From assembly GCA_018398585.1 (NCBI GenBank), contig JAGTTD010000001.1, forward strand, positions 32,067,438-32,131,437: 64,000 nt of DNA, given 5' to 3'. The position numbers were made by a program, and so were the translations under genes. The stretch comes from Simmondsia chinensis (lineage: Eukaryota > Streptophyta > Magnoliopsida > Caryophyllales > Simmondsiaceae). Under the pieces are notes generated by a model. It made no database searches, was not told the origin of the DNA, and worked only from the letters and a program-made list of their open reading frames with translations. Positions 1-64,000 of the stretch are shown here, piece after piece; positions within the stretch are counted from its first letter, which is position 1; each line of letters starts with the position of its first letter.

Positions 1-229
1 GATGTTGCCGTCTTGCTAGGTCTACGAATAGATGGTCGGGCAGTTGCTAGTAGCACTAACCACAGTTGTAAAAAATATAAAAATATTTATGTTGTATTAA
101 TAGAGTTGAAGAAGTAAAAAAGAGAATGAAGATGGAGATGAAGGGGTAGGGGTGTTGGGGGTGTGGGAGGGCAAGGTGGACAGCGTATGATATGCTTGCA
201 TTTCGAATACTGAAGTGGAGGGGTGTAGG

Positions 230-480
230 TAGGCCTTTCGGACGACGTCCATCCTCCCCGGCGACCGAAATGAATCCCTTTTGAACACCATAACTGCCTT
301 TCACACGCCGGTCGTGGACGGCATACGGACCCCTTCTTGGACGGCGTTCGAAAGGGCCGTCTTTCGAACGGCGTCCGTACTCCGTCATGGACGGCGTCCC
401 AAAGACGCCTCTTTCGAATGCCGGTACGGATGGCGTCCCTACCCCTTCGCCTTTCAGACACCGTTACCGACGGCGTTTCT
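230..480. repeat. GC-rich block of GGACGGCGTCC-like motifs with hairpin
   Basis: A GC-rich island in AT-rich DNA. Variants of GGACGGCGTCC start near 316, 339, 367, 389, 428 and 469, interspersed with TTTCGAA. Bases 339-354 and 361-376 form a near-perfect 16-base inverted repeat around a 6-base spacer. Small open frames on both strands here have proline/arginine-rich repeat composition and no domain, so I read them as non-coding. It could be the end of an unrecognised transposon; the family is not identified. Confidence 0.6.
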
Positions 481-501
481 TAATGGTGCTACAGTAAAAG
501 G

Positions 502-590
502 TGCTAGTTTGGTAAATATTTTTTAAACTATGCTAGTTCGGTAATATTTTTAAAAAATTGTGTTAGTTTGGTAAAAAATTCAATTTTTTG
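502..590 (+). repeat. Three degenerate 29-30 bp direct repeats
   Basis: The motif TGCTAGTTTGGTAAATATT recurs with changes at 502, 531 and 561, directly after the GC-rich block. The two probably belong to one element end. No coding capacity is visible. Confidence 0.55.
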
Positions 591-600
591 GCATTGAAGT

Positions 601-1316
601 GATGATAGTGCTGACATGGATTTCAAAGAAAAAAAATTTTGGAATGTGAAGATATCAATACTAATTTTTTATAATAACAATAAATTATTATTATTATTAT
701 TATTATTTTAGAATGTGATTCAAATGTAGATAATATGATAATCTAGTTGTAAATGCAATTTAAATTAAAACCACTAGTTTATAAAATTCAAGTGCGAGCG
801 AGGTTCAATGGTTGAGTCATCACGGTCTCCGTTACCAGTCTAATGGTATAGTATATTGACATCACTTACTAAGGAGGGTGCGGTTTATAGGATACAAGGT
901 TAGACTTGTAATAGGATAAACTAAAGTACAAAGAAGCAAGTTCAACCACGCTGCCTTGGAGTATGATGTGTATTTGTATGGATATTTAGGTAATGGTATA
1001 CGCTTGAGTACGGTGACACATTAGCCAAAAGATGAGCTCTGTTATGTTATGTTAGAGACAAAGGAAAAGTGGTGAGTTAATCATATTTATTAAGAGTTAC
1101 AAAAAAGCATGTTAATTGAGAATAGTTCCCACCTAAACTAATTTTATATGACCTCGCTGCTGGGGAATAAGGAGTGGTATGTTTTGCATTCATAATAGTA
1201 CAATTTTGTAAATACCTGACTTATTTTATTTGCTAAATTTTAAAAGAATAGATATTATGGTATTTTGCATAGCTCATGTTAAGTTACATAAATGTTTGCA
1301 TTTATAGAGTATAATA
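601..1316. other. No gene seen; AT-rich
   Basis: AT-rich DNA with a short ATT microsatellite near 685-706. The expected 5' LTR and Met-tRNA primer site of the copia element that begins at 1317 are not present, so that element is truncated or rearranged on its left side. Confidence 0.5.
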
Positions 1317-2185
1317 ATGGCAGTGACTGGTGCTTTTTATTCGATTCTTGAGGTTAATGCATTTATAGGACCCAATTATTTTACATGAAAAATGAACTTG
1401 GACATTATTCTAATTCACGAGGGTCACAAGTTTGTTCTCACTGATGCTTATCCTACAGTGCCCACTGCTAATTCCGTAGTTGCTATTAAAGAGCGTCACG
1501 AACACTGGCATAAGGCTAATGAGTTAGCAAGATGCTACATATTTTCCTACATGTCAAATGTTCTCAAGCATCAGATGCTTGAGATGGAAATAGTGGTTGA
1601 GATGATCAAACATTTAAAGGAAATGTTTGGAGGTTAGAACGTAGCAGCGAGGCAAGAGCTGATGAAGAAATTGCTCAACATGAGGATGTCAGAAGGAACA
1701 CCAGTTCAGGAACACGTCATGAAATTGATGGTGTGCTTGCCTGAATTGGAAATCCTTGAAGCTAAGATTGACAGTCAATCTAAGTAGTACACCATCCTCA
1801 GTTCTCTATCCAACTCATTCACCCAGTTCAGGCTCAATTACACTATGAATAATAAGGATTATTCATTTCCTAAGCTGATGAAGAAGCTGCAAGTTACAGA
1901 GGGTGTGATGCAGGAGAAAGGGAGTGTCTACTTAACCCAAGCATTAAGGAGGAGTGGGAGCAAGTAGACTGAGGATTCAATTGGAAAGAACGGGAAAGGC
2001 AAGATTGTTAATGTAGCAACTAAACTTAATTAGGAACAGGCCAAGGGAAGTGTTTCTTTTGTGGCAAAATGGACCATTTAATAGGAACTGCACTAAATAC
2101 TTAGCTAACCATCCCTCGGAGACTGGGAAACCATATGGTGAAGGTATGATGATATCTCGCTTAATCGAGTCATGTAGTTGAAAGT
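1317..2185 (+). pseudogene. gag: copia gag remnant (element A)
   Basis: The gag frame can be followed from ATG 1317. The stretch around LDIILIHEGHKFVLTDAYP and the following KANELARCYIFSYMS match the UBN2-type gag of plant copia elements. Stops interrupt it: TGA at 1386-1388, where the family has Trp, and TAG at 1635-1637, among others. A CCHC zinc knuckle (CFFCG, 2051-2065) is recognisable but its second half needs a one-base frame change to recover the His and last Cys. Gag would form the virus-like particle and bind RNA; this copy cannot. Confidence 0.85.
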
Positions 2186-2195
2186 CCACTAGGTT

Positions 2196-4981
2196 CTTAG
2201 TGTGTGGACTCAGGTACAACTGAACATGTTTGTAACATATTACATGGGCTTAGGCTAACTAGAAGGTTGCTTGATAAAGAAGTGTACCTGATAGTTGTAG
2301 ATGGTACAAGAGTTGTTGTCTAAGGAGTAGGAGATTTTAGCTTAGTTTTTAGTGGTAGAGTTTTGGTTTTGAAAGGCTATCTATTTGTACCTGCATTATA
2401 CAGGAATTTGATTTCTGTGTCTCATTTAGTTGATAATAGTTATTCAATTAATTTTGGTTCTGAATTTATTATTATAAGAAATAATTTTTTTATTTGCAAA
2501 AGTACATGTGTGGATGGTTTATTCATGTTATTTCCTAACCAAAACTCTGATTATTGTTCAAATGAATCTAAAACAAGCTCACTTGTTCAATCTTTTAAGA
2601 GAAAACACTTTAAAAAGGATAATGCCTTCACATGGCACCAACGTCTAGGTCACATTAATTTAAACAGGATCCAAAGACGGGTAAAAGATGGACTGAAAGA
2701 ACCTTTATACTTGGGGTCCATACCAGTTTGTGAATCCTGCATAGAAGGTAAAATGACCAAGTCTGTCTTTAAGAGTAAAGGCAACAGGGTTGGTCACTTG
2801 CTTGAACTAGTTCACATAGATGTATGCGGGCCACTGAATGTTCAAGAAAGAGGTGGGTATGAATACTTCATAACATTCACAGATAATTACTCTGGGTATA
2901 GATATATTTACTTAATGAGACATAAGTCTGACTCTTTCAAAAATTTCCAAGAGCTTAAGGCTGAAGTTGAAAGGCAATTAGGTAAACATATCAAGGTACT
3001 TCGATCAGATTGAGGTGGTGAAACCTTTCAAAGGAGTTTCTGGATTTCCTAACTGGAAATGGGATATGATCCCAGCTTTCTACTCCAGGTACTCCACGGA
3101 AGAATAGTGTTGTAGAAAGAAGGAATAGGACATTGTTGGAGATGGTAAGGTCCATGATGAATCATGCTACTTTACCAATCTCCTTTTGGGGTTAAGCCTT
3201 GGAAACAATAGCATATGTCCTAAACTTAGTTCAAAGTCAGCTCCAAAAATGTTTGTGGAGTTATGGACGGGATGAAAGCCTAGTTTAGGATACCTTTGAA
3301 TTTGGGGGTGTCCAACACGTGTCTTAAAAAAGAATCCTGACAAGTTGGAATTGAGGACGGAGGTGTGTATGTTTGTAGGTTATCCCAGAGGAATAAGGGG
3401 TAGTCTTTTCTACAGTCCTTCTGAATAAAAGGTGTTTGTAAGTGCAAATGCCAAATATTTGGAGGAGGATTGTATAGTAGACTATAAAAGTAAAAACAAG
3501 GTAGTGTTAGAGGAATCAGGAGAAACTGACACTATTTCTAAATAGCTAGGGACATTTTGGGACATTGTGGATGTATTAGATGTGCCTACAGATAGAATCG
3601 AGAATGTTCCAGGTACCTGAGAGCCAAGGCATAGTGGGAGGATTGTCAAGGTGCCTAATAGATTCATGGCGAGAGTCTTAATGGTTGAGCCTTAAAGACA
3701 AGGATGTTAACCAGTAAGTCTTGGCAATGAAATCTGAGATAGGATCCATGTATTCTAATCAGGTCTAGGAACTTGTAGAGGCACCAGAAGGCATTAAAGC
3801 CATTGGATGTAAGTGGGTCTACAAGAGAAAAAGAGGAGTGGATGGAAAGGTAGAGACCATCGAGGCAAGACTGCTTGCTAAAGGTTTTAACCAAAAGATG
3901 GTATCGATTATGATGAGACCTTCCAGTGGCCATGTTAAAGTCCATAAGGATACTCCTATCCATTGCAGCTTATTATGATAATGAGATTTGGCAAGTGGAT
4001 ATTAAAACGGCCTTTTTGAACCGTCATCTTGAAGAAGACATCTATATGGTGCAACCAAACGGTTTCACTGGCAATAATCAGAAGCATATAATATAAAAAC
4101 CGAAGAAGTCCATTTATGGACTAAAACAAGCATCACGCTCATGGAATATTAGATTCAATGATGCAATCAAATCTTATGGTTTTGAGAAATTAGTTAATGA
4201 ACCATGCGTGTACAAACGACATCATGAGAAAGTAGTGACTTTTTTAGTGTTATATGTGGATGACATACTATTCAAAGGGAATGATGTAGGTGTCTTATCA
4301 ACTGTAAGATTTGGTTGTCAAGTCAGTTCGATATGAAAGACCTAGGAGAAGCTAGCTGCATTCTTGGGATCAAGCTTTTGTGGGATTGTAAGAGTTGGAT
4401 GTTGGGTCTGTCTCAGGTTGTTTATATTGACAAAATGTTGTCAAGGTATCATATGGCAGACTCTTAGAAAGGGCTTTTGCCTTTAAGGCATGAAGTCCCT
4501 CTTTCTTTAGAGCAGTATCTTAAGACACCTTTGGAGGAAGAGCAGATAAGGAACATTCTATATGCTTCGACTGTGAGAAGCCTCATGTATGCTATGTTGT
4601 GCATGAGACCAGATATCTGCTATGTTGTTGGCATGGTGAGTAGATATCAGTCTAACCCAGGTCCGATGCACTAGACGATGGTGAAGCATATTCTCAAGAC
4701 TTGAGAAGGACTACAGATAATATGCTAATCGTTCTTAGTAACGAGCTAGTTCCAATTATCTATACTGATTCAGATTTTCAATCAAATGGAGATGCCAGAC
4801 ATTCAACGTCTGGATATGTCTTTACTCTTGGAGGTGGGGCCATTAGTTGGAAGAACGTTAAGCAGTCTTGTATTGCTGACTCAACCATCGAGGCCAAATA
4901 TGTTGTAGCTTCAAAAGTTGCAAAGGAAGCGTGTTGGCTTAGAAAGTTCTTGAAAGATCTTAAGCTAGTTAGAGATGGTCT
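2196..4981 (+). pseudogene. pol: copia pol remnant: protease, integrase, RT, start of RNase H (element A)
   Basis: Protease motif DSGTT starts at 2207. The integrase region (about 2620-3250) shows HQRLGH, the zinc pair CESC, HIDVCGP, TDNYSGY and the NSVVERRNR segment carrying the catalytic Glu, with a stop at about 3011 after LRSD. The C-terminal part with FVGYPRG follows near 3370-3480. RT (about 3790-4330) contains DIKTAFL, YGLKQA and YVDD (4253-4264). RNase H begins near 4700 with SGYVFTLGGGAISW and ends abruptly at 4981, where the solo LTR is inserted; it resumes at 7226. Multiple stops and frameshifts make it a pseudogene. Confidence 0.88.
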
Positions 4982-7225
4982 TGTTGGGAAAAAGATATGA
5001 ATTTTGTTGGAAATAAACTATGATGCCGACTATTGGGTTCACAGTTCTCAACAATGGTCACAACAATAAGCACCTATTAGAGCACTTAGAATAGGAGACT
5101 CTTCTCTCCACCTAAGCCCCCGGTAGGAGAGTCAAGCTTCGTGACACCTCACATGCGAGAGTTCCCGGGAATAGGTTTATCTCTATAAACCCTTTGCCCT
5201 AGTACCGGTTGTTGGAATGAATTTCAAAAATTCTCCCTAAAGTTTACGCAGCGGAACAGGTTTAGAATTCATAACTCTAAACCTAGGGTCGATTTAAAAT
5301 TCCTAATTTTAAATCTACTGACTTAAATTCATAATTTAAATCAATAGATCTAAATTCTTAATTTAGATCTACAGGCCTTATACTCTAATACATTCATAAT
5401 AATACATAAACTTAAACAGGTATAATGACAAATACTATAAATAAATAGAAAAGCGAAAAAGAATAAAGAAAGAAGAACATACCTGGAATTGCTCCAATAA
5501 AAGAAAAACAGATTGACAATAATATTCTTCAAAATCGAGACCCCGAGACCTTCTACGCAATGACCTCAAACTGCCCGGAGGGTGGGCTCCGAAAAATATT
5601 AAACTGAGGAAAGAAAAATTTTAACGGAAATTTTTCTTTTCAATTAGATCTCCGAAACAATTTCAGAAACCCTAAAAAATATTTCAACTTTGATGCCAAA
5701 CCTCGGAATAAGCTCCTCTATTTATAGAAGTATACCGGAGCGAAAAAACCAATTTTAATCGAAGTGGGATTAACCAGTTAAAATAAAAAATGCGTCGTAT
5801 CGTTTAAATAATCAATCAAAATGCCGCGTTTCATTGACCCAAAATCGTGCCTGTTATTTTAATTCAAAACACGTGACACGTGGCAGCGTCTGATTCGTTC
5901 GCTCCTGTGCACGCGGATCGCCAGTGCAGCGCGCTGGTTCGTCAGATCCGAAGCACACAGATCGCTAGTTGTGCAGTTTTTCGTTATTTCTTTTTTTTTA
6001 GGTTTTGCTTTGTTTCCAACATGTAAAAATTCATCTTATGAATTTTAATTTTCCAAAATTATTTTATTTTATAATTTTCAACTTTTATTCATCTCATGAA
6101 TAATATTTGGCAAAATTAAATCTACCCATCCTATGGATAAATAATTCATCTCATAAATTCTTTAATATTTTTTCAATGGTAATAAATACAGAGGCTTGCG
6201 CAGGGACCTCAGGGACAATTTAAATCTAGCTCCAAATGGGTTAAATTAAACCATCTCATGATATTAATTTAATTACCATTTAATGAGACTTAATTCCACT
6301 AAATAGATCTCACTGCACTCCAGACTTAAATTATTTATTCGGTATCTCCCTAATAGACTGTATTGATGACAACAACCCCTCCACTAAATGTCCATAACAA
6401 AGGATAAATATAACCACTACCATTATCTTTCTCACAGCTTCTCTATTAGTTACCAACTCCCCCTTCACTGAATAATTCCTTTATACTTGAACATATTCAT
6501 AGTATAAATTTCAAATATCAAACACTTGGAATACTTTGGCCACAGTTACCGAACTATTCAAATATTTGGGAATCAACTAAGGAGACATCTGTATCTCATA
6601 AGAGACTGTAGATTCCCTATTAAATACTTGATCCTTGTCACACTTCACTCCGCTACCCAGTGTACGTGGGATTTCAGTCATTTGTTTAGACCTTACTTAT
6701 AGCATACCAAAGTAACTAATGCTCCATGCACAAGTCCAGAATATCCTCAGGATTTAGAGTCGTCTTTCAAATAGTACAACGTGAATCACTCATCTCCGAT
6801 AGTAGTCTAGAAATAAGTAACCCACATGGTCTAACTCAGTGTGTCAATCTTATTAAACACACTAACCTAGCACTTTTGGATCTCCATCCACATGACCAAG
6901 ACAAGTCATCTAAAGTGTCACGTTATAGTCTTCACATACAAGTGGTCCAAACTTGTCTTCGACTACGAGTTTTTCAAACAACAATCCATACCATTTGTTC
7001 CAAGTCTATCCATGGCTTAGTCTCATAAACCACTTAGAACAAACATGTAAATTACAGTCTGAGGACTACACCCATCTCATGGATGTCTCCTAAAAGAAAA
7101 TCACATGCAGTATAAATGCTCACATACACAAATTTAACTAGAAAACGACTGAAATTTTAATTTTATTTATTAATTAAAATAATATATCAAGAATAAATCT
7201 AGATTCAAGGACATTGTTCCTAACA
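4982..7225 (-). mobile_element. Solo LTR of the same copia family, inverted, inside element A
   Basis: On the minus strand this 2,244-bp block starts TGTTAGGAACAATG and ends TTTTTCCCAACA, the TG..CA termini of an LTR. Its reverse complement is similar along nearly its whole length to the 3' LTR of element A (7501-9731), for instance around GACATCCATGAGATGG. A TATAAATAG box lies at 5718-5726 (minus). Flanking bases GGTCT (4977-4981) and TGTCT (7226-7230) look like a 5-bp target duplication with one change. Removing the block and one copy leaves RNase H in frame, which supports these exact borders. It is best explained as insertion of a relative followed by LTR-LTR recombination. Confidence 0.85.
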
Positions 7226-7230
7226 TGTCT

Positions 7231-7486
7231 AACACCCATTACAATCTTTTCTAACAACTCAGGAGTAATGGCTAACTCTAAAGAGCCTACAAGACATAAG
7301 ATGTCCAAACACATTGAAAGGAAATACCACCTCACTAGAGACTTCATAGAGAAGGGTGAGATAACAATTTTGAAGATTGATACGAGCAATGACCTTGCAG
7401 ATCTTCTCACAAAGACCTTGACTCAAAAGACTTTTGAATCATACTTAGAAGGGATGGGGATAAGGTGTATAGTCAATTGGATTTAG
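7231..7486 (+). pseudogene. pol: copia RNase H C-terminal part (element A, continued)
   Basis: This frame continues the RNase H domain broken at 4981. Key stretches are NNSGVMANSKEP, SKHIERKYHLTRDFI and LADLLTKTL, the standard end of copia pol. The third-motif aspartate (usually CDN) has become SNN. The stop TAG at 7484-7486 is followed at once by the purine-rich tract and the 3' LTR. Confidence 0.88.
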
Positions 7487-7500
7487 GACAAGTGGAAGAT

Positions 7501-9731
7501 TGTTAAGAAAAGTGTCCTGAATCTAAATTTATCTTATTAATATTATTTTTATTTAACAATAAAATTTAATTCTGATCATTTTCATTGTATTTGTCTGAGC
7601 GAGTTCATCATGCGTGTGATTTTCTTTTAAGCGACATCCATGAGATGGATGTACTCCTCAAACTACATTTACATATTTGTTCATAGTGGATAATGAGATT
7701 ATGCCATATATAGACTTGAAACAAATGGAATAAAATGTTGTTTGAAAATTCGTAGTCAGTGACAAGTTTGGATTACTTGTTTGCTAAGGCTATAATATGA
7801 CACTGTAGATAACTTGTCCTAGTCATGTGGATGAGGATCCCAAAGTGTTGTGTAGGTGTTTTATAATAAGATTGGAACACTGAATTGGACCAAGTGAACT
7901 ACTCATTTCTAGACTACTATCGAAAATATTGAACAATGACACTAAATCATGATGGTATTATGGACTTGTGCATGGAGTGTTAGTTGCCTTGGTGTACTTA
8001 TGGGTCTCTTAATGTGACCAAAGTCTTACATACATTGGATAATGGCATAAAGTGTGACAAAGATCAGGTATTCAAGATGGAATCTATAGTCTCTTACGAG
8101 ATACATAAATCTTCTTAGTTGATTCACAAGTGATTGAATTAATTCGGAAACTTTGGTCAAAGTATTCTAAGTGTATGATGTTTGGAGTTTATACTATGAA
8201 TTTGTTCATGTGTAAATGAATTATTCAAAAAAGGGCAAGTCGGGAACAAATGAAAAAGTTATGAGAAAAATAAAGGCAGTAGGTATGATTATTTCTCATG
8301 GATATCTAATAAAGGGGTTGTTGTTGTCAATATAGTCTAATTGGGGTTTATCGAATAAATATTTTAATTCTAGGGTGCAGTAGGATTTATTTAGTGGAAT
8401 TAAGTTCTGCTGAATGGTAATCAAATTTTATCATAAGATGATAATTAATTTGATCCATTTGGAGCTAGAGTTTAATTGTCCCTACACAAGCATCTAATTT
8501 TTACACCATCAGAAAAATGTTGAAAGAATTCTTGAGATGAATTGTTCATTCATGTGATGAGTAAATTTAATTTTACTAAATAGTATTCATTAGATGAATA
8601 CAATTAAAATTATAAAATAAAATAATATGGTTAAATTTTTTTTTTTTTTTGAATCTATACATGTGGGAAACAAAATACAAAAAAATAAAAAATAAAAACG
8701 CATGAAAATTATGGAATCCACGTGTACCGAGTTGTCGCATCGTGGTACACCCTATGTAAATCCGTGCCTCTGGGGATCAGCCAATTAGCATGCGATTCAT
8801 GTCTCGCGCTGAGGCAATAACAGGAAGACCACAACTGGAATAAGAAGAATCATCCTATAATTCTTTGCATCTAAAAAGTATCCTCCTCCTTATGGTCCAT
8901 TAGGAAATTGCTATTACTCAAACAAGCATGAAACGCATGCTTGCATATTCGTCCATAGGTCAAATCGGATCAAAATGATGAGATCACTTGTGATCCAGCT
9001 TTGCCAATTTTAATTTATTCTTTGTTTACTGAAAGCTCGTTAAGGTCCTTTTCTTGCTGATAGAAGGCGCTTCGTACGTCAGGTCATGGCCACTCATATA
9101 AGGCAAGGCTTGGAAGCAATTTTGAGTTAGGCCCCAGTCAGCCCATTGAGGCAGGCAAGTCACGAGCAGACACATGGCAACTGTGACTTGTTGAAACGCA
9201 GATGATCCCCTGCGCAATACGACATCGTTTCGTTTGTGTTTTAAACGTACAACATTGAAATTTTTTAAGTTTTTTCATCCAGTAGCCTACTATATGTAGG
9301 GGTTCTGGACTTAAGGTTTAGCATCAACTAATTCTATAATTTTCTGACTGTATTGACTTTCAGAGAATTAAAATAGGAAAAATTTCCATTGAAATTTTTT
9401 CTCTAGTTTAATATTTTTCGGAGCCAACACTCCAGGAGTTAAGAGGAGATTGCACAGAAGGTCTCACCTCTTAGTGATTTCTTCAAGCGACACTGCTGTC
9501 TACATAAAGGTATGTTTCTTTCCATTGTTTTAGTTTTTCGCCTTTCTATTTATTTATAGTGTTTATTATGTCAGTTAATATTTATGTTATTATGGATGTA
9601 TTATAGTAGAGACCTGTAGATTTAAAATTAGAAATTTTAATTCAACTGTAGGTTTGAAATTAGAAATTTTAAATCGATCCGCTGCATTAATTAGTTTAAC
9701 TTAGGGAATATTTTTGAAATACGTCCCAATA
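7501..9731 (+). mobile_element. 3' LTR of copia element A, right end truncated
   Basis: It begins TGTTAAGAAAAGTG directly after the purine-rich tract GACAAGTGGAAGAT (7487-7500). It matches the inverted LTR at 4982-7225. Similarity stops at about 9731, roughly 230 bases before the LTR end predicted from that copy, where LINE sequence takes over. The TATA region is degenerate (TATATG near 9291). Confidence 0.8.
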
Positions 9732-10183
9732 GTGGACACCTCCTAAGAGGGATTGAGTGAACGTTAGTTTTGGTGGTTCAAAAAGAAACGACGCTTCTTT
9801 TTGTGGTTTTGTTGTTTAGAATTGGTGAGGTAGAACCCTTGATTTTGACTATGGTAGCACTAGTCTTATTATTTTGCCGAAGGCTTAGGCTGCTAGAGAA
9901 GATATTTGAAGATGTCTGAATTTAGGTTTTGACCATTTGCATATAGAAGGGGATAAACTGGTTGTTGTGTGAATAATTAGACGTGAGTCCTTGGCAAATT
10001 AGAACTATTATTAAGAATATTTGGGTTATGTTATTGCAGTTTGTAGAGTATCGTGCTTTTCATATGTTTCATAAAGGTAATAAGGCCGCAGATAGAATGA
10101 CAGCATTAGGTTCTTCCCCATACGACCTAATAGTGTTTACATACAATTTCACTAGGCTTCGTATCATGATTCGCTAAGTCTTA
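9732..10183 (+). pseudogene. LINE 3' fragment, RNase H-like domain (copy 1)
   Basis: This block matches the LINE end at 14476-14963 almost colinearly, from GTGGACACCTC to the TGATTCGCTAAG near 10170. The translated remnant LHIEGDKLVVV and the 9983-10177 frame (EYRAFHMFHKGNKAADRM) are typical of the RNase H-like domain at the 3' end of plant L1-type ORF2. It lacks a poly-A tail and abuts minus-strand gypsy sequence at 10184. Confidence 0.75.
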
Positions 10184-12224
10184 TTATCAAAATCAACACA
10201 AAATCTCATTGTTCCATCCTTCTTCTTGACAAGCAAAACAGGGGATGCAAAAAGAGAACAGTTGGGTTGCATAATAGAGGTTTTAAGCATTTCTTTAATT
10301 TGTTTCCCAATTTCATTTTTTCTTAAGATAAGGGTAGTGTCAGGGCCCTATATTGGCTAGTTTAGCATCCAATTTGAGGGGTATATGGTGGTCATATGCT
10401 TTGGGAGGGGTTAGGCCTTTGGGTTCTTGGAATACATAATCAAACTCAGCTAAAAGTGACTAAATTATAGAGGTATGGCTTTAGAATTTACCTGCCTAGC
10501 CTCTAGATCCTGCACCAGCATCAGAGTAGCAATGAAGTACTCCTCCCTCTTGTTACAAAGGCCTTGCAACTTTTTACCAATGAGCAACTTAAGTGAGGTA
10601 GTTTCACCAATGCCCATTAATTCCATTGTTTTTCTACCCATGGCACATTGAGCTTGAGCTTATCAAAATCAAAGGAAATTGGGCCATATTTCTTCATCCA
10701 ATCAACTGCCAGACGCATGTCACAACCATTAATTTTCATGGGTCTCAAGTTGTATGAAAACATGTGATTTTGCGTCTGCCATTTTAGCCCTACATTTCTA
10801 TCTACTCACCATGGTTTGACCATTGGCAGCAGTGATACCCAATGGTGTGGCATCTTCCAGAGTAAACCCAGCTCCTTGGCTAATCTGGGATCTAGGGAGC
10901 TATGGGTGCTTCCACTATCAATCAAAATGATGGTAGATCTCTTATACAAGTGCCCTAGATTCTTAAAGGGACTAGAGGACGCATTACTCGTGAGAGCATG
11001 TACATGCACCTCCTCAGCTTTATCATCACAAGCATCTAAGAATTATTCCTCATCTACTACTTCTTGCTTAATTTTTGGCTTGGGTTCTGGATCAAGAAGC
11101 TCAGTGACTTTGAGGTTGAAGGGTTTGATTTTTCACATTTATGGCCAGGGTAATAATTCTTGTCATATGTATAACAAAGACTTGAATTCCTCTAGGGTTG
11201 ATTTGTAGTCCAATTTTGGTGGGTTTTGGGTAGCCCAGTTTGGTTCTCTTTTGGGTTTGTGGAAATAGAGGCATGTAAAACATTATGGCTAGTTTTCTTA
11301 AGGTTTTTGGTCTTATAGGGATGCTTATGAAGATTTACAAAATAATTTGGCTTTGGAAAAAGCATCAGATAGGGATTTGGGTTTGAGAGCCTTGACTAGG
11401 GCTCTATTTAACTGTCGAAGCTAGAAATGCAAGAAGAGAGAAAATAGCTCATTTAATGAGCAATTAGTAGCTAGCATATGTGACCTGAGATCCTCAAAAG
11501 TTTCCCGATAATCATGTGAGGAACTATTTTGCCTTAGTTTATTGAACCCTCACCACATCAATATCCTCATCATCCTCAAATCTATCATACAATTCCTCAG
11601 TAAATTCCTTCCACCTCATTTCACCTTTATCGAAGATAAGACCTTGTAGCCATACATCAAATTTGTCATCAAGGTACGCGATAACTATTTCTAATTTCTA
11701 TGTTTCGGGAAATTGGTAGACGAAAAAATATCTTTAACATCGTCTAACCCAAATCCTGGGGTTTACTCCATTGAAAGCAAGAAACTTAATTTTTGTTTTA
11801 GAGGTGAACCATTAGCTATGTGGACGCCCACTTCCTGACTGTTTTCCCCATGTTCATGTTCCTGGTACGACCCTAACATTGGAGGTTTGCTAGCATCGAT
11901 TTGCCCTATATTTGCCCTAAATGCTTGTAATCTCACTTCTGCTTCATTACTCTTCATAGGAATTGTAGGTTGGGATGAATTTATCACTATTTGCCTCATT
12001 AACACCAACATCTATGCACTGTTCTGCTTTGTTACTTTGAGTAACTAACTATCTCTTTCTTCCCCAAGTCTTTGTGCTTCTTTAGCTTGTTGTTGCCGCT
12101 CCATTAGTCTTTGTACCAGACCTTGGACTTCACCTTCAGTGTTCACCATTGTTGGTTTCTTTCTGCCTCTAGCCAGTGTGAACAAGATGGTTAGGTTTTT
12201 CTGTGAAATTTTTGTGCCAGACAT
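10184..12224 (-). pseudogene. gypsy gag-protease-RT fragment
   Basis: Read on the minus strand, gag starts at 12224 (MSGTKISQ), immediately after the primer-binding site. A Gln/Glu-rich segment (QRLMERQQQAKEAQRL) and degenerate gag follow. The protease motif LIDSGSTHSSLDPRLAKEL lies at about 10880-10930. The fragment ends in the start of RT, with SPVLLVKKKDG and RFCVDFD near 10190-10250. Several stops and frameshifts break the frame. RT, RNase H and integrase beyond this point are missing, so the element was cut at 10184. Assignment to Ty3/gypsy rests on the protease-RT order and motifs. Confidence 0.82.
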
Positions 12225-12240
12225 CGAGCTTTGATTCCAA
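12225..12240 (-). other. Primer-binding site of the gypsy fragment
   Basis: Minus strand TTGGAATCAAAGCTCG resembles the TTGGTATCAGAGC site complementary to initiator Met-tRNA. It lies between the LTR end and the gag start, as expected for first-strand priming. Confidence 0.7.
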
Positions 12241-12269
12241 TTTAGAGAGAGAAGGAAGAATGAAAAGAT

Positions 12270-12313
<44 letters not shown>

Positions 12314-12602
12314 GCAAGAGATGAGGAAAGAAAGAGACGAGAATAGGGAAAAGAATTAGGATTGTATTATTCAGTTATGTAAAAATGCATCATAATCTAT
12401 ACATGTCCCTTTTATTTAGCTAAAATTAACTAACTCTTTTTGATCTCCGGGGGGGGGGGGGGAGCTGCTAACTTCAACAAACTATGACTAGTTAACTAGT
12501 TGTACATAATCAAGTAACCACTAACTAATCACATATGACTTTTTAAGATTAAATTACATCAATTACAACTGTATCAATTAATACCAATCATTACAACCGT
12601 CA
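12241..12602 (-). mobile_element. 5' LTR of the gypsy fragment
   Basis: The region upstream (minus strand) of the primer site has LTR features: a probable start near TGACGGTTGTAATG (12602) and a CT-rich 3' part with a GA/CT microsatellite at about 12272-12306. A run of 14 G lies at 12449-12462. The outer border is not proven because no second LTR is present. Confidence 0.55.
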
Positions 12603-12775
12603 ACTTGAGCTGACTCAAACCTCAAAAACATGACACGACCCAAATTCAATCGAAATTGAGCTTGACCCAATACAATGCATTAACCTTGAACTCATAGTGT
12701 ATCCAAATCTTATAATAAAAGTACAAGCAAATGTAAATGATGACACTATTTGCATTAAATTGTATATAGTTTCAA

Positions 12776-13307
12776 GGGTTATTTATATTTTAGTGCCCCT
12801 GATGTTTTTAGAAATAATAAAAATAACCCTGACTTTTTTGAATTATTAAAAAGGTCCCTAAGTTTTTGTCGTATCAATAAAAAGGTCCTTCTCAAGCGTG
12901 ATAATGTCATTTTCTATTGACAAAGCTGACATGGCAATTGCTTAATGCTGAATAAAATAACCTATAGTACGCTTCAACACCCTTATTATTACTTTATAAG
13001 CACAAAATCTGAGATGTTGTGTTATGTAGAAGCTATCTATTTTGGCTTAATTTGTTTCACGATATGGTTATAAAAAGATATTTTGTCATTTTACTGTATT
13101 ATTAATAAAAATATAGCCATCACATCAGCTCTGTCAACTAAAAATGACATCATCACGTCAGAGAGAAGCCTTTTTATTAATGCGACAAAAATTTTGGGAC
13201 CTTTTAATTAATACGACAAAGGCTTAGGGGCTTTTTTAATAATTTAAAAAGGTTATAGTCTTTTTTATTATTTCCAAAAATGTTGGGGTACTAAAATATA
13301 ATAACCC
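12776..13307. mobile_element. MULE-like MITE with about 170-bp terminal inverted repeats
   Basis: The left end GGGTTATTTATATTTTAGTG and the inverted right end GGGTTATTATATTTTAGTAC match, and similarity continues inward for about 170 bases (repeated AATTATTAAAAAGG and TTTGTCGTAT units). The 9-base flanks TAGTTTCAA (12767-12775) and TGGTTCCAA (13308-13316) agree at 7 of 9 positions, fitting the 9-bp duplication of Mutator-like elements. It has no coding capacity. Confidence 0.75.
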
Positions 13308-13551
13308 TGGTTCCAACGTAGATATATTAAACAAATTCCCACATACGAATTGGAAGATCCTTTTGTTTTGTCAGAAAATCTTTTGTGTTTTAATTATATT
13401 ATTTCTTCACATAACTTCAAAGCAAACTATAAATGTGGAAACTATTTAACTCCATTTAAGAAAAATTGACTTGTTTTTATTTTTATTTTTTTCTTTGTGA
13501 ACTAACCTCTCTTTTGTCAATGGGGTAATCAGGATAAAAAGAGTAAGGGCA

Positions 13552-14196
13552 ACCGGGAAAACTATTATGGCCAAACCCAAGGATTCTTGGACTTGGAAAA
13601 ATATTATGGCCTGTTGTTATCTAATCCGAAAGGGAATTTGATGGCTAGTTGGTGATGGAAGTAGTATCTTCTTTTGATATGATGCTTGGTGCACTCTTGA
13701 TCCGTTGGCTGAGTTGATAGTTGATGATCATTGCCATAACGATCTTGACTTAAAGGTTTCGAAGTTTATTGAGGGTGGGAAATGGAATGACAAGGATTTT
13801 AATATGCTCATTCCTAATAGGTTTCACCCTTTGGTTTTGGGTATCCCGATTCATCATAGACATAGATCTGATAGCTTTCATTGGGGTTTTACAGCAAATA
13901 GAGAATCTTTAGTTAAATCTACTAGTTGGCAAGCTCAAGGTGTTACTTGGGAAGAAAGAAACAATTGGGCATTCATATGGATTTGGAAGCTTAATGTAGC
14001 TTCCAAAATCAAGATTCTTTTGTGGCAGATATATCATAACTTTCTGCCAACCCGAGCTATTCTAGCATTTCAAGGGCTGAGGTTACCCAACAGTTGTCCT
14101 CGCTACATTATAGGTGCGGAGACCATTAACCATATGTTTCTCCAGTCAATTTTGCCAAGCACTGTGGGAGTTTTTTTTAGGGCATGCAAGAACTAG
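13552..14196 (+). pseudogene. LINE ORF2 zinc-binding (zf-RVT) region
   Basis: The translation shows the plant zf-RVT signature: VGDGSSIFF near 13650, then the clear frame 13705-14196 with SFHWGFTANRESLVKSTSW, WIWKLNVASKIKILLWQIYH and LPTRAILAFQGL. The cysteine pair before GAETINHMF is degraded (one expected Cys is Tyr). At least two stops precede 13705. In an intact LINE this region lies between RT and RNase H of ORF2. Confidence 0.82.
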
Positions 14197-14475
14197 GATT
14201 AGAACTCTGGAGGAAGGAATTCTTAGGTGGCTCCAAGAACTCAGGCGATTTAATGGCCGATATAATCTTAAAAAAATGGAGGAAGTTGCCACAACTCTTC
14301 GGGGATTATGAAAGACTAGAAATGATTTTGTTTTTAAAGGAAAACCTTCTAATTCTGGTCATGTAATCACTCAGATTGACAAAAACTTTGTTGAATGAAT
14401 TCTGAGGAATGATGGTTAGCTCAATGCTAACAATCAAACAAGGGGTAGGAGGAAAATGAGAGGTAGAAATGGGAT

Positions 14476-14954
14476 GAAGTGGACACCTCTAGAGAGGAAC
14501 CTCCAGAGAGGAATTGGATGAAAGTTAATTTTGATTGTTCAAAAAGAAATGACGCGTCTTCTTATGGCTTTGTTGTTCGGGGTTGGTGTGGTAGAACCCT
14601 TGATTTGAACTATGGCAGCACTATAATGCTCCTATTATTTTGACAAAGGCTTGGGCTGCTAGATAAGGAATTGGAAGATGTCTGAATCTTGGTTTTTACC
14701 GTTTGCATATTGAAGGAGATAATCTTGTGGTTGTTCGAATAATAAGATGTGAATGTCCTTGTCCTTGGCAAATTACAACTATTATTGAGAAAATTTGGGA
14801 TATGATACTGCAGCTTGTGGAGTATCGTGTTTCTCATGTACTCCATGAAGGTAATAAAGCTGCAGACAGGATGGCAGTGTTAGATTCTTCTCCCAAGACC
14901 AACATAATAGTGTTTACATGCAATTTTATTGGGCTTTGTATCATGATTTGCTAG
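14476..14954 (+). pseudogene. LINE ORF2 RNase H-like domain (copy 2)
   Basis: The region contains the motifs NFDCSKRNDA, MHIEGDNLVVVRII and EYRVSHVLHEGNKAADRM, a plant LINE RNase H-like domain. Frame changes occur between about 14600 and 14703. It is colinear with 9732-10183. Confidence 0.78.
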
Positions 14955-15333
14955 GTCTTACTAACTTTGTTTAGTAGTTCTAGCGTTTTACTTGCCTTAC
15001 TAAAAAGGAAAAAAAAACAAATTTTCACGAAAAATTAATTCAAAGGGAAAAACATTTCACAAGCCTTTATATATATTATATATCTATCTAATACATTATT
15101 ACCAAGTCCTCCTTTCTCCCAAAACCTTCCCCTCCTCAATCTTTGCACTTTTAGAGAGCAACATTTGAGTTGTCCATTTTCAAGAATATTAAATACAAGA
15201 CAATGAATTTTTAGAAACATGGTATTAAAGAAATTTTAAAAATACAAAATATATCTATATATCTTATAGTTTTTTAATGATAATGCAATACTCAATATCA
15301 AAAACACAAAAGATACATTAACCGTACATCGTA

Positions 15334-15358
15334 ATATATATATATATATATATATATA
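15334..15358. repeat. AT microsatellite
   Basis: An uninterrupted (TA)n run, followed at 15358-15375 by a small palindrome AGGAGTTAAACTCCT. Confidence 0.9.
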
Positions 15359-16172
15359 GGAGTTAAACTCCTCCAAAACCCTCCCTACCCCCAATCCTAA
15401 ATTCTTATTATTTTCCTTTTTCTTATATACCCCACTCCTAAATAATTTAATACTATTATCTATACCTGCTCATATTAGTTATTTAATAATATCTTTAAAA
15501 ATCATTTATTTTTTTATAACATCGATGAATAATTTGGATTTGAATTTAAGTACGTATTCTTCAATTTGAAAGTTAACTATGTAAAAAATGAAGCCGGTAT
15601 GGTGGGTATGAGGTGGGGCGGGCCAATTATGGAGCGGGTAGTGGGTATGGGTTAAGTGTACCCGCTCCGTACCCATCACGGGAATGGGCCGAGTACGGGT
15701 ATACAAAAAAGAAAAATTATTTAAAACTTTAAATGTTTGCCCCAAACTAAAAGTCACAGGTTTCAAAAACGAAAACCCCAAACTACATTTATTTGCAGAT
15801 TAAACAACAACAATTAATCTAAAAGTAACCTAACTATATCTCAATATATCAAAGGGATGGCAATGGGGCAAGCCGGGTACGGGGGGTGCCTCCTCCATAC
15901 CCATACCCGCTCATTTTTTTTAATTTAAACACGTATTTTTTAATTTAAAGGTTAACTATGTACAAAATGAAGCAGGTATGGTGGGTATGAGGTGGGGCAG
16001 GCAAGGTATGGAGCGGAAACAAAACTATACCCATACCCACCCCATGCCCGTGAGGGGAACGGAGCAGGTACACCTAGCCCATACCCACTATCCGCCCCAC
16101 TTATACCCATACCCACCCCGTTTGGGGCCGCTACCCGTGAGTAGCAGGTTTTACCCACCCCATTACCATCCC

Positions 16173-16290
16173 AACTATATCTCTTAATCAAAAAAATAAC
16201 CAAACTCTAACTTTTCTATTAAAAAATAACCAAACTCTATTTTCTAACAAAAAAATAACCAAACTTTAACTTTTCAACCAAAAAATAACC
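16173..16290 (+). repeat. Minisatellite, about 30 bp x 4
   Basis: The unit AAAAAATAACCAAACTCTAA plus about ten bases repeats roughly four times, and again in the diverged copy at about 16755-16870. Confidence 0.75.
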
Positions 16291-16409
16291 ACAGCGTCAT
16301 ACCATGCGCCACACTCAACCACCAATTCAGTATCTTTTTAAATCAACCCTTCAAATTCTAATCATTAAAAATAGAGTTCAAGAAAAGAAGTGCATTAAAA
16401 AATATCTTT

Positions 16410-16412
<3 letters not shown>

Positions 16413-16468
<56 letters not shown>
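16413..16468. repeat. AT microsatellite
   Basis: A long (TA)n run between tandem copies. A similar run lies at 17028-17069 in the equivalent position of the next copy. Confidence 0.9.
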
Positions 16469-16471
<3 letters not shown>

Positions 16472-17022
16472 TTTAGGTATGTACCCATACCCGGCTCATT
16501 ACCTGTGGGTATTCATTACCCACCCCGTACCCTCTCTAATGTGCGTACAAAATAATTTTAAAAATCAATTATTTTTCTTTATAACATTGATAAATTATTG
16601 GGATTTTGGAATTTAAACACATATTTTTTAGTTTGAATGTTAACTATGTACAAAATGAAATGGGGTATGGTGGATATGAGGTGGGGCGGGTAAAAAAACT
16701 ATACCCGTACCCACTTGAGAGTAGCAGGTTTTACTCGTCCCATTGCCATCCCAACTATATCTCTTAATTAAACAATAACCCGGCTCTAACTTTGCTATTA
16801 AAAAATAACCCAACTCTGTTTTCTAACTATAAAATAACACAACTTTAACTTTTCTACAAAAAATTAACCACAATGTTATACCATGTGCCACACTCAACCA
16901 CCAATTTAGTATCTTTTAAAATCAACCCCTCAATTTCTAATCATTAAATAGAGTTGAAGAAAAGAATGACATAAAAAAATCTCTTTCCTTATTAATATTA
17001 CATTTAAATATCCATCATTTTA

Positions 17023-17069
<47 letters not shown>

Positions 17070-17071
<2 letters not shown>

Positions 17072-18370
17072 TTTTAGTTCTAATAAATAAACATGCATAA
17101 ATAAATTTACATTAATATGAATAAAAATAAAAATAATAATTTATTATATTACGGAATATCCAGAACAAAGACAAATTGCAATAGCACTAAATAAAATGGG
17201 CCCAAAAGTAGGATATATTATGTAATACAGTTGATGTTTATATGTTATATTTAAATTGCTAATTACACATATAAAAATATAGTAATCTGATATATACTAT
17301 TAATATTATATGGTACATAATGAAGGTACAACAAAGTCGCACGAACGAACAAGCACAACCCATCAAATTATAAGGTAAATAAGTAAGCATATTTTAATAT
17401 TAAAAAAGAAACACGCAACTACCAACAAACTTTAGTTGTAAAGCAGCAAACCAAATATCAAGACGGGACCATAAAGGGAGACAAAATATCAAACTCATTA
17501 ACCAACATTTTTGTTATCTTTTGAATAAAGAGTTTCATAATTTACTACAATATCAATTATGTAAATTGAACATTAATTATACAATTTACAAATAATTTAG
17601 CTGAGCTAATGTAAAAAATTATGACCATAAAATGCAGTATAGAACAAACATCATACGTGCATTGTACGGGAAGAAACCTAATATATTATAAAGAAAATAT
17701 TGTTCCTGATATTTTGGTATAATGAATGTAGGTTATTTTCCAAATTAAACAATTGTCATATGAATTTAAAATTTTTCAAAATATAAAATTAGATGTGTAT
17801 CCGAAATGAACAAGCTTGTATGTATTACTTTATACATGTCGGATTTGCTGCATAGGATTAGTGGTCAGAGATAATTAATACACGCAAGCACAGAACAAGA
17901 TAAAAGAAAAAGGTAGACGGAAAAATACGTATGTGCTTACACTTTTTTTCTAGTAAAGGAATCCTAACACTGTTACTTTGAAGAAAAGAAAAGAAAAAGA
18001 AAAAGGAAAAAGAAAAAACCCCACACACCACCTCACCAACAACCTCATAGAAACAGACACCAAACCTAGTCTCTTGTCTCATATGAAAAAGACACCCTCT
18101 ATTTAACCTCAGCAACGTCGAATTTCGGATCCCCACGGCCCCCACATAAGCCAAAAGTTTTAAGAAACTAAAAAAAAATCTCTCTTCCCACTTGCTCCTG
18201 TTTTCTCACGTACGTATGCTTAAATTATATGGAACTTATTGCTTACTTATTCTAAACCTTCAATATTTATTATTTGGTATTTTTACAAAATAATATATGT
18301 ATATAAAAATATTTTACAGAATTAAAATATTTATCATAAATATATTCTAACCCAAAATTAATAATAATTT
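17070..18370. other. No gene seen; AT-rich intergenic DNA
   Basis: No open frame has recognisable protein similarity. ACGT cores (possible bZIP sites) occur near 17930 and 18210, but such short motifs are weak evidence alone. Confidence 0.5.
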
Positions 18371-18489
18371 TTGGTGCACCAATGCCAATAATAATTGAGC
18401 AAAATTTGCATCATATATAATGATATTCGCAGATGTCATTATATATGATAACAATTTTGTGCAATTACTTTCTATATTAGTGCACCGAA
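18371..18489. repeat. Foldback hairpin with about 58-base arms
   Basis: Bases 18371-18427 (from TTGGTGCACCAAT) pair with 18431-18489 (ending TTAGTGCACCGAA), with a very short loop and mismatches at roughly one position in five. It could be a small foldback MITE or a precursor-like hairpin. It lies about 690 bases upstream of the DOG1-like start codon. Confidence 0.65.
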
Positions 18490-18735
18490 TACTAGCGGGA
18501 GGGTATCTATATTTGTGGAAAATATATATTATGTTAACACTTTTTGACCAAAAAACACCAATTTTGACATATAAGCCCAATATATCATTGAATCCATTTT
18601 TCAGTAAATATCTAATGAAATTTTTGCGTAACTCAAACGTAGAATAAATGATTGACGAAACTCTAAACTTCATTACACCCATATAATAAAATTTAAATTA
18701 TTTTTTTTTAAAACACTAATTTTAAAACTTATGTT

Positions 18736-18775
<40 letters not shown>

Positions 18776-18941
18776 TATTGGCCGTCATGGTATATAAAGA
18801 TAAAAAAATCGAACGTAACTATAATCAAATAACAAAATTTCATATTCAATTTAATACAAATATATTAACATACACTAAAATATACTAAAATAATATTATA
18901 GAATAAGAAAAATGGTAGATTTGAAATGCATATTTAAATGA
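18490..18941. other. Upstream region of the DOG1-like gene; no gene seen
   Basis: AT-rich, with a (TA)n run at 18739-18769 and TATATAAAG near 18791. Promoter elements for seed-type regulation (RY motif CATGCA, G-box CACGTG) were looked for and not found here. Confidence 0.4.
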
Positions 18942-18950
18942 TATAAAAAC
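18942..18950 (+). promoter_or_regulatory. Candidate TATA box for the DOG1-like gene
   Basis: TATAAAAAC lies 224-232 bases before the chosen ATG (19174). The alternative TATATAAAG near 18791 would give a longer leader. Neither is proven. Confidence 0.3.
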
Positions 18951-19173
18951 CAAATTTCGTCTGGCAAGACTATCGGACAGCAGCATGTGAGCTGATCTAT
19001 ACATTGCACCCAGTCCCCCCCCATCTCATAATAACATCTCTGCAAATTTACCACCCTTTTGCCCTTTTCTTTTTTTTTATTTTTTTATTTTTATGTTTCC
19101 TTTTTTAAATTTACATAAAAATAAAACATATTTGTTACCTCCTTTCAATCTCCCACTTGAACTCCAACCCAAC

Positions 19174-19550
19174 ATGCCAAGTGGAAGACCCACTGGCACC
19201 CGCACCCGCATCACAGCCGCCACTGCCACCGCCGCCTTTGAGTCATTTCTTCAGGGGTGGCTTGACAGGGAGAAGTGCCTGTTAGAGGAAGTGTCTCCAG
19301 CGACGGGGGGTTGCTCCGAGCAGGAGGCGGTGGCGCATATAGCCAGAGTGCTGGCCCACTTTGAAGAGTACTACGAGCAGAAGTCGCATGCGGTGCACAG
19401 GTACGTGTTCGCGTTCTTTGCACCGCCTTGGTGTAACACCATGGAGTGCGCGTACCTGTGGATCACCGGGTTTAGGCCAGGCGTGTTGGTGCGCCTTGCC
19501 TCCACCGCCGTTGGTGACTTGTCTCTGGCTCAGTCCCAGCAGATTGACAG
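19174..19550 (+). CDS. DOGL: DOG1-like protein, exon 1 (residues 1-126)
   Basis: Encodes the N-terminal half of a DOG1-domain protein (DELAY OF GERMINATION 1 family, plant-specific; members act in seed dormancy, reserve accumulation and ABA signalling). Visible family features are FESFLQGWLDREKCLLEEV, ARVLAHFEEYYEQKS and PPWCNTMECAYLWITGFRPG. There is no bZIP region, so it is DOG1-like rather than a TGA factor. I chose ATG 19174 (MPSGRPTG) over the upstream in-frame 19093 ATG, because the extra 27 residues look like translated leader. The exon ends in AG|GTTTGT at 19550/19551, phase 2. If not spliced there, the frame runs only to a stop at 19612-19614, giving a 146-residue product. GC-rich codon use contrasts with the AT-rich flanks, consistent with a real exon. 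Confidence 0.9.
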
Positions 19551-19614
19551 GTTTGTCCCCCTCTGCTTCCCCCCACTTGGAATAATTTATCATTTTAAAT
19601 TCTTAAAAATATAA

Positions 19615-19864
19615 AATTGGGGTTGTTTTGTACGCAAACTTACTTGTCCAGCATGAAATTTTTTTTTTTTTTAACTTTTCTTAGCTGTATTACTTTAATT
19701 CTTTCAAAGTTTATATTGTATTATTTTAATCTAGGGTGAAATTTGCATCAACATAATATACTTGTATAAGACTAAACTTTGTATATGACTAAACTAGCAT
19801 AGTTCAAGTACAATGACTAAATCCATATAGTGAACAAACTAAAAGACTTATGGTCTAAATGAAC

Positions 19865-19908
<44 letters not shown>

Positions 19909-20875
19909 GTATGTATAATTTATTTATTGATTTATAATGAACAATATTGCATTCTTTATTTTTATAGGGTAGTGAACTTTTGTTATATTTATGAAAAGTA
20001 TTATGATATATGTCTAATTTAAGTACTTTCTTATATATTCTAATATAATAATAAATAATGTTATAATATTTGCTTTAATAGATTAATGAATATTTATTAT
20101 ATTTATTTATATATGCCTAATTTCAGTACTTAATTTGTTCAAAACATTTCAGTACTTAATTGGTATATCAAATATAATAAATAAATTATTTATTTATAAC
20201 ATAGAATAATGAATTAATTTATGAATATAGTATTAAAGTGTTTATTTTTATAGGTTAATTTAATGAACTTCTGCTATATTTATTGGATATAGTTAGATAC
20301 ACCTATACATAGCATTACGTATCATATTTTTCTGAGTGAATTAATGATGAATTTCAATTAAATGGTAATACTTGTTTGTGATGCTACTATACATATTATA
20401 TACAAAGAATTTTTATTTTATAAAAATAATTATTTCTTAATTATTATGATTAAATTATATTAGTCTTTACCATATTTATTGTGTACTTATTGTACTTTAT
20501 TTATATATGTAATTATTTTAATTTATAATATGTAGACTTCAATATCTTTGTTACTGTAAATGCTAGTAGATATTTTTGATGTTATTGGGTATTGAATTTA
20601 TAAGTAAATATGGAAATATATATATATATATATAAGGAGAGGGGGGGGGGGGGGGGTTGAGTATGCCCCAGTTAAGGGTGGGAAAATCTGTCGTGTTTGA
20701 TATGGGGAGTGTCTTAAAAATGGTCAATTTAAAATTTAACTTATTTATTAAATGAGTAAAGAGTTCCTGACTGTTACTCAATTAAAATAATAAACCGGTA
20801 ATCAATGCGTTTCTCAATTATCAAGTTGTAAATATGTCAATCAGACATTTTACGGCTGATGAATAAATATAAAAC
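19615..20875. other. Intron 5' part; no gene seen, AT-rich
   Basis: Low-complexity AT-rich DNA with a (TA)n run at 19868-19902, another at 20617-20634, and a run of 16 G at 20641-20656. No coding or TE signature was recognised. Confidence 0.5.
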
Positions 20876-21196
20876 TATTATAAAATTAGGGATAAATTAT
20901 ACTCAATAGAAAGCGAATAAAAAAATAAATCCGGATATATTTGAAAAAAATAGCAAGTATTTTATATGAGAACTAGAGAACCGAAAAATAATTCACTCAA
21001 TATTATATTATATTTTCTCAATTCTCACAATGCTTCTTTCTCTTTTGACTTGCTTTTGTTTCTTTTTTATTTTTGATGTGTGTTGTTTGCATTGCACCTC
21101 GCTATTTATATACAAAATTCAAGCGATGATGAGGTGGAGCAACTTATAGTTGAAGAAAAATGGATAAATATTATATATACAAATATATATATCATA

Positions 21197-21257
<61 letters not shown>

Positions 21258-21348
21258 CCTTTTACATAATTTCTAATTTTCTAGGATATTTAATAATATC
21301 CAAACTCGACTATAAAATTGTACCGAAAAATATCCAATATCTACAACA
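20876..21348 (-). mobile_element. 3' LTR of copia element B
   Basis: On the minus strand it starts TGTTGTAGATATTGG at 21348 and ends near TTTTATAATA at 20876, where the 5' LTR has TTTTACAACA. It contains a long (AT)n run at 21198-21255. Confidence 0.85.
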
Positions 21349-21499
21349 TTCCCCATTTGGATATTTTCCGATATAACGGGACATAACACTCTTGAAAGTG
21401 TATAATGTCCAAGTTAAATACGCATGCCTCGTTAAAAACCTTGCTGGGGAAAAAACTCAGTGGGAAAAACCATAGCGAAGGGAAAAAGAGTACAGCTCG

Positions 21500-24400
21500 T
21501 ATTTAACTCCCCCTCATGTGAACATATTAGTAAGGGGCGTTTCTGAGTTGACGCACACCAATTTTGTGAACTTACTTCTCAAAAGTTGTTGTTGGCAATG
21601 CTTTTGTGAACAAATATGCTAGGTTCTCACTTGAGCGAACTTGATGAACATCTATTTCACCCATCTTCTTAAGCTCGTGTGTAAAGAAGAACTTTGGTGA
21701 GATATGTTTAGTTCTGTCGCCTTTAATGTATCCACCTTTGATCTGAGCAATACATGCAGCATTATCTTCATATAGTATCGTTGGTTCCCCCTGATTGTTG
21801 GAAGACTGTATTCCTCTTGAACATGTTGAATAAGGGATCTCAGTCATAAGCATTCCCTACTTGCTTCATGAAGTGCAAGTATCTCAGCATGATTTGAAGA
21901 AGTTGTTGCTGTTGTTTGTGTGGTAGATCTCCAAGATATAGCAGCGTCACCATAGGTAAATAAATATCATGTCTGTGAATGGCCTTTATGTGGATCAGAC
22001 AAATATCCAGCATCTGCATATCCAACCAATCTCGGATTTGATTGTCTCTAATAGAATAATCCCATATCAGCTGTACGATGGAGATACCGAAAGATATGTT
22101 TAATTCCGTTCCAATGTCTTCGGGTAGGCGTTGAGCTATGTCTTGCTAATAAGTTAACCGAAAAGACTATATCTGGCCTTGTACAATTAGCATGATACAT
22201 CAGTGCACCTATTGCACTTAGTATGGCACTTCAGGGCCTAGAATTTCTTCGTTATCCTCTCGATGTCGAAAGGGGTCCTTATTCACATCAAGTGATCGGA
22301 CGACCATCAGGGTGCTCAACGGATGTGCCTTATCCATGTAAAAACGTTTAAGTACTTTTTCTGTATAAGTAGATTGATGGACTCAAATTCCACCAGATTA
22401 GTGCTCTATTTGCAGGCCAAGACAATATTTTGTCTTTCCGAGATCTTTCATTTCAAACTCTTTATTTAAATATGCAACAGCTTGTTTAATCGCTTCAGGC
22501 GTTCTCATGATGTTTAAATCATCAACATATATCGCAATGATAGCAAATCAAAAATTTGATTTCTTAACAAAAACACATGGACTAACGGGATTGTTGACAT
22601 ACCCTTCTTCCAAAAGGTACGTACTAAGACGATTGTACCACATTCGCCCTAATTGTTTCAATCCATATAATGATCTTTGTAATTTGATTCAACACAGCTC
22701 TCGAGGTTTTGAATTATATGTTTCTGGCATTTGTGGCCGTTCAGGGACTTTCACATAGATATCATTATCAAGTGATCCATACAGATAAGCCGTTACCACA
22801 TCCATAAGACGCATTTGGAGTCTTTCAGAGACTGTCAAGCTTATTAAAAATCTGAATGTAATTGCGTCCATTACAGGTGAATATGTCTCCTCATAATCAA
22901 TTCCTGGCCTTTGAGAGAATCCTTAAGCTATAAGTCACGCTTTATATCTTATGATTTTGTTCTTTTCATTTCTTTTTCGCACAAATACCCACTTGTCGCC
23001 TACAGGTTTCGTATTTTTAGGCGTTTGGACTACAGGTCCAAAAGCTGTACGTTTCGCAAGTGAGTTTAACTCCGCCTGTATTGCTTCTTTCCATTTTGGC
23101 TGGTCATTTCTTCTTTCACATTCTTGAACAGATTTAGGTTCAAGATCTTCACCTTCTGCGGTCAAATCAGTAGCCACATTATATGCGAACTCTTCATCAA
23201 TACTCATTTTATTTCGATTCCATCGTATGCTCGTAATGGCATAGTTTATCGAGATTTCTTCATTCTCGACATTTTTATCATTTTCACAATTTTCAGGTAC
23301 TTGATACCCTCGAGGATCCATTTCGCTCTCTGTTTCTTTTTCTTAGATTTGCATTTGTACCACTTCAGGGGTTTTCTTTTCAGGAGTTTTAATAGAGGAG
23401 CCAACTTATTTATGTTGCTCTCTTTTCTTTCTTGGACTCTTATCCTTAGAACCAACAGGTTTACCACTCTTCTGGCGTGTAGTAGACGTATTTGCCAATG
23501 TCATAGAAGACTGTTCGTTTGGAATATCAATTCGAACAGGAGCATTCATAGCTGGGACATGTGATGTGGTCACTCTTTTTGTATCAACGAATGCATCTGG
23601 TAATTCATTTGCAATATTCTGCAAATGGATAATCTTCTGGAGTTCCATTTCACATTGATTCGTACGTGGGTCAAAATGTGACAATTTCACGCTTTTCTTG
23701 CTTTAGCTTTTCTCCCTCTAATTCTGGGAACATTGTTTCGTTAAATTTACAATTTGCAAACCGTGCAATAAAAATATCTTAGTCAATGGTTCAAGATATT
23801 TTATAATTGACGGGGATTCAAACCCAACATAAATTCCCAGTCTCTTTTGTGGACCCATCTTTGTGCGCCGGGTTGGAGCAATTGGAACATACACCGCGCA
23901 CCAAAAATTCGTAGATGGGATATATCTGGTTCTTGACCAGACACAAGTTGCAATGGGGAGTATTTATGATAAGTAGCTGGCCTAGCACGAATAAGTGCTG
24001 CAGCATGTAGTATAGCGTGTCCCCATACAGAACTCGGCAGCTTTGTTTTCATGAGCAATGGTCTAGCAATTAGCTGCAAATGTTTAATTAGAGATTCTAC
24101 AAGGCCATTTTGTGTATGCTGGTGAGCCACAGAATGCTCAACTGTAATCCCATTTGACATACAATAGTCATTAAAAGCTTGGGACGTAAATTCTCCTGCA
24201 TTATCAAGCCGGATCCTTTTGATCGTGTAATCCGAAAATTGAGCCCGTAATCGGATTATTTGTGCAAGGAGTCTCGCAAAATGCCACATTGCGAGGAGAT
24301 AATAGGCAAACATGTGAGCAACGGGTTGAGGCGTCTGTTAACACCATAAAATATCGAAATGGTCCACATGATGGAACAATAGGCCCACATGTCTCCCTTT

Positions 24401-25015
24401 ATTCTTTCCAAAAATGTAGGAGATTCAATCCCAATTTTAGTTGGGGATGGCCTAGTATTCATTTTGCCTTGAGCACAAGCGGCACATGAAATCTCATCAG
24501 GTGAAAGAATCTTATGGTTCTTTAATGAGTGCCCATGAGAACTTTCAATGATTTTTCTTATCATCGTTGCACCTGGATGGCCTAGACAATCATGCCACAG
24601 GGTGAACATTTTGTGATCAGTTAACTTCCAGTTAACCATTGTATTTGATTCAATCGGGTTTATATGAGTATAATATAACCCAGAAGAAAGTGCTGACAAT
24701 TTTTCCACTATTTTCTTTCTTCTTGAGGTAAGCGATGTAATTTAAAGATATTCTTTATCATCCTCATTTATTGTCTCAATGTGATAGCCCTTGCGACGAA
24801 TATCTCGAAAACTGATCAAGTTTCTTTGTGATCTGCTGGAAAACAAAGCATCGCTTATGTTTATTTTGTCCCTTCAGGAAACGTAACATGCGCTCTTCCG
24901 GAGCCTTCAACCAAATTTGAAACACCCGATATTGTTTTAACATTTGGTTCAGCTAATCATAGCTGAGAAAAATATATTTTGCTTTTGAGGATAGTGTGTG
25001 TCGTTGCACTGTCTG
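21500..25015 (-). pseudogene. pol: copia pol remnant (element B)
   Basis: From the pol start: protease LADSATTHTI (about 24995), integrase with LWHDCLGHPG, CAACAQGK, the LDNAGEFTSQAF segment and QNGLVES (about 23800-24700), RT with KWVFVRKRNE near 22985 and YVDD at 22518-22529, then RNase H with YEDNAACI, DRTKHISPKF and LFTKALP (21572-21853). The catalytic Glu of integrase (NGLVES) is present. Frames change near 24260, 23700, 22900 and elsewhere, so no full polyprotein can be made. Confidence 0.87.
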
Positions 25016-25249
25016 CTAGACATAGATCTCCATCCTTGTTCAAATCTATGTTTCTATAAAATATATATGTATTAGTGGAACTCCATTTAAAATTACAAAA
25101 TGACTCGAATATAGTAACTTTTGGATTTTATTAATCAAGCCTGGAAATAACCCATTAAGATAATATTAAATTACACACACCAAAGTGATATTATTCTGTT
25201 ACAAGTAAAGCAAACTTTAGTACAAAAACATAACTAAAAGACAAAAACT

Positions 25250-26257
25250 TTAGTCTAGTATAACATTTCTATCGCCTATCAGATTATCAATTCTGCCACT
25301 AGCATCCTCAAAAAAATCAGAAACATCAAGGTGTGTCATATCAAGTAGAGAATGATCTTCAGCGAAATTTGTTTCTGGGAGCTTTTCTTTTCCTTTCAAT
25401 GATGCTTGATATAGCTTCACTAGATGTTCAAGCATACGACAGTTACGTGACCAGTGACCTTTTGTGCCACGATAGTAACAACTTGTTTCAACGTCTTTTG
25501 ATGAATTTTGCTTATAGGTTTTCTCCCCTTTATTTTTCTCTTCATTGTTGCCAGACCTCTTAATTTTTGGTCCATTTTGATTACCTCGTCTACGGCCACG
25601 TCCGTGACCACGACTACGGCCATGGTTATATGTATCATTTTCATGGGATGTAGCATGCACTTCTGGGAATGGCTTTGACCCAGTTGGTCGTGACTGATGA
25701 TTTTTCATTAACAATTCATTGTTTTGTTCAGCAACAAGACGACATGAAATTAACTTTGAGTATTTTTTAAAATTTCACTCTCGATATTGCTGCTGCAGGA
25801 GCATATTCGAGACATGAAAAGTAGAGAACCTTCCCTCTAATATATCCTCCTCAGTAATATTTTTTTTTCCACATAAAGTCAGTCGGGAGGTAATACTAAA
25901 CACTGCAGAGTTATACTCGCTGATAGTTTTAAAATCCTACAACCGCAGTTGAATCCATTCATAGCAAGCTTTGGGGAGGACCACATATTTTTGGTGATCA
26001 AACCTCTCCTTTAAATTAAACCAAAGGATAAGCAGGTCCTTTGCAGTAAGATATTCGGCTTTCAATCCTTCATGGATATGATGCCTGAGAAATATCATTG
26101 CTTTTGCGCGATCGTATAGGGATGCGCTATTACCCTTTTTAATCGTATCTCTGAAATTCATAGCATCAAGGTGAATCTCAACATCAAGGGTCCAAGGCAA
26201 ATAATTTTTGCCACTTATGTCAAGAGCAGTAAACTCAAGCTTTGTTAGATTAGCCAT
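25250..26257 (-). pseudogene. gag: copia gag remnant (element B)
   Basis: Starts MANLTKLEFTALDISGKNYL at 26257, a common plant copia gag start. LKAEYLTAKDLLILWFNLKERF follows. The frame breaks near 25937. The second part holds a damaged zinc knuckle, CYYRGTKGHWSRNC, in which the second Cys is replaced. Confidence 0.85.
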
Positions 26258-26347
26258 TAAAAATTACAAAGGTTAGGGGGGGGGAAAAAAAACTTTCCCT
26301 CAAGCTTATGATAATCCTTAGCTGGCTAGGGACTCGTACTGATAACA

Positions 26348-26572
26348 TGTTGTAAAACTAGGGACAAATTATACTCTATAGGAAGCGAATAAAAAGACAA
26401 ACCCGGATATACTTGAAGAAAAATAGCAAGTATTTTGTATGAGAACTAGAGAACCGAAAAATAATTCTCTCAATATGATATTATATTTTCTCAATTCTCA
26501 CAATGCTTCTTTCTCTTTTTCTCTTGCTTTTGTTTCTTTTTTATTTTTGCTGTGTGTTGTTTGTGCTGCACC
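26348..26572 (-). mobile_element. 5' LTR of copia element B, truncated
   Basis: It matches the 3' LTR from the TGTTGTAAAACTAGGG end as far as about 26572, then diverges into a GCTGCT/ACTAAT microsatellite (26573-26635). The LTR start and any target duplication on this side are lost. Confidence 0.8.
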
Positions 26573-26656
26573 TTCGCGGCGGCTGCTGCTGCTGCTACTA
26601 ATACTAATACTAATAATAATAATCTACTACTCAAATAACCTAACTATATATATAAA

Positions 26657-26682
26657 CTAGTGTTATCCCGTGCGATGCACGG
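26657..26682 (-). mobile_element. Helitron-like 3' terminus
   Basis: Minus strand: a perfect hairpin CCGTGC-ATC-GCACGG (26668-26682), seven bases, then CTAG (26657-26660) followed by T. A short hairpin plus CTRR end inserted before T is the hallmark of Helitron 3' ends. No helicase gene or matching TC-type 5' end was found, so this is probably a short non-autonomous copy or fragment. Confidence 0.5.
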
Positions 26683-27699
26683 AGGATATTTATATTTTAA
26701 AATATAATTTATATATAATCACATTGGAATTTTATTGAATTTTATCAAAGATATAACATTATATACTTTTCAAAATTACACAGTAAAGATATTGAGTTTC
26801 TTATTTTTTCTTTCCTATAACCTCGAATATTAAATAACCTTCTCTTAAAATTGCTTAGGTTGGAGTTTAGATACTTTTGGTGATATCTCTTTAGAATTGC
26901 TTGGATTGAGGTTTAGAGGCTTTTGGGGGTCGGGGTACTTAGTAATAATGTATAGAAGATGAGTTAAAGTTGCTGATCAACCCAAATTCAAATTCAAATC
27001 AGTTTCAAAAATCCTGACCCAAACCCTTTTTCTGTATCATATCCATGTTGTACTAACATGACGCGTGTTTGACTGATACTCAAACATGACGCCGACAACA
27101 ATTTGTGCAAATGAAGGAATTTAGTTTTATTTATATTTAATTATATTTAGGAAGATAAGAATTCAATATGATTATTATTTTTTTTTTGACACGACTGACC
27201 ATAAGATGGTGTTCGCTTCTCTTCATATTTTGGGCGCCTTTTTTGTTCGAATCTTTTGGTTGTGTGCGTTTGGAAGACTTTTTGTCCATCCTGCAAATTC
27301 CCCTTGATATGATGCTGAGCAATAACTAAGTTATATAAAGATGAATATGATATGGTCAAGAGCTGTATGTGAACAAGCTGTCTCTAGGAAAATGTAATCT
27401 GCAGTACATAGGACGTAACATCTAACACATAACTTGGTGGCGAGCGCACCCTTAAGCAATGGTGGAGCTGAAGAGAAATGAAAACCCTATGAAACTTTCA
27501 TTACAACTCAAGACAATTTATTGTTAAATTTCACCGGGTTTTTTTGGCCCGACCTGCAAAGTTGAAACAAACAAGGTTCATATATAAACTCAAGTGGGGT
27601 TCTATCCTAATACCAATTGGCTATAGTTGGAGTTAAATATTAGGCTTATATGTTAGTCTCTTCTTTCCTACAACTTCTATATGAGATTTTAACAACACA
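26683..27699. other. No gene seen
   Basis: AT-rich DNA, possibly the body of the Helitron-like element whose 3' end is at 26657. ACTTTCATTACAACTCAAGA (near 27495) recurs diverged near 30820, so the 27700-30780 block may sit inside a larger repeat. Confidence 0.4.
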
Positions 27700-29760
27700 T
27701 CGAACAACAATGAGTTTAGCTACTGGAACAAAAGTATCGTAATAATCAATACCTTCCACTTTAGTGTACCCCCTCTGCAGCCAACCGAGCCTTATAACTC
27801 TCAATAGATGCATCATGCTTGTATCGCCTTCTTCCCCCCGGCAAGTATTCTAAAGTCCATGTCTTATTCTGTTCTAGGGCTTCGATTTCTCTTTTCATTG
27901 CTTCCCTCAAATGTTCACATTGAGGTGCTTGTGAGAATGTCTTTAGCTCATCACAAGAAGTGATGGCTCCAAGGAAAGCCAAGTGAGCAAAAGAAAAATG
28001 TGCATTAGACATAAAATGTGAAAAAGGATATGCTATACCTGAGTTAGGCGAAAGAGCAGAGGCACGACTACGGGCCATAAATGGTGGAACATCACAAATG
28101 TAATTCCGATATTGGGTGGGCATACACCAAACCTCGAGCTCCTCTTCTTGTGCGCTGACCTTCGGAACCCGAGATCCCAATCCATTATTCTCTTGAGGTG
28201 TTTGGTTCTCTGTTACTCTAGTACCCAAGTTGTCATTTAAATCACTATTACCCAGGCTTTCATCTAAAACATCAAAATCATTATTGACGAAAACCACCGG
28301 CTCTATTGCCGGCATTTCCTCCTCCTGCCGAATACCACCATCGTTGGGGTCATCTTTCAACAGCCTTATCTTGGTTGTCAGGGCACCAACGTCGCTGGAC
28401 ATTCCTAGTAGCATGGGCTCTGTCCCAACCAGGCCGCTTGATTGTGAACTCTCACTTATTTCTCAAGATAATAAGGAAAGCAATTTTCACCAAATATGAC
28501 ATCTCGGAAGATAATGATATGCTGATCATTAAGACTGTAAACTGTATACCGCTTTTTACTATGTTGGTAGCCAATAAATGCACAACGGCTGGCCCGGCTT
28601 CCAAATTTGTCCTTAGTGTGATATTTTACTTGAACATAATATAAACTTCCAAATACTTGTAAATGAATTATAACTAGGGGGTTTTCCCAAACAATACTTC
28701 ATACGGACTCCTATTTGAAAAAAATAGGAGTTGGAGTCAAATTTATTAGGTATGTTGTTAGAACACATTTCTCCCAAATTTGATGGAAAGCCCGACTTGG
28801 AATTGAAGAGCGTGCCCAACCTCAACAACTTGTCGGTGTTTTCTCTCCACCACACTGTTTCTTGCAGTGTATCATTAGATGACGTCTGAAATTGAATCCC
28901 ATGTTTGTTGTAGTACTCTAACAAAGGTCTATACCGAAACTCCTATCCATTATCATCCGCACCTGTTTAACCTGCATCCCAAACTAAGTTTTCACCATGT
29001 TACAAAAATACACAAGTAGTTGGTGAGCATGTGATTTCTCGCTCATCAATCATACCCAAGTAGATATACTATGATAATCAACTATAGTTAAAAAAAGTAG
29101 TGCATACAATGAAGGAAGTTGTTCGATAAGGTCCCCAAATATCACAATGTATTAAATCAAAACTTGAACTAGTTATATTAACGGATTTCAAAAAGGTGAG
29201 CGGGTCAATTTGGTCACTCACAATATCCAATTGACTAGGAAAAGACAAACTAGAAAAACCTAAAAGTCTAGAAAACTAAACATGCCCTGACTTCCTGTGG
29301 CACAACATTGCCCCTTTACATGTTCAAGTTTTAATTGCCACTGGAACCTTAGACCAAGGTTCGAAATAATGCAAATCATCTCATTGCCTACCCACTCCAA
29401 TTGGCTTCCTCAAGTTTAGGTCCTATATCACACAAAAATCAGGGAAAAAGATTAACGCACAATTTGTCCTGAGTTAATTGCTCCCTGACATTAAACAACA
29501 ATAGAAAGCCGAAACATCGACAACAATAGTAAAAGGCAACTAAGCTAATAGAGAGAGGTTTCCGATGTGCGAAACTCAAAGACTAGTGTTGTCATGTAAT
29601 CTAACGAGCTTAATACCTATATTGTCACAAACATCACTCGTAACATGTTGTGAAGACGTTATATGATCTGAAGCCCCCACTATCAATGATCCAAATATCA
29701 TTCGAAATAGAAGACTAGCCTGTTAATTCATTAGGAACAAGAACCATCCTCGGGTTACCC
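27700..29760 (-). pseudogene. pol: Copia protease-integrase-RT fragment
   Basis: Minus-strand remnants run from a protease/gag-pre-integrase part (about 29300-29760) through integrase (CDIWGPYRT near 29120; YNKHGIQFQTS and the following DDE region, 28650-28920, the latter heavily mutated) to the RT start. The RT part includes KREIEALEQNKTWTLEYLP (about 27840-27900) and then GIDYYDTFVPVAKL after a frame change near 27760. RT motifs beyond, RNase H and LTRs are absent. The frame 27761-28414 is the longest piece. It is a truncated copia copy. Confidence 0.8.
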
Positions 29761-29828
29761 GAAGAATGAAGATAAAACAGAAACCGAGCATCATTAAGAA
29801 AGAGATTAAACATCAAAGAAACTTATTA

Positions 29829-30777
29829 GGCCCTGTTTGACACATGGAATTGGAACTGGACTATGGAATTGCAAATCCAATTCCAATTTTGATGGAATTG
29901 AAATTGTATTGTTTGGTTCATCAAAGGAATTCGAGTCGGAATTGTAATTACAGAATGATTCGAATCATCAAGGGTTTTCGATTAATTGAGTTAGAGTATT
30001 TCGAGTTTTAAATAAATTACGATAGGATTTTGGTTGGATTATGGTTGGAGTGATTCACTTTGAGTTCCAGTTATTCTATTTTTGAGTTAAATTGGATCAA
30101 GTATCGCATCAGATTATTTGGTGTTCAAGTTACCTCGGATTTTAGTTAATTGGGTTAGGTCTTTTTGGGATTCAGGCTAGTTATGATCTGGCTTCAGTTC
30201 ATTTTTAGGTCATTTCGAGCTTGAGTCATCTTAGTTTCGGGACAAATTAGTTGTATCATTACAAATTTCGAGTCATCTTCGGCTGAATTTGAGATGGGTC
30301 AAGTCATTTTGGGCATGGGTCATATTACGTTTCGGGTCAATTTTGTTGGGTCATTTCCACTTCGGCTCTGCTTGTTTACATCACATTCAAGTCGAGAAGT
30401 TTCTTTTTTTTTTTTTAATTTGAGTCTTCTCAAGTTTCGGGGGGTCACTTCGGACTTTGAACTCAAGTCATTTGAGTTGGGTGATTTCGAGGTTTGGGTC
30501 AAATTTTAAGTTGTGTTTAAGTCTTTAGATTTTGAATCATCTTAGGTTTGAGTAAATCAAGTGTGGTCATTTGGGGTTTTAGGTTAATGAAGTTAATATG
30601 GAATTGCAATTCCTTACCCCCACCCAAAGGAATTGAAAAGTGTGATTTTAATTTAAAATCTAATTCCATGAAATTGGGCATTGGAATTGTAATTCCAATT
30701 TCAGTAGGGAACCAAACAACAAAATTGGAATTATGGGCCCCAATTCCAGCCTCCGAATTCATGATCCAAACACAACC
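29829..30777. mobile_element. PIF/Harbinger-like MITE, 949 bp
   Basis: The ends GGCCCTGTTTGAC and, inverted, GGTTGTGTTTGGAT are flanked by TTA on both sides (29826-29828 and 30778-30780), the target of PIF/Harbinger elements. Inverted similarity continues inward through TGGAATTGCAA-type sequence. The centre (29990-30540) is a degenerate array of GGGTCATTTCGAG-like units. There is no transposase. Confidence 0.7.
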
Positions 30778-30780
30778 TTA

Positions 30781-31257
30781 GAGAATTTAGATGATGAGAT
30801 CCTGCTTTAAATGATGTAAACTTTCATTACAATTGAAGACAATTTATAAAACAAGTAGAATGCCAAAAGTCATCTAGGATTCTAGCTGATCATCAATGGT
30901 CATTCATGTATATATGACCAGTTATGGAAGAGGAAAAATGGGCCTTCATTATGCTACTAATTACATCCTAATTTCCCAGTTTAAATGCTAGTAAATTACA
31001 TCATTTAAATGACTAGAAATCTCATAGTAATTGCAAGAAAATATCAAATAGAAAATACAAAATGCATTATATTGCAACAGGAGCAACAAACGCAAGGAAC
31101 CAGAAGTGTTGGAGTAGGTTAATAGTCCAGTGAGACGCTAGACTCAAAGTCTTAAGAGATGTGGGCAAGGCAGCAGCAGATGGTGGTAAAGAAACGACTA
31201 TTTTTTGGAAACTTGGAAACCTAGAAACAAAGAAGAATAAGAAGGTGGACAAACAGT
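30781..31257. other. No gene seen
   Basis: AT-rich intronic DNA; no recognisable motif apart from the short similarity to 27495 noted at 26683-27699. Confidence 0.4.
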
Positions 31258-31260
31258 GAT

Positions 31261-31434
31261 GTGAGATTCGAGAAATTGCATACTCTGTTCATTGATAATC
31301 ACCCAAGATCAGTGAAGGTGAACTGGATTCGCAGAGAATTTCAAGGATTTGGTATGGTGGTTGATGTATTCATATCTTGGAAAGCAAGTGCCTCTATAAA
31401 GAGCTTATCGGAAATTTTTTTTTTTTTTTTTTTT
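31261..31434 (+). pseudogene. LINE ORF1-type RRM fragment followed by poly-T
   Basis: The frame from 31261 reads TLFIDNHPRSVKVNWIRREF and GMVVDVFISWKAS, which resembles the RRM-like domain at the start of plant LINE ORF1 proteins (FVDNLP...VVDVFI pattern). It is cut off by a 20-base T run (31415-31434). No other LINE part follows, so this is a short remnant. Confidence 0.5.
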
Positions 31435-31716
31435 AATGTAAAGAGGTGAGCTTTTGATTTATATAGATACAAATACTAGGGAGAGGGAATAGAGGTATCT
31501 AGGAAAAGAATGCGTCTAGAATACAAGGCCATAGATTATTTGGTTGATTAGGCTAAATACAAGAGGAGCACCAAGGAACCGGATTTGTTAGCGCAAAATG
31601 TGAGGAACCATCTACAACTTACATATGGTTTAAATGACTACCCCTAGAAAGGGCATAAAGGAAAGTTCTAGCAGAATTATTGTGATTCCCCTCCCATTCA
31701 AGGAGCCTAGTGGATG

Positions 31717-32103
31717 TGTTATGATTCTAGAATATAGGAAGTGATTAGTAGCATAAGTCAATAATGATCTTGTAATGGTTGGTATATGGTGTTGGCGGTT
31801 AGTTTAGTTAGTTGAAGTCAAGGTAGGCAGTTAATTGGTCAATATTGGTGGCTGATGTGTGTATCGGTTAGAGCTAGGTGTCCATGTGCATTGTATCCTT
31901 CTTTAGCCGCCATTAGCATAGCCTAGTATAAGTACTTGAGTCTTGCATTGTAATTCATAACTTTGATGAATGAAATATCTTTTGATATTATTCTCTCTCT
32001 TATCGAGCTCTCTCTCTATTTTCTCATCTCCAATTCACTTCTCTTCTCATCTAAACTCTCATCTATCCTCGGTTATGATTTGAGATTTATTCTCGATCAT
32101 AAC
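31717..32103 (+). mobile_element. 5' LTR of element I
   Basis: It is closely similar to 42469-42835 throughout, including GATGAATGAAATATCTTTTG. The last base is separated from it by the element II insertion. Confidence 0.9.
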
Positions 32104-32592
32104 TGTTAGGAAAATGTCTCAAAATTACTTGGTATTTTAAGAAGAGAAGCCGTGAGGAGGCCGATCGATCGGGGTGGAGCTCGACCGATCAGGAAAGTTA
32201 CGTAAAAGGACTCCTGCAGTGAGCGAGCCGATCGATCGGTGAAGTACCGATGGATCGGGACCCCCTCGATCGATCGGGAAGCGCGTTTTTCCAGCTCTAT
32301 AAATACACACGTAGGGTTACGTCACAATGCATCCAATTCATACGTGAGGTATCCTTCCCCCAGCAGCGCCGCCAAATAAAATTGAGTGTGAGAGAGATAT
32401 TGTAATTCTTCTTTTGATTCAATAATAAAAGCTCCAATCTTCGCCCGTGGTTTTCACCCCTTTCGATTGTAAAGGGGTTTCCACGTAAATCATTGTGTCG
32501 TTTGTTTCTTGTCTATTTTAGTCCATTTATTTCTCAATTTGTCGTGGTATTTGATTCGATTGCATACTGGGAGAATTGTTTATTTCCGCAAA
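32104..32592 (+). mobile_element. 5' LTR of copia element II
   Basis: It carries several GATCGATCGG palindromes between about 32160 and 32275, a TATAAATA box at 32298-32305, and AATAAAAG near 32423. Terminal CAAA replaces the CACA seen in the 3' LTR. Confidence 0.9.
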
Positions 32593-32628
32593 AATTGGTA
32601 TCAGAGCCTGGTTCTTCGAATTGGTAGA

Positions 32629-33402
32629 ATGGCATCAGGTATTAAGACCGAGGTAGAGAAGTTCAATGGTCAGGGAAGCTTCAGCTTATGGCAAGTCCGT
32701 GTGAAAGGACTCCTTACTCAGAACGGCTTGAAGAAAGCACTGGAGGGGAAAGATAAGAAACCTGAGAGTATGACCAAGGCACAATGGGAATAGATGGATG
32801 ATAAGGCTCTCACGGCGATTCAGATGTGTTTAGCTGATGATGTTCTGTCAGAGGTTTTGGAGATGGAAACCGCAAAGGAGTTATGGGAGAAATTATTAGA
32901 CATGTTTTGCCACAAGTTAGTCTCTAACAAACTCGCAGTGAAGCGAAGGTTATTCCCTTTCCGTATGACAGAAGGTACATCTCTTAAAAACCATCTTAGC
33001 AAGTTTTCCTCTATTATACAAGAATTAAAGGAATTGGATGATGTCCCTAAGGACGAGGATCAAGCTATGTTATTACTGTGTTCGCTCTCTAATTCGTATA
33101 AGGGCTTCGTAGAAAGCATGATATACGGGGGTAGGCCGACCATTACTATTGATGAGGTGAAAAGAAACCTTGTGAGTAAAGAACGGGTAGATAGAGAGTT
33201 ATTTGACTCGGTTAATGACTCAGGTAGTGGTTTGCATGTGAGAGGTAGACTAGAACATAGGGGATCCAATGGTGGGAGAAAGTCTAGGTCTAAATCTAGA
33301 CATAAAAACCTGTCGTGCCATTACTGTCACAAGAAAGGGCACATAAAGAAAGACTGTTACAAGTACAAAAATAAATTGAAAGAGGGTAACAGGGGTGACT
33401 AG
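32629..33402 (+). pseudogene. gag: copia gag (element II), one early stop
   Basis: ATG 32629 starts MASGIKTEVEKFNGQGSFSLW, a standard plant copia gag. TAG at 32791-32793 interrupts it. The UBN2-type core (KELWEKLLDMF, SLKNHLSKFSSIIQEL, LLCSLSNSYKGFVESM) and an intact CCHC knuckle CHYCHKKGHIKKDC (about 33316-33357) follow. A stop at 33400-33402 separates it from the protease in the same frame. Only these two stops block an otherwise complete gag. Confidence 0.92.
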
Positions 33403-34768
33403 GGCAAAGATAAGTCCGCTAAGGCTAGTCTTGTAGAGGATTATAGTGATGGGGAGTTTCTATTAGTTGCTGATTCTCAATCCAGGCCCAAGGATAAGTG
33501 GGTCATGGATTCGGGTTGTTCATATCACATTACTCCAAATAGAGACTGGTTTTCCACGTATAAGTCTATACAGGTTGGAGTTGTCTTGATGGGTAACGAT
33601 GTTGCTTGTAAGGTAGTGGGGATTGGGACAATCCGTGTGAGAATGTTTGATGGGGCTATTAGAACTTTGAGTGATGTACGTCACGTCCCGGAGTTAAAGA
33701 AGAACTTGATTTCTCTAGGTACCCTTGGGTCTAGTGGGTATAAGTACACTGCTGAAGGTGGAGTCATGCGGGTCAATAAGGGTGCTTTAGTTGTGATGAA
33801 AGGGAATAGGGTTGGTACTTTGTATGAGCTTACAGGTACTACCGTGACAGGTTCAGTTGCTGTTTCCACATCTGCTATGACAGATGCAGAGGTCACAAGA
33901 CTGTGGCACATGAGAATGGGTCACATTGGTGATAAGGCATTATCTGAGCTGAGTAAAAGGGGACTGCTTCGTGGTCAGGCAACAGGACTGAAGGAATTCT
34001 ATGAGCACTGTGCGTATGGGAAGCAGAAAAGAGTCAGCTTCAAGTCAGCAGTGCATCAGACAAAGGGAACGTTGGATTACATACATTCTGATCTGTGGGG
34101 ACCTTCCAGAGTGGCTTCTAAAGGTGGGTCCAGGAATCTTCTAACGTTTACTGATGATTATTCACGTAAAGTTTGGATCTATTTTCTGAAACAGAAAAAT
34201 GAAGTGTATGATATCTTCAAGAAATGGAAGATTTTGCTTAAAAAAAAAAGTCAGGGAAGCCGATAAAGAGGTTGAGGATTGATAATGGTCTTGAGTTTGT
34301 TGAAGGTGACGTCACTCGATTTTGTGAAGATCAGGGTATGGTCAGACACAGGACATGTATAGGTTTACCTCGGCAAAATGGAGTGGCTAAAAGATTGAAC
34401 AGGACGTTACTTGAGAAGGCTCGATGTATGCTTTCAAATGCAGGCTTGAAAAGAGAATGGGGGGCAGAAGCAGTTAGCGTGGCTTGCTATCTTGTGAACA
34501 AGACACCGTATTCTTCATTACAGATGAAGACACCCGAGGAGGTATGGTCTGGTTCTACTTCTGATTATTCTCAGATTAAAGTATTTGGTTGTCCTGCATA
34601 TGCATATGTTAATGATGGAAAGTTGGAGCCTAGGGCCAAGAAATGCATCTTTCTTGGTTATTTGTCAGTTGTGAAGGGATATAGATTGTGGGATCCCAGT
34701 GCTCAGAAGTTTCTGACTAGTAGAGATGTTACCTTTGATGAGTCTGCTCTGCTACATCCGCAACACAC
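33403..34768 (+). pseudogene. pol: copia protease and integrase (element II)
   Basis: The protease motif VMDSGCSYHITP starts at about 33502. Integrase has LWHMRMGHIG and a zinc pair reduced to one Cys (YEHCAYGK, where the family has CEHC), then HSDLWGP, FTDDYS, IDNGLEF and QNGVAKRLNR. In the last motif the catalytic Glu is replaced by Lys (codon 34389-34391). A frameshift lies in the A-rich run near 34241-34270. The region is cut at 34768 by element III, and RT resumes after 38076. This copy could not integrate by its own enzyme. Confidence 0.9.
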
Positions 34769-35227
34769 TGTTACAAACCTAAATTCCAAGACTTGAGTTT
34801 AAATTGGCATTTGGGCGGGAAATTCTTTTCGCGGTAAAATCTGTTAAGGCTTGCTGTTGTTCTGTGCTGCTGCGTGACTGGTTGCTGTTGCCTGCTGCTG
34901 TTGCTTGCTGTTTTTGGCGCCAATAATAATAATAATTCAAATATTAATTAGTTAGACTATATTCTAGATTGTTCTTAGTGGCTTGGCTTGCTTAGATTGT
35001 TATAAATAAGTGAAGGATGTAATGGTTCAAGCATTCAATGAAAAGTAATCTGAAATATCAATCTCATTTGAGATTAAACTCTCTTTCTCATCTCCTTTTC
35101 CCTTCTTTCTCTCATCTAACTCTAAACTCTACTTTCTCATCTCAATTTCAATTCTTTCTCATCTCATATTCTCAATCTATCCAAATTATACTTAGTTTAC
35201 GCTTGTGGTTCAAGCCCGAGCGTAACA
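34769..35227 (+). mobile_element. 5' LTR of element III
   Basis: TATAAATA box at 35001-35008. A CT-rich 3' part (TCTCATCTCC repeats) precedes the primer site. A CTGCTG-rich stretch near 34880-34905 is about ten bases longer than in the 3' LTR. Confidence 0.92.
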
Positions 35228-35658
35228 ATTGGTATCAGAGCCTCGATTCGATCGAGTGCGTAATCAAATTTTAAAAATAAAAAAAAAATAAAAATAAAAA
35301 TTTTCAGAAACTCAATGCAGTGCTGAAGTGGAGCTCCGGTGCTGATTTAATTCAAAATCTTGCAGTTCAGTTCAATTAATTGAAGATCATCTGTGATTGA
35401 ATCTTGTTCTGCAGAATTTGGATCGAACTGATCAAGAAATTCAGTTCAACATAAGGTCTAGCAGTTCCAAATTGTAGAAGAACATATTGCAGTGAATTGA
35501 GTTGATTTTGTTCAGCAAAATTAGATCAATATTCAGCTCATTCAAACTAACAGCTCGAAGTAACCTGATCAAGATCAATCCGATCAGATTTTTTTTGCAA
35601 AAGCAGAACATCAGTTTATCAAAACAGCTTGATCAATTTTCGATTGTGAAGTTCAAGA

Positions 35659-37560
35659 ATGGACTCCAAAACATTAGTGTCTCCTAGTGGTGTTCTTACA
35701 CGTGCTGCCGCTGCTCGGGCATCAACAAATCCAATTTATGCTGATGTGGTTAGTAATAATGTAGAACAGGACCAGCAAGTTACTCGTGTTGAGTTGAATG
35801 CGGAGTTAAAAGCGTTAATGATTCAACTTCATCAGAAACAACTAGAGAGAGAGCAAAGAATGGAGGACCGGTTGCGCAATTTGCTGAAAGAACAAGAGCA
35901 AACATTTGGTGAGCGCTTCGGTTTGCATACTCAGCGTTTGGAAGAGAAAGTGGCTGATCAATTACATCAACAAAAGCAGCAAATCGAGGAGGTAATGGCT
36001 GAACGAATGATTGAACAAGCAAACGAGATTGATGGAAAGATTGATGCTCATTTAAATCAACAATTACAAAAGTTTGAAGAGAGATTTATTGAGATCAACA
36101 AACAAGCAATCGATGCAAGAGTGAAGGAGCAATTGCAAGGGATTGAGGGTAGAATGGATGGTCGTTTGTCCATGTTGCAAAATCAAACACAAAAACAGAA
36201 TGTTGTTGCAGATGGTGGTGGTTTGTTGCCTATAAGTTAGATATTGAGAGCCTCTAATTTGCCTCAAACACAAACGCCAAGTGTGGGAGATCATCAACAA
36301 GCGGGACTTCAGGGACTTAGTGCAAGTATTGAATGTCACATTCCTCAAGCTGATGATAACCGAACTCAAGATCAGGTTCCAGTTGCTGCTAATGTTGACA
36401 GACCTCAAAAGCAAGCTACTGATCAGAGGCAAAGTCGAGCTGAAAGTATGATTTTTGGACCAAAAGATCACCCTCCAGATCCACCCTATCGTCCACACGA
36501 AGCGGCTGTACAGATGGGAATCAGATCTGCAAATTCGGTGCGCGCTGGTCCGAATCAGTTTCTGTACGTTGGATCGGATGCCGAGTATTGTGTTCCGGGT
36601 GCAAGATCGGGTCAACAGCCTCAAAATGGACGGTATGCAGCTGAATTGGTTCCGAACCTTAGCAATGAAGGCACTTATGGAAATAGAAACAATAGTTTTC
36701 GGCAATCGAGAGTTCAGCTGGAAAATTTTGATGGGAAGCAACCTCACTCTTGGATAAGAAGATGTGAGCGATATTTCCATTTCTATGCCATTCCCGATGA
36801 TCAAAAGGTGGAATTGGCCGCGGTTTATCTCCAAGGGGATCACGAAGTATGGTTCTACAGCCTGTTAAAGAGCAATCCCGTTCTTATTTGGGACAAGTTC
36901 GTGTCCGAGATATGCGAGCGCTATGATGATGAAGAAGTGGGTGATGTCATGGAAAGCTTCAACAAATTAATGCAAGTCACTACCGTGAAGGCCTATATGA
37001 CGAAATTTAAAAATCTCCGAGCCAATATGATTACAATTGCACCCCGAGCCCTCGAGTCCTTTTATGTCTCGAGCTTCATCAGTGGGTTAAAACCGAAAAT
37101 CAAGAACTTGGTGAAGGCTCTTGAACCTACTTCCTTGTCTCAAGCTTTTGCGAAGGCAAAATTGATTGTGGCCTCTGACTTAACATTTCTTGATCGGCCT
37201 AAGCATCGGGAAGAAAATTTCCAGCATCATCACAAAGGGTTAGACCACAAAAGATTTGATGGGCATAAAGATCCGCTAAACATTGAGAAAGAGCCTCGGA
37301 ACCGCTGTTTTAAATGTCATCAACCTTATGTACCCGGCCATAGGTGCAATCCTAAGCTTCTCATGATGGCAAGAGGAGTTGATGTTGAAGCGGAATTCGA
37401 AAGTGATAAAGATAACGCTGAAAATGACGGGTCCGATCATGACAATGGCAGCGAGGATGAAGTGGATCCAATAGCTCGAAGGAAGGAATTGCACGACCTC
37501 ACTATGAAGTTGTACAAGTCTAAAAAACTCCAGTTTCGGAAGGGCAATGCATTCAACTAG
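35659..37560 (+). pseudogene. gag: Gypsy-type Gag of element III, one in-frame TAG
   Basis: A single frame of 633 codons runs from ATG 35659 to the stop at 37558-37560, broken only by TAG at 36238-36240. Residues 45-175 are Gln/Glu/Lys-rich with heptad character, a probable coiled coil. The second part has the retrotransposon gag core (LENFDGKQPHSWIRRCERYF, AVYLQGDHEVWFY, WDKFVSEICERY) and a CCHC-like knuckle CFKCHQPYVPGHRC (about 37306-37347), then an acidic tail. The wide spacing in the knuckle is typical of plant gypsy elements. A particle-forming role is inferred from the family. Readthrough of the TAG or a recent mutation are both possible. Confidence 0.88.
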
Positions 37561-37622
37561 TGTTTTCCATGACTTGTTCTCTTTCATTCTTGAGGACAAG
37601 AATGTTTTCAAGGGGAAGGGAA

Positions 37623-38071
37623 TGTTACAAACCGAAATTCCGAGACTTGTGTTTAAATTGGCATTTGGGCGGGAAATTCTTTTGGCGGTAAAATCTGTTA
37701 AGGCTTGCTGTTGTTCTGTGCTGCTGCGTGACTGGCTGCTGTTGTTGCTTACTGTTTTTGGCGCCAATAATAATAATAATTCAAATATTAATTAGTTAGA
37801 CTATATTCTAGATTGTTCTTAGTGGTTTGGCTTGCTTAGATTGTTATAAATAAGTAAAGGATGTAATGGTTCAAGCATTCAATGAAAAGTAATCTGAAAT
37901 ATCAATCTCATTTGAGATTAAACTCTCTTTCTCATCTCCTTTTCCCTTCTTTCTCTCATCTAACTCTAAACTCTACTTTCTCATCTCAATTTCAATTCTT
38001 TCTCATCTCATATTCTCAATCTATCCAAATTATACTTAGTTTACGCTTGTGGTTCAAGCCCGAGCGTAACA
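37623..38071 (+). mobile_element. 3' LTR of element III
   Basis: Nearly identical to 34769-35227; ends GAGCGTAACA followed by the CACAC duplication. Confidence 0.92.
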
Positions 38072-38076
38072 CACAC

Positions 38077-39906
38077 ACCCTCCATTGACAGTGATACAGT
38101 TCGGGTTGAGACACCTGATGTTACAGAGATACAGCCAGATCAGTAGGTCGTTCGGCTAGAGAGTATTCCAGCACCTCAGGTACGGGTTTCTAATGTTGTT
38201 ATTAATAATGCAGAAACAGGTTAGCAGGTGGAGAATAATACTTTAGCCGGTGGTAGACCGAGGCGACAGATCAGGCCTCCAGAGAGATATGGGTATGAGG
38301 AGATGATTGCTTATGCCCTCACTACTGCCGAGTCTTTAGAAGACAGTGAACCGACTTCGTATTCAGAGGCTGTATCGAGATCAGATATTGAGAAGTGGCT
38401 CGTTGCTATGAATGAAGAGATGCAGTCTCTTCATAAGAACCAGACACGGGAACTGGTGAAGCCTCAAACAAGGAAAAGACTGATAGGTTGCAAATGGGTC
38501 TTCAAAAGAAAAGAGGGCATTCCTGGAGTTGAAGATGCAAGATACAAGTCACGTTTGTTAGCTAAAGGCTACAGTTAGGTACAAGGTGTTGATTTTCATG
38601 ATATATTTTCACCTGTGGTTAGACATACTTCGATTCGTGCGCTTTTGTCTTTAGTTGCTATGCATGACTTAGAGCTTGAGCAGTTAGATGTAAAGACTGC
38701 ATTTTTGCATGGTGAACTAAAAGAGAGTATCTATATGCATCAACCCGAGGGTTTCATTGTAGAAGGAAAGGAAGATCATGTATGTTTGCTTAAGAGGTCT
38801 TTATATGGTTTGAAGCAATCTCCTAGGCAATGGTATAGGAGATTTTATCAGTTCATGACAGGTCATGGGTACATTAGGAGTAAGTAAGACAGTTGTGTGT
38901 ACTTCAGAAAGACTGATTCAGGCTTTGTTTATTTGCTTTTGTACGTTGATGATATGTTAATTGCAGCATAAGACATGAAAGATGTTGATGACTTGAAATC
39001 TATGTTGAAGAGTGAGTTTGAAATGAAAGATCTTGGAGCAGCTAAGAAGATTTTAGGCATGGAGATTCGTAGAGACCGAAAAGCCAGAAAATTATACTTG
39101 TCTCAGTAGAAGTATATTGAGAAGGTGTTAGACAGGTTTCATATGAAGGATGCTAATCCAGTTAGCACGCCCTTAGCAGCTCACTTCAGACTCTCAGCAT
39201 TGGATTCGTCTCAGACTGAGGAGGATGTCAGGTACATGTCTCAGATTCCCTATTCTAGTGCAGTGGGCAGTATTATGTATGTAATGGTTTGCACGCGTCC
39301 AGATATTGCTTTTGCAGTGAGCAGAGTTAGTAGGTACATGGCGAATCCAGGTAGAGAGCATTGGCATGCAGTGAAGTGGATTCTCAGGTATCTTCGTGGA
39401 ACTTCTGATATTTGTTTGGAATATGGGAAAAATAAGTGTTGCTTGGTTGGGTATGTAGATTCTAATTATGGTGGAGACCTCGATAAGAGGAAGTCCACAT
39501 CAGGGTATGTGTTTTGTTTAGGTGACCCAGCTATCAGTTGGAGAGCGTGTTTACAGTCTGTTACAGTACAGTCTACTACCAAGGCCGAGTATATGGCAGT
39601 GACAGAAGCATCAAAGAAGCCGTCTGGTTGAGAGGTTTGATCAATGAAATCAGTGTTGAGCAGGGCACAGTTAGAGTCTACTGTGATAGTCAGTTCGTCA
39701 TTCACCTAGCGAAGGATCAGATGTCACATCATGACAGAACGAAGCATATAGATGTGAAGCATCATTTTATCAGAGATTTGATTGACGAGCGGAAGGTGGA
39801 GTTGAAAAAGATTGGGACTGAGGACAATCCAGCTGACATGTTCACTAAGGTTCTGCTAGGGAGCAAATTCGAGCATTGCTCGAATTTGGTGGGTCTTTCA
39901 GTTTGA
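38077..39906 (+). pseudogene. pol: copia RT and RNase H (element II, continued)
   Basis: After element III, pol resumes with GRPRRQIRPPERYG and the RT region: WVFKRKEGIPGVEDARYKSR, QLDVKTAFLHGELKE, YGLKQSPRQWY and YVDD (38943-38954). RNase H has WRACLQSVTVQSTTKAEYMA and DRTKHIDVKHHFIRD. Stops occur at about 38576, 38886, 38970 and 39107, and a one-base frame change near 39615. It ends at 39904-39906, before the purine tract and 3' LTR. Confidence 0.92.
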
Positions 39907-39993
39907 TGTGTGTTAGCCCTGGTTGAGGGGGCGTTTGTGGAGAAGGTGGAGTTGTTTTATTGTTGATGTTAATTTTGAGCAAAGGTGGAGATT

Positions 39994-40447
39994 TGTTAGG
40001 AAAATGTCTCAAAATTACTTGGTATTTTAAGAAGAGAAGCCGTGATGAGGCCGATCGATCGGGGTGGAGCTCGATCGATCGGGAAAGTTACGTAAAAGAA
40101 GGACGCCTACAGTGAGCGAGCCGATCGATCGGGAAGCGCGTTTTCCCAGCTCTATAAATACGGACGTAGGGTTGCGTCACAATGCATCCAATTCATACGC
40201 GAGGTATCCTTCCCCCAGCGGCGGCGCCAAATAAAATTGAGTGTGAGAGAGATATTGTAATTCTTCTTTTGATTCAATAATAAAAGCTCCAATCTTCGCC
40301 CGTGGTTTTCTCCCCTTTCGATTGTAAAGGGGTTTCCACGTAAATCATTGTGTCGTTTGTTTCTTGTCTATTTTAGTCCATTTATTTCTCGATTTGTCGT
40401 GGTATTTGATTCGATTGCATACCGGGAGAATTGTTTATTTCCGCACA
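39994..40447 (+). mobile_element. 3' LTR of copia element II
   Basis: It starts TGTTAGGAAAATG after the purine tract and ends CCGCACA before the ATAAC duplication. It lacks a segment with two GATCGATCGG motifs that is present in the 5' LTR. Confidence 0.92.
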
Positions 40448-40452
40448 ATAAC

Positions 40453-41540
40453 AATTGGTATCAGAGACTTGATTTGATTCCAAATCAAGCTTTTGATCAA
40501 GAAAAATAGTGTGAAAAAAAAAAAGAGAAAGAATTCAGATCTGATTGTTACTGCTGTGCATTGGCTTTAAATGCTTTGCATTTGATTTAGTTGAATCTAC
40601 TTCAACTAGATTGAGTTTGTATTTTGTCAAGTTTTTGGTGCTGGCTACAATTAATCAACAAAAACAAGTTCTGGTGCTAAATTTTAATTCAGTCTTAGCC
40701 GATCCAAGTGCAAAGAACTTCTACAAGATCAACCTGATCAAATTCAGCTCAAATCTGGTAGTTCAGGTACTGTTTGATTGATTTACTGTTCGAAATTAGC
40801 AAAAACCTGAGGAGATTTCGGTGTGCTGCACCTTATGTGGTAGAGAGATTGAAGTTGAACAAGAACAACTTCGCATATAGTTGTGATTAAGTGATCAGCA
40901 GCTGAATTGCAGAGGTGCTCGATTAAATGCTGAGGTTTACATAGTCTGCAGCAATTAAGCTTCGTGATCTGATTGAACTAAGCAAGAATAGCTTTCAGGT
41001 TTGGCCTAGTACTGTAGTACAAAGGTAAATCAAGCTTAGGTTGAGCCCACTTTTTCAATTCCAAGCTGGAATTGTTCCAATTTCAGTGTTCAAGATTAAG
41101 CTCCATATAGAGAACTTGATTCTAGCTGCGGTATTCAGAATTGAGTGAGCTGAATCATGGAATTCTTTTAAGCAATTGATACAAATTCGAGCACAGCAGA
41201 ATGGATGAAGGAGCAATTCCAACAATTCATGGCATTTTTGAGGACTCCAGGTCACAAATTTTGCAGCTATTTCAAGAAATGTTGAGCAAAAGCCAAGCAA
41301 TACAGCAGCAAATGTTTCTTTAATCTAATCAAAGTCTTGCTGCAATACACTCATGTACAGCAAGGAATGTTGAAGTACATGGATGAGCAAGTGCCTGATG
41401 TTGTTTTAAAGGTTACAGCACCTGAATTTGAAGAACATGACATTCGGGTCCCTCATTGTGGTGAACATTATTAGCTGTGGAGTTCAAAGGCTGTTTAGCA
41501 AGGCAAGGAGCCACTGGAACCTGCAGCAAGGAGGCTAGCA
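40453..41540 (+). other. Leader and decayed coding start of element I
   Basis: It begins with the primer site, then a leader. From ATG 41201 a frame reads MDEGAIPTIHGIFEDSRSQI and a Gln-rich segment (AIQQQMF), then breaks near 41323. The composition resembles the start of plant gypsy gag proteins, but no domain can be confirmed. Confidence 0.5.
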
Positions 41541-42245
41541 ATGTACATTGAAGTAATTAATAGCAGGAAGTTGCGAGTTAGGCTTCCAATGCAGCAAGGT
41601 TGTGACATTAGCTTGATCCTTCATTTAAATCTCAAGAAATGTCACTTAAGCAAGAGAAGGGCAAAAACAAAACCAATCTTGGTCTATCATGGAAGACCCC
41701 CTGATTTCTTATTTCTCAAGCTTAATAAAGGAGTTCTTGACAAGCTTTCTATGCTCAAGAACATGAATCAAAGGCAGCATAAGAAGGTAAATTGGTTATT
41801 CGATAGGCTTGAGGCTTGTTCTTGGATCACAAGAACAATGAAATTGGCAATGAGGAGAAGGAATTCTATGAACAATAGTGCCAAATCTGTGAGCAATCAA
41901 GCTGGTACTGCAGGAGTGAAGGGCAGCTCAGTAAAGAAACATCAAAGCAGTACTAATTGGTTCCCAAGTGTGCAAGCTTGTGCTCAATTCCAAGTGACAA
42001 GTGTGCAAAATCAGAACAAAGGAAGGGCACAAGGGTGTGGAGCTCTTGTGTATGCATCCTTGAACACTAATAACAAGCCACCTGATTTGGGAGGTAAGCT
42101 GGACAGGGGTGGACAGGTCTTCTCACTCGCTGCTGTAACAAATTTTCCAGACCTTCGTAGATCCAACAGCCACAGCCTCATGTTAAAGGACATTGGCCAT
42201 TACATTCATCAACTTCTTAAATGGGAAGACATTTGTAAAATCTGA
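41541..42245 (+). CDS. Unrecognised ORF of element I, 234 aa
   Basis: The only long frame in element I. It is basic, Lys/Arg/Asn/Gln-rich, with no protease, RT or integrase motif and no zinc knuckle. Earlier in-frame sequence upstream is broken by stops (for example before 41541), so the true start may have been lost. It may derive from a diverged gag or be specific to this non-autonomous family. Only a distant-homology search could decide. The region after it ends in TTCTTGAGGACAAGAAT and the purine tract. Confidence 0.4.
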   Translation: MYIEVINSRKLRVRLPMQQGCDISLILHLNLKKCHLSKRRAKTKPILVYHGRPPDFLFLKLNKGVLDKLSMLKNMNQRQHKKVNWLFDRLEACSWITRTMKLAMRRRNSMNNSAKSVSNQAGTAGVKGSSVKKHQSSTNWFPSVQACAQFQVTSVQNQNKGRAQGCGALVYASLNTNNKPPDLGGKLDRGGQVFSLAAVTNFPDLRRSNSHSLMLKDIGHYIHQLLKWEDICKI

Positions 42246-42468
42246 AGATTGGTGCTACTGCAGCGCTGAAGAGTTGAGCTGAACAGATTACAAATCTGTA
42301 TGGAACCTTGGTGTGAAGAAAAATGAAGGTGCTGCTATTTAGGCTAGGTTAGCAAACGTTAGTACAAGAATAATAAGCATCTTAAAGTTGTCACTAGAGT
42401 TAATAAGATCTTGAAGCTATACTTCTCTTTTAGATTCTTGAGGACAAGAATCTTTAAAGGGGGAGTAT

Positions 42469-42835
42469 TGTTATGATTCTAGAATATAGGAAGTGATTAG
42501 TAGGATAAGTCAATAATGATCTTGTAATGTTTGGTATATGGTGCTGGCGGTTAGTTTAGTTAGTTGAAGTCAAGGTAGTTAGTCAATTGGTCAATATTGG
42601 TGGCTGAAGTATCAATTAGAGCTAGGTGTCCATGTGCATTGTATCCTTCTTTAGCTGCCATTAGCATAGCCTAGTAAAAGTATTTGAGTCTTGCATTGTA
42701 ATTCATAACTTTGATGAATGAAATATCTTTTGATATTATTCTCTCTTTCAGCTAACTCTCTCTCTATTTTCTCATCTCCAATTCACTTCTCATCTATCCT
42801 CGGTTGTGATTTGAGATTTATTCTCGATCATAACA
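42469..42835 (+). mobile_element. 3' LTR of element I
   Basis: TGTTATGATTCTAG ... CATAACA, followed by the GGATG duplication. It lacks a short TCTCATCTAAAC segment present in the 5' LTR. Confidence 0.9.
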
Positions 42836-43024
42836 GGATGCCAGTGGGGAATGGTTGAACTAAACCCTAGTTTGCTTTAATGGTTGAACTAAAGGTGTTG
42901 TTTGACATGTGAAATGAAAGAAATGAACCAAATCACTGGGATTCTCAAGAGACTCCAATGTTGAATGGCCCATCTCCAGTGATCGGCCTGGCCGACTTTG
43001 GAAAAGAGTTGTGGCCTGGGACAT

Positions 43025-44118
43025 AAGTCCTTTTTCTTGTCACTAAAGTAACCAAAAATGGCCAACTTAGTCACCAAAGTTAAATTGTGAAAGATTTAGT
43101 CACACAACTCTTAAAAAGTGTCCCATTTAGTCAATCAAGTTATTAAAAATGGATAAGTTAATAACTAATGATTCGGTCACCTAACTACTAATAATTTTCT
43201 CATTTAGTCACCCAAGTGCTTTAAAATTGATTAAATTCACTACTCGAGTAAAAAAAAATTTTAGTCTTATTTTTTAAAGTATTTATTTATTTCATTGGTC
43301 ACTAATTTTGTAAATTTATTGCAATTTATTCATCACTTTAATTTTTTTTCAAATAGTCCTTCATCTTTTATTTTGTAACTAGCCTTTACCTAGTTATTAA
43401 CATTGGGAAAAAATTAAAAGATAAGTAATCAATTTTGTCATGCAATAAACCTAAAAGCATTTTATACAAAAAATGAGAATAATTTAAATGTACTTATAAT
43501 TATAAAAGACTAAGAATTAAAATATAAACTCTAAATTAAATGCCTTTGTCAAAATTTCTCTCCCAAATTGATTTAAAAAAAAAAAATGAAAGTTCCACTC
43601 CCAAACCCATTTTTGTGCAATTAAAAGAACAACCCCCCCCCCCCCCCCCCAAAAAACCATTTTCAAAGGAAAAAAAATTAATATATTTGTAAATTTATCT
43701 TTTTATATTTGAGAAATGAATTTTATTATTTTTAAATAGCGTAAGTGATCAAGATGAATATTTTTCAAATTGGGTGCTAGAATTCTCCAAAATTTGACTT
43801 TAGTAACCAACTTATATATTTGAAACTACTTAGGTATAATGAATTTTTATTAGGAGTTTGGTGACCAAATCTTTCAAAATATGATTTGGATGACAAATTT
43901 ACCCATTTTAAACTACTTGGGTGACTAAATAAAATTTTTATTAGGAGATGGGTGATCAAATTTTCCTAAATTTCAGTTGGATGACCATTTTGTCAAATGA
44001 CTTGAGTGACTAAATGAGACATTGTTTAAAAGTTGGGTAACTAAATCTTTCAAATTTTAAGTTTAATGACTAAGTTGGCCATTTTCAGTCACTTTACTCA
44101 CCAAAAGGGCACTTTTAT
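43025..44118. mobile_element. Long-TIR MULE-like element
   Basis: The left arm (about 43025-43230) contains AAAATGGCCAACTTAGTCA and CCCATTTAGTCAATCAAG. Inverted copies of both lie at the right end (about 43985-44118). The arms are made of degenerate ATTTAGTCACCCAAGT units. The outer borders are approximate and no clear target duplication was found. The centre is AT-rich with a run of 18 C at 43633-43650. No transposase. Confidence 0.55.
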
Positions 44119-44252
44119 CGAAATTTTAATGAAATGGATATGGGTGGTTCCAAAAAGCTCCGAACCCCTGGAAGGAAAAGTTCCTCCTAACCCTATGATA
44201 TCTCTTTTATCTTCTGATTGTCTGTTTTTCGTTTGCTTGCTTTGCCCAGCGA

Positions 44253-44451
44253 TATGAAATAACGATTGAAGCAAAAGAATAATTGTAATTGCTTGATGAA
44301 AAGAGTGAACAATGGTTCCCACTTATAGGGGAGAACAATCAATACAATAAGGAAACAAAATATGAGGTAAATATTGAGATGATCATATCATATCCTAGGG
44401 ATATGATGTAATACCCTAGAGATATGATTATGATATGCTATTCTTCTAATA
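44253..44451 (-). mobile_element. 3' LTR of copia element IV
   Basis: Matches 53318-53517 over its length, including GATCATATCATATCCTAGGG. The terminal CACA of the other copy is CATA here. Confidence 0.88.
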
Positions 44452-47400
44452 CGCCTCCTCAATTTGAACGGGGGGAACCACGTGAAGATTGGCCTTGTGG
44501 TAGAGAAACCGATCAGACAAAAGGCCTTTGGTGAAGATATCGGCTATCTGTTTGGCCGTAGGTGTGTATCGACCATGGAGGTCTCCTTTCAATACTTTCT
44601 CTCGAACATAATGGAAGTCAACATCAACATATTTGGTTTGATCGTTGGACACTGGGTTGGCTGCTAGGTATGAGGCGGAGACATTGTCACAGTAAACTGT
44701 GATGGGGCTGGAGTGACGTATGCCAAGATCTCGCATAAGGTACCTGATCGAATCATTTTCTGCCATAGCCTAAGCAACTACATGGTACTCGGATTTTATG
44801 GTAGACTTAGAGACAGTAGCTTACTTCTTGGCATACCAGGAAATGAGACTGTGACCTAGGAAGAGGACATAACCTGTGGTGGAGCAGCGAGTATCAAGAT
44901 AGCCTCCCTAATCAGCATCAGCAAAGACATAAACAGTATCACATGATCCTAGAAGAATAGAAAGGCCATGATCGAATGTGCTTTTGAGATATCGTAGGAT
45001 GTGCTTCACAACCTACCAATTGTTAGTCCGGGGAACATGCATAAATTGAGAAACAAGGTTAACCGCCTAGGAAATATCAGGCCTAGTTATAGTCAAATAT
45101 TGGAGACCGCCAACTGCATTCCCATACTCTATAGGGTCAGAAAGAAGCTCTCCCTCGGTGAGGGTGAGATGCGTTTGAGAGGGTAAGGGAGTTTTGACGG
45201 GCTCGGCTTCATGCATATTGAAGTGCATGAGGAGATCAATGGTATATTTGTGTTGAGAAAGGAAAAGGCCTTTAGGGTCACGAGTAGCCTCTATACCTAG
45301 AAAGTAATGTAAAGGTCCTAAGTCATTCATCTCAAATTGCAATGACAGGGTGCAAATGAGGTCTTCCAAGGCGCGGGCATGTGTGCCAATCAAGATAATG
45401 TCATCCACATATAGAAGAAGACATATGGTCTCATTTTAGGTGCAACGAAAAAAGAGGGAAGGGTCAGCCTTGCTACAAGTGAAGCGAATGCTAAAGAGAA
45501 AGGAAATGAAGCGTTGAAACCAAGCTCGTGGAGCTTGTTTAAAGCCATACAGGGCTTTCCGTAAGCGGCATATATGATTGGGGACTTTGGGATGTATGAA
45601 ACCCTGTGGTTGTTGCATGTAAACCTCTTCCTGCAAGTAGCCAAGTAAAAATGCATTCTTAACGTCAAGTTGCCTGATGGGCCAGGCATTGGTAACGGTG
45701 AGTGAAAGTATAAAGCGGATGGTGGAGGGTTTGACAACAAGGCTAAAGGTTTCTTTGTAATCAAGCAACGAGACGAGCTTTAAAACAGTCTATTGAACCA
45801 TCTGCTTATACTTTACTTTATACTTCCAAGTGCTGCGTACAACGTTCTTGTTGGGATGGGGGGGAACAAGGTCCCAAGTGTGGTTTTGAAGTAACGCATT
45901 AAATTCATCAGTCATATCTTCTTGCCATTTAGGATTCTTGACAGCTTGTGAGTAGCAAGTGGGCTCTTGAATAACAGTGATTGTGGAAATGGATAGGGGG
46001 TACCTAGGGCAATCAATACCATCTTTGAGGCAAGTTTGCATAGGATGTGTATTAACCGACTTGGGGTGAGCCATGGCTATGTGACGCGGGTCAACATCAC
46101 AGGTGGTTGATTGTTTAGGGTCGTTGTGCTGTGAGTCAAAGCTAGGTGAGGCTAAACAGGGGGATCTGAAGGACCTGGGAGGTTTACCGGGGGTCGGTCA
46201 GCCATGGTGTCAGGCAAGAGGAGAGAGTCATCCGGCAGGACCCGAGGTGGGGCTTTAGTGACCTGAGGTGGGGACACGGGTGGAGCCGCCAGTTGGGATG
46301 GGGGGACCACCATGGGTGGCAGAGTTGGGATGGGGAGGGAGAGAGGGACTAAGCTAAGACTGGTATCCTGGTTTTGAGTAGGCGACTTAATACATAAGGA
46401 AAATAATCAAATTTTACATGACGACTAATATAAAGGCGACCTGAAGTCGGGTTAAAACTGCAAAAACCCTTGTAACGAGCAGCATATCCTAAGAATACAC
46501 TGAGTTTGGAACGAGGAGCAAGTTTGTGCAGAATCCGGGTAGTGAGATTAGGGTAACAAGTGCACTCAAAGATGCGAAACCGCGAGTAATCGGGAGGATT
46601 TTGGAAAAGCTTTTCGAATGGAGACATGTTTTGAAGTAAGGGGGTGGGCAGTCTGTTTATCGTGAAACATGCAGTACAGAAAGAATCATCCTAAAAAGAA
46701 AAGGGTAACTTAGATTGAATAAGTAGCATGTGTGTCATTTCAATGAGATGTTTATGTTTATATTCCGCATCTCCGTTTTGTTGGGGAATGTCGGGACAAG
46801 ACATGCAAAAATGAAAACCAAGTCGTACACACAATGAGTTCATACAGCGATGGTCAAACTCACCAACCCCATCGCTTTGGAAGATCTTTATTTTGGCATT
46901 GAATTGGTTTTGTATAAGCTTGTTAAAGTTTTCAAAAAGTTCAAGCACAATTGATTTTTATTGCATTGGAAAAATCCATGTATAACGCTTAAAGTCATCG
47001 ACAAAAATAATGTAGTACTTATGTTGCGACGTAGAGTAAATCAAGGATTGCCATGCATCGGAATGAATTAAATGAAATGGCGCATTTGTATTATGAATTG
47101 CTTGTTCAAAAGGTAAATGTTGAGACTTGCCTAAGCAACATACTTGACAGACATTAGTAAATTTATTGCTGGGAATTAAATTGCAAGTACATACAATCCG
47201 AAGAACATTACTTCCTAAGTGACCTAGGCGGTTGTGCTAGAGTTGACCGTTGTGGGCTTGAGCAATAAGACCAGCTTCAGTGGGCGAGAAGCTATATAAA
47301 GGGCCGTTATTGGGTATCCAGAGGAAGAGTGTCCCCGTAGCCTTGTCCTTAATAGAACAAGAGTGAGAGTTAAATTTCACAACACAATTATTGTCTTGAC

Positions 47401-47970
47401 ATAGCCGTTTAATAGAAAGTAGGTTACGCACGAGTTGAGGAACAAGTAAAACATCTTTAAGAGCTAACATGCCATGTTTAGTGGGGAGGGGGGATGATCC
47501 AATCTAGGTTATAGGAAGTAAAGCGCCATTACCAATAAGAATGCGTTTATAGCCATTGTAGGGAGAGAGGTTGCAAATGATACCTGGGTTGGGCATTATG
47601 TTGTTTGATGCGCTTAAGTCGGGGTACCATTTGAATTCACAGGGCTTCGAAATAGACATGGCCGCAAATGAAAGAAAAGGGTTTGGTTAGGCTTGTTGGT
47701 TATAACGGTGATAGCAGGAGAGAAAGTTGTGACCCCGTTGTCCTTAAATCTGACAGTGTAAAGGGGAGGATCAAGGATGCCATTGGAGTTGGATGAAGGA
47801 GGAGCAATAGTCCCATTAGAGAAGGGAGGCAGTGGCAGTGCACCATACTAAGTAGGACCAAGTGGATACCGCGACGATTGACCCTGACCTCCTTGTCGAC
47901 CCCCACGGCCACCACGACGGTTGTTAGGACATCCTTTGTTACTGCAACCGCGACCCCAACCATGGTGTTG
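44446..47970 (-). pseudogene. pol: copia pol remnant (element IV)
   Basis: Minus-strand pieces in copia order: gag-pre-integrase with LVRNLLSIKRLC (about 47420), integrase with FQSDGVGEF and PQQNGDAEYKHKH (46691-46948) and FLGYAARYKGF (46349-46627), RT with TWKYKVKYK, QLDVKNAFLLGYLQEEVY, YGFKQAPRAWF and YVDD (45400-45411), and RNase H with YCDNVSASYL, YVDVDFHYVRE and IADIFTKGL (44446-44766). Several stops and frameshifts separate them. The frame's end overlaps the purine tract, as is normal for copia. Confidence 0.88.
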
Positions 47971-47974
47971 TCCT

Positions 47975-48577
47975 CCAGTACCTAAGATGGGTGTACACTG
48001 TATCTATTGAGGGCGGCTTCCTCATTGAAGGGGGTTGTTTTGAGTTCTTCAGAACCAATATTTTGAGAAGATTGGCGCATAAAAGTAGCAAAGGCAACAT
48101 AATCGGCGGGAAGCCTGAAGAGGGCATGATGTATCAGTTCTCTATTTGAAATAGGAGAGTCAATGGCTGCGAGGTCATCAGTTATATTTTTGAGTTCACT
48201 TAGGTAAACATCCATTGTTGCTATCTTTCTTGTGGTTGTGGAGTTGAGTGCGAAGGTCAAACTCCTTGGCCATCGAATGATACCTCAAATGTTTAGTAAG
48301 GGCATCCCACATCGCTTTGGAGGTGGGTTGACGGATGACATCGTTTATTAGAGGTCGAGACAATGTAGCAGCGATATAGGACTGAAGGCTTTGGTCAATC
48401 CGAACCCACGCTGTGTAGTCAGGGTTTAGGAGGGAGGAACTGTGTAAGGTAGCGGGGGGATAGGGATATGAACCATCTATGAACCCAAATAGTTTATGAG
48501 CCATTAATATCATGTAAAACTATTCTCTCCACACAGGGTAATCAGTGAAGCTTTCAAGTTTAATTGTGACTATATTA
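47975..48577 (-). pseudogene. gag: copia gag, main part (element IV)
   Basis: Minus strand: KLESFTDYPVWRE and HKLFGFIDGSYPYPP, then DQSLQSYIAATLS, a UBN2-type core (AMWDALTKHL) and YLSELKNITDDLAAI. This is the gag type of Ale/Retrofit copia elements. A stop follows VWRE and a frame change occurs near 48200. Its N-terminal part lies beyond element V at 52811-53194. Confidence 0.85.
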
Positions 48578-49236
48578 TGTTGATGTATTTTCAAAATAAG
48601 AGTTGTGAATAAATATTTAAAGTTGGTCCCAAAGGTTATTCCAAATGTTTTCAAGTGTATTGGGATGTGTGTCAACACACAGGGCACGTGCGTCGACACA
48701 CAATCTTGTAAGAACAGTGCTGCAGAGGTGTGTGTCGACACACGGGCATTGCGTTTCGACACAAAAACTTACAAAACGCACAGCGCAGAGCTGGGTGTCG
48801 ACACACAGGTCGGTTTTTTGACTGGTTTTCGCGCGATAACTTCCAGCCTTTGGTGCCTCTTTTTGAGGTGCCTTTTTAGGCGCGTCTTTTCACAATTTCT
48901 TCTATAAATATTCCCCTTGGTCTTTACTTATTGGATAGAGGAAAGTATGAAAATAAAAAAGTGGATTCACTTGTAAGAACTTGATAATTGTTCTTGAAAA
49001 ACTTCATTCTCATTGTCTCTTCTATATCTCCTCATACATACTTTCACTCCGTCATATTAGGTTATCGTTGTATCCCCGAGACTATTTCATAGGCTGAAAT
49101 AAGTCTTAAGGAAAGTGACATCACGCCTCGAAACCTGTAGATCGTTTTTGATACCCGTTACTTTTGGATTGCAAGTGTTTGTTCCAACAATGTTTAGTCA
49201 CTCGGTTCCCGGAATTTTGGGGAGTTTACACCAACA
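48578..49236 (+). mobile_element. 5' LTR of element V
   Basis: It contains four or five GTGTGTCGACACAC-type palindromes between 48665 and 48810 and a probable TATA (TATAAATA near 48903). Confidence 0.88.
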
Positions 49237-52145
49237 ATCTTAAGACTTAATATCATGGTTAGGAATGGGTTCTTCACTTTCCTTGTTTTGATGGCGAACA
49301 ACGTGAGATTGGAGAAAATGATGAGTGGAGAGAATTGGTATGTCTCCTTGGATCTATCATTTATGAATGGCTATGGACCAAGGTATGTCAATTAATTTTT
49401 AAATTATGAAACCATGATGAGAATTTGTGTTTGTGCTTTATTGATGAGGCACATGGTTAATATGCATATGGTTTGATAACATAATTTAAAAGATCATGAT
49501 GGTGGTCAATTTGGGCATATATAAGAATGATAATGAAATGTCTTTATGCCTTTAGAGTTGCATCTAATTAATGGAATCAAGTTATGTGAAATCTCGTACA
49601 TTTAATTCGGGATAAAACCATGAAGTTTATAATGCCTAACGAGTAGTGGTTGATGCATTATAGTTTATGCATGAAAGTATATAAACTTGATTCGAGATAA
49701 AGTTATGAAATCATGTGACTCATGAAATATGATTAAAATGGACGGAAGATAAATAAATCATGAAATCATAAGATTTATGTGAATCGATGTGTATCAATGT
49801 GCGTCCATTGATGAGTATACATATGATATCAAAATAAAATTGAATGGGCATTGTTTTGATGTGGTTTGAATCATGAACCTTTGATCAATTGCTTTTAATT
49901 CACATGAATTTAAATCAATGATGATTTCTATTATGAATCTTTGAGTCAAATGATATTAAATCATGTTAATTTATCAAAACGAAAATCGGAAAACAAGGGC
50001 TACAATATTGCAATGAAAACCGCTAGAATTTCGTATATATTACGGTTCAATATTCCATGAATTTAATTAACTAATTACATGTGATGTGGGTATATTATAT
50101 TCAAATTGAAGTTCATGTTTAAGGATGAAAGAAAGTGTATTAAAGCACTTCGAAGTGATGATTAATGATCTCATTAATGACCACCTATAACTCTTTTATC
50201 ACGCTTCATGATTAATGTGGTTGAAGTGAAGCTTACTTGTGTTTAAAAGCATATGTATATTATGATTGAGTAGTCGGTTAAATGAAGTGCACTTATACGA
50301 CGAATATTAAGTACTCGAAATGAGTGATAGTTACATGCTATTGTTGCTGTGTGATGTTGCATTCACATGTTAGGATGTTATTAGTCATCAAAATAAGAAA
50401 ATTAAAGAGTATGAAGATACTGAATAATGATGACTCTTATATTACCCATAAGGTTTTATGCACATAGATGGCATGTGGAGTCGTTTGACTGATTTATGGG
50501 TGGAATGAACATCCTAAGATATATATGTACATGAGTACATAGAATCTGACTTTGAGTCTTTCATTGATTTGGGATGAGGCACTGTAATAATGTGAAGTAA
50601 AATACATTACGATGAAAATCATGTTTGAGGGTGTATCCCTAGAAAGACTCTAGAACTTTGAAAGAGTAAAAGAGTATGAAAAGGAGAGTCCCAACGATTG
50701 GACTTGTCAATTTCTAGAGGAATGAACTAGAAATGATATGAATGTCATAGTTCAATGTTGTTGTGTCATAGATTGTGATACTATGATAAGACTTTGTAGT
50801 CTGTTGATGTTGCCTTTTGAAAGAGGTAGTTAATGAATCCGGAAAATGCATATGGCACGTTTAATAAGTCAGGGGCTCATTGTATGTATGTGTGCTTGTT
50901 ACATGTTGAAATTTGGTGTAGAAAATTAACACCTAATGAAAATGCTCCATTAGAAGAATTGGACTTTGTAAAGGTTGAATATAGCCTTTGTTGTCAGATA
51001 GCTGAGTATGAATAACTAGCTATGTAAATAAGAGTAATTGACATATAATACATGAAGTATTGGAATGACCATAAATTATGGTGTTAATATTAATAAGTGC
51101 TCTTCTATATAGAAGAATACTGGGATGCCAGTTGAATACTCGATAAGGAGGACTACGCTTCTAAAGCTTGTTAATGCGTTGAAGTGGTGGGGGTGTTGTT
51201 CCATGAATTTCAAGAAACTAACCTGTGTTATAAATTCCACTGTGGTTATAGAGTTTATTGCTCGGGATTCTACTTGTAAAGAAACATAATGATTAAAGGA
51301 TCTGGTGTTTTAGATTCCTTTGTGGCGCAAGCCAATATTGATTATCACTGTCCATTGTGATAGTAAGATGTGTTTTCAAATGTATAAGAGCAAGATGTGT
51401 CGTTGAAAGTTCGGACACCATAGTGTCAAACATTGTTGAGTGAAATAAATTGAGTGATCACTGTGGACATTGAACGTGTAAGTCTGAGACTAGCGAATCT
51501 CATTTTTGAGAACATTGCTAGAGACTTAAGAATTAAAGGAATGGTGTGAAACCTGTCATTTTTAGTCACCCATGGTTGGCCCTCAACTCGACGCCTAGTC
51601 AGACGCTAGGTCTCGGGTTCAATGAGTGAGTTTTATCATCAGTGTGACTGGAAGCACAAAGAATTTTTCCATCCCGTGTGTGGTGCTTGGTTTACTGCGT
51701 CAGAGATTTAAAGGATGAGCGTATACTCTTAATGGACCCGGCTTTTATAATATTGTAACTGAATGTCGTGTCGCAGGACATGATCAGTTGGGGTCCACCT
51801 TAGTGAGTGTGAAGCTTGGCCGCTTCAAGGGGTGATTTTTGACAAAGGGTTTGGCCCTGATACACTCGCGAAGGGTACAGGACACACGGCGTCATATGTG
51901 TCGATCTGGGAGGTGTAGGGTATGTACGGGGAGTAGATTGCCTAGTGCGTGGTGATGTATTCAGTTAGTCAAATGGGTTGAGTGGTTTAAAGTGTAGTCT
52001 ACCATTTTCGATCCGATTAATTGTAAACATGTCATCACTAGCTGGGGGTTCAATCGATAGACACCTTCATTGATGCGCGACATGGCCTCCTTTAATTTAG
52101 AGACATATTTGTGAGAATGATTGTATTTTGAAAATGGTGGGGGAA
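49237..52145 (+). other. Interior of element V; no protein recognised
   Basis: AT-rich with short frames only. The longest, 50833-51015 (60 residues, MNPENAYGTFNKSGAHCMYV), has no known domain. GC content rises after about 51550. Confidence 0.6.
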
Positions 52146-52805
52146 TGTTGATGTATTTTCAAAATAAGAGTTGTGAATAAATATTTAAAGTTGGTCCCAA
52201 AGGTTATTCCAAATGTTTTCAAGTGTATTGGGATGTGTGTCAACACACAGGGCATGTGTGTCGACACACAATCTTGTAAGAACAGTGCTGCAAAGGTGTG
52301 TGTCGACACACAAACTTACAGAACGCACGGCGCAGAGCTGTGTGTCGACACACAACACCTGTGTGTCGACACCCAGGTCGGTTTTTTGACTGGTTTTTGC
52401 GCGATAACTTCCAGACTTTGGTGCCTCTTTTTGGGGTGCCTTTTTGGGACGTGTCTTTTCACTATTTCTTCTATAAATATTCCCCTTGGTCTTTACTTAT
52501 TGGATAGAGGAAAGTATGAAAATAAAAAAGTGGATTCACTTGTAAGAACTTGATAATTGTTCTTGAAAAACTGCATTCTCATTTTCTCTTCTATATCTCC
52601 TCATACATACTTTCACTCCGTCATATTAGGTTATCGTTGTATCCCCGAGACTATTTCATAGGCTGAAATAAGTCTTAAGGAAAGTGACATCACGCCTCGA
52701 AACCTGTAGATCGTTTTTGATACCCGTTACTTGTGAATTGCAAGTGTTTGTTCCAACAATGTTTAGTCACCCGGTTCCCGGAATTTTGGGAAGTTTACAC
52801 CAACA
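52146..52805 (+). mobile_element. 3' LTR of element V
   Basis: Nearly identical to the 5' LTR outside the palindrome cluster (52228-52378), where the number and form of GTGTGTCGACACAC units differ. Confidence 0.88.
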
Positions 52806-52810
52806 TATTA

Positions 52811-53194
52811 GTAATATTGGACAAGGGGAGAAGTATGGAATTGGGTTTGATGTCATAGTTGTGGGATTAAGGGACCCAAAGGAGGGTGTGTAAGGGCCGC
52901 CGCCGACAAGCTCGGTACCAACGCTTGGGACTGACGCGGTGGAGTAGGGGTAGGGGGAGCGGGAAGTGACATACCGGTTGTCAACAACCCACAGAGGGAG
53001 GGGAAAGAGGAGGAGATCCCGACATGAATGGGGTCGGTCCCCACCCCTGGGAGGAAGGTCACCGATTGAGCCGGTGAAAGGTTGACCCGAGGAGTGGCGA
53101 CATCGACTGATCGTCGGTTTGCGGTGCCGGCAAGTGATTGGGGGGGGGGGGGGGGAGGGTGGCTATGGCTAGGGTTAGGGTTTTGCGCAGCCAT
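52811..53194 (-). pseudogene. gag: copia gag N-terminal part (element IV)
   Basis: ATG at 53194 on the minus strand opens MAAQNPNPSHSHPPPPPPQS, a Pro-rich start about 110 bases after the primer site. A stop lies at 52853. The frame should continue into 48577 once element V is set aside. A run of 16 G (53140-53155) falls inside. Confidence 0.7.
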
Positions 53195-53317
53195 GACAAT
53201 TAAATAAATTTAAAAGAATAAAAGTAAAAAAAAAAAAATTCATAAAAGAATTTAGAATAGAGAACTGATACCAACACTGAGAGAAGGAGAAGGAGAATTA
53301 CAACCACTCTGGTACCA

Positions 53318-53517
53318 TGTGAAATAAGAATTGAAGCAAAAGAATAATTTTAATTGCTTGATGAAAAGAGTGAATAATGATCCCCATTTATAGAGGAGAA
53401 CAATCAATACAATAAGGGGAAAAAAAATGAGGTAAATATTGAGATGATCATATCATATCCTAGGGATATGATGTAATATCCCAGAGATATGATTATGATA
53501 TGCTATTCCTCTTAATA
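53318..53517 (-). mobile_element. 5' LTR of copia element IV
   Basis: Adjacent to the primer site; its outer end reads TATTAAGAGGAATAGC (minus) before the AGCGA duplication. Confidence 0.88.
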
Positions 53518-53522
53518 AGCGA

Positions 53523-54265
53523 ATTGGGAAGAAGCTTGGCCTTAGTTTTGAGCGGCTTGAATATGAAATCATTAACCACCTGAGGGACATTTTAGCAGAA
53601 GGGAATATTCAGCCAACAAAAAGTTTTTCTAAAAGAAGAAGAGTGGGACTAATTACCATAAGTAGACACTCTGCTGTTGGTGAGCACTCGAATCCTAATT
53701 CTAATTTTTTTCAATGTTGAGCTTTTGTACCTAGAATATGTGGGGTATTTGGGGAAAAGAAAAAGGCATTGCAATTAGGAATTTAATTGTGAGTGTTGGG
53801 TTTGGTCGAGACTAAACGCTCTTCAATCGAGCACGATAATTATGGAATTATGGGGACGGGCGAAAGTAGAAATGGTTTGAATTTGGAGCAGTAGGAGGAT
53901 CAAGGAGCTTGTTGTTATCCTGGGGAGGGAATGAATTCCAAGCCTTAAATTCCATGAATTCTTATAGGTGGATATGTGGTTCCAAGTTATTGGTACGTGG
54001 GATGTTTTGTCTCGGAGATGGACTCTGATCTAGGGAAGAAGCTGCTTACCTCGAGATGGCCCCTTGGTTGATAAAATTCCTTAGTATCATTAATTTGATT
54101 TTCCCGAACCCTGACAATAGAAACATAATGATGTGGTGTTCTGATACGAGTTAGGTGTATTAAGTCATTAGTCAGCGAGGTTTGGAGTAAGCAGATCCCG
54201 CAGGTCCCTGTAGACAATGTAGTTTTTGCTGTTTGGAAGGGGCTTAAACCCCAAACACCCCCCCC

Positions 54266-54296
<31 letters not shown>

Positions 54297-54760
54297 CCCC
54301 CAAAAAAAAAAAAAAAACCAAAAAAAAAGGGTTGAAATCCTTGTTTGGCTTGCCCTTTTGGAAAGATTAATTACTAAAGCCCGGCTCCTCAAATTGGGTA
54401 TCCTTGACAGTAGGAGCATCAATTGTGCCCTTTGCGGGGAGGCTCCTGAAGATGTAGATCACCTACGAGTTGGATGTTGGTTGAGTTGGAATTTGTGGTA
54501 TCTGATGGTGAGATGGTGGGGCTTCCAGTCAGTGCTATCAGGATCAATTAGAGACTTGTTTGATTAGCATACTGCATTTTACATTAGGGAAAGTTTTAGA
54601 AAGAGATGTGGATGTTCACTTCTCTATTGTTATTTGGGTAATTTGGAACAAGAAGAACAAGACTGTTTTTGAAAATGAAAGTTGGGTGGAGGATGAGGTT
54701 TTCTGAAGCACATGAATGAGAGTGGGATTTTGGATAATCTGATAGTGTCATGAATTCACT
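53523..54760 (+). pseudogene. LINE remnant: endonuclease-like start and zf-RVT region
   Basis: A piece near 53730-53870 resembles the start of LINE ORF2 endonuclease (the KKKALQLGI / VETKRSS region, with frame changes). The part from about 54130 onward is zf-RVT: VWSKQIPQVPVDNVVFAVWKGL, then, after a C/A homopolymer block, RVEILVWLALLERL, CALCGEAPEDVDHL and WWGFQSVLSGSIRDLF. RT between them is missing, so internal deletion or two fragments are possible. A stop follows at 54565-54567. Confidence 0.7.
54258..54328 (+). repeat. C-run then A-run inside the LINE zf-RVT region
   Basis: About 40 C with few interruptions (54258-54301) followed by two A runs (54302-54328). It splits an otherwise readable domain and may be an assembly or sequencing artefact, or an expanded homopolymer. 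Confidence 0.8.
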
Positions 54761-56468
54761 TACAAACAAGATGAAGCAGCCAGAAGCCTGAATTGCATTG
54801 CATTTTAAGATGGTGTAACCATTGACATGCGTTTGGATAGGGAATGAGTCAGAGGATGCAATGCTTCGATGATGTGTTTTGTTGTTAATTAAGCACTGTG
54901 AGTTATCATGTTCTGTTTTTTACTTTTTCTCTCTATTTTCCTTTGTGACTTTGTTGTTGTGGCATAGGTGACGTGCACCCCTTTTAATTCAAGCTTGTAT
55001 CCAATATAAAAAACCAAATTTCGGCTTGTATAGCTTGTCATTCAGATGCAGAATTATATCATTGTTGGGTACATTATGAAATCCACCCTACAATATATTT
55101 AGCATTTTCTATGGCCATAAATGAGTTGAATCGAGCATTCCCTTATTCAAATTCAAGGTAGATGACTTTTATCATGTTTGAGTTTGATTCAATACCTTTT
55201 TTCAAACTAGTTAATAAGATAACAACACATGTTTGATACTTAACGGTCATATGTTATTGATTTTGAGGATGAGTAGTTTATAAAACAATTGATTCATTAA
55301 ACCTTATAGTTTTCATGTTCTTGGGAAATAAAGTTTGATAAGAATCGGCTATACATGTTAATCATATTTATAGTGATTATTTGATGTAAGTATTTGTAAA
55401 AGGAACCAATTGCATATTGTAAAATGAGATGACTTGTGTCATATATTTATTGTTCTGCTTGATTTTTAGCATATTTTGACATCATCAACAATGTTATAGA
55501 TACCTAAGAAATATATCTAACTTTACATCTAGTATCCATGGATAAAATTATTTGTTCATGTGTATTGATATAGTTTTTGAGTACATTTTACATACTTTTT
55601 CTTGATAACATAATGAAATTCAAAAGTAAAAATGTTAATATATAGAAACTTCAAATTTATTATTTTATATAAACTTTCACTTTTAGAATTTAATTTATTT
55701 ACTGTGCAATATTGCATTCAAGTCTCCGGAGTTGTGGCTTGCAAGGAATATAAAGCTCTTCGTGGCTGCCTTTTACAGTGGTTATTTTTTTCCTTTTTCA
55801 CTTTTTTTCAGTGGCTCCAGTGTAGTAAGTTATGTGCCATGTTGTCAAATTTGGTTTCTTTGAAAATTGGTAATATTTTATTTTTGGGGAGAACAAATAA
55901 AGTGCAAACCGATGATGAGCTTTTAAATCTGGTTGTTGAGAGATGGGTGAAGATGTAATGGTCAGAGAGAGCCATTGATCTTTTACCTTGTGAGTTACTT
56001 TATCGACTATTGTTAACGTTTTATAAAAACAATCCCATGTTTTGTAAGATAATGAACTAGGGACTGAGTCGCTTGTTCAAGTCATGTTATACATCTGCTC
56101 AAGAGATTCAACATTGTCAAATCCGCAGCAGCTTCTGGGATTTGGTGGCTTGATACTTTTGGTTGTTTGCATTGAGTCATACTTTAGTCGATTTAGTCTG
56201 AATTTTATTATGCGTTCATTTCTAAGCATGATTGACATGTTTTAAAACTACTTAAAATTAAGTAACTATTGGAACAAAGTTCTTATGTCCTTTGATATCT
56301 ATGTTTTAGTCAGTAGTCAACAGGATCGAATAAATATGAAAAAATTAAATTATATTTTTACGAGCTTTTATTTTAATGGATGATCATTTTAAATGAGTGA
56401 ACTTCCAATTTTAGAAAGTTGTAATCATTTATAACTTTATTTAAATGAATAGTGAATGTAATCATATA
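54761..56468. other. Intron 3' part; no gene seen
   Basis: AT-rich. The frame at 55632-55958 (108 residues) is hydrophobic and low-complexity with no recognised domain; I do not treat it as a gene. Confidence 0.5.
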
Positions 56469-56473
56469 GACTG

Positions 56474-56925
56474 TGATGCAGCACGTGAAATGGGGAAATA
56501 GGGATATGGAAAGGTTTAACGGCTTTTCCTTTGAATTTTATTAAAATGACAACAAAATTACAAAGAAGATAGATAGATTCGACTTCTCACAGGTCGAGAA
56601 ATGAAGAAAAGAAGTCTAAAAATTATGTCAAAATTAGTTTAAGCATAGCCTAGTCTTCCCCTTTATATAGAGGAGGTGACAAAAGAAAAGAGTTTAAATT
56701 TAAATTCAAAATGTGTAACAAATAAGGAAAGAGATAAAGTTAAATCGGAAATGAATCGAAACTGCTAAAACCGTCCCTAGAATCTCGGCTGGAATCTCGG
56801 TTGCAATCACGCCTCGCGCCAGCTCTGCGTTGAGCCCCTCGACCCCGCCATGGTACCCTCTGCGCCATGCCAACACCTCCGCTTGGCGCTAATTCTAGGT
56901 TGCTGCACTAAGCTTCATGCCTTCT
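56474..56925 (-). mobile_element. Left LTR (inverted) of the gypsy derivative
   Basis: Its reverse complement matches 57679-58130, for example at CCTCTATATAAAGGGGAAGA and CGCCATGGTACCCTCTGCGC read in opposite senses. The TATA box points left. Confidence 0.85.
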
Positions 56926-56934
56926 ACCTTCAAA

Positions 56935-57270
56935 ATTAGAACCCTAATCATCCTTCAAAATGGAGATCAAGCCATGGGCTCTCTACTTTGAAGAAAATCA
57001 CTTAATTGAAATCAGGCTTCACGTCCTCCTTTAAGTTTCCAAGTTTCAAAACTCAAATCATTCTTCAAGAAGGAGATCAAGCCCATGAGCCCTCTACTTT
57101 GAAGAGAATCACTTGATTGAGATTAAGCTTCATGCCTTCCTTCGGGTTTTGAAGTTATAAAGGCCAAATCATTCTTGAAGATGGAGTTCAAGCCATGAGC
57201 CCTCTACTTTGAAGAAGTCACTTGATTGAGATCAAGTTTCGTGCCCTCTTTCAAGTTTCCAAGTCCAAGC
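56935..57270 (+). repeat. Tandem repeat, about 110 bp x 3
   Basis: Units containing GGAGATCAAGCCATGAGC, CCCTCTACTTTGAAG and a TCAAGTTTCCAAG-like end start near 56962, 57072 and 57183. They lie between the two inverted LTRs. Confidence 0.85.
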
Positions 57271-57439
57271 CACCAACAAAGCACTCATCAAGTCTCGTAG
57301 AGATCGAATCAGAGGATTTTCGTATATTTGTAATTAGTATACGTGTATTAAGATTGTACCCGTATTTTCTTAAGAAATACCAATCATTATATTTGTGCAA
57401 CATCTATTTCGTCCATTTATCTTGTTTGAATTTTGTGCT

Positions 57440-57695
57440 CTACAAATTTGGCGACAAAGTGTGGGCCATCTTGACACGCGAAAGGTTTCCAGCTTGGGAA
57501 TATAACAAGCTCACAGCTCGCAAGATCGATCCACTAGCGGTTCTGGAGAAAATCAATGACAACGCCTACCGTCTTCAACTTCCACCAAGTATGAGGACTT
57601 CCGATGTCTCAACTTTAAGCACCTCACTCCTTGTTTTTGCAACAAATTCGAGGGCGAATTCTCCCCAACTCGAGGAGGACGATGCAGCCGCCTAG
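57440..57695 (+). pseudogene. pol: Gypsy integrase C-terminal end
   Basis: The frame reads FGDKVWAILTRERFP, YNKLTARKIDPLAVLEKIN, NAYRLQLPP and MRTSDVSTL, then ends QLEEDDAAA just inside the right LTR. This is the C-terminal segment of plant chromovirus-type gypsy integrase (NVFNVKHL pattern, here degraded). Everything upstream in pol is missing. Confidence 0.82.
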
Positions 57696-58130
57696 ACTTG
57701 GCGCCAAGCGGAGGCATTGGCATGGCGCAGAGGGTACCATGGCGGGTTGAGGGGCTCAACGCAGAGCTGGAGTGAGACGTGATTGCAGCCAAGATTCCAG
57801 CCAAGATTTTGGGGACGGTTTTAGCAGTTTCAATTCATTTTATATTTAACTCTATCTCTTTCCTTATTTGTTACACATTTTGAATTCAAAGTTAAACTCT
57901 TTTCTTTTGTCACCTCCTCTATATAAAGGGGAAGACTAGGCTAGGTTTAGGTTAGCTAATTTTGACATAATTTTTAGACGACTTTTCCTCGTTTCTCGAC
58001 CTGTGAGAAATCGAGTCTATCTATCCTATTTGTAATTTTGTTGTCATTTTAATAAAATTCAAAGGGAAGGCTGTTGAACCTTAGGCTGTTGAACCTTTTT
58101 CTCTATTTTCCCATTTCACGCGCTGCATCA
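57679..58130 (+). mobile_element. Right LTR of the gypsy derivative
   Basis: It starts (C)GATGCAGCC, directly overlapping the integrase end, and ends GCTGCATCA. TATATAAA at 57919-57926 points toward exon 2, and AATAAA lies in sense at 58051-58056. It ends 41 bases before exon 2. Confidence 0.85.
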
Positions 58131-58171
58131 GACTGATAAGAGTTATATTTAATATATTTCTTTTCCCTTAG

Positions 58172-58493
58172 GTTGAGAGTGGAGACAAGAATGGAGGAGA
58201 AAGCATTGGAAGACGAATGTGCAAGGATACAGGAGAGTGTAGCAGCACCACCAATTATGCACATAATAAGATCGGGCTGGCAACAAGCTGGGGAACTCGG
58301 GGAGGTGAATGAGGCAATGGAGACCCTAAGGGCAGCGTTGGAGGCAATAGTGGAAAACGCTGACTCCTTGAGGAGGACAACAGCAGCCAAGGTGGTGGAA
58401 ATATTAAGACCGCTTCAAAGCCTAAGGTTCTTAGTTGCCGCAACACGACTACAACACAACATGAGGTCTTGGGGACTTCAAAGAATTGGCTGA
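58172..58493 (+). CDS. DOGL: DOG1-like protein, exon 2 (residues 126-232)
   Basis: Encodes the C-terminal half of the DOG1-like protein. Its first base completes the Arg codon opened by exon 1. The next residues (LRVETRMEEKALEDECARIQES) form the second conserved block of the DOG1 region, directly continuing the exon 1 end LAQSQQIDR. VEILRPLQSLRFLVAATRLQ and the WGLQR end are also typical. The stop TGA is at 58491-58493. Total protein is 232 residues, within the usual DOG1-like size, and nothing is missing at the junction. AATAAA at 58495-58500 is too close to the stop to be the likely poly(A) signal. It has no recognisable start of its own, which argues against an independent gene. Confidence 0.88.
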
Positions 58494-59215
58494 AAATAAA
58501 GAGGCACTTAAATCATTGCAGTAACATATTATATCCCTTGTTTACGAAAATGGTAGCTTGGGTGAATTATGAGTTTTAACATTGGAATTCGGCATTATCA
58601 ATGGCATTGATTCAGAGTCTCAGGCTTAGGGTGCGATTTTTGAATGTTTCATGCATAACAAGGGACGAACCGCGGCTAATATACCTTCGAAAATATGAGG
58701 TCTCAACAATGCTACCGTTTTCCTCTTGGAGTATATATACATATATTGTTGTAAATAAATGTATTATGTCCTTATATATATATATACACACACACACACA
58801 AATATTCATTAGTAAGCTTTGATCTGATGAGCAAAATATTTTATATTGTACTTGAGTAAAATATTTCATATTTCCTTTCTGTTATATGTTTATCTGCGTG
58901 TTGGCTCATGCTTAGCTCTTTCGAGTGTGTGTATTTTTGTTTCCCAAATTATGACATTAATTATCGAGAAAAAGGTTGAAATCTTACTTCAAGGTGGGTA
59001 TGTTTTTAACTCTAAGGAACTTAGATTAATTAATTGATTGATTATTTTATCAAAAGGAGGTTAATAAGTATCATAACGAACATAATTTGTAAGAAACATT
59101 TAATTTAAACTGATCGTATTTTATTATTTTTCTGTTTAAAAGTTCAGTCTTACACATGCCAAGAAAATATACCTAGAAGTAGCCATGTGTTCTTATTTTC
59201 TTTTGATCAAGGAAA
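58494..59215. other. 3' flank of the DOG1-like gene; no other gene seen
   Basis: AT-rich, with a (TA)n(CA)n microsatellite at 58772-58801. The poly(A) site was not determined. Confidence 0.5.
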
Positions 59216-59405
59216 GACTGAGTTATTGAACTTCAGGACCGACCCCTTAAGAGAGGAAATATGAGGGCCTCTGGTCTCGACATGGAGAGGAGAGCATGAG
59301 AGGGAGCATGATCCTCTATAGTAACCCCTGCACTCTCATAACCTTTACTAGCTAGCCAATTAGCCTGCCTGTTAGCTTCTCTAAAAATATGAGAAAAGGA
59401 TTTAT
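59216..59405 (-). pseudogene. LINE RNase H-like fragment
   Basis: Minus strand reads FSHIFREANRQANWLASKG and EDHAPSHALLSM, matching the HIFREAN...ADWLA pattern of plant LINE RNase H-like domains. It abuts a copia-type zinc knuckle. Confidence 0.65.
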
Positions 59406-59540
59406 CCATTCTTTCTTTTTGTCTTTCTTTTTGAGTTTGTTGAAGAACTTCTTATTTTTTGGCTTGGGACAATCTCTTTTAAGATGTCCGACTTCTCCAC
59501 ACTCATAGCAAGTTGGTTCATCTTTAGAGGAAGATGAACC
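59406..59540 (-). pseudogene. Gag-type zinc knuckle fragment (copia-like)
   Basis: Minus strand reads [14 protein letters not shown] followed by Lys-rich sequence, a CCHC knuckle of plant copia gag. It is joined without a gap to a gypsy integrase at about 59541, in a different frame. Confidence 0.7.
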
Positions 59541-61803
59541 CTTTTAGAGAATCTATCGACCACTACTAGAATTGCGTTATGGCCATGAAATGTCTTAGGT
59601 AACCCTAGAACGAAATCCATGCTAATGGTCTTTCCAGGGTTCGTGAGGGATAGGAAGCAGGGAATAAAGGCCAGTATTACGCTTTCTCACCTTAACCAAC
59701 TGACATGTACGACATTGAGACATAATCTTAGCACAATCTCGCTTAAATGAAGGCCAATAAAATCTATCAGAAATGAGGGAGCTGGTTTTGTCTTTTCCTA
59801 GATGACCACCTAGCCCACCAACATGCATCTCCCAAATAAGGAACTCCCGAAATGAAGTGCAGGGACTGTAAAGTCTAGATCCCTGAAACAAATAACCATC
59901 ATGAATGACGAAATCAACATGGTCTCGATGATTGCCGTCCATTATCTCTGTAACTATGACTCTAAAATCAGGGCAAGAAGGGTATTTCATCTTTTATTAT
60001 GTCAAAACTTGGGACTTCTGCCTTCATCACATGAAGGCTAATACATGACTAAGTGGATTAGCTACCCCGTTTTCTTCTCCAGATTTATGCCTAAGGACAA
60101 ATAAGTACTCATTGATAAACTTAATCCAACACGCATGCTTAAGGTTTAACTTAGGTTGGAACATAAGAAACTTTAGAGACAAATGATCACTAAACAAGAC
60201 AAAGTCCATAGGTAATAAATAATATCTCCAATGATGAAGACATTGAACCATCGCATAAAATTCTTTCTCGTAGGTGTCGTATAGTCTTTGCCTAGACTCA
60301 TTCAATTTCTCGCTAAAAAAAGCAATGGGATGTCCTTCTTGACTCAACACACCCCCAATTCCAACCCCAGAAGCGTCACAGGAAACCTCAAAAACTTTAC
60401 CAGAATTAGGGTGCTGAAGGAGTGGGGCACTACACATCTTTTGTTTAATTTCCTCAAAAGCCTTAATAGGAGCACGAGTCCATTTATGGTCTCCTTTGTT
60501 AAGAAATTCTGTGATGGGAGCCATGATAGAACTAAAATTTTGAATAAACTTCCTATAAAAAGAAGCTAGACCATGAAAACTTCTAATCTCGGAAATCGTC
60601 TTGGGTTCAGGCCACTCCTTAATAGCTTTAACCTTTTCAAGATCAACAGAAATACCATGAGAGAAAACAACAAAACCTAGGAATAGGACTTCTTATTGTA
60701 AGAAAATACACTTCTTTAAGTTAGCAAAAAGCTTGGCTTCCCTAAGTGCAGTAAATAGAAGGCTAAGATGGTAAAGGTGGTCCTCATGGGATTCGCTAAA
60801 AACCAAAATGTAATCAAAATACACCACAAGAAACTTTCCAATAAAGGATTGCAAAGTATGTGTCATGAGTCGCATGAAAGTGCTGGGGGCATTTGACAAT
60901 CCAAAAGGCATAACCAACCATTCAAACAAACCATCTTGAGTCTTAAAAGTAGTTTTCCATTCATATCCTGGCCTAATACAAACTTGATGGTACCCACTCC
61001 TTAAATTAAGTTTTGAAAACCAACAAGAACTAGCTAAAAGTTCAAGCATGTGCTCAAGTCTAGGGATAGGAAAGCGATATTTGACGGTGATTTTGTTAAT
61101 GGCTTGACTATCAAAACACACCCTCATGAAACTGTCTTTCTTAGGTGTAAGAAGTGCTGGAACTGCATAAGGACTCATGCTATGCCAAACAAAACCGTTA
61201 GTAGTCAAACTATCAACCTGTCGACTAATCTTAGCACACTCTATTGGGTTCATCCTACAATGTGGAAGGTTAGGCACTGGAGATCCGGGAATAAAATCTA
61301 TGGCATGTTGAATATCCCTAAGGGGTTGGTAACTCATCAAGTAAGTCCTCAGGAAGGACATCTTGAAAATCTCCTAGCAAAACACTTAGTTCAGGTGGAG
61401 CTAAAGGATGGGAAGGAATTAAAGGGGTCTCTTTAGCCACAATAGCCAAGTAAAAACCATTTTCCTCACAAGTTTCCTTGAAAGTGGACTGGTGTACTAA
61501 GTGTAGACAACTCTTTCCTGAAGTTGGGGAAGAAGGAGAGTTCATCTTAGAAGAAAAATCGGAAGGGTTGGAAGGTTTCAAGGTGATGACCTTACCCTTG
61601 TGCCTAAAGGAATAAGTGTTCTCTCGACCATGGTTAATCACATCACAATCAAATAGCCATGGACGCCCTAGAAGTATGTGGGCCACATCCATCGGTACAA
61701 TGTCACAAAAAATGCTATTCTCATAGCCTCCTAGGCGAATGGGAACTCGACATCTCTGGGTAACTGGGAGGCTTGTTTTGTTAACCCAAGAAACCTGAAA
61801 GGG
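59541..61803 (-). pseudogene. pol: gypsy pol: protease end, RT, RNase H, integrase start
   Basis: Protease tail with DVAHILLGRPW (61690). RT at 60693-61361: [62 protein letters not shown] and [16 protein letters not shown]. The active-site motif reads YFDY instead of YFDD: the second Asp is Tyr (codon 60810-60812). RNase H at 60027-60524 has FEVSCDASGVGIGGVLSQ and YDTYEKEFYAMVQCL. The integrase zinc region (HVGGLGGHLGKDKT ... CRTC) lies at 59622-59990, and [20 protein letters not shown] at 59560-59620. Frameshifts lie near 61320, 60690 and 60000. Confidence 0.9.
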
Positions 61804-63356
61804 TCATGGATGTGGCTCAAGCTCAAGGTTCAAACAATTTAAAGGGTCTTTGGAAATGATATTCATGCAACTACCACCATCAATAACAAGTTTAGCAGAT
61901 CGCAGGCCGCTCCTAATGATAGTGTGAAAAATTGAAGTGCATTTCCAAGAGTCATCTTTGGTTGCATTTGTCAAGACACATCTAACCACATTCACTCTCT
62001 CTATGGAATCATCTAAAGTTAGGTCATTCTCATTCTCATCCCCATAATATGGCTCAGCTTCAACAATTTGTTCTTCTTCTAGGTTTGGTTGGTCGCTCTC
62101 TTGATTTATGATAAGATTACAATAAGGACATTGTGAAGCAATGTGGCCGATTTGTTGACAATGGAAACACTTAATAGAGGAAGAGCCAGAAGAGCGGAAA
62201 GTACTAGTTGTCCCACCAGAACGAGACATAGGGCCACTAGGATGTGTAGGATTAGGGGTGGAAGATCCTACAGTATGGGACCCAATAATAGAGGACTCTT
62301 TTCCCTTAAAAGGGGCATAGGATGAGGACTGATATGATCGCAAATTACTCCCCGAATTGGTCGAATGACGAGTAGATGGAGCTTTAGAATATTTTTCAAC
62401 CTCAAGGGCCTTTTGGTGAGCCTCCTCTAAGGTTGTAGGGGCATAAAGACTAACTTCTCTCTTACTATCTAGGTTAAGGCCATTTACGAACCTAGTCAAT
62501 GTCATAATTGGGTCCTCATCTATGCCACACCTAAGCGAAACTTCCTCAAAACGATCCATATACTGAGTGGCACTAAGAGGTGACTGCCTTATGTTGAGCA
62601 TTTGATCTACGAGTTGGGTCCTATGGAAGCTAGGTATGTACTTTTCTTTTAAATTTTGCTTTCATGACCTCCCCTTAATTAATAGGGGACTCACAAAGTC
62701 TCTCAATGTTACGCATAACAGTTTGCTAGTATTTCTTCGCAAAACCTACTAGTTTCATCCTAGTGAAACGGACTCGCTCTATATCATTCATATCGTACCA
62801 ATCAAAATAGTCTGCCTTGGAGTTAAACCAATCAGAAAAGACTATAGGGTCCAACTTCCCATCAATTGTGGGAACATCCACCTTGACTCTCTTAGTGATG
62901 TCAACACTATCCTCACGACCACGTCGTGGAGAAAGAGAACCTCTTTCATGTACGTCATTCCGAGGTCTAAATTGACTATCCTTAGGACGATCATAGTCAT
63001 GGTACCTAGGGTCAGGTCTAGGGTTATTCCAAGAATGGTGAGAGTTGTTAGAGTTATCTGGACCTAGGTTGGACGAAACAAATTGGCCATGTGTAGACTC
63101 GAAAGATCGAGGAAATGTAGAGTTCTTGTTTTGGGGGCGCATCAACATTATTACTCAGCAGATTTTTATTCTTATGCGGCAAAGTAAGAGTATCAATAAT
63201 TTGTGCTCTAGTGCGAGCGTTTTCAGATCCTTGATGTTCAACAGTTTCTCTTAGTGTGCACAAGCTTTGTTTAAGTTCATGAAAGTCATTGGGTGACACA
63301 AATTCTTCATGTAAAGCAGACTCAACTTGTTTATCATGATTCCTAGACTGGCCCAT
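61804..63356 (-). pseudogene. gag: gypsy gag and protease start
   Basis: ATG at 63356 (MGQSRNHDKQVESAL). A frame change near 63150 leads to an Asn/Pro/Arg-rich segment, then the gag core (VPTIDGKLDPIVFSDWFNS), and after another break QYMDRFEEVSLRCG at 62601-62500. An intact knuckle CFHCQQIGHIASQCP lies near 62110-62170. The protease motif VIDGGSCMNIIS is at about 61860-61900. Plant gypsy elements of this type commonly use DGGS. Two frame breaks make it non-functional. Confidence 0.88.
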
Positions 63357-63982
63357 GGATACGTGCTATCAGTACCGAGGCTAATTAAATTACCACAAGT
63401 ATTTATTAGAAAATAAACTAGCAATTTGAACTTTCAAGTAAAACTTTAGATGTTTAGTGTTGGTTATTGTTTAGGCCGCACACGGAAAATCGCTAAAAGA
63501 AAAGAATTTTTTTAAAGGACCTAGTGAGATTTGTGAACTCCTACCACACAAAAATTAGTAGAAGTTTTCAATGTACAAAACTTATACCTTTTCCACAACT
63601 TTAGAAAGCTTTATATTATTCCCCTCAAGCTTGCAAGGGAACCTTCAAAGTACTCGAGCTATCCTCCTCAAAACATGACAGATGGTGGAGATGAGTCCAT
63701 GGCGCTCGGCCACGGAGGTCAACTGATCTTGACTGCGAAATTCAGGGTTAGGGTTAGGGTTCGAATTTGGGGTTCGAAATTTAGGGTTAGGTTTCGAATC
63801 CGGGGTTCCGAGGGTGGGTGGGTTTTGGTGGTGGGCGAAGGGTGGCGGAGAGCAGGAGGGATTCTAAGGTATTTGCAGCATTGAACTGGGTTTCTTTTCT
63901 TTTCTTTTTTTTCCTCTCTCCTTTTGTTTTCTCTCTCTTTTTTCTTATTGATTGGAAAGCAAGAACAAAATTGGATCGATTT
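63357..63982 (-). other. 5' leader of the gypsy element, with telomere-like repeats
   Basis: Non-coding sequence between primer site and gag. It contains a cluster of (GG)GTTAGG/TTTAGGG-like units on the plus strand at 63744-63795, mixed with GGTTCGAA. Confidence 0.6.
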
Positions 63983-64000
63983 TTGCTTTGATACCAAAAT
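63983..64000 (-). other. Primer-binding site of the gypsy element
   Basis: Minus strand TTTTGGTATCAAAGC at the window edge matches the initiator Met-tRNA primer site. The 5' LTR should follow outside the window. Confidence 0.7.

Follow-up and report, generated by a model that had tools for sequence, protein, structure and literature searches.

A probable two-exon DOG1-like gene of jojoba with a 38.6-kb intron enlarged by nested retrotransposons

The stretch of jojoba (Simmondsia chinensis) DNA analysed here, a window of 64,000 nt, probably carries a functional two-exon DOG1-like gene, one whose exon structure is nearest to that of the DOGL4 group and whose intron has been enlarged by retrotransposons. 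Joined in phase 2 across GT/AG intron borders, the two exons encode a DOG1-family protein of 232 residues, and the intron between them is about 55 times as long as the coding sequence (Table 1). An initial annotation had placed the halves of this protein 38.6 kb apart, and its borders, coordinates, phase and length are all correct. Exon 1 has a GC content of 60% vs 22% in the adjoining 1,325 nt of the intron. Upstream of exon 1 lie an in-frame stop at 18988 and an in-frame ATG at 19093, use of which would extend the protein by 27 residues. Both exons would be carried on one pre-mRNA and spliced at 19550/58172; we infer that this two-exon gene is transcribed and under selection.

Table 1. Features of the locus; positions are counted from the first letter of the window, and distances are K2P values between LTRs or, for the seventh element, between inverted arms.
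Feature	Position	Length	Strand	Target duplication	Distance	Description
Exon 1	19174-19550	377 nt	+			Start codon; DOG1 domain PF14144; phase 2 end at AG/GTTTGT
Intron	19551-58171	38,621 nt	+			GT...AG
Element D	20876-26573		- (antisense)		0.092	Copia LTR retrotransposon; distance over 222 aligned bases
Copia-type fragment	28459-28698		-			SH3_retrovirus Pfam match; no LTRs found
Element A	31717-42835		.	GGATG	0.051	LTR element; holds B and C
Element B	32104-40447		+	ATAAC	0.035	Copia; near the end of the left LTR of A
Element C	34769-38071		+	CACAC	0.018	Ty3-type with gag ORF; nested in B
Element E	44253-53517		- (antisense)	AGCGA	0.086	Copia; holds F
Element F	48578-52805		.	TATTA	0.029	LTR element; nested in E
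Non-LTR retrotransposon fragment	54223-54564		+			zf-RVT Pfam match
Seventh element	56474-58130		.	GACTG	0.110	Inverted LTR-like arms
3' splice region	58133-58171		+			Branch-point candidates CTGAT and TTAAT, pyrimidine-rich stretch, CCCTTAG
Exon 2	58172-58493	322 nt including stop TGA	+			C-terminal half of the DOG1-like protein

Family membership can be established from the joined protein, which matches the Pfam DOG1 profile (PF14144) at 72.2 bits with a curated cut-off of 27. This match spans residues 47-109 and falls wholly in exon 1, which scores 71.7 bits by itself; exon 2 on its own gave no Pfam match and is recognised because TGA factors have a homologous C-terminal half. When compared with solved structures, the joined protein aligns with TGA7 over residues 17-225 at 60.1 bits. 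The alignment has no gap at the join, as expected from the earlier claim that family sequence reads across it. Homology spans the join, and the joined score is higher than the two separate scores added together (28.8 bits for exon 1; 20.2 bits, with E 0.007, for exon 2). On sequence grounds, the two halves are well supported as one DOG1-like gene with a transposon-filled intron. The region homologous to the C-terminal domain of TGA3 and TGA7 is preceded by 16 residues only and, unlike the TGA factors, the protein has no bZIP match: DOG1 was the sole Pfam match in the 232 residues scanned, and a further upstream exon is possible. Heme-binding histidines and binding to AHG1 are described for DOG1 in passages of a paper that also notes the lack of these histidines in DOGL5.2 (PMC5989226). 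For the jojoba gene, the family name hints at a seed- or ABA-linked role.

Whether the halves belong together can also be judged from the junction itself. Exon 1 was joined to each of 2904 downstream AG sites, and the products were scored with a profile built from two sequences only, TGA7 and TGA3. The acceptor at 58172 ranked first of the 2904 with 60.9 bits (median 27.6), ranks 2 to 7 all fell inside exon 2, and 57270 came next at 32.8 bits. Similarly, when 648 donor-acceptor pairs close to the borders were compared, 19550/58172 came out on top, with the runner-up at 56.0 bits. On these rankings, a pair of unrelated fragments was rejected. An assembly artefact, or separate fragments standing in the right order by chance, is highly improbable; homopolymer runs near 20640 and 54258 would suit an artefact, but the halves share strand and order, meet in exact phase at the top-scoring junction of those tried, and have clean nested target-site duplications between them. 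The window was also searched for another DOG1 partner, and this option was rejected: among 1461 six-frame segments of at least 25 aa, the two exon ORFs were the only DOG1-like ones (next best, E 5.8), in line with the earlier remark that neither half has an alternative partner nearby. A known RNA gene was rejected as well, the window giving no Rfam match at the gathering score and no tRNA with ARAGORN (bacterial code), and an upstream promoter scan with a bacterial-type model, which is not applicable to plants, gave 1 match vs 0.9 expected.

Self-comparison and terminus analysis revealed seven elements in the intron, with four at the top level and three nested inside two of these. The top-level insertions account for 27,739 of the 38,621 nt (72%), a figure that includes an approximate right end for element D. 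With the further retroelement fragments at 28459-28698 and 54223-54564 (Table 1) also in the intron, the roughly 33 kb of nested transposon sequence given by the initial annotation is plausible. Perfect 5-bp target duplications flank six of the seven elements. Element D has a seemingly incomplete right LTR, and a duplication was sought at its termini and not found. For E and the seventh element the termini were set by eye, the automatic terminus search having given no candidate for E, and the duplications at these termini were then displayed. Pfam matches point to Copia for B, D and E and to a Ty3-type gag for C; in D, gag_pre-integrs lies above the cut-off and rve, RVT_2 and SH3_retrovirus lie below it. 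The seventh element carries a Tf2-1-like SH3 domain, as found in Ty3-type integrases. Nine of the 20 intron ORFs scanned had no Pfam match, including the sole ORF tested in element A, and there was none for the ORF at 27764-28462, which adjoins the Copia-type fragment. Relative to the gene, B and C lie in sense and D and E in antisense. Subtracting the four defined top-level insertions would leave an ancestral single intron of at most about 10.9 kb.

The insertion closest to exon 2 lies only 41 nt from it, or 36 nt when its duplication is counted. Plant branch points follow the consensus YTNAY, from which two candidates can be predicted in the remaining stretch, CTGAT (branch A at -36) and TTAAT (branch A at -20). 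The seventh element itself contains one more YTNAY match, at -54. The duplicated GACTG, together with the AT that follows it, restores the candidate CTGAT; by rebuilding this motif, the element's own target duplication kept the 3' splice region whole. At the other end of the intron, the donor GTTTGT falls short of the strongest consensus, a point against the two-exon reading.

The LTR distances agree with the nesting, since they decrease from host element to inner element, both from A through B to C and from E to F. Substitution rates of 1.3e-8 per site per year, a grass rate, and 2.5e-9 can be used to convert distances into time. At these rates the three largest distances correspond to 3.3-4.3 Myr and 17-22 Myr, respectively, where the inverted-arm date is an upper bound because the arms may have differed prior to insertion. 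Successive retroelement insertions may therefore be pictured as having enlarged the intron over some millions of years. How long intact exons might persist by chance was simulated under neutral decay for the coding sequence and four splice bases, with two indel ratios and with 80% of indels assumed to shift the frame. On the clocks of the inverted arms, D and E, the exons escape any disabling change with P 0.002-0.04 if they mutate as fast as the LTRs, with P 0.03-0.19 if half as fast and with P 0.12-0.36 if a third as fast. Taking element A as the clock gives P 0.05-0.53 across the rates simulated. Passages of an Arabidopsis study report more mutation in long introns that are methylated (PMC11265718), which makes a slower rate in exons realistic. 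The intact exons favour function of the gene rather than prove it, and the argument is weaker if exons mutate slower than LTRs.

The upper ends of these ranges at slower exon rates, for the three largest distances and for the A clock, would suit a gene that was recently disabled. The intron would then be too long or too heterochromatic, transcripts would stop within it, and the exons would be a relic that has yet to decay. A scan of the 1,325 intron nucleotides nearest exon 1 found five sense AATAAA motifs (at 20050, 20176, 20180, 20789 and 20862) that could end transcripts early, and the sense orientation of B and C fits such a loss as well. So does the premature polyadenylation within heterochromatic introns described for rice and Arabidopsis without IBM2, in passages of a paper on the rice homologue, OsIBM2, whose targets are genes that carry such introns (PMC7145194). 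Yet the start, the stop, both reading frames, the splice sites and the branch-point candidates are intact throughout, and the DOG1 match stands at 72 bits. We consider a disabled gene unlikely.

The same AATAAA motifs, from 20050 on, bear on a further reading that overlaps with the functional two-exon gene. Read-through from exon 1 into the intron gives an ORF of 146 aa that stops at 19612, and the locus could yield both the full-length protein and, by read-through and early polyadenylation, a 146-residue short form, in a ratio set by heterochromatin. This reading is modelled on the short form of DOG1 or on the intron sensor of IBM1, and alternative polyadenylation in Arabidopsis DOG1 is described in passages of PMC7238029. 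The LTR pairs differ by C-to-T more often at CG and CHG sites (37 of 556) than at CHH sites (54 of 1457; Fisher p 0.006), a modest test that is consistent with, at most, a footprint of past cytosine methylation and is silent on present methylation. CpG depletion fails to single out the transposons, because it is uneven across segments and is shared by exon 2 (0.44). On the other side, the short form would be without the C-terminal 106 residues, and AATAAA is expected often at 22% GC. We regard dual products as quite unlikely. Carried further, the sole known intron of a dormancy-type regulator could have turned into a heterochromatin-gated switch. Full-length protein would then require transcription across all 38.6 kb of it, and failing that the product would be a truncated DOG1-domain protein of 146 residues; this we hold to be very unlikely.

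For the functional two-exon gene, the closest parallels include genes with intronic heterochromatin: IBM1, RPP7 with COPIA-R7 and, in the passages on rice, the targets of OsIBM2. These coding genes have transposon or repeat-like sequence in an intron, as does the jojoba gene, where the arrangement is known from sequence alone. By analogy, it is a reasonable inference that the jojoba intron may depend on an IBM2/ASI1-EDM2-like pathway. Whether such genes need that pathway when their introns are long and transposon-filled could be tested directly at this locus.

Among known relatives, structures of one or two exons are common for DOG1-like genes in family surveys (PMC7465105, PMC12251688, PMC12481868). 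Arabidopsis DOG1 has three, TGA-like members have up to 12 and AtDOGL4 has two; the soybean paper that reports this also finds exon number inconsistent even inside groups (PMC7465105). In pepper, passages of PMC12251688 describe CaDOGL4-1, -3 and -4 as having two exons and introns much longer than their exons, and CaDOGL4-2, of the same group, as having a considerably shorter intron; this and the inconsistent exon numbers speak against the DOGL4 label. The jojoba gene shares the DOG1 domain and two exons with the DOGL4 group of Arabidopsis and pepper, a likeness by exon number only. Passages of some papers on the family gave no intron position for DOG1-like genes. A narrow literature search, which is no proof of absence, found no paper on an insertion within a DOG1 intron.

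Introns of this length had been called rare in plants by the initial annotation, a claim that holds in some lineages and not in others. The grape study, in the passages at hand, covers 2,697 introns above 3 kb and up to 100 kb, with large introns more than 80% repetitive and LTR retrotransposons as one of their chief repeat classes (PMC3058033). In tea, a few MADS genes have introns of 20-60 kb, a pattern that the passage says is reported in few species only (PMC10458798). Conifer introns are given as reaching 1.49 Mb (PMC10473749). The expansion seen here is therefore of an already known sort: introns as long as this one occur in tea, those studied in grape run up to 100 kb, and conifers have far larger ones. 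The large introns of grape and tea fall in a similar size range and belong to other genes, and those of grape come from ESTs, whereas the present intron is read from genomic letters. The appeal of the locus lies in its clean nested insertion history within a small regulatory-type gene, a datable case in which the coding sequence was kept while the intron grew so far beyond it. Gene predictors tend to split long-intron genes of this kind in two, as the passages of the grape study report (PMC3058033).

The retroelement with LTR-like arms carries these head-to-head, at 89% identity to each other. It has TG/CA termini and is bounded by a perfect 5-bp target-site duplication, GACTG, so that it was apparently inserted as a single unit. 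Within it lie a Tf2-1-like SH3 domain and a tandem array of three copies of a 111-bp unit. The phrase 'inverted LTRs' was absent from the 10 of 695 literature matches that were listed.

Element C of the intron is short and of Ty3 type, its sole scanned ORF being a gag that matches the Ty3_capsid and Retrotrans_gag families; its LTRs are 96% identical, and their distance is the lowest of any LTR pair there. LTR termini are usually TG/CA, and the TA found at both outer ends of element E, a Copia element, is consistent with a C-to-T change.

Features within and around the DOG1-like gene
Feature	Position	Strand
Inverted repeat, left flank	5982-8700	
Element C	34769-38071	+
Element E	44253-53517	antisense
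Inverted-arm retroelement	56474-58130	
Gypsy-type retroelement ORFs	59402-63154	minus

Directly downstream of the gene, the three Gypsy-type ORFs scanned give hits to the families gag, RVT_1 and RT RNase H. In the left flank, self-comparison revealed a 1.2-kb inverted repeat (75% identity), with further, shorter inverted pieces outside it.
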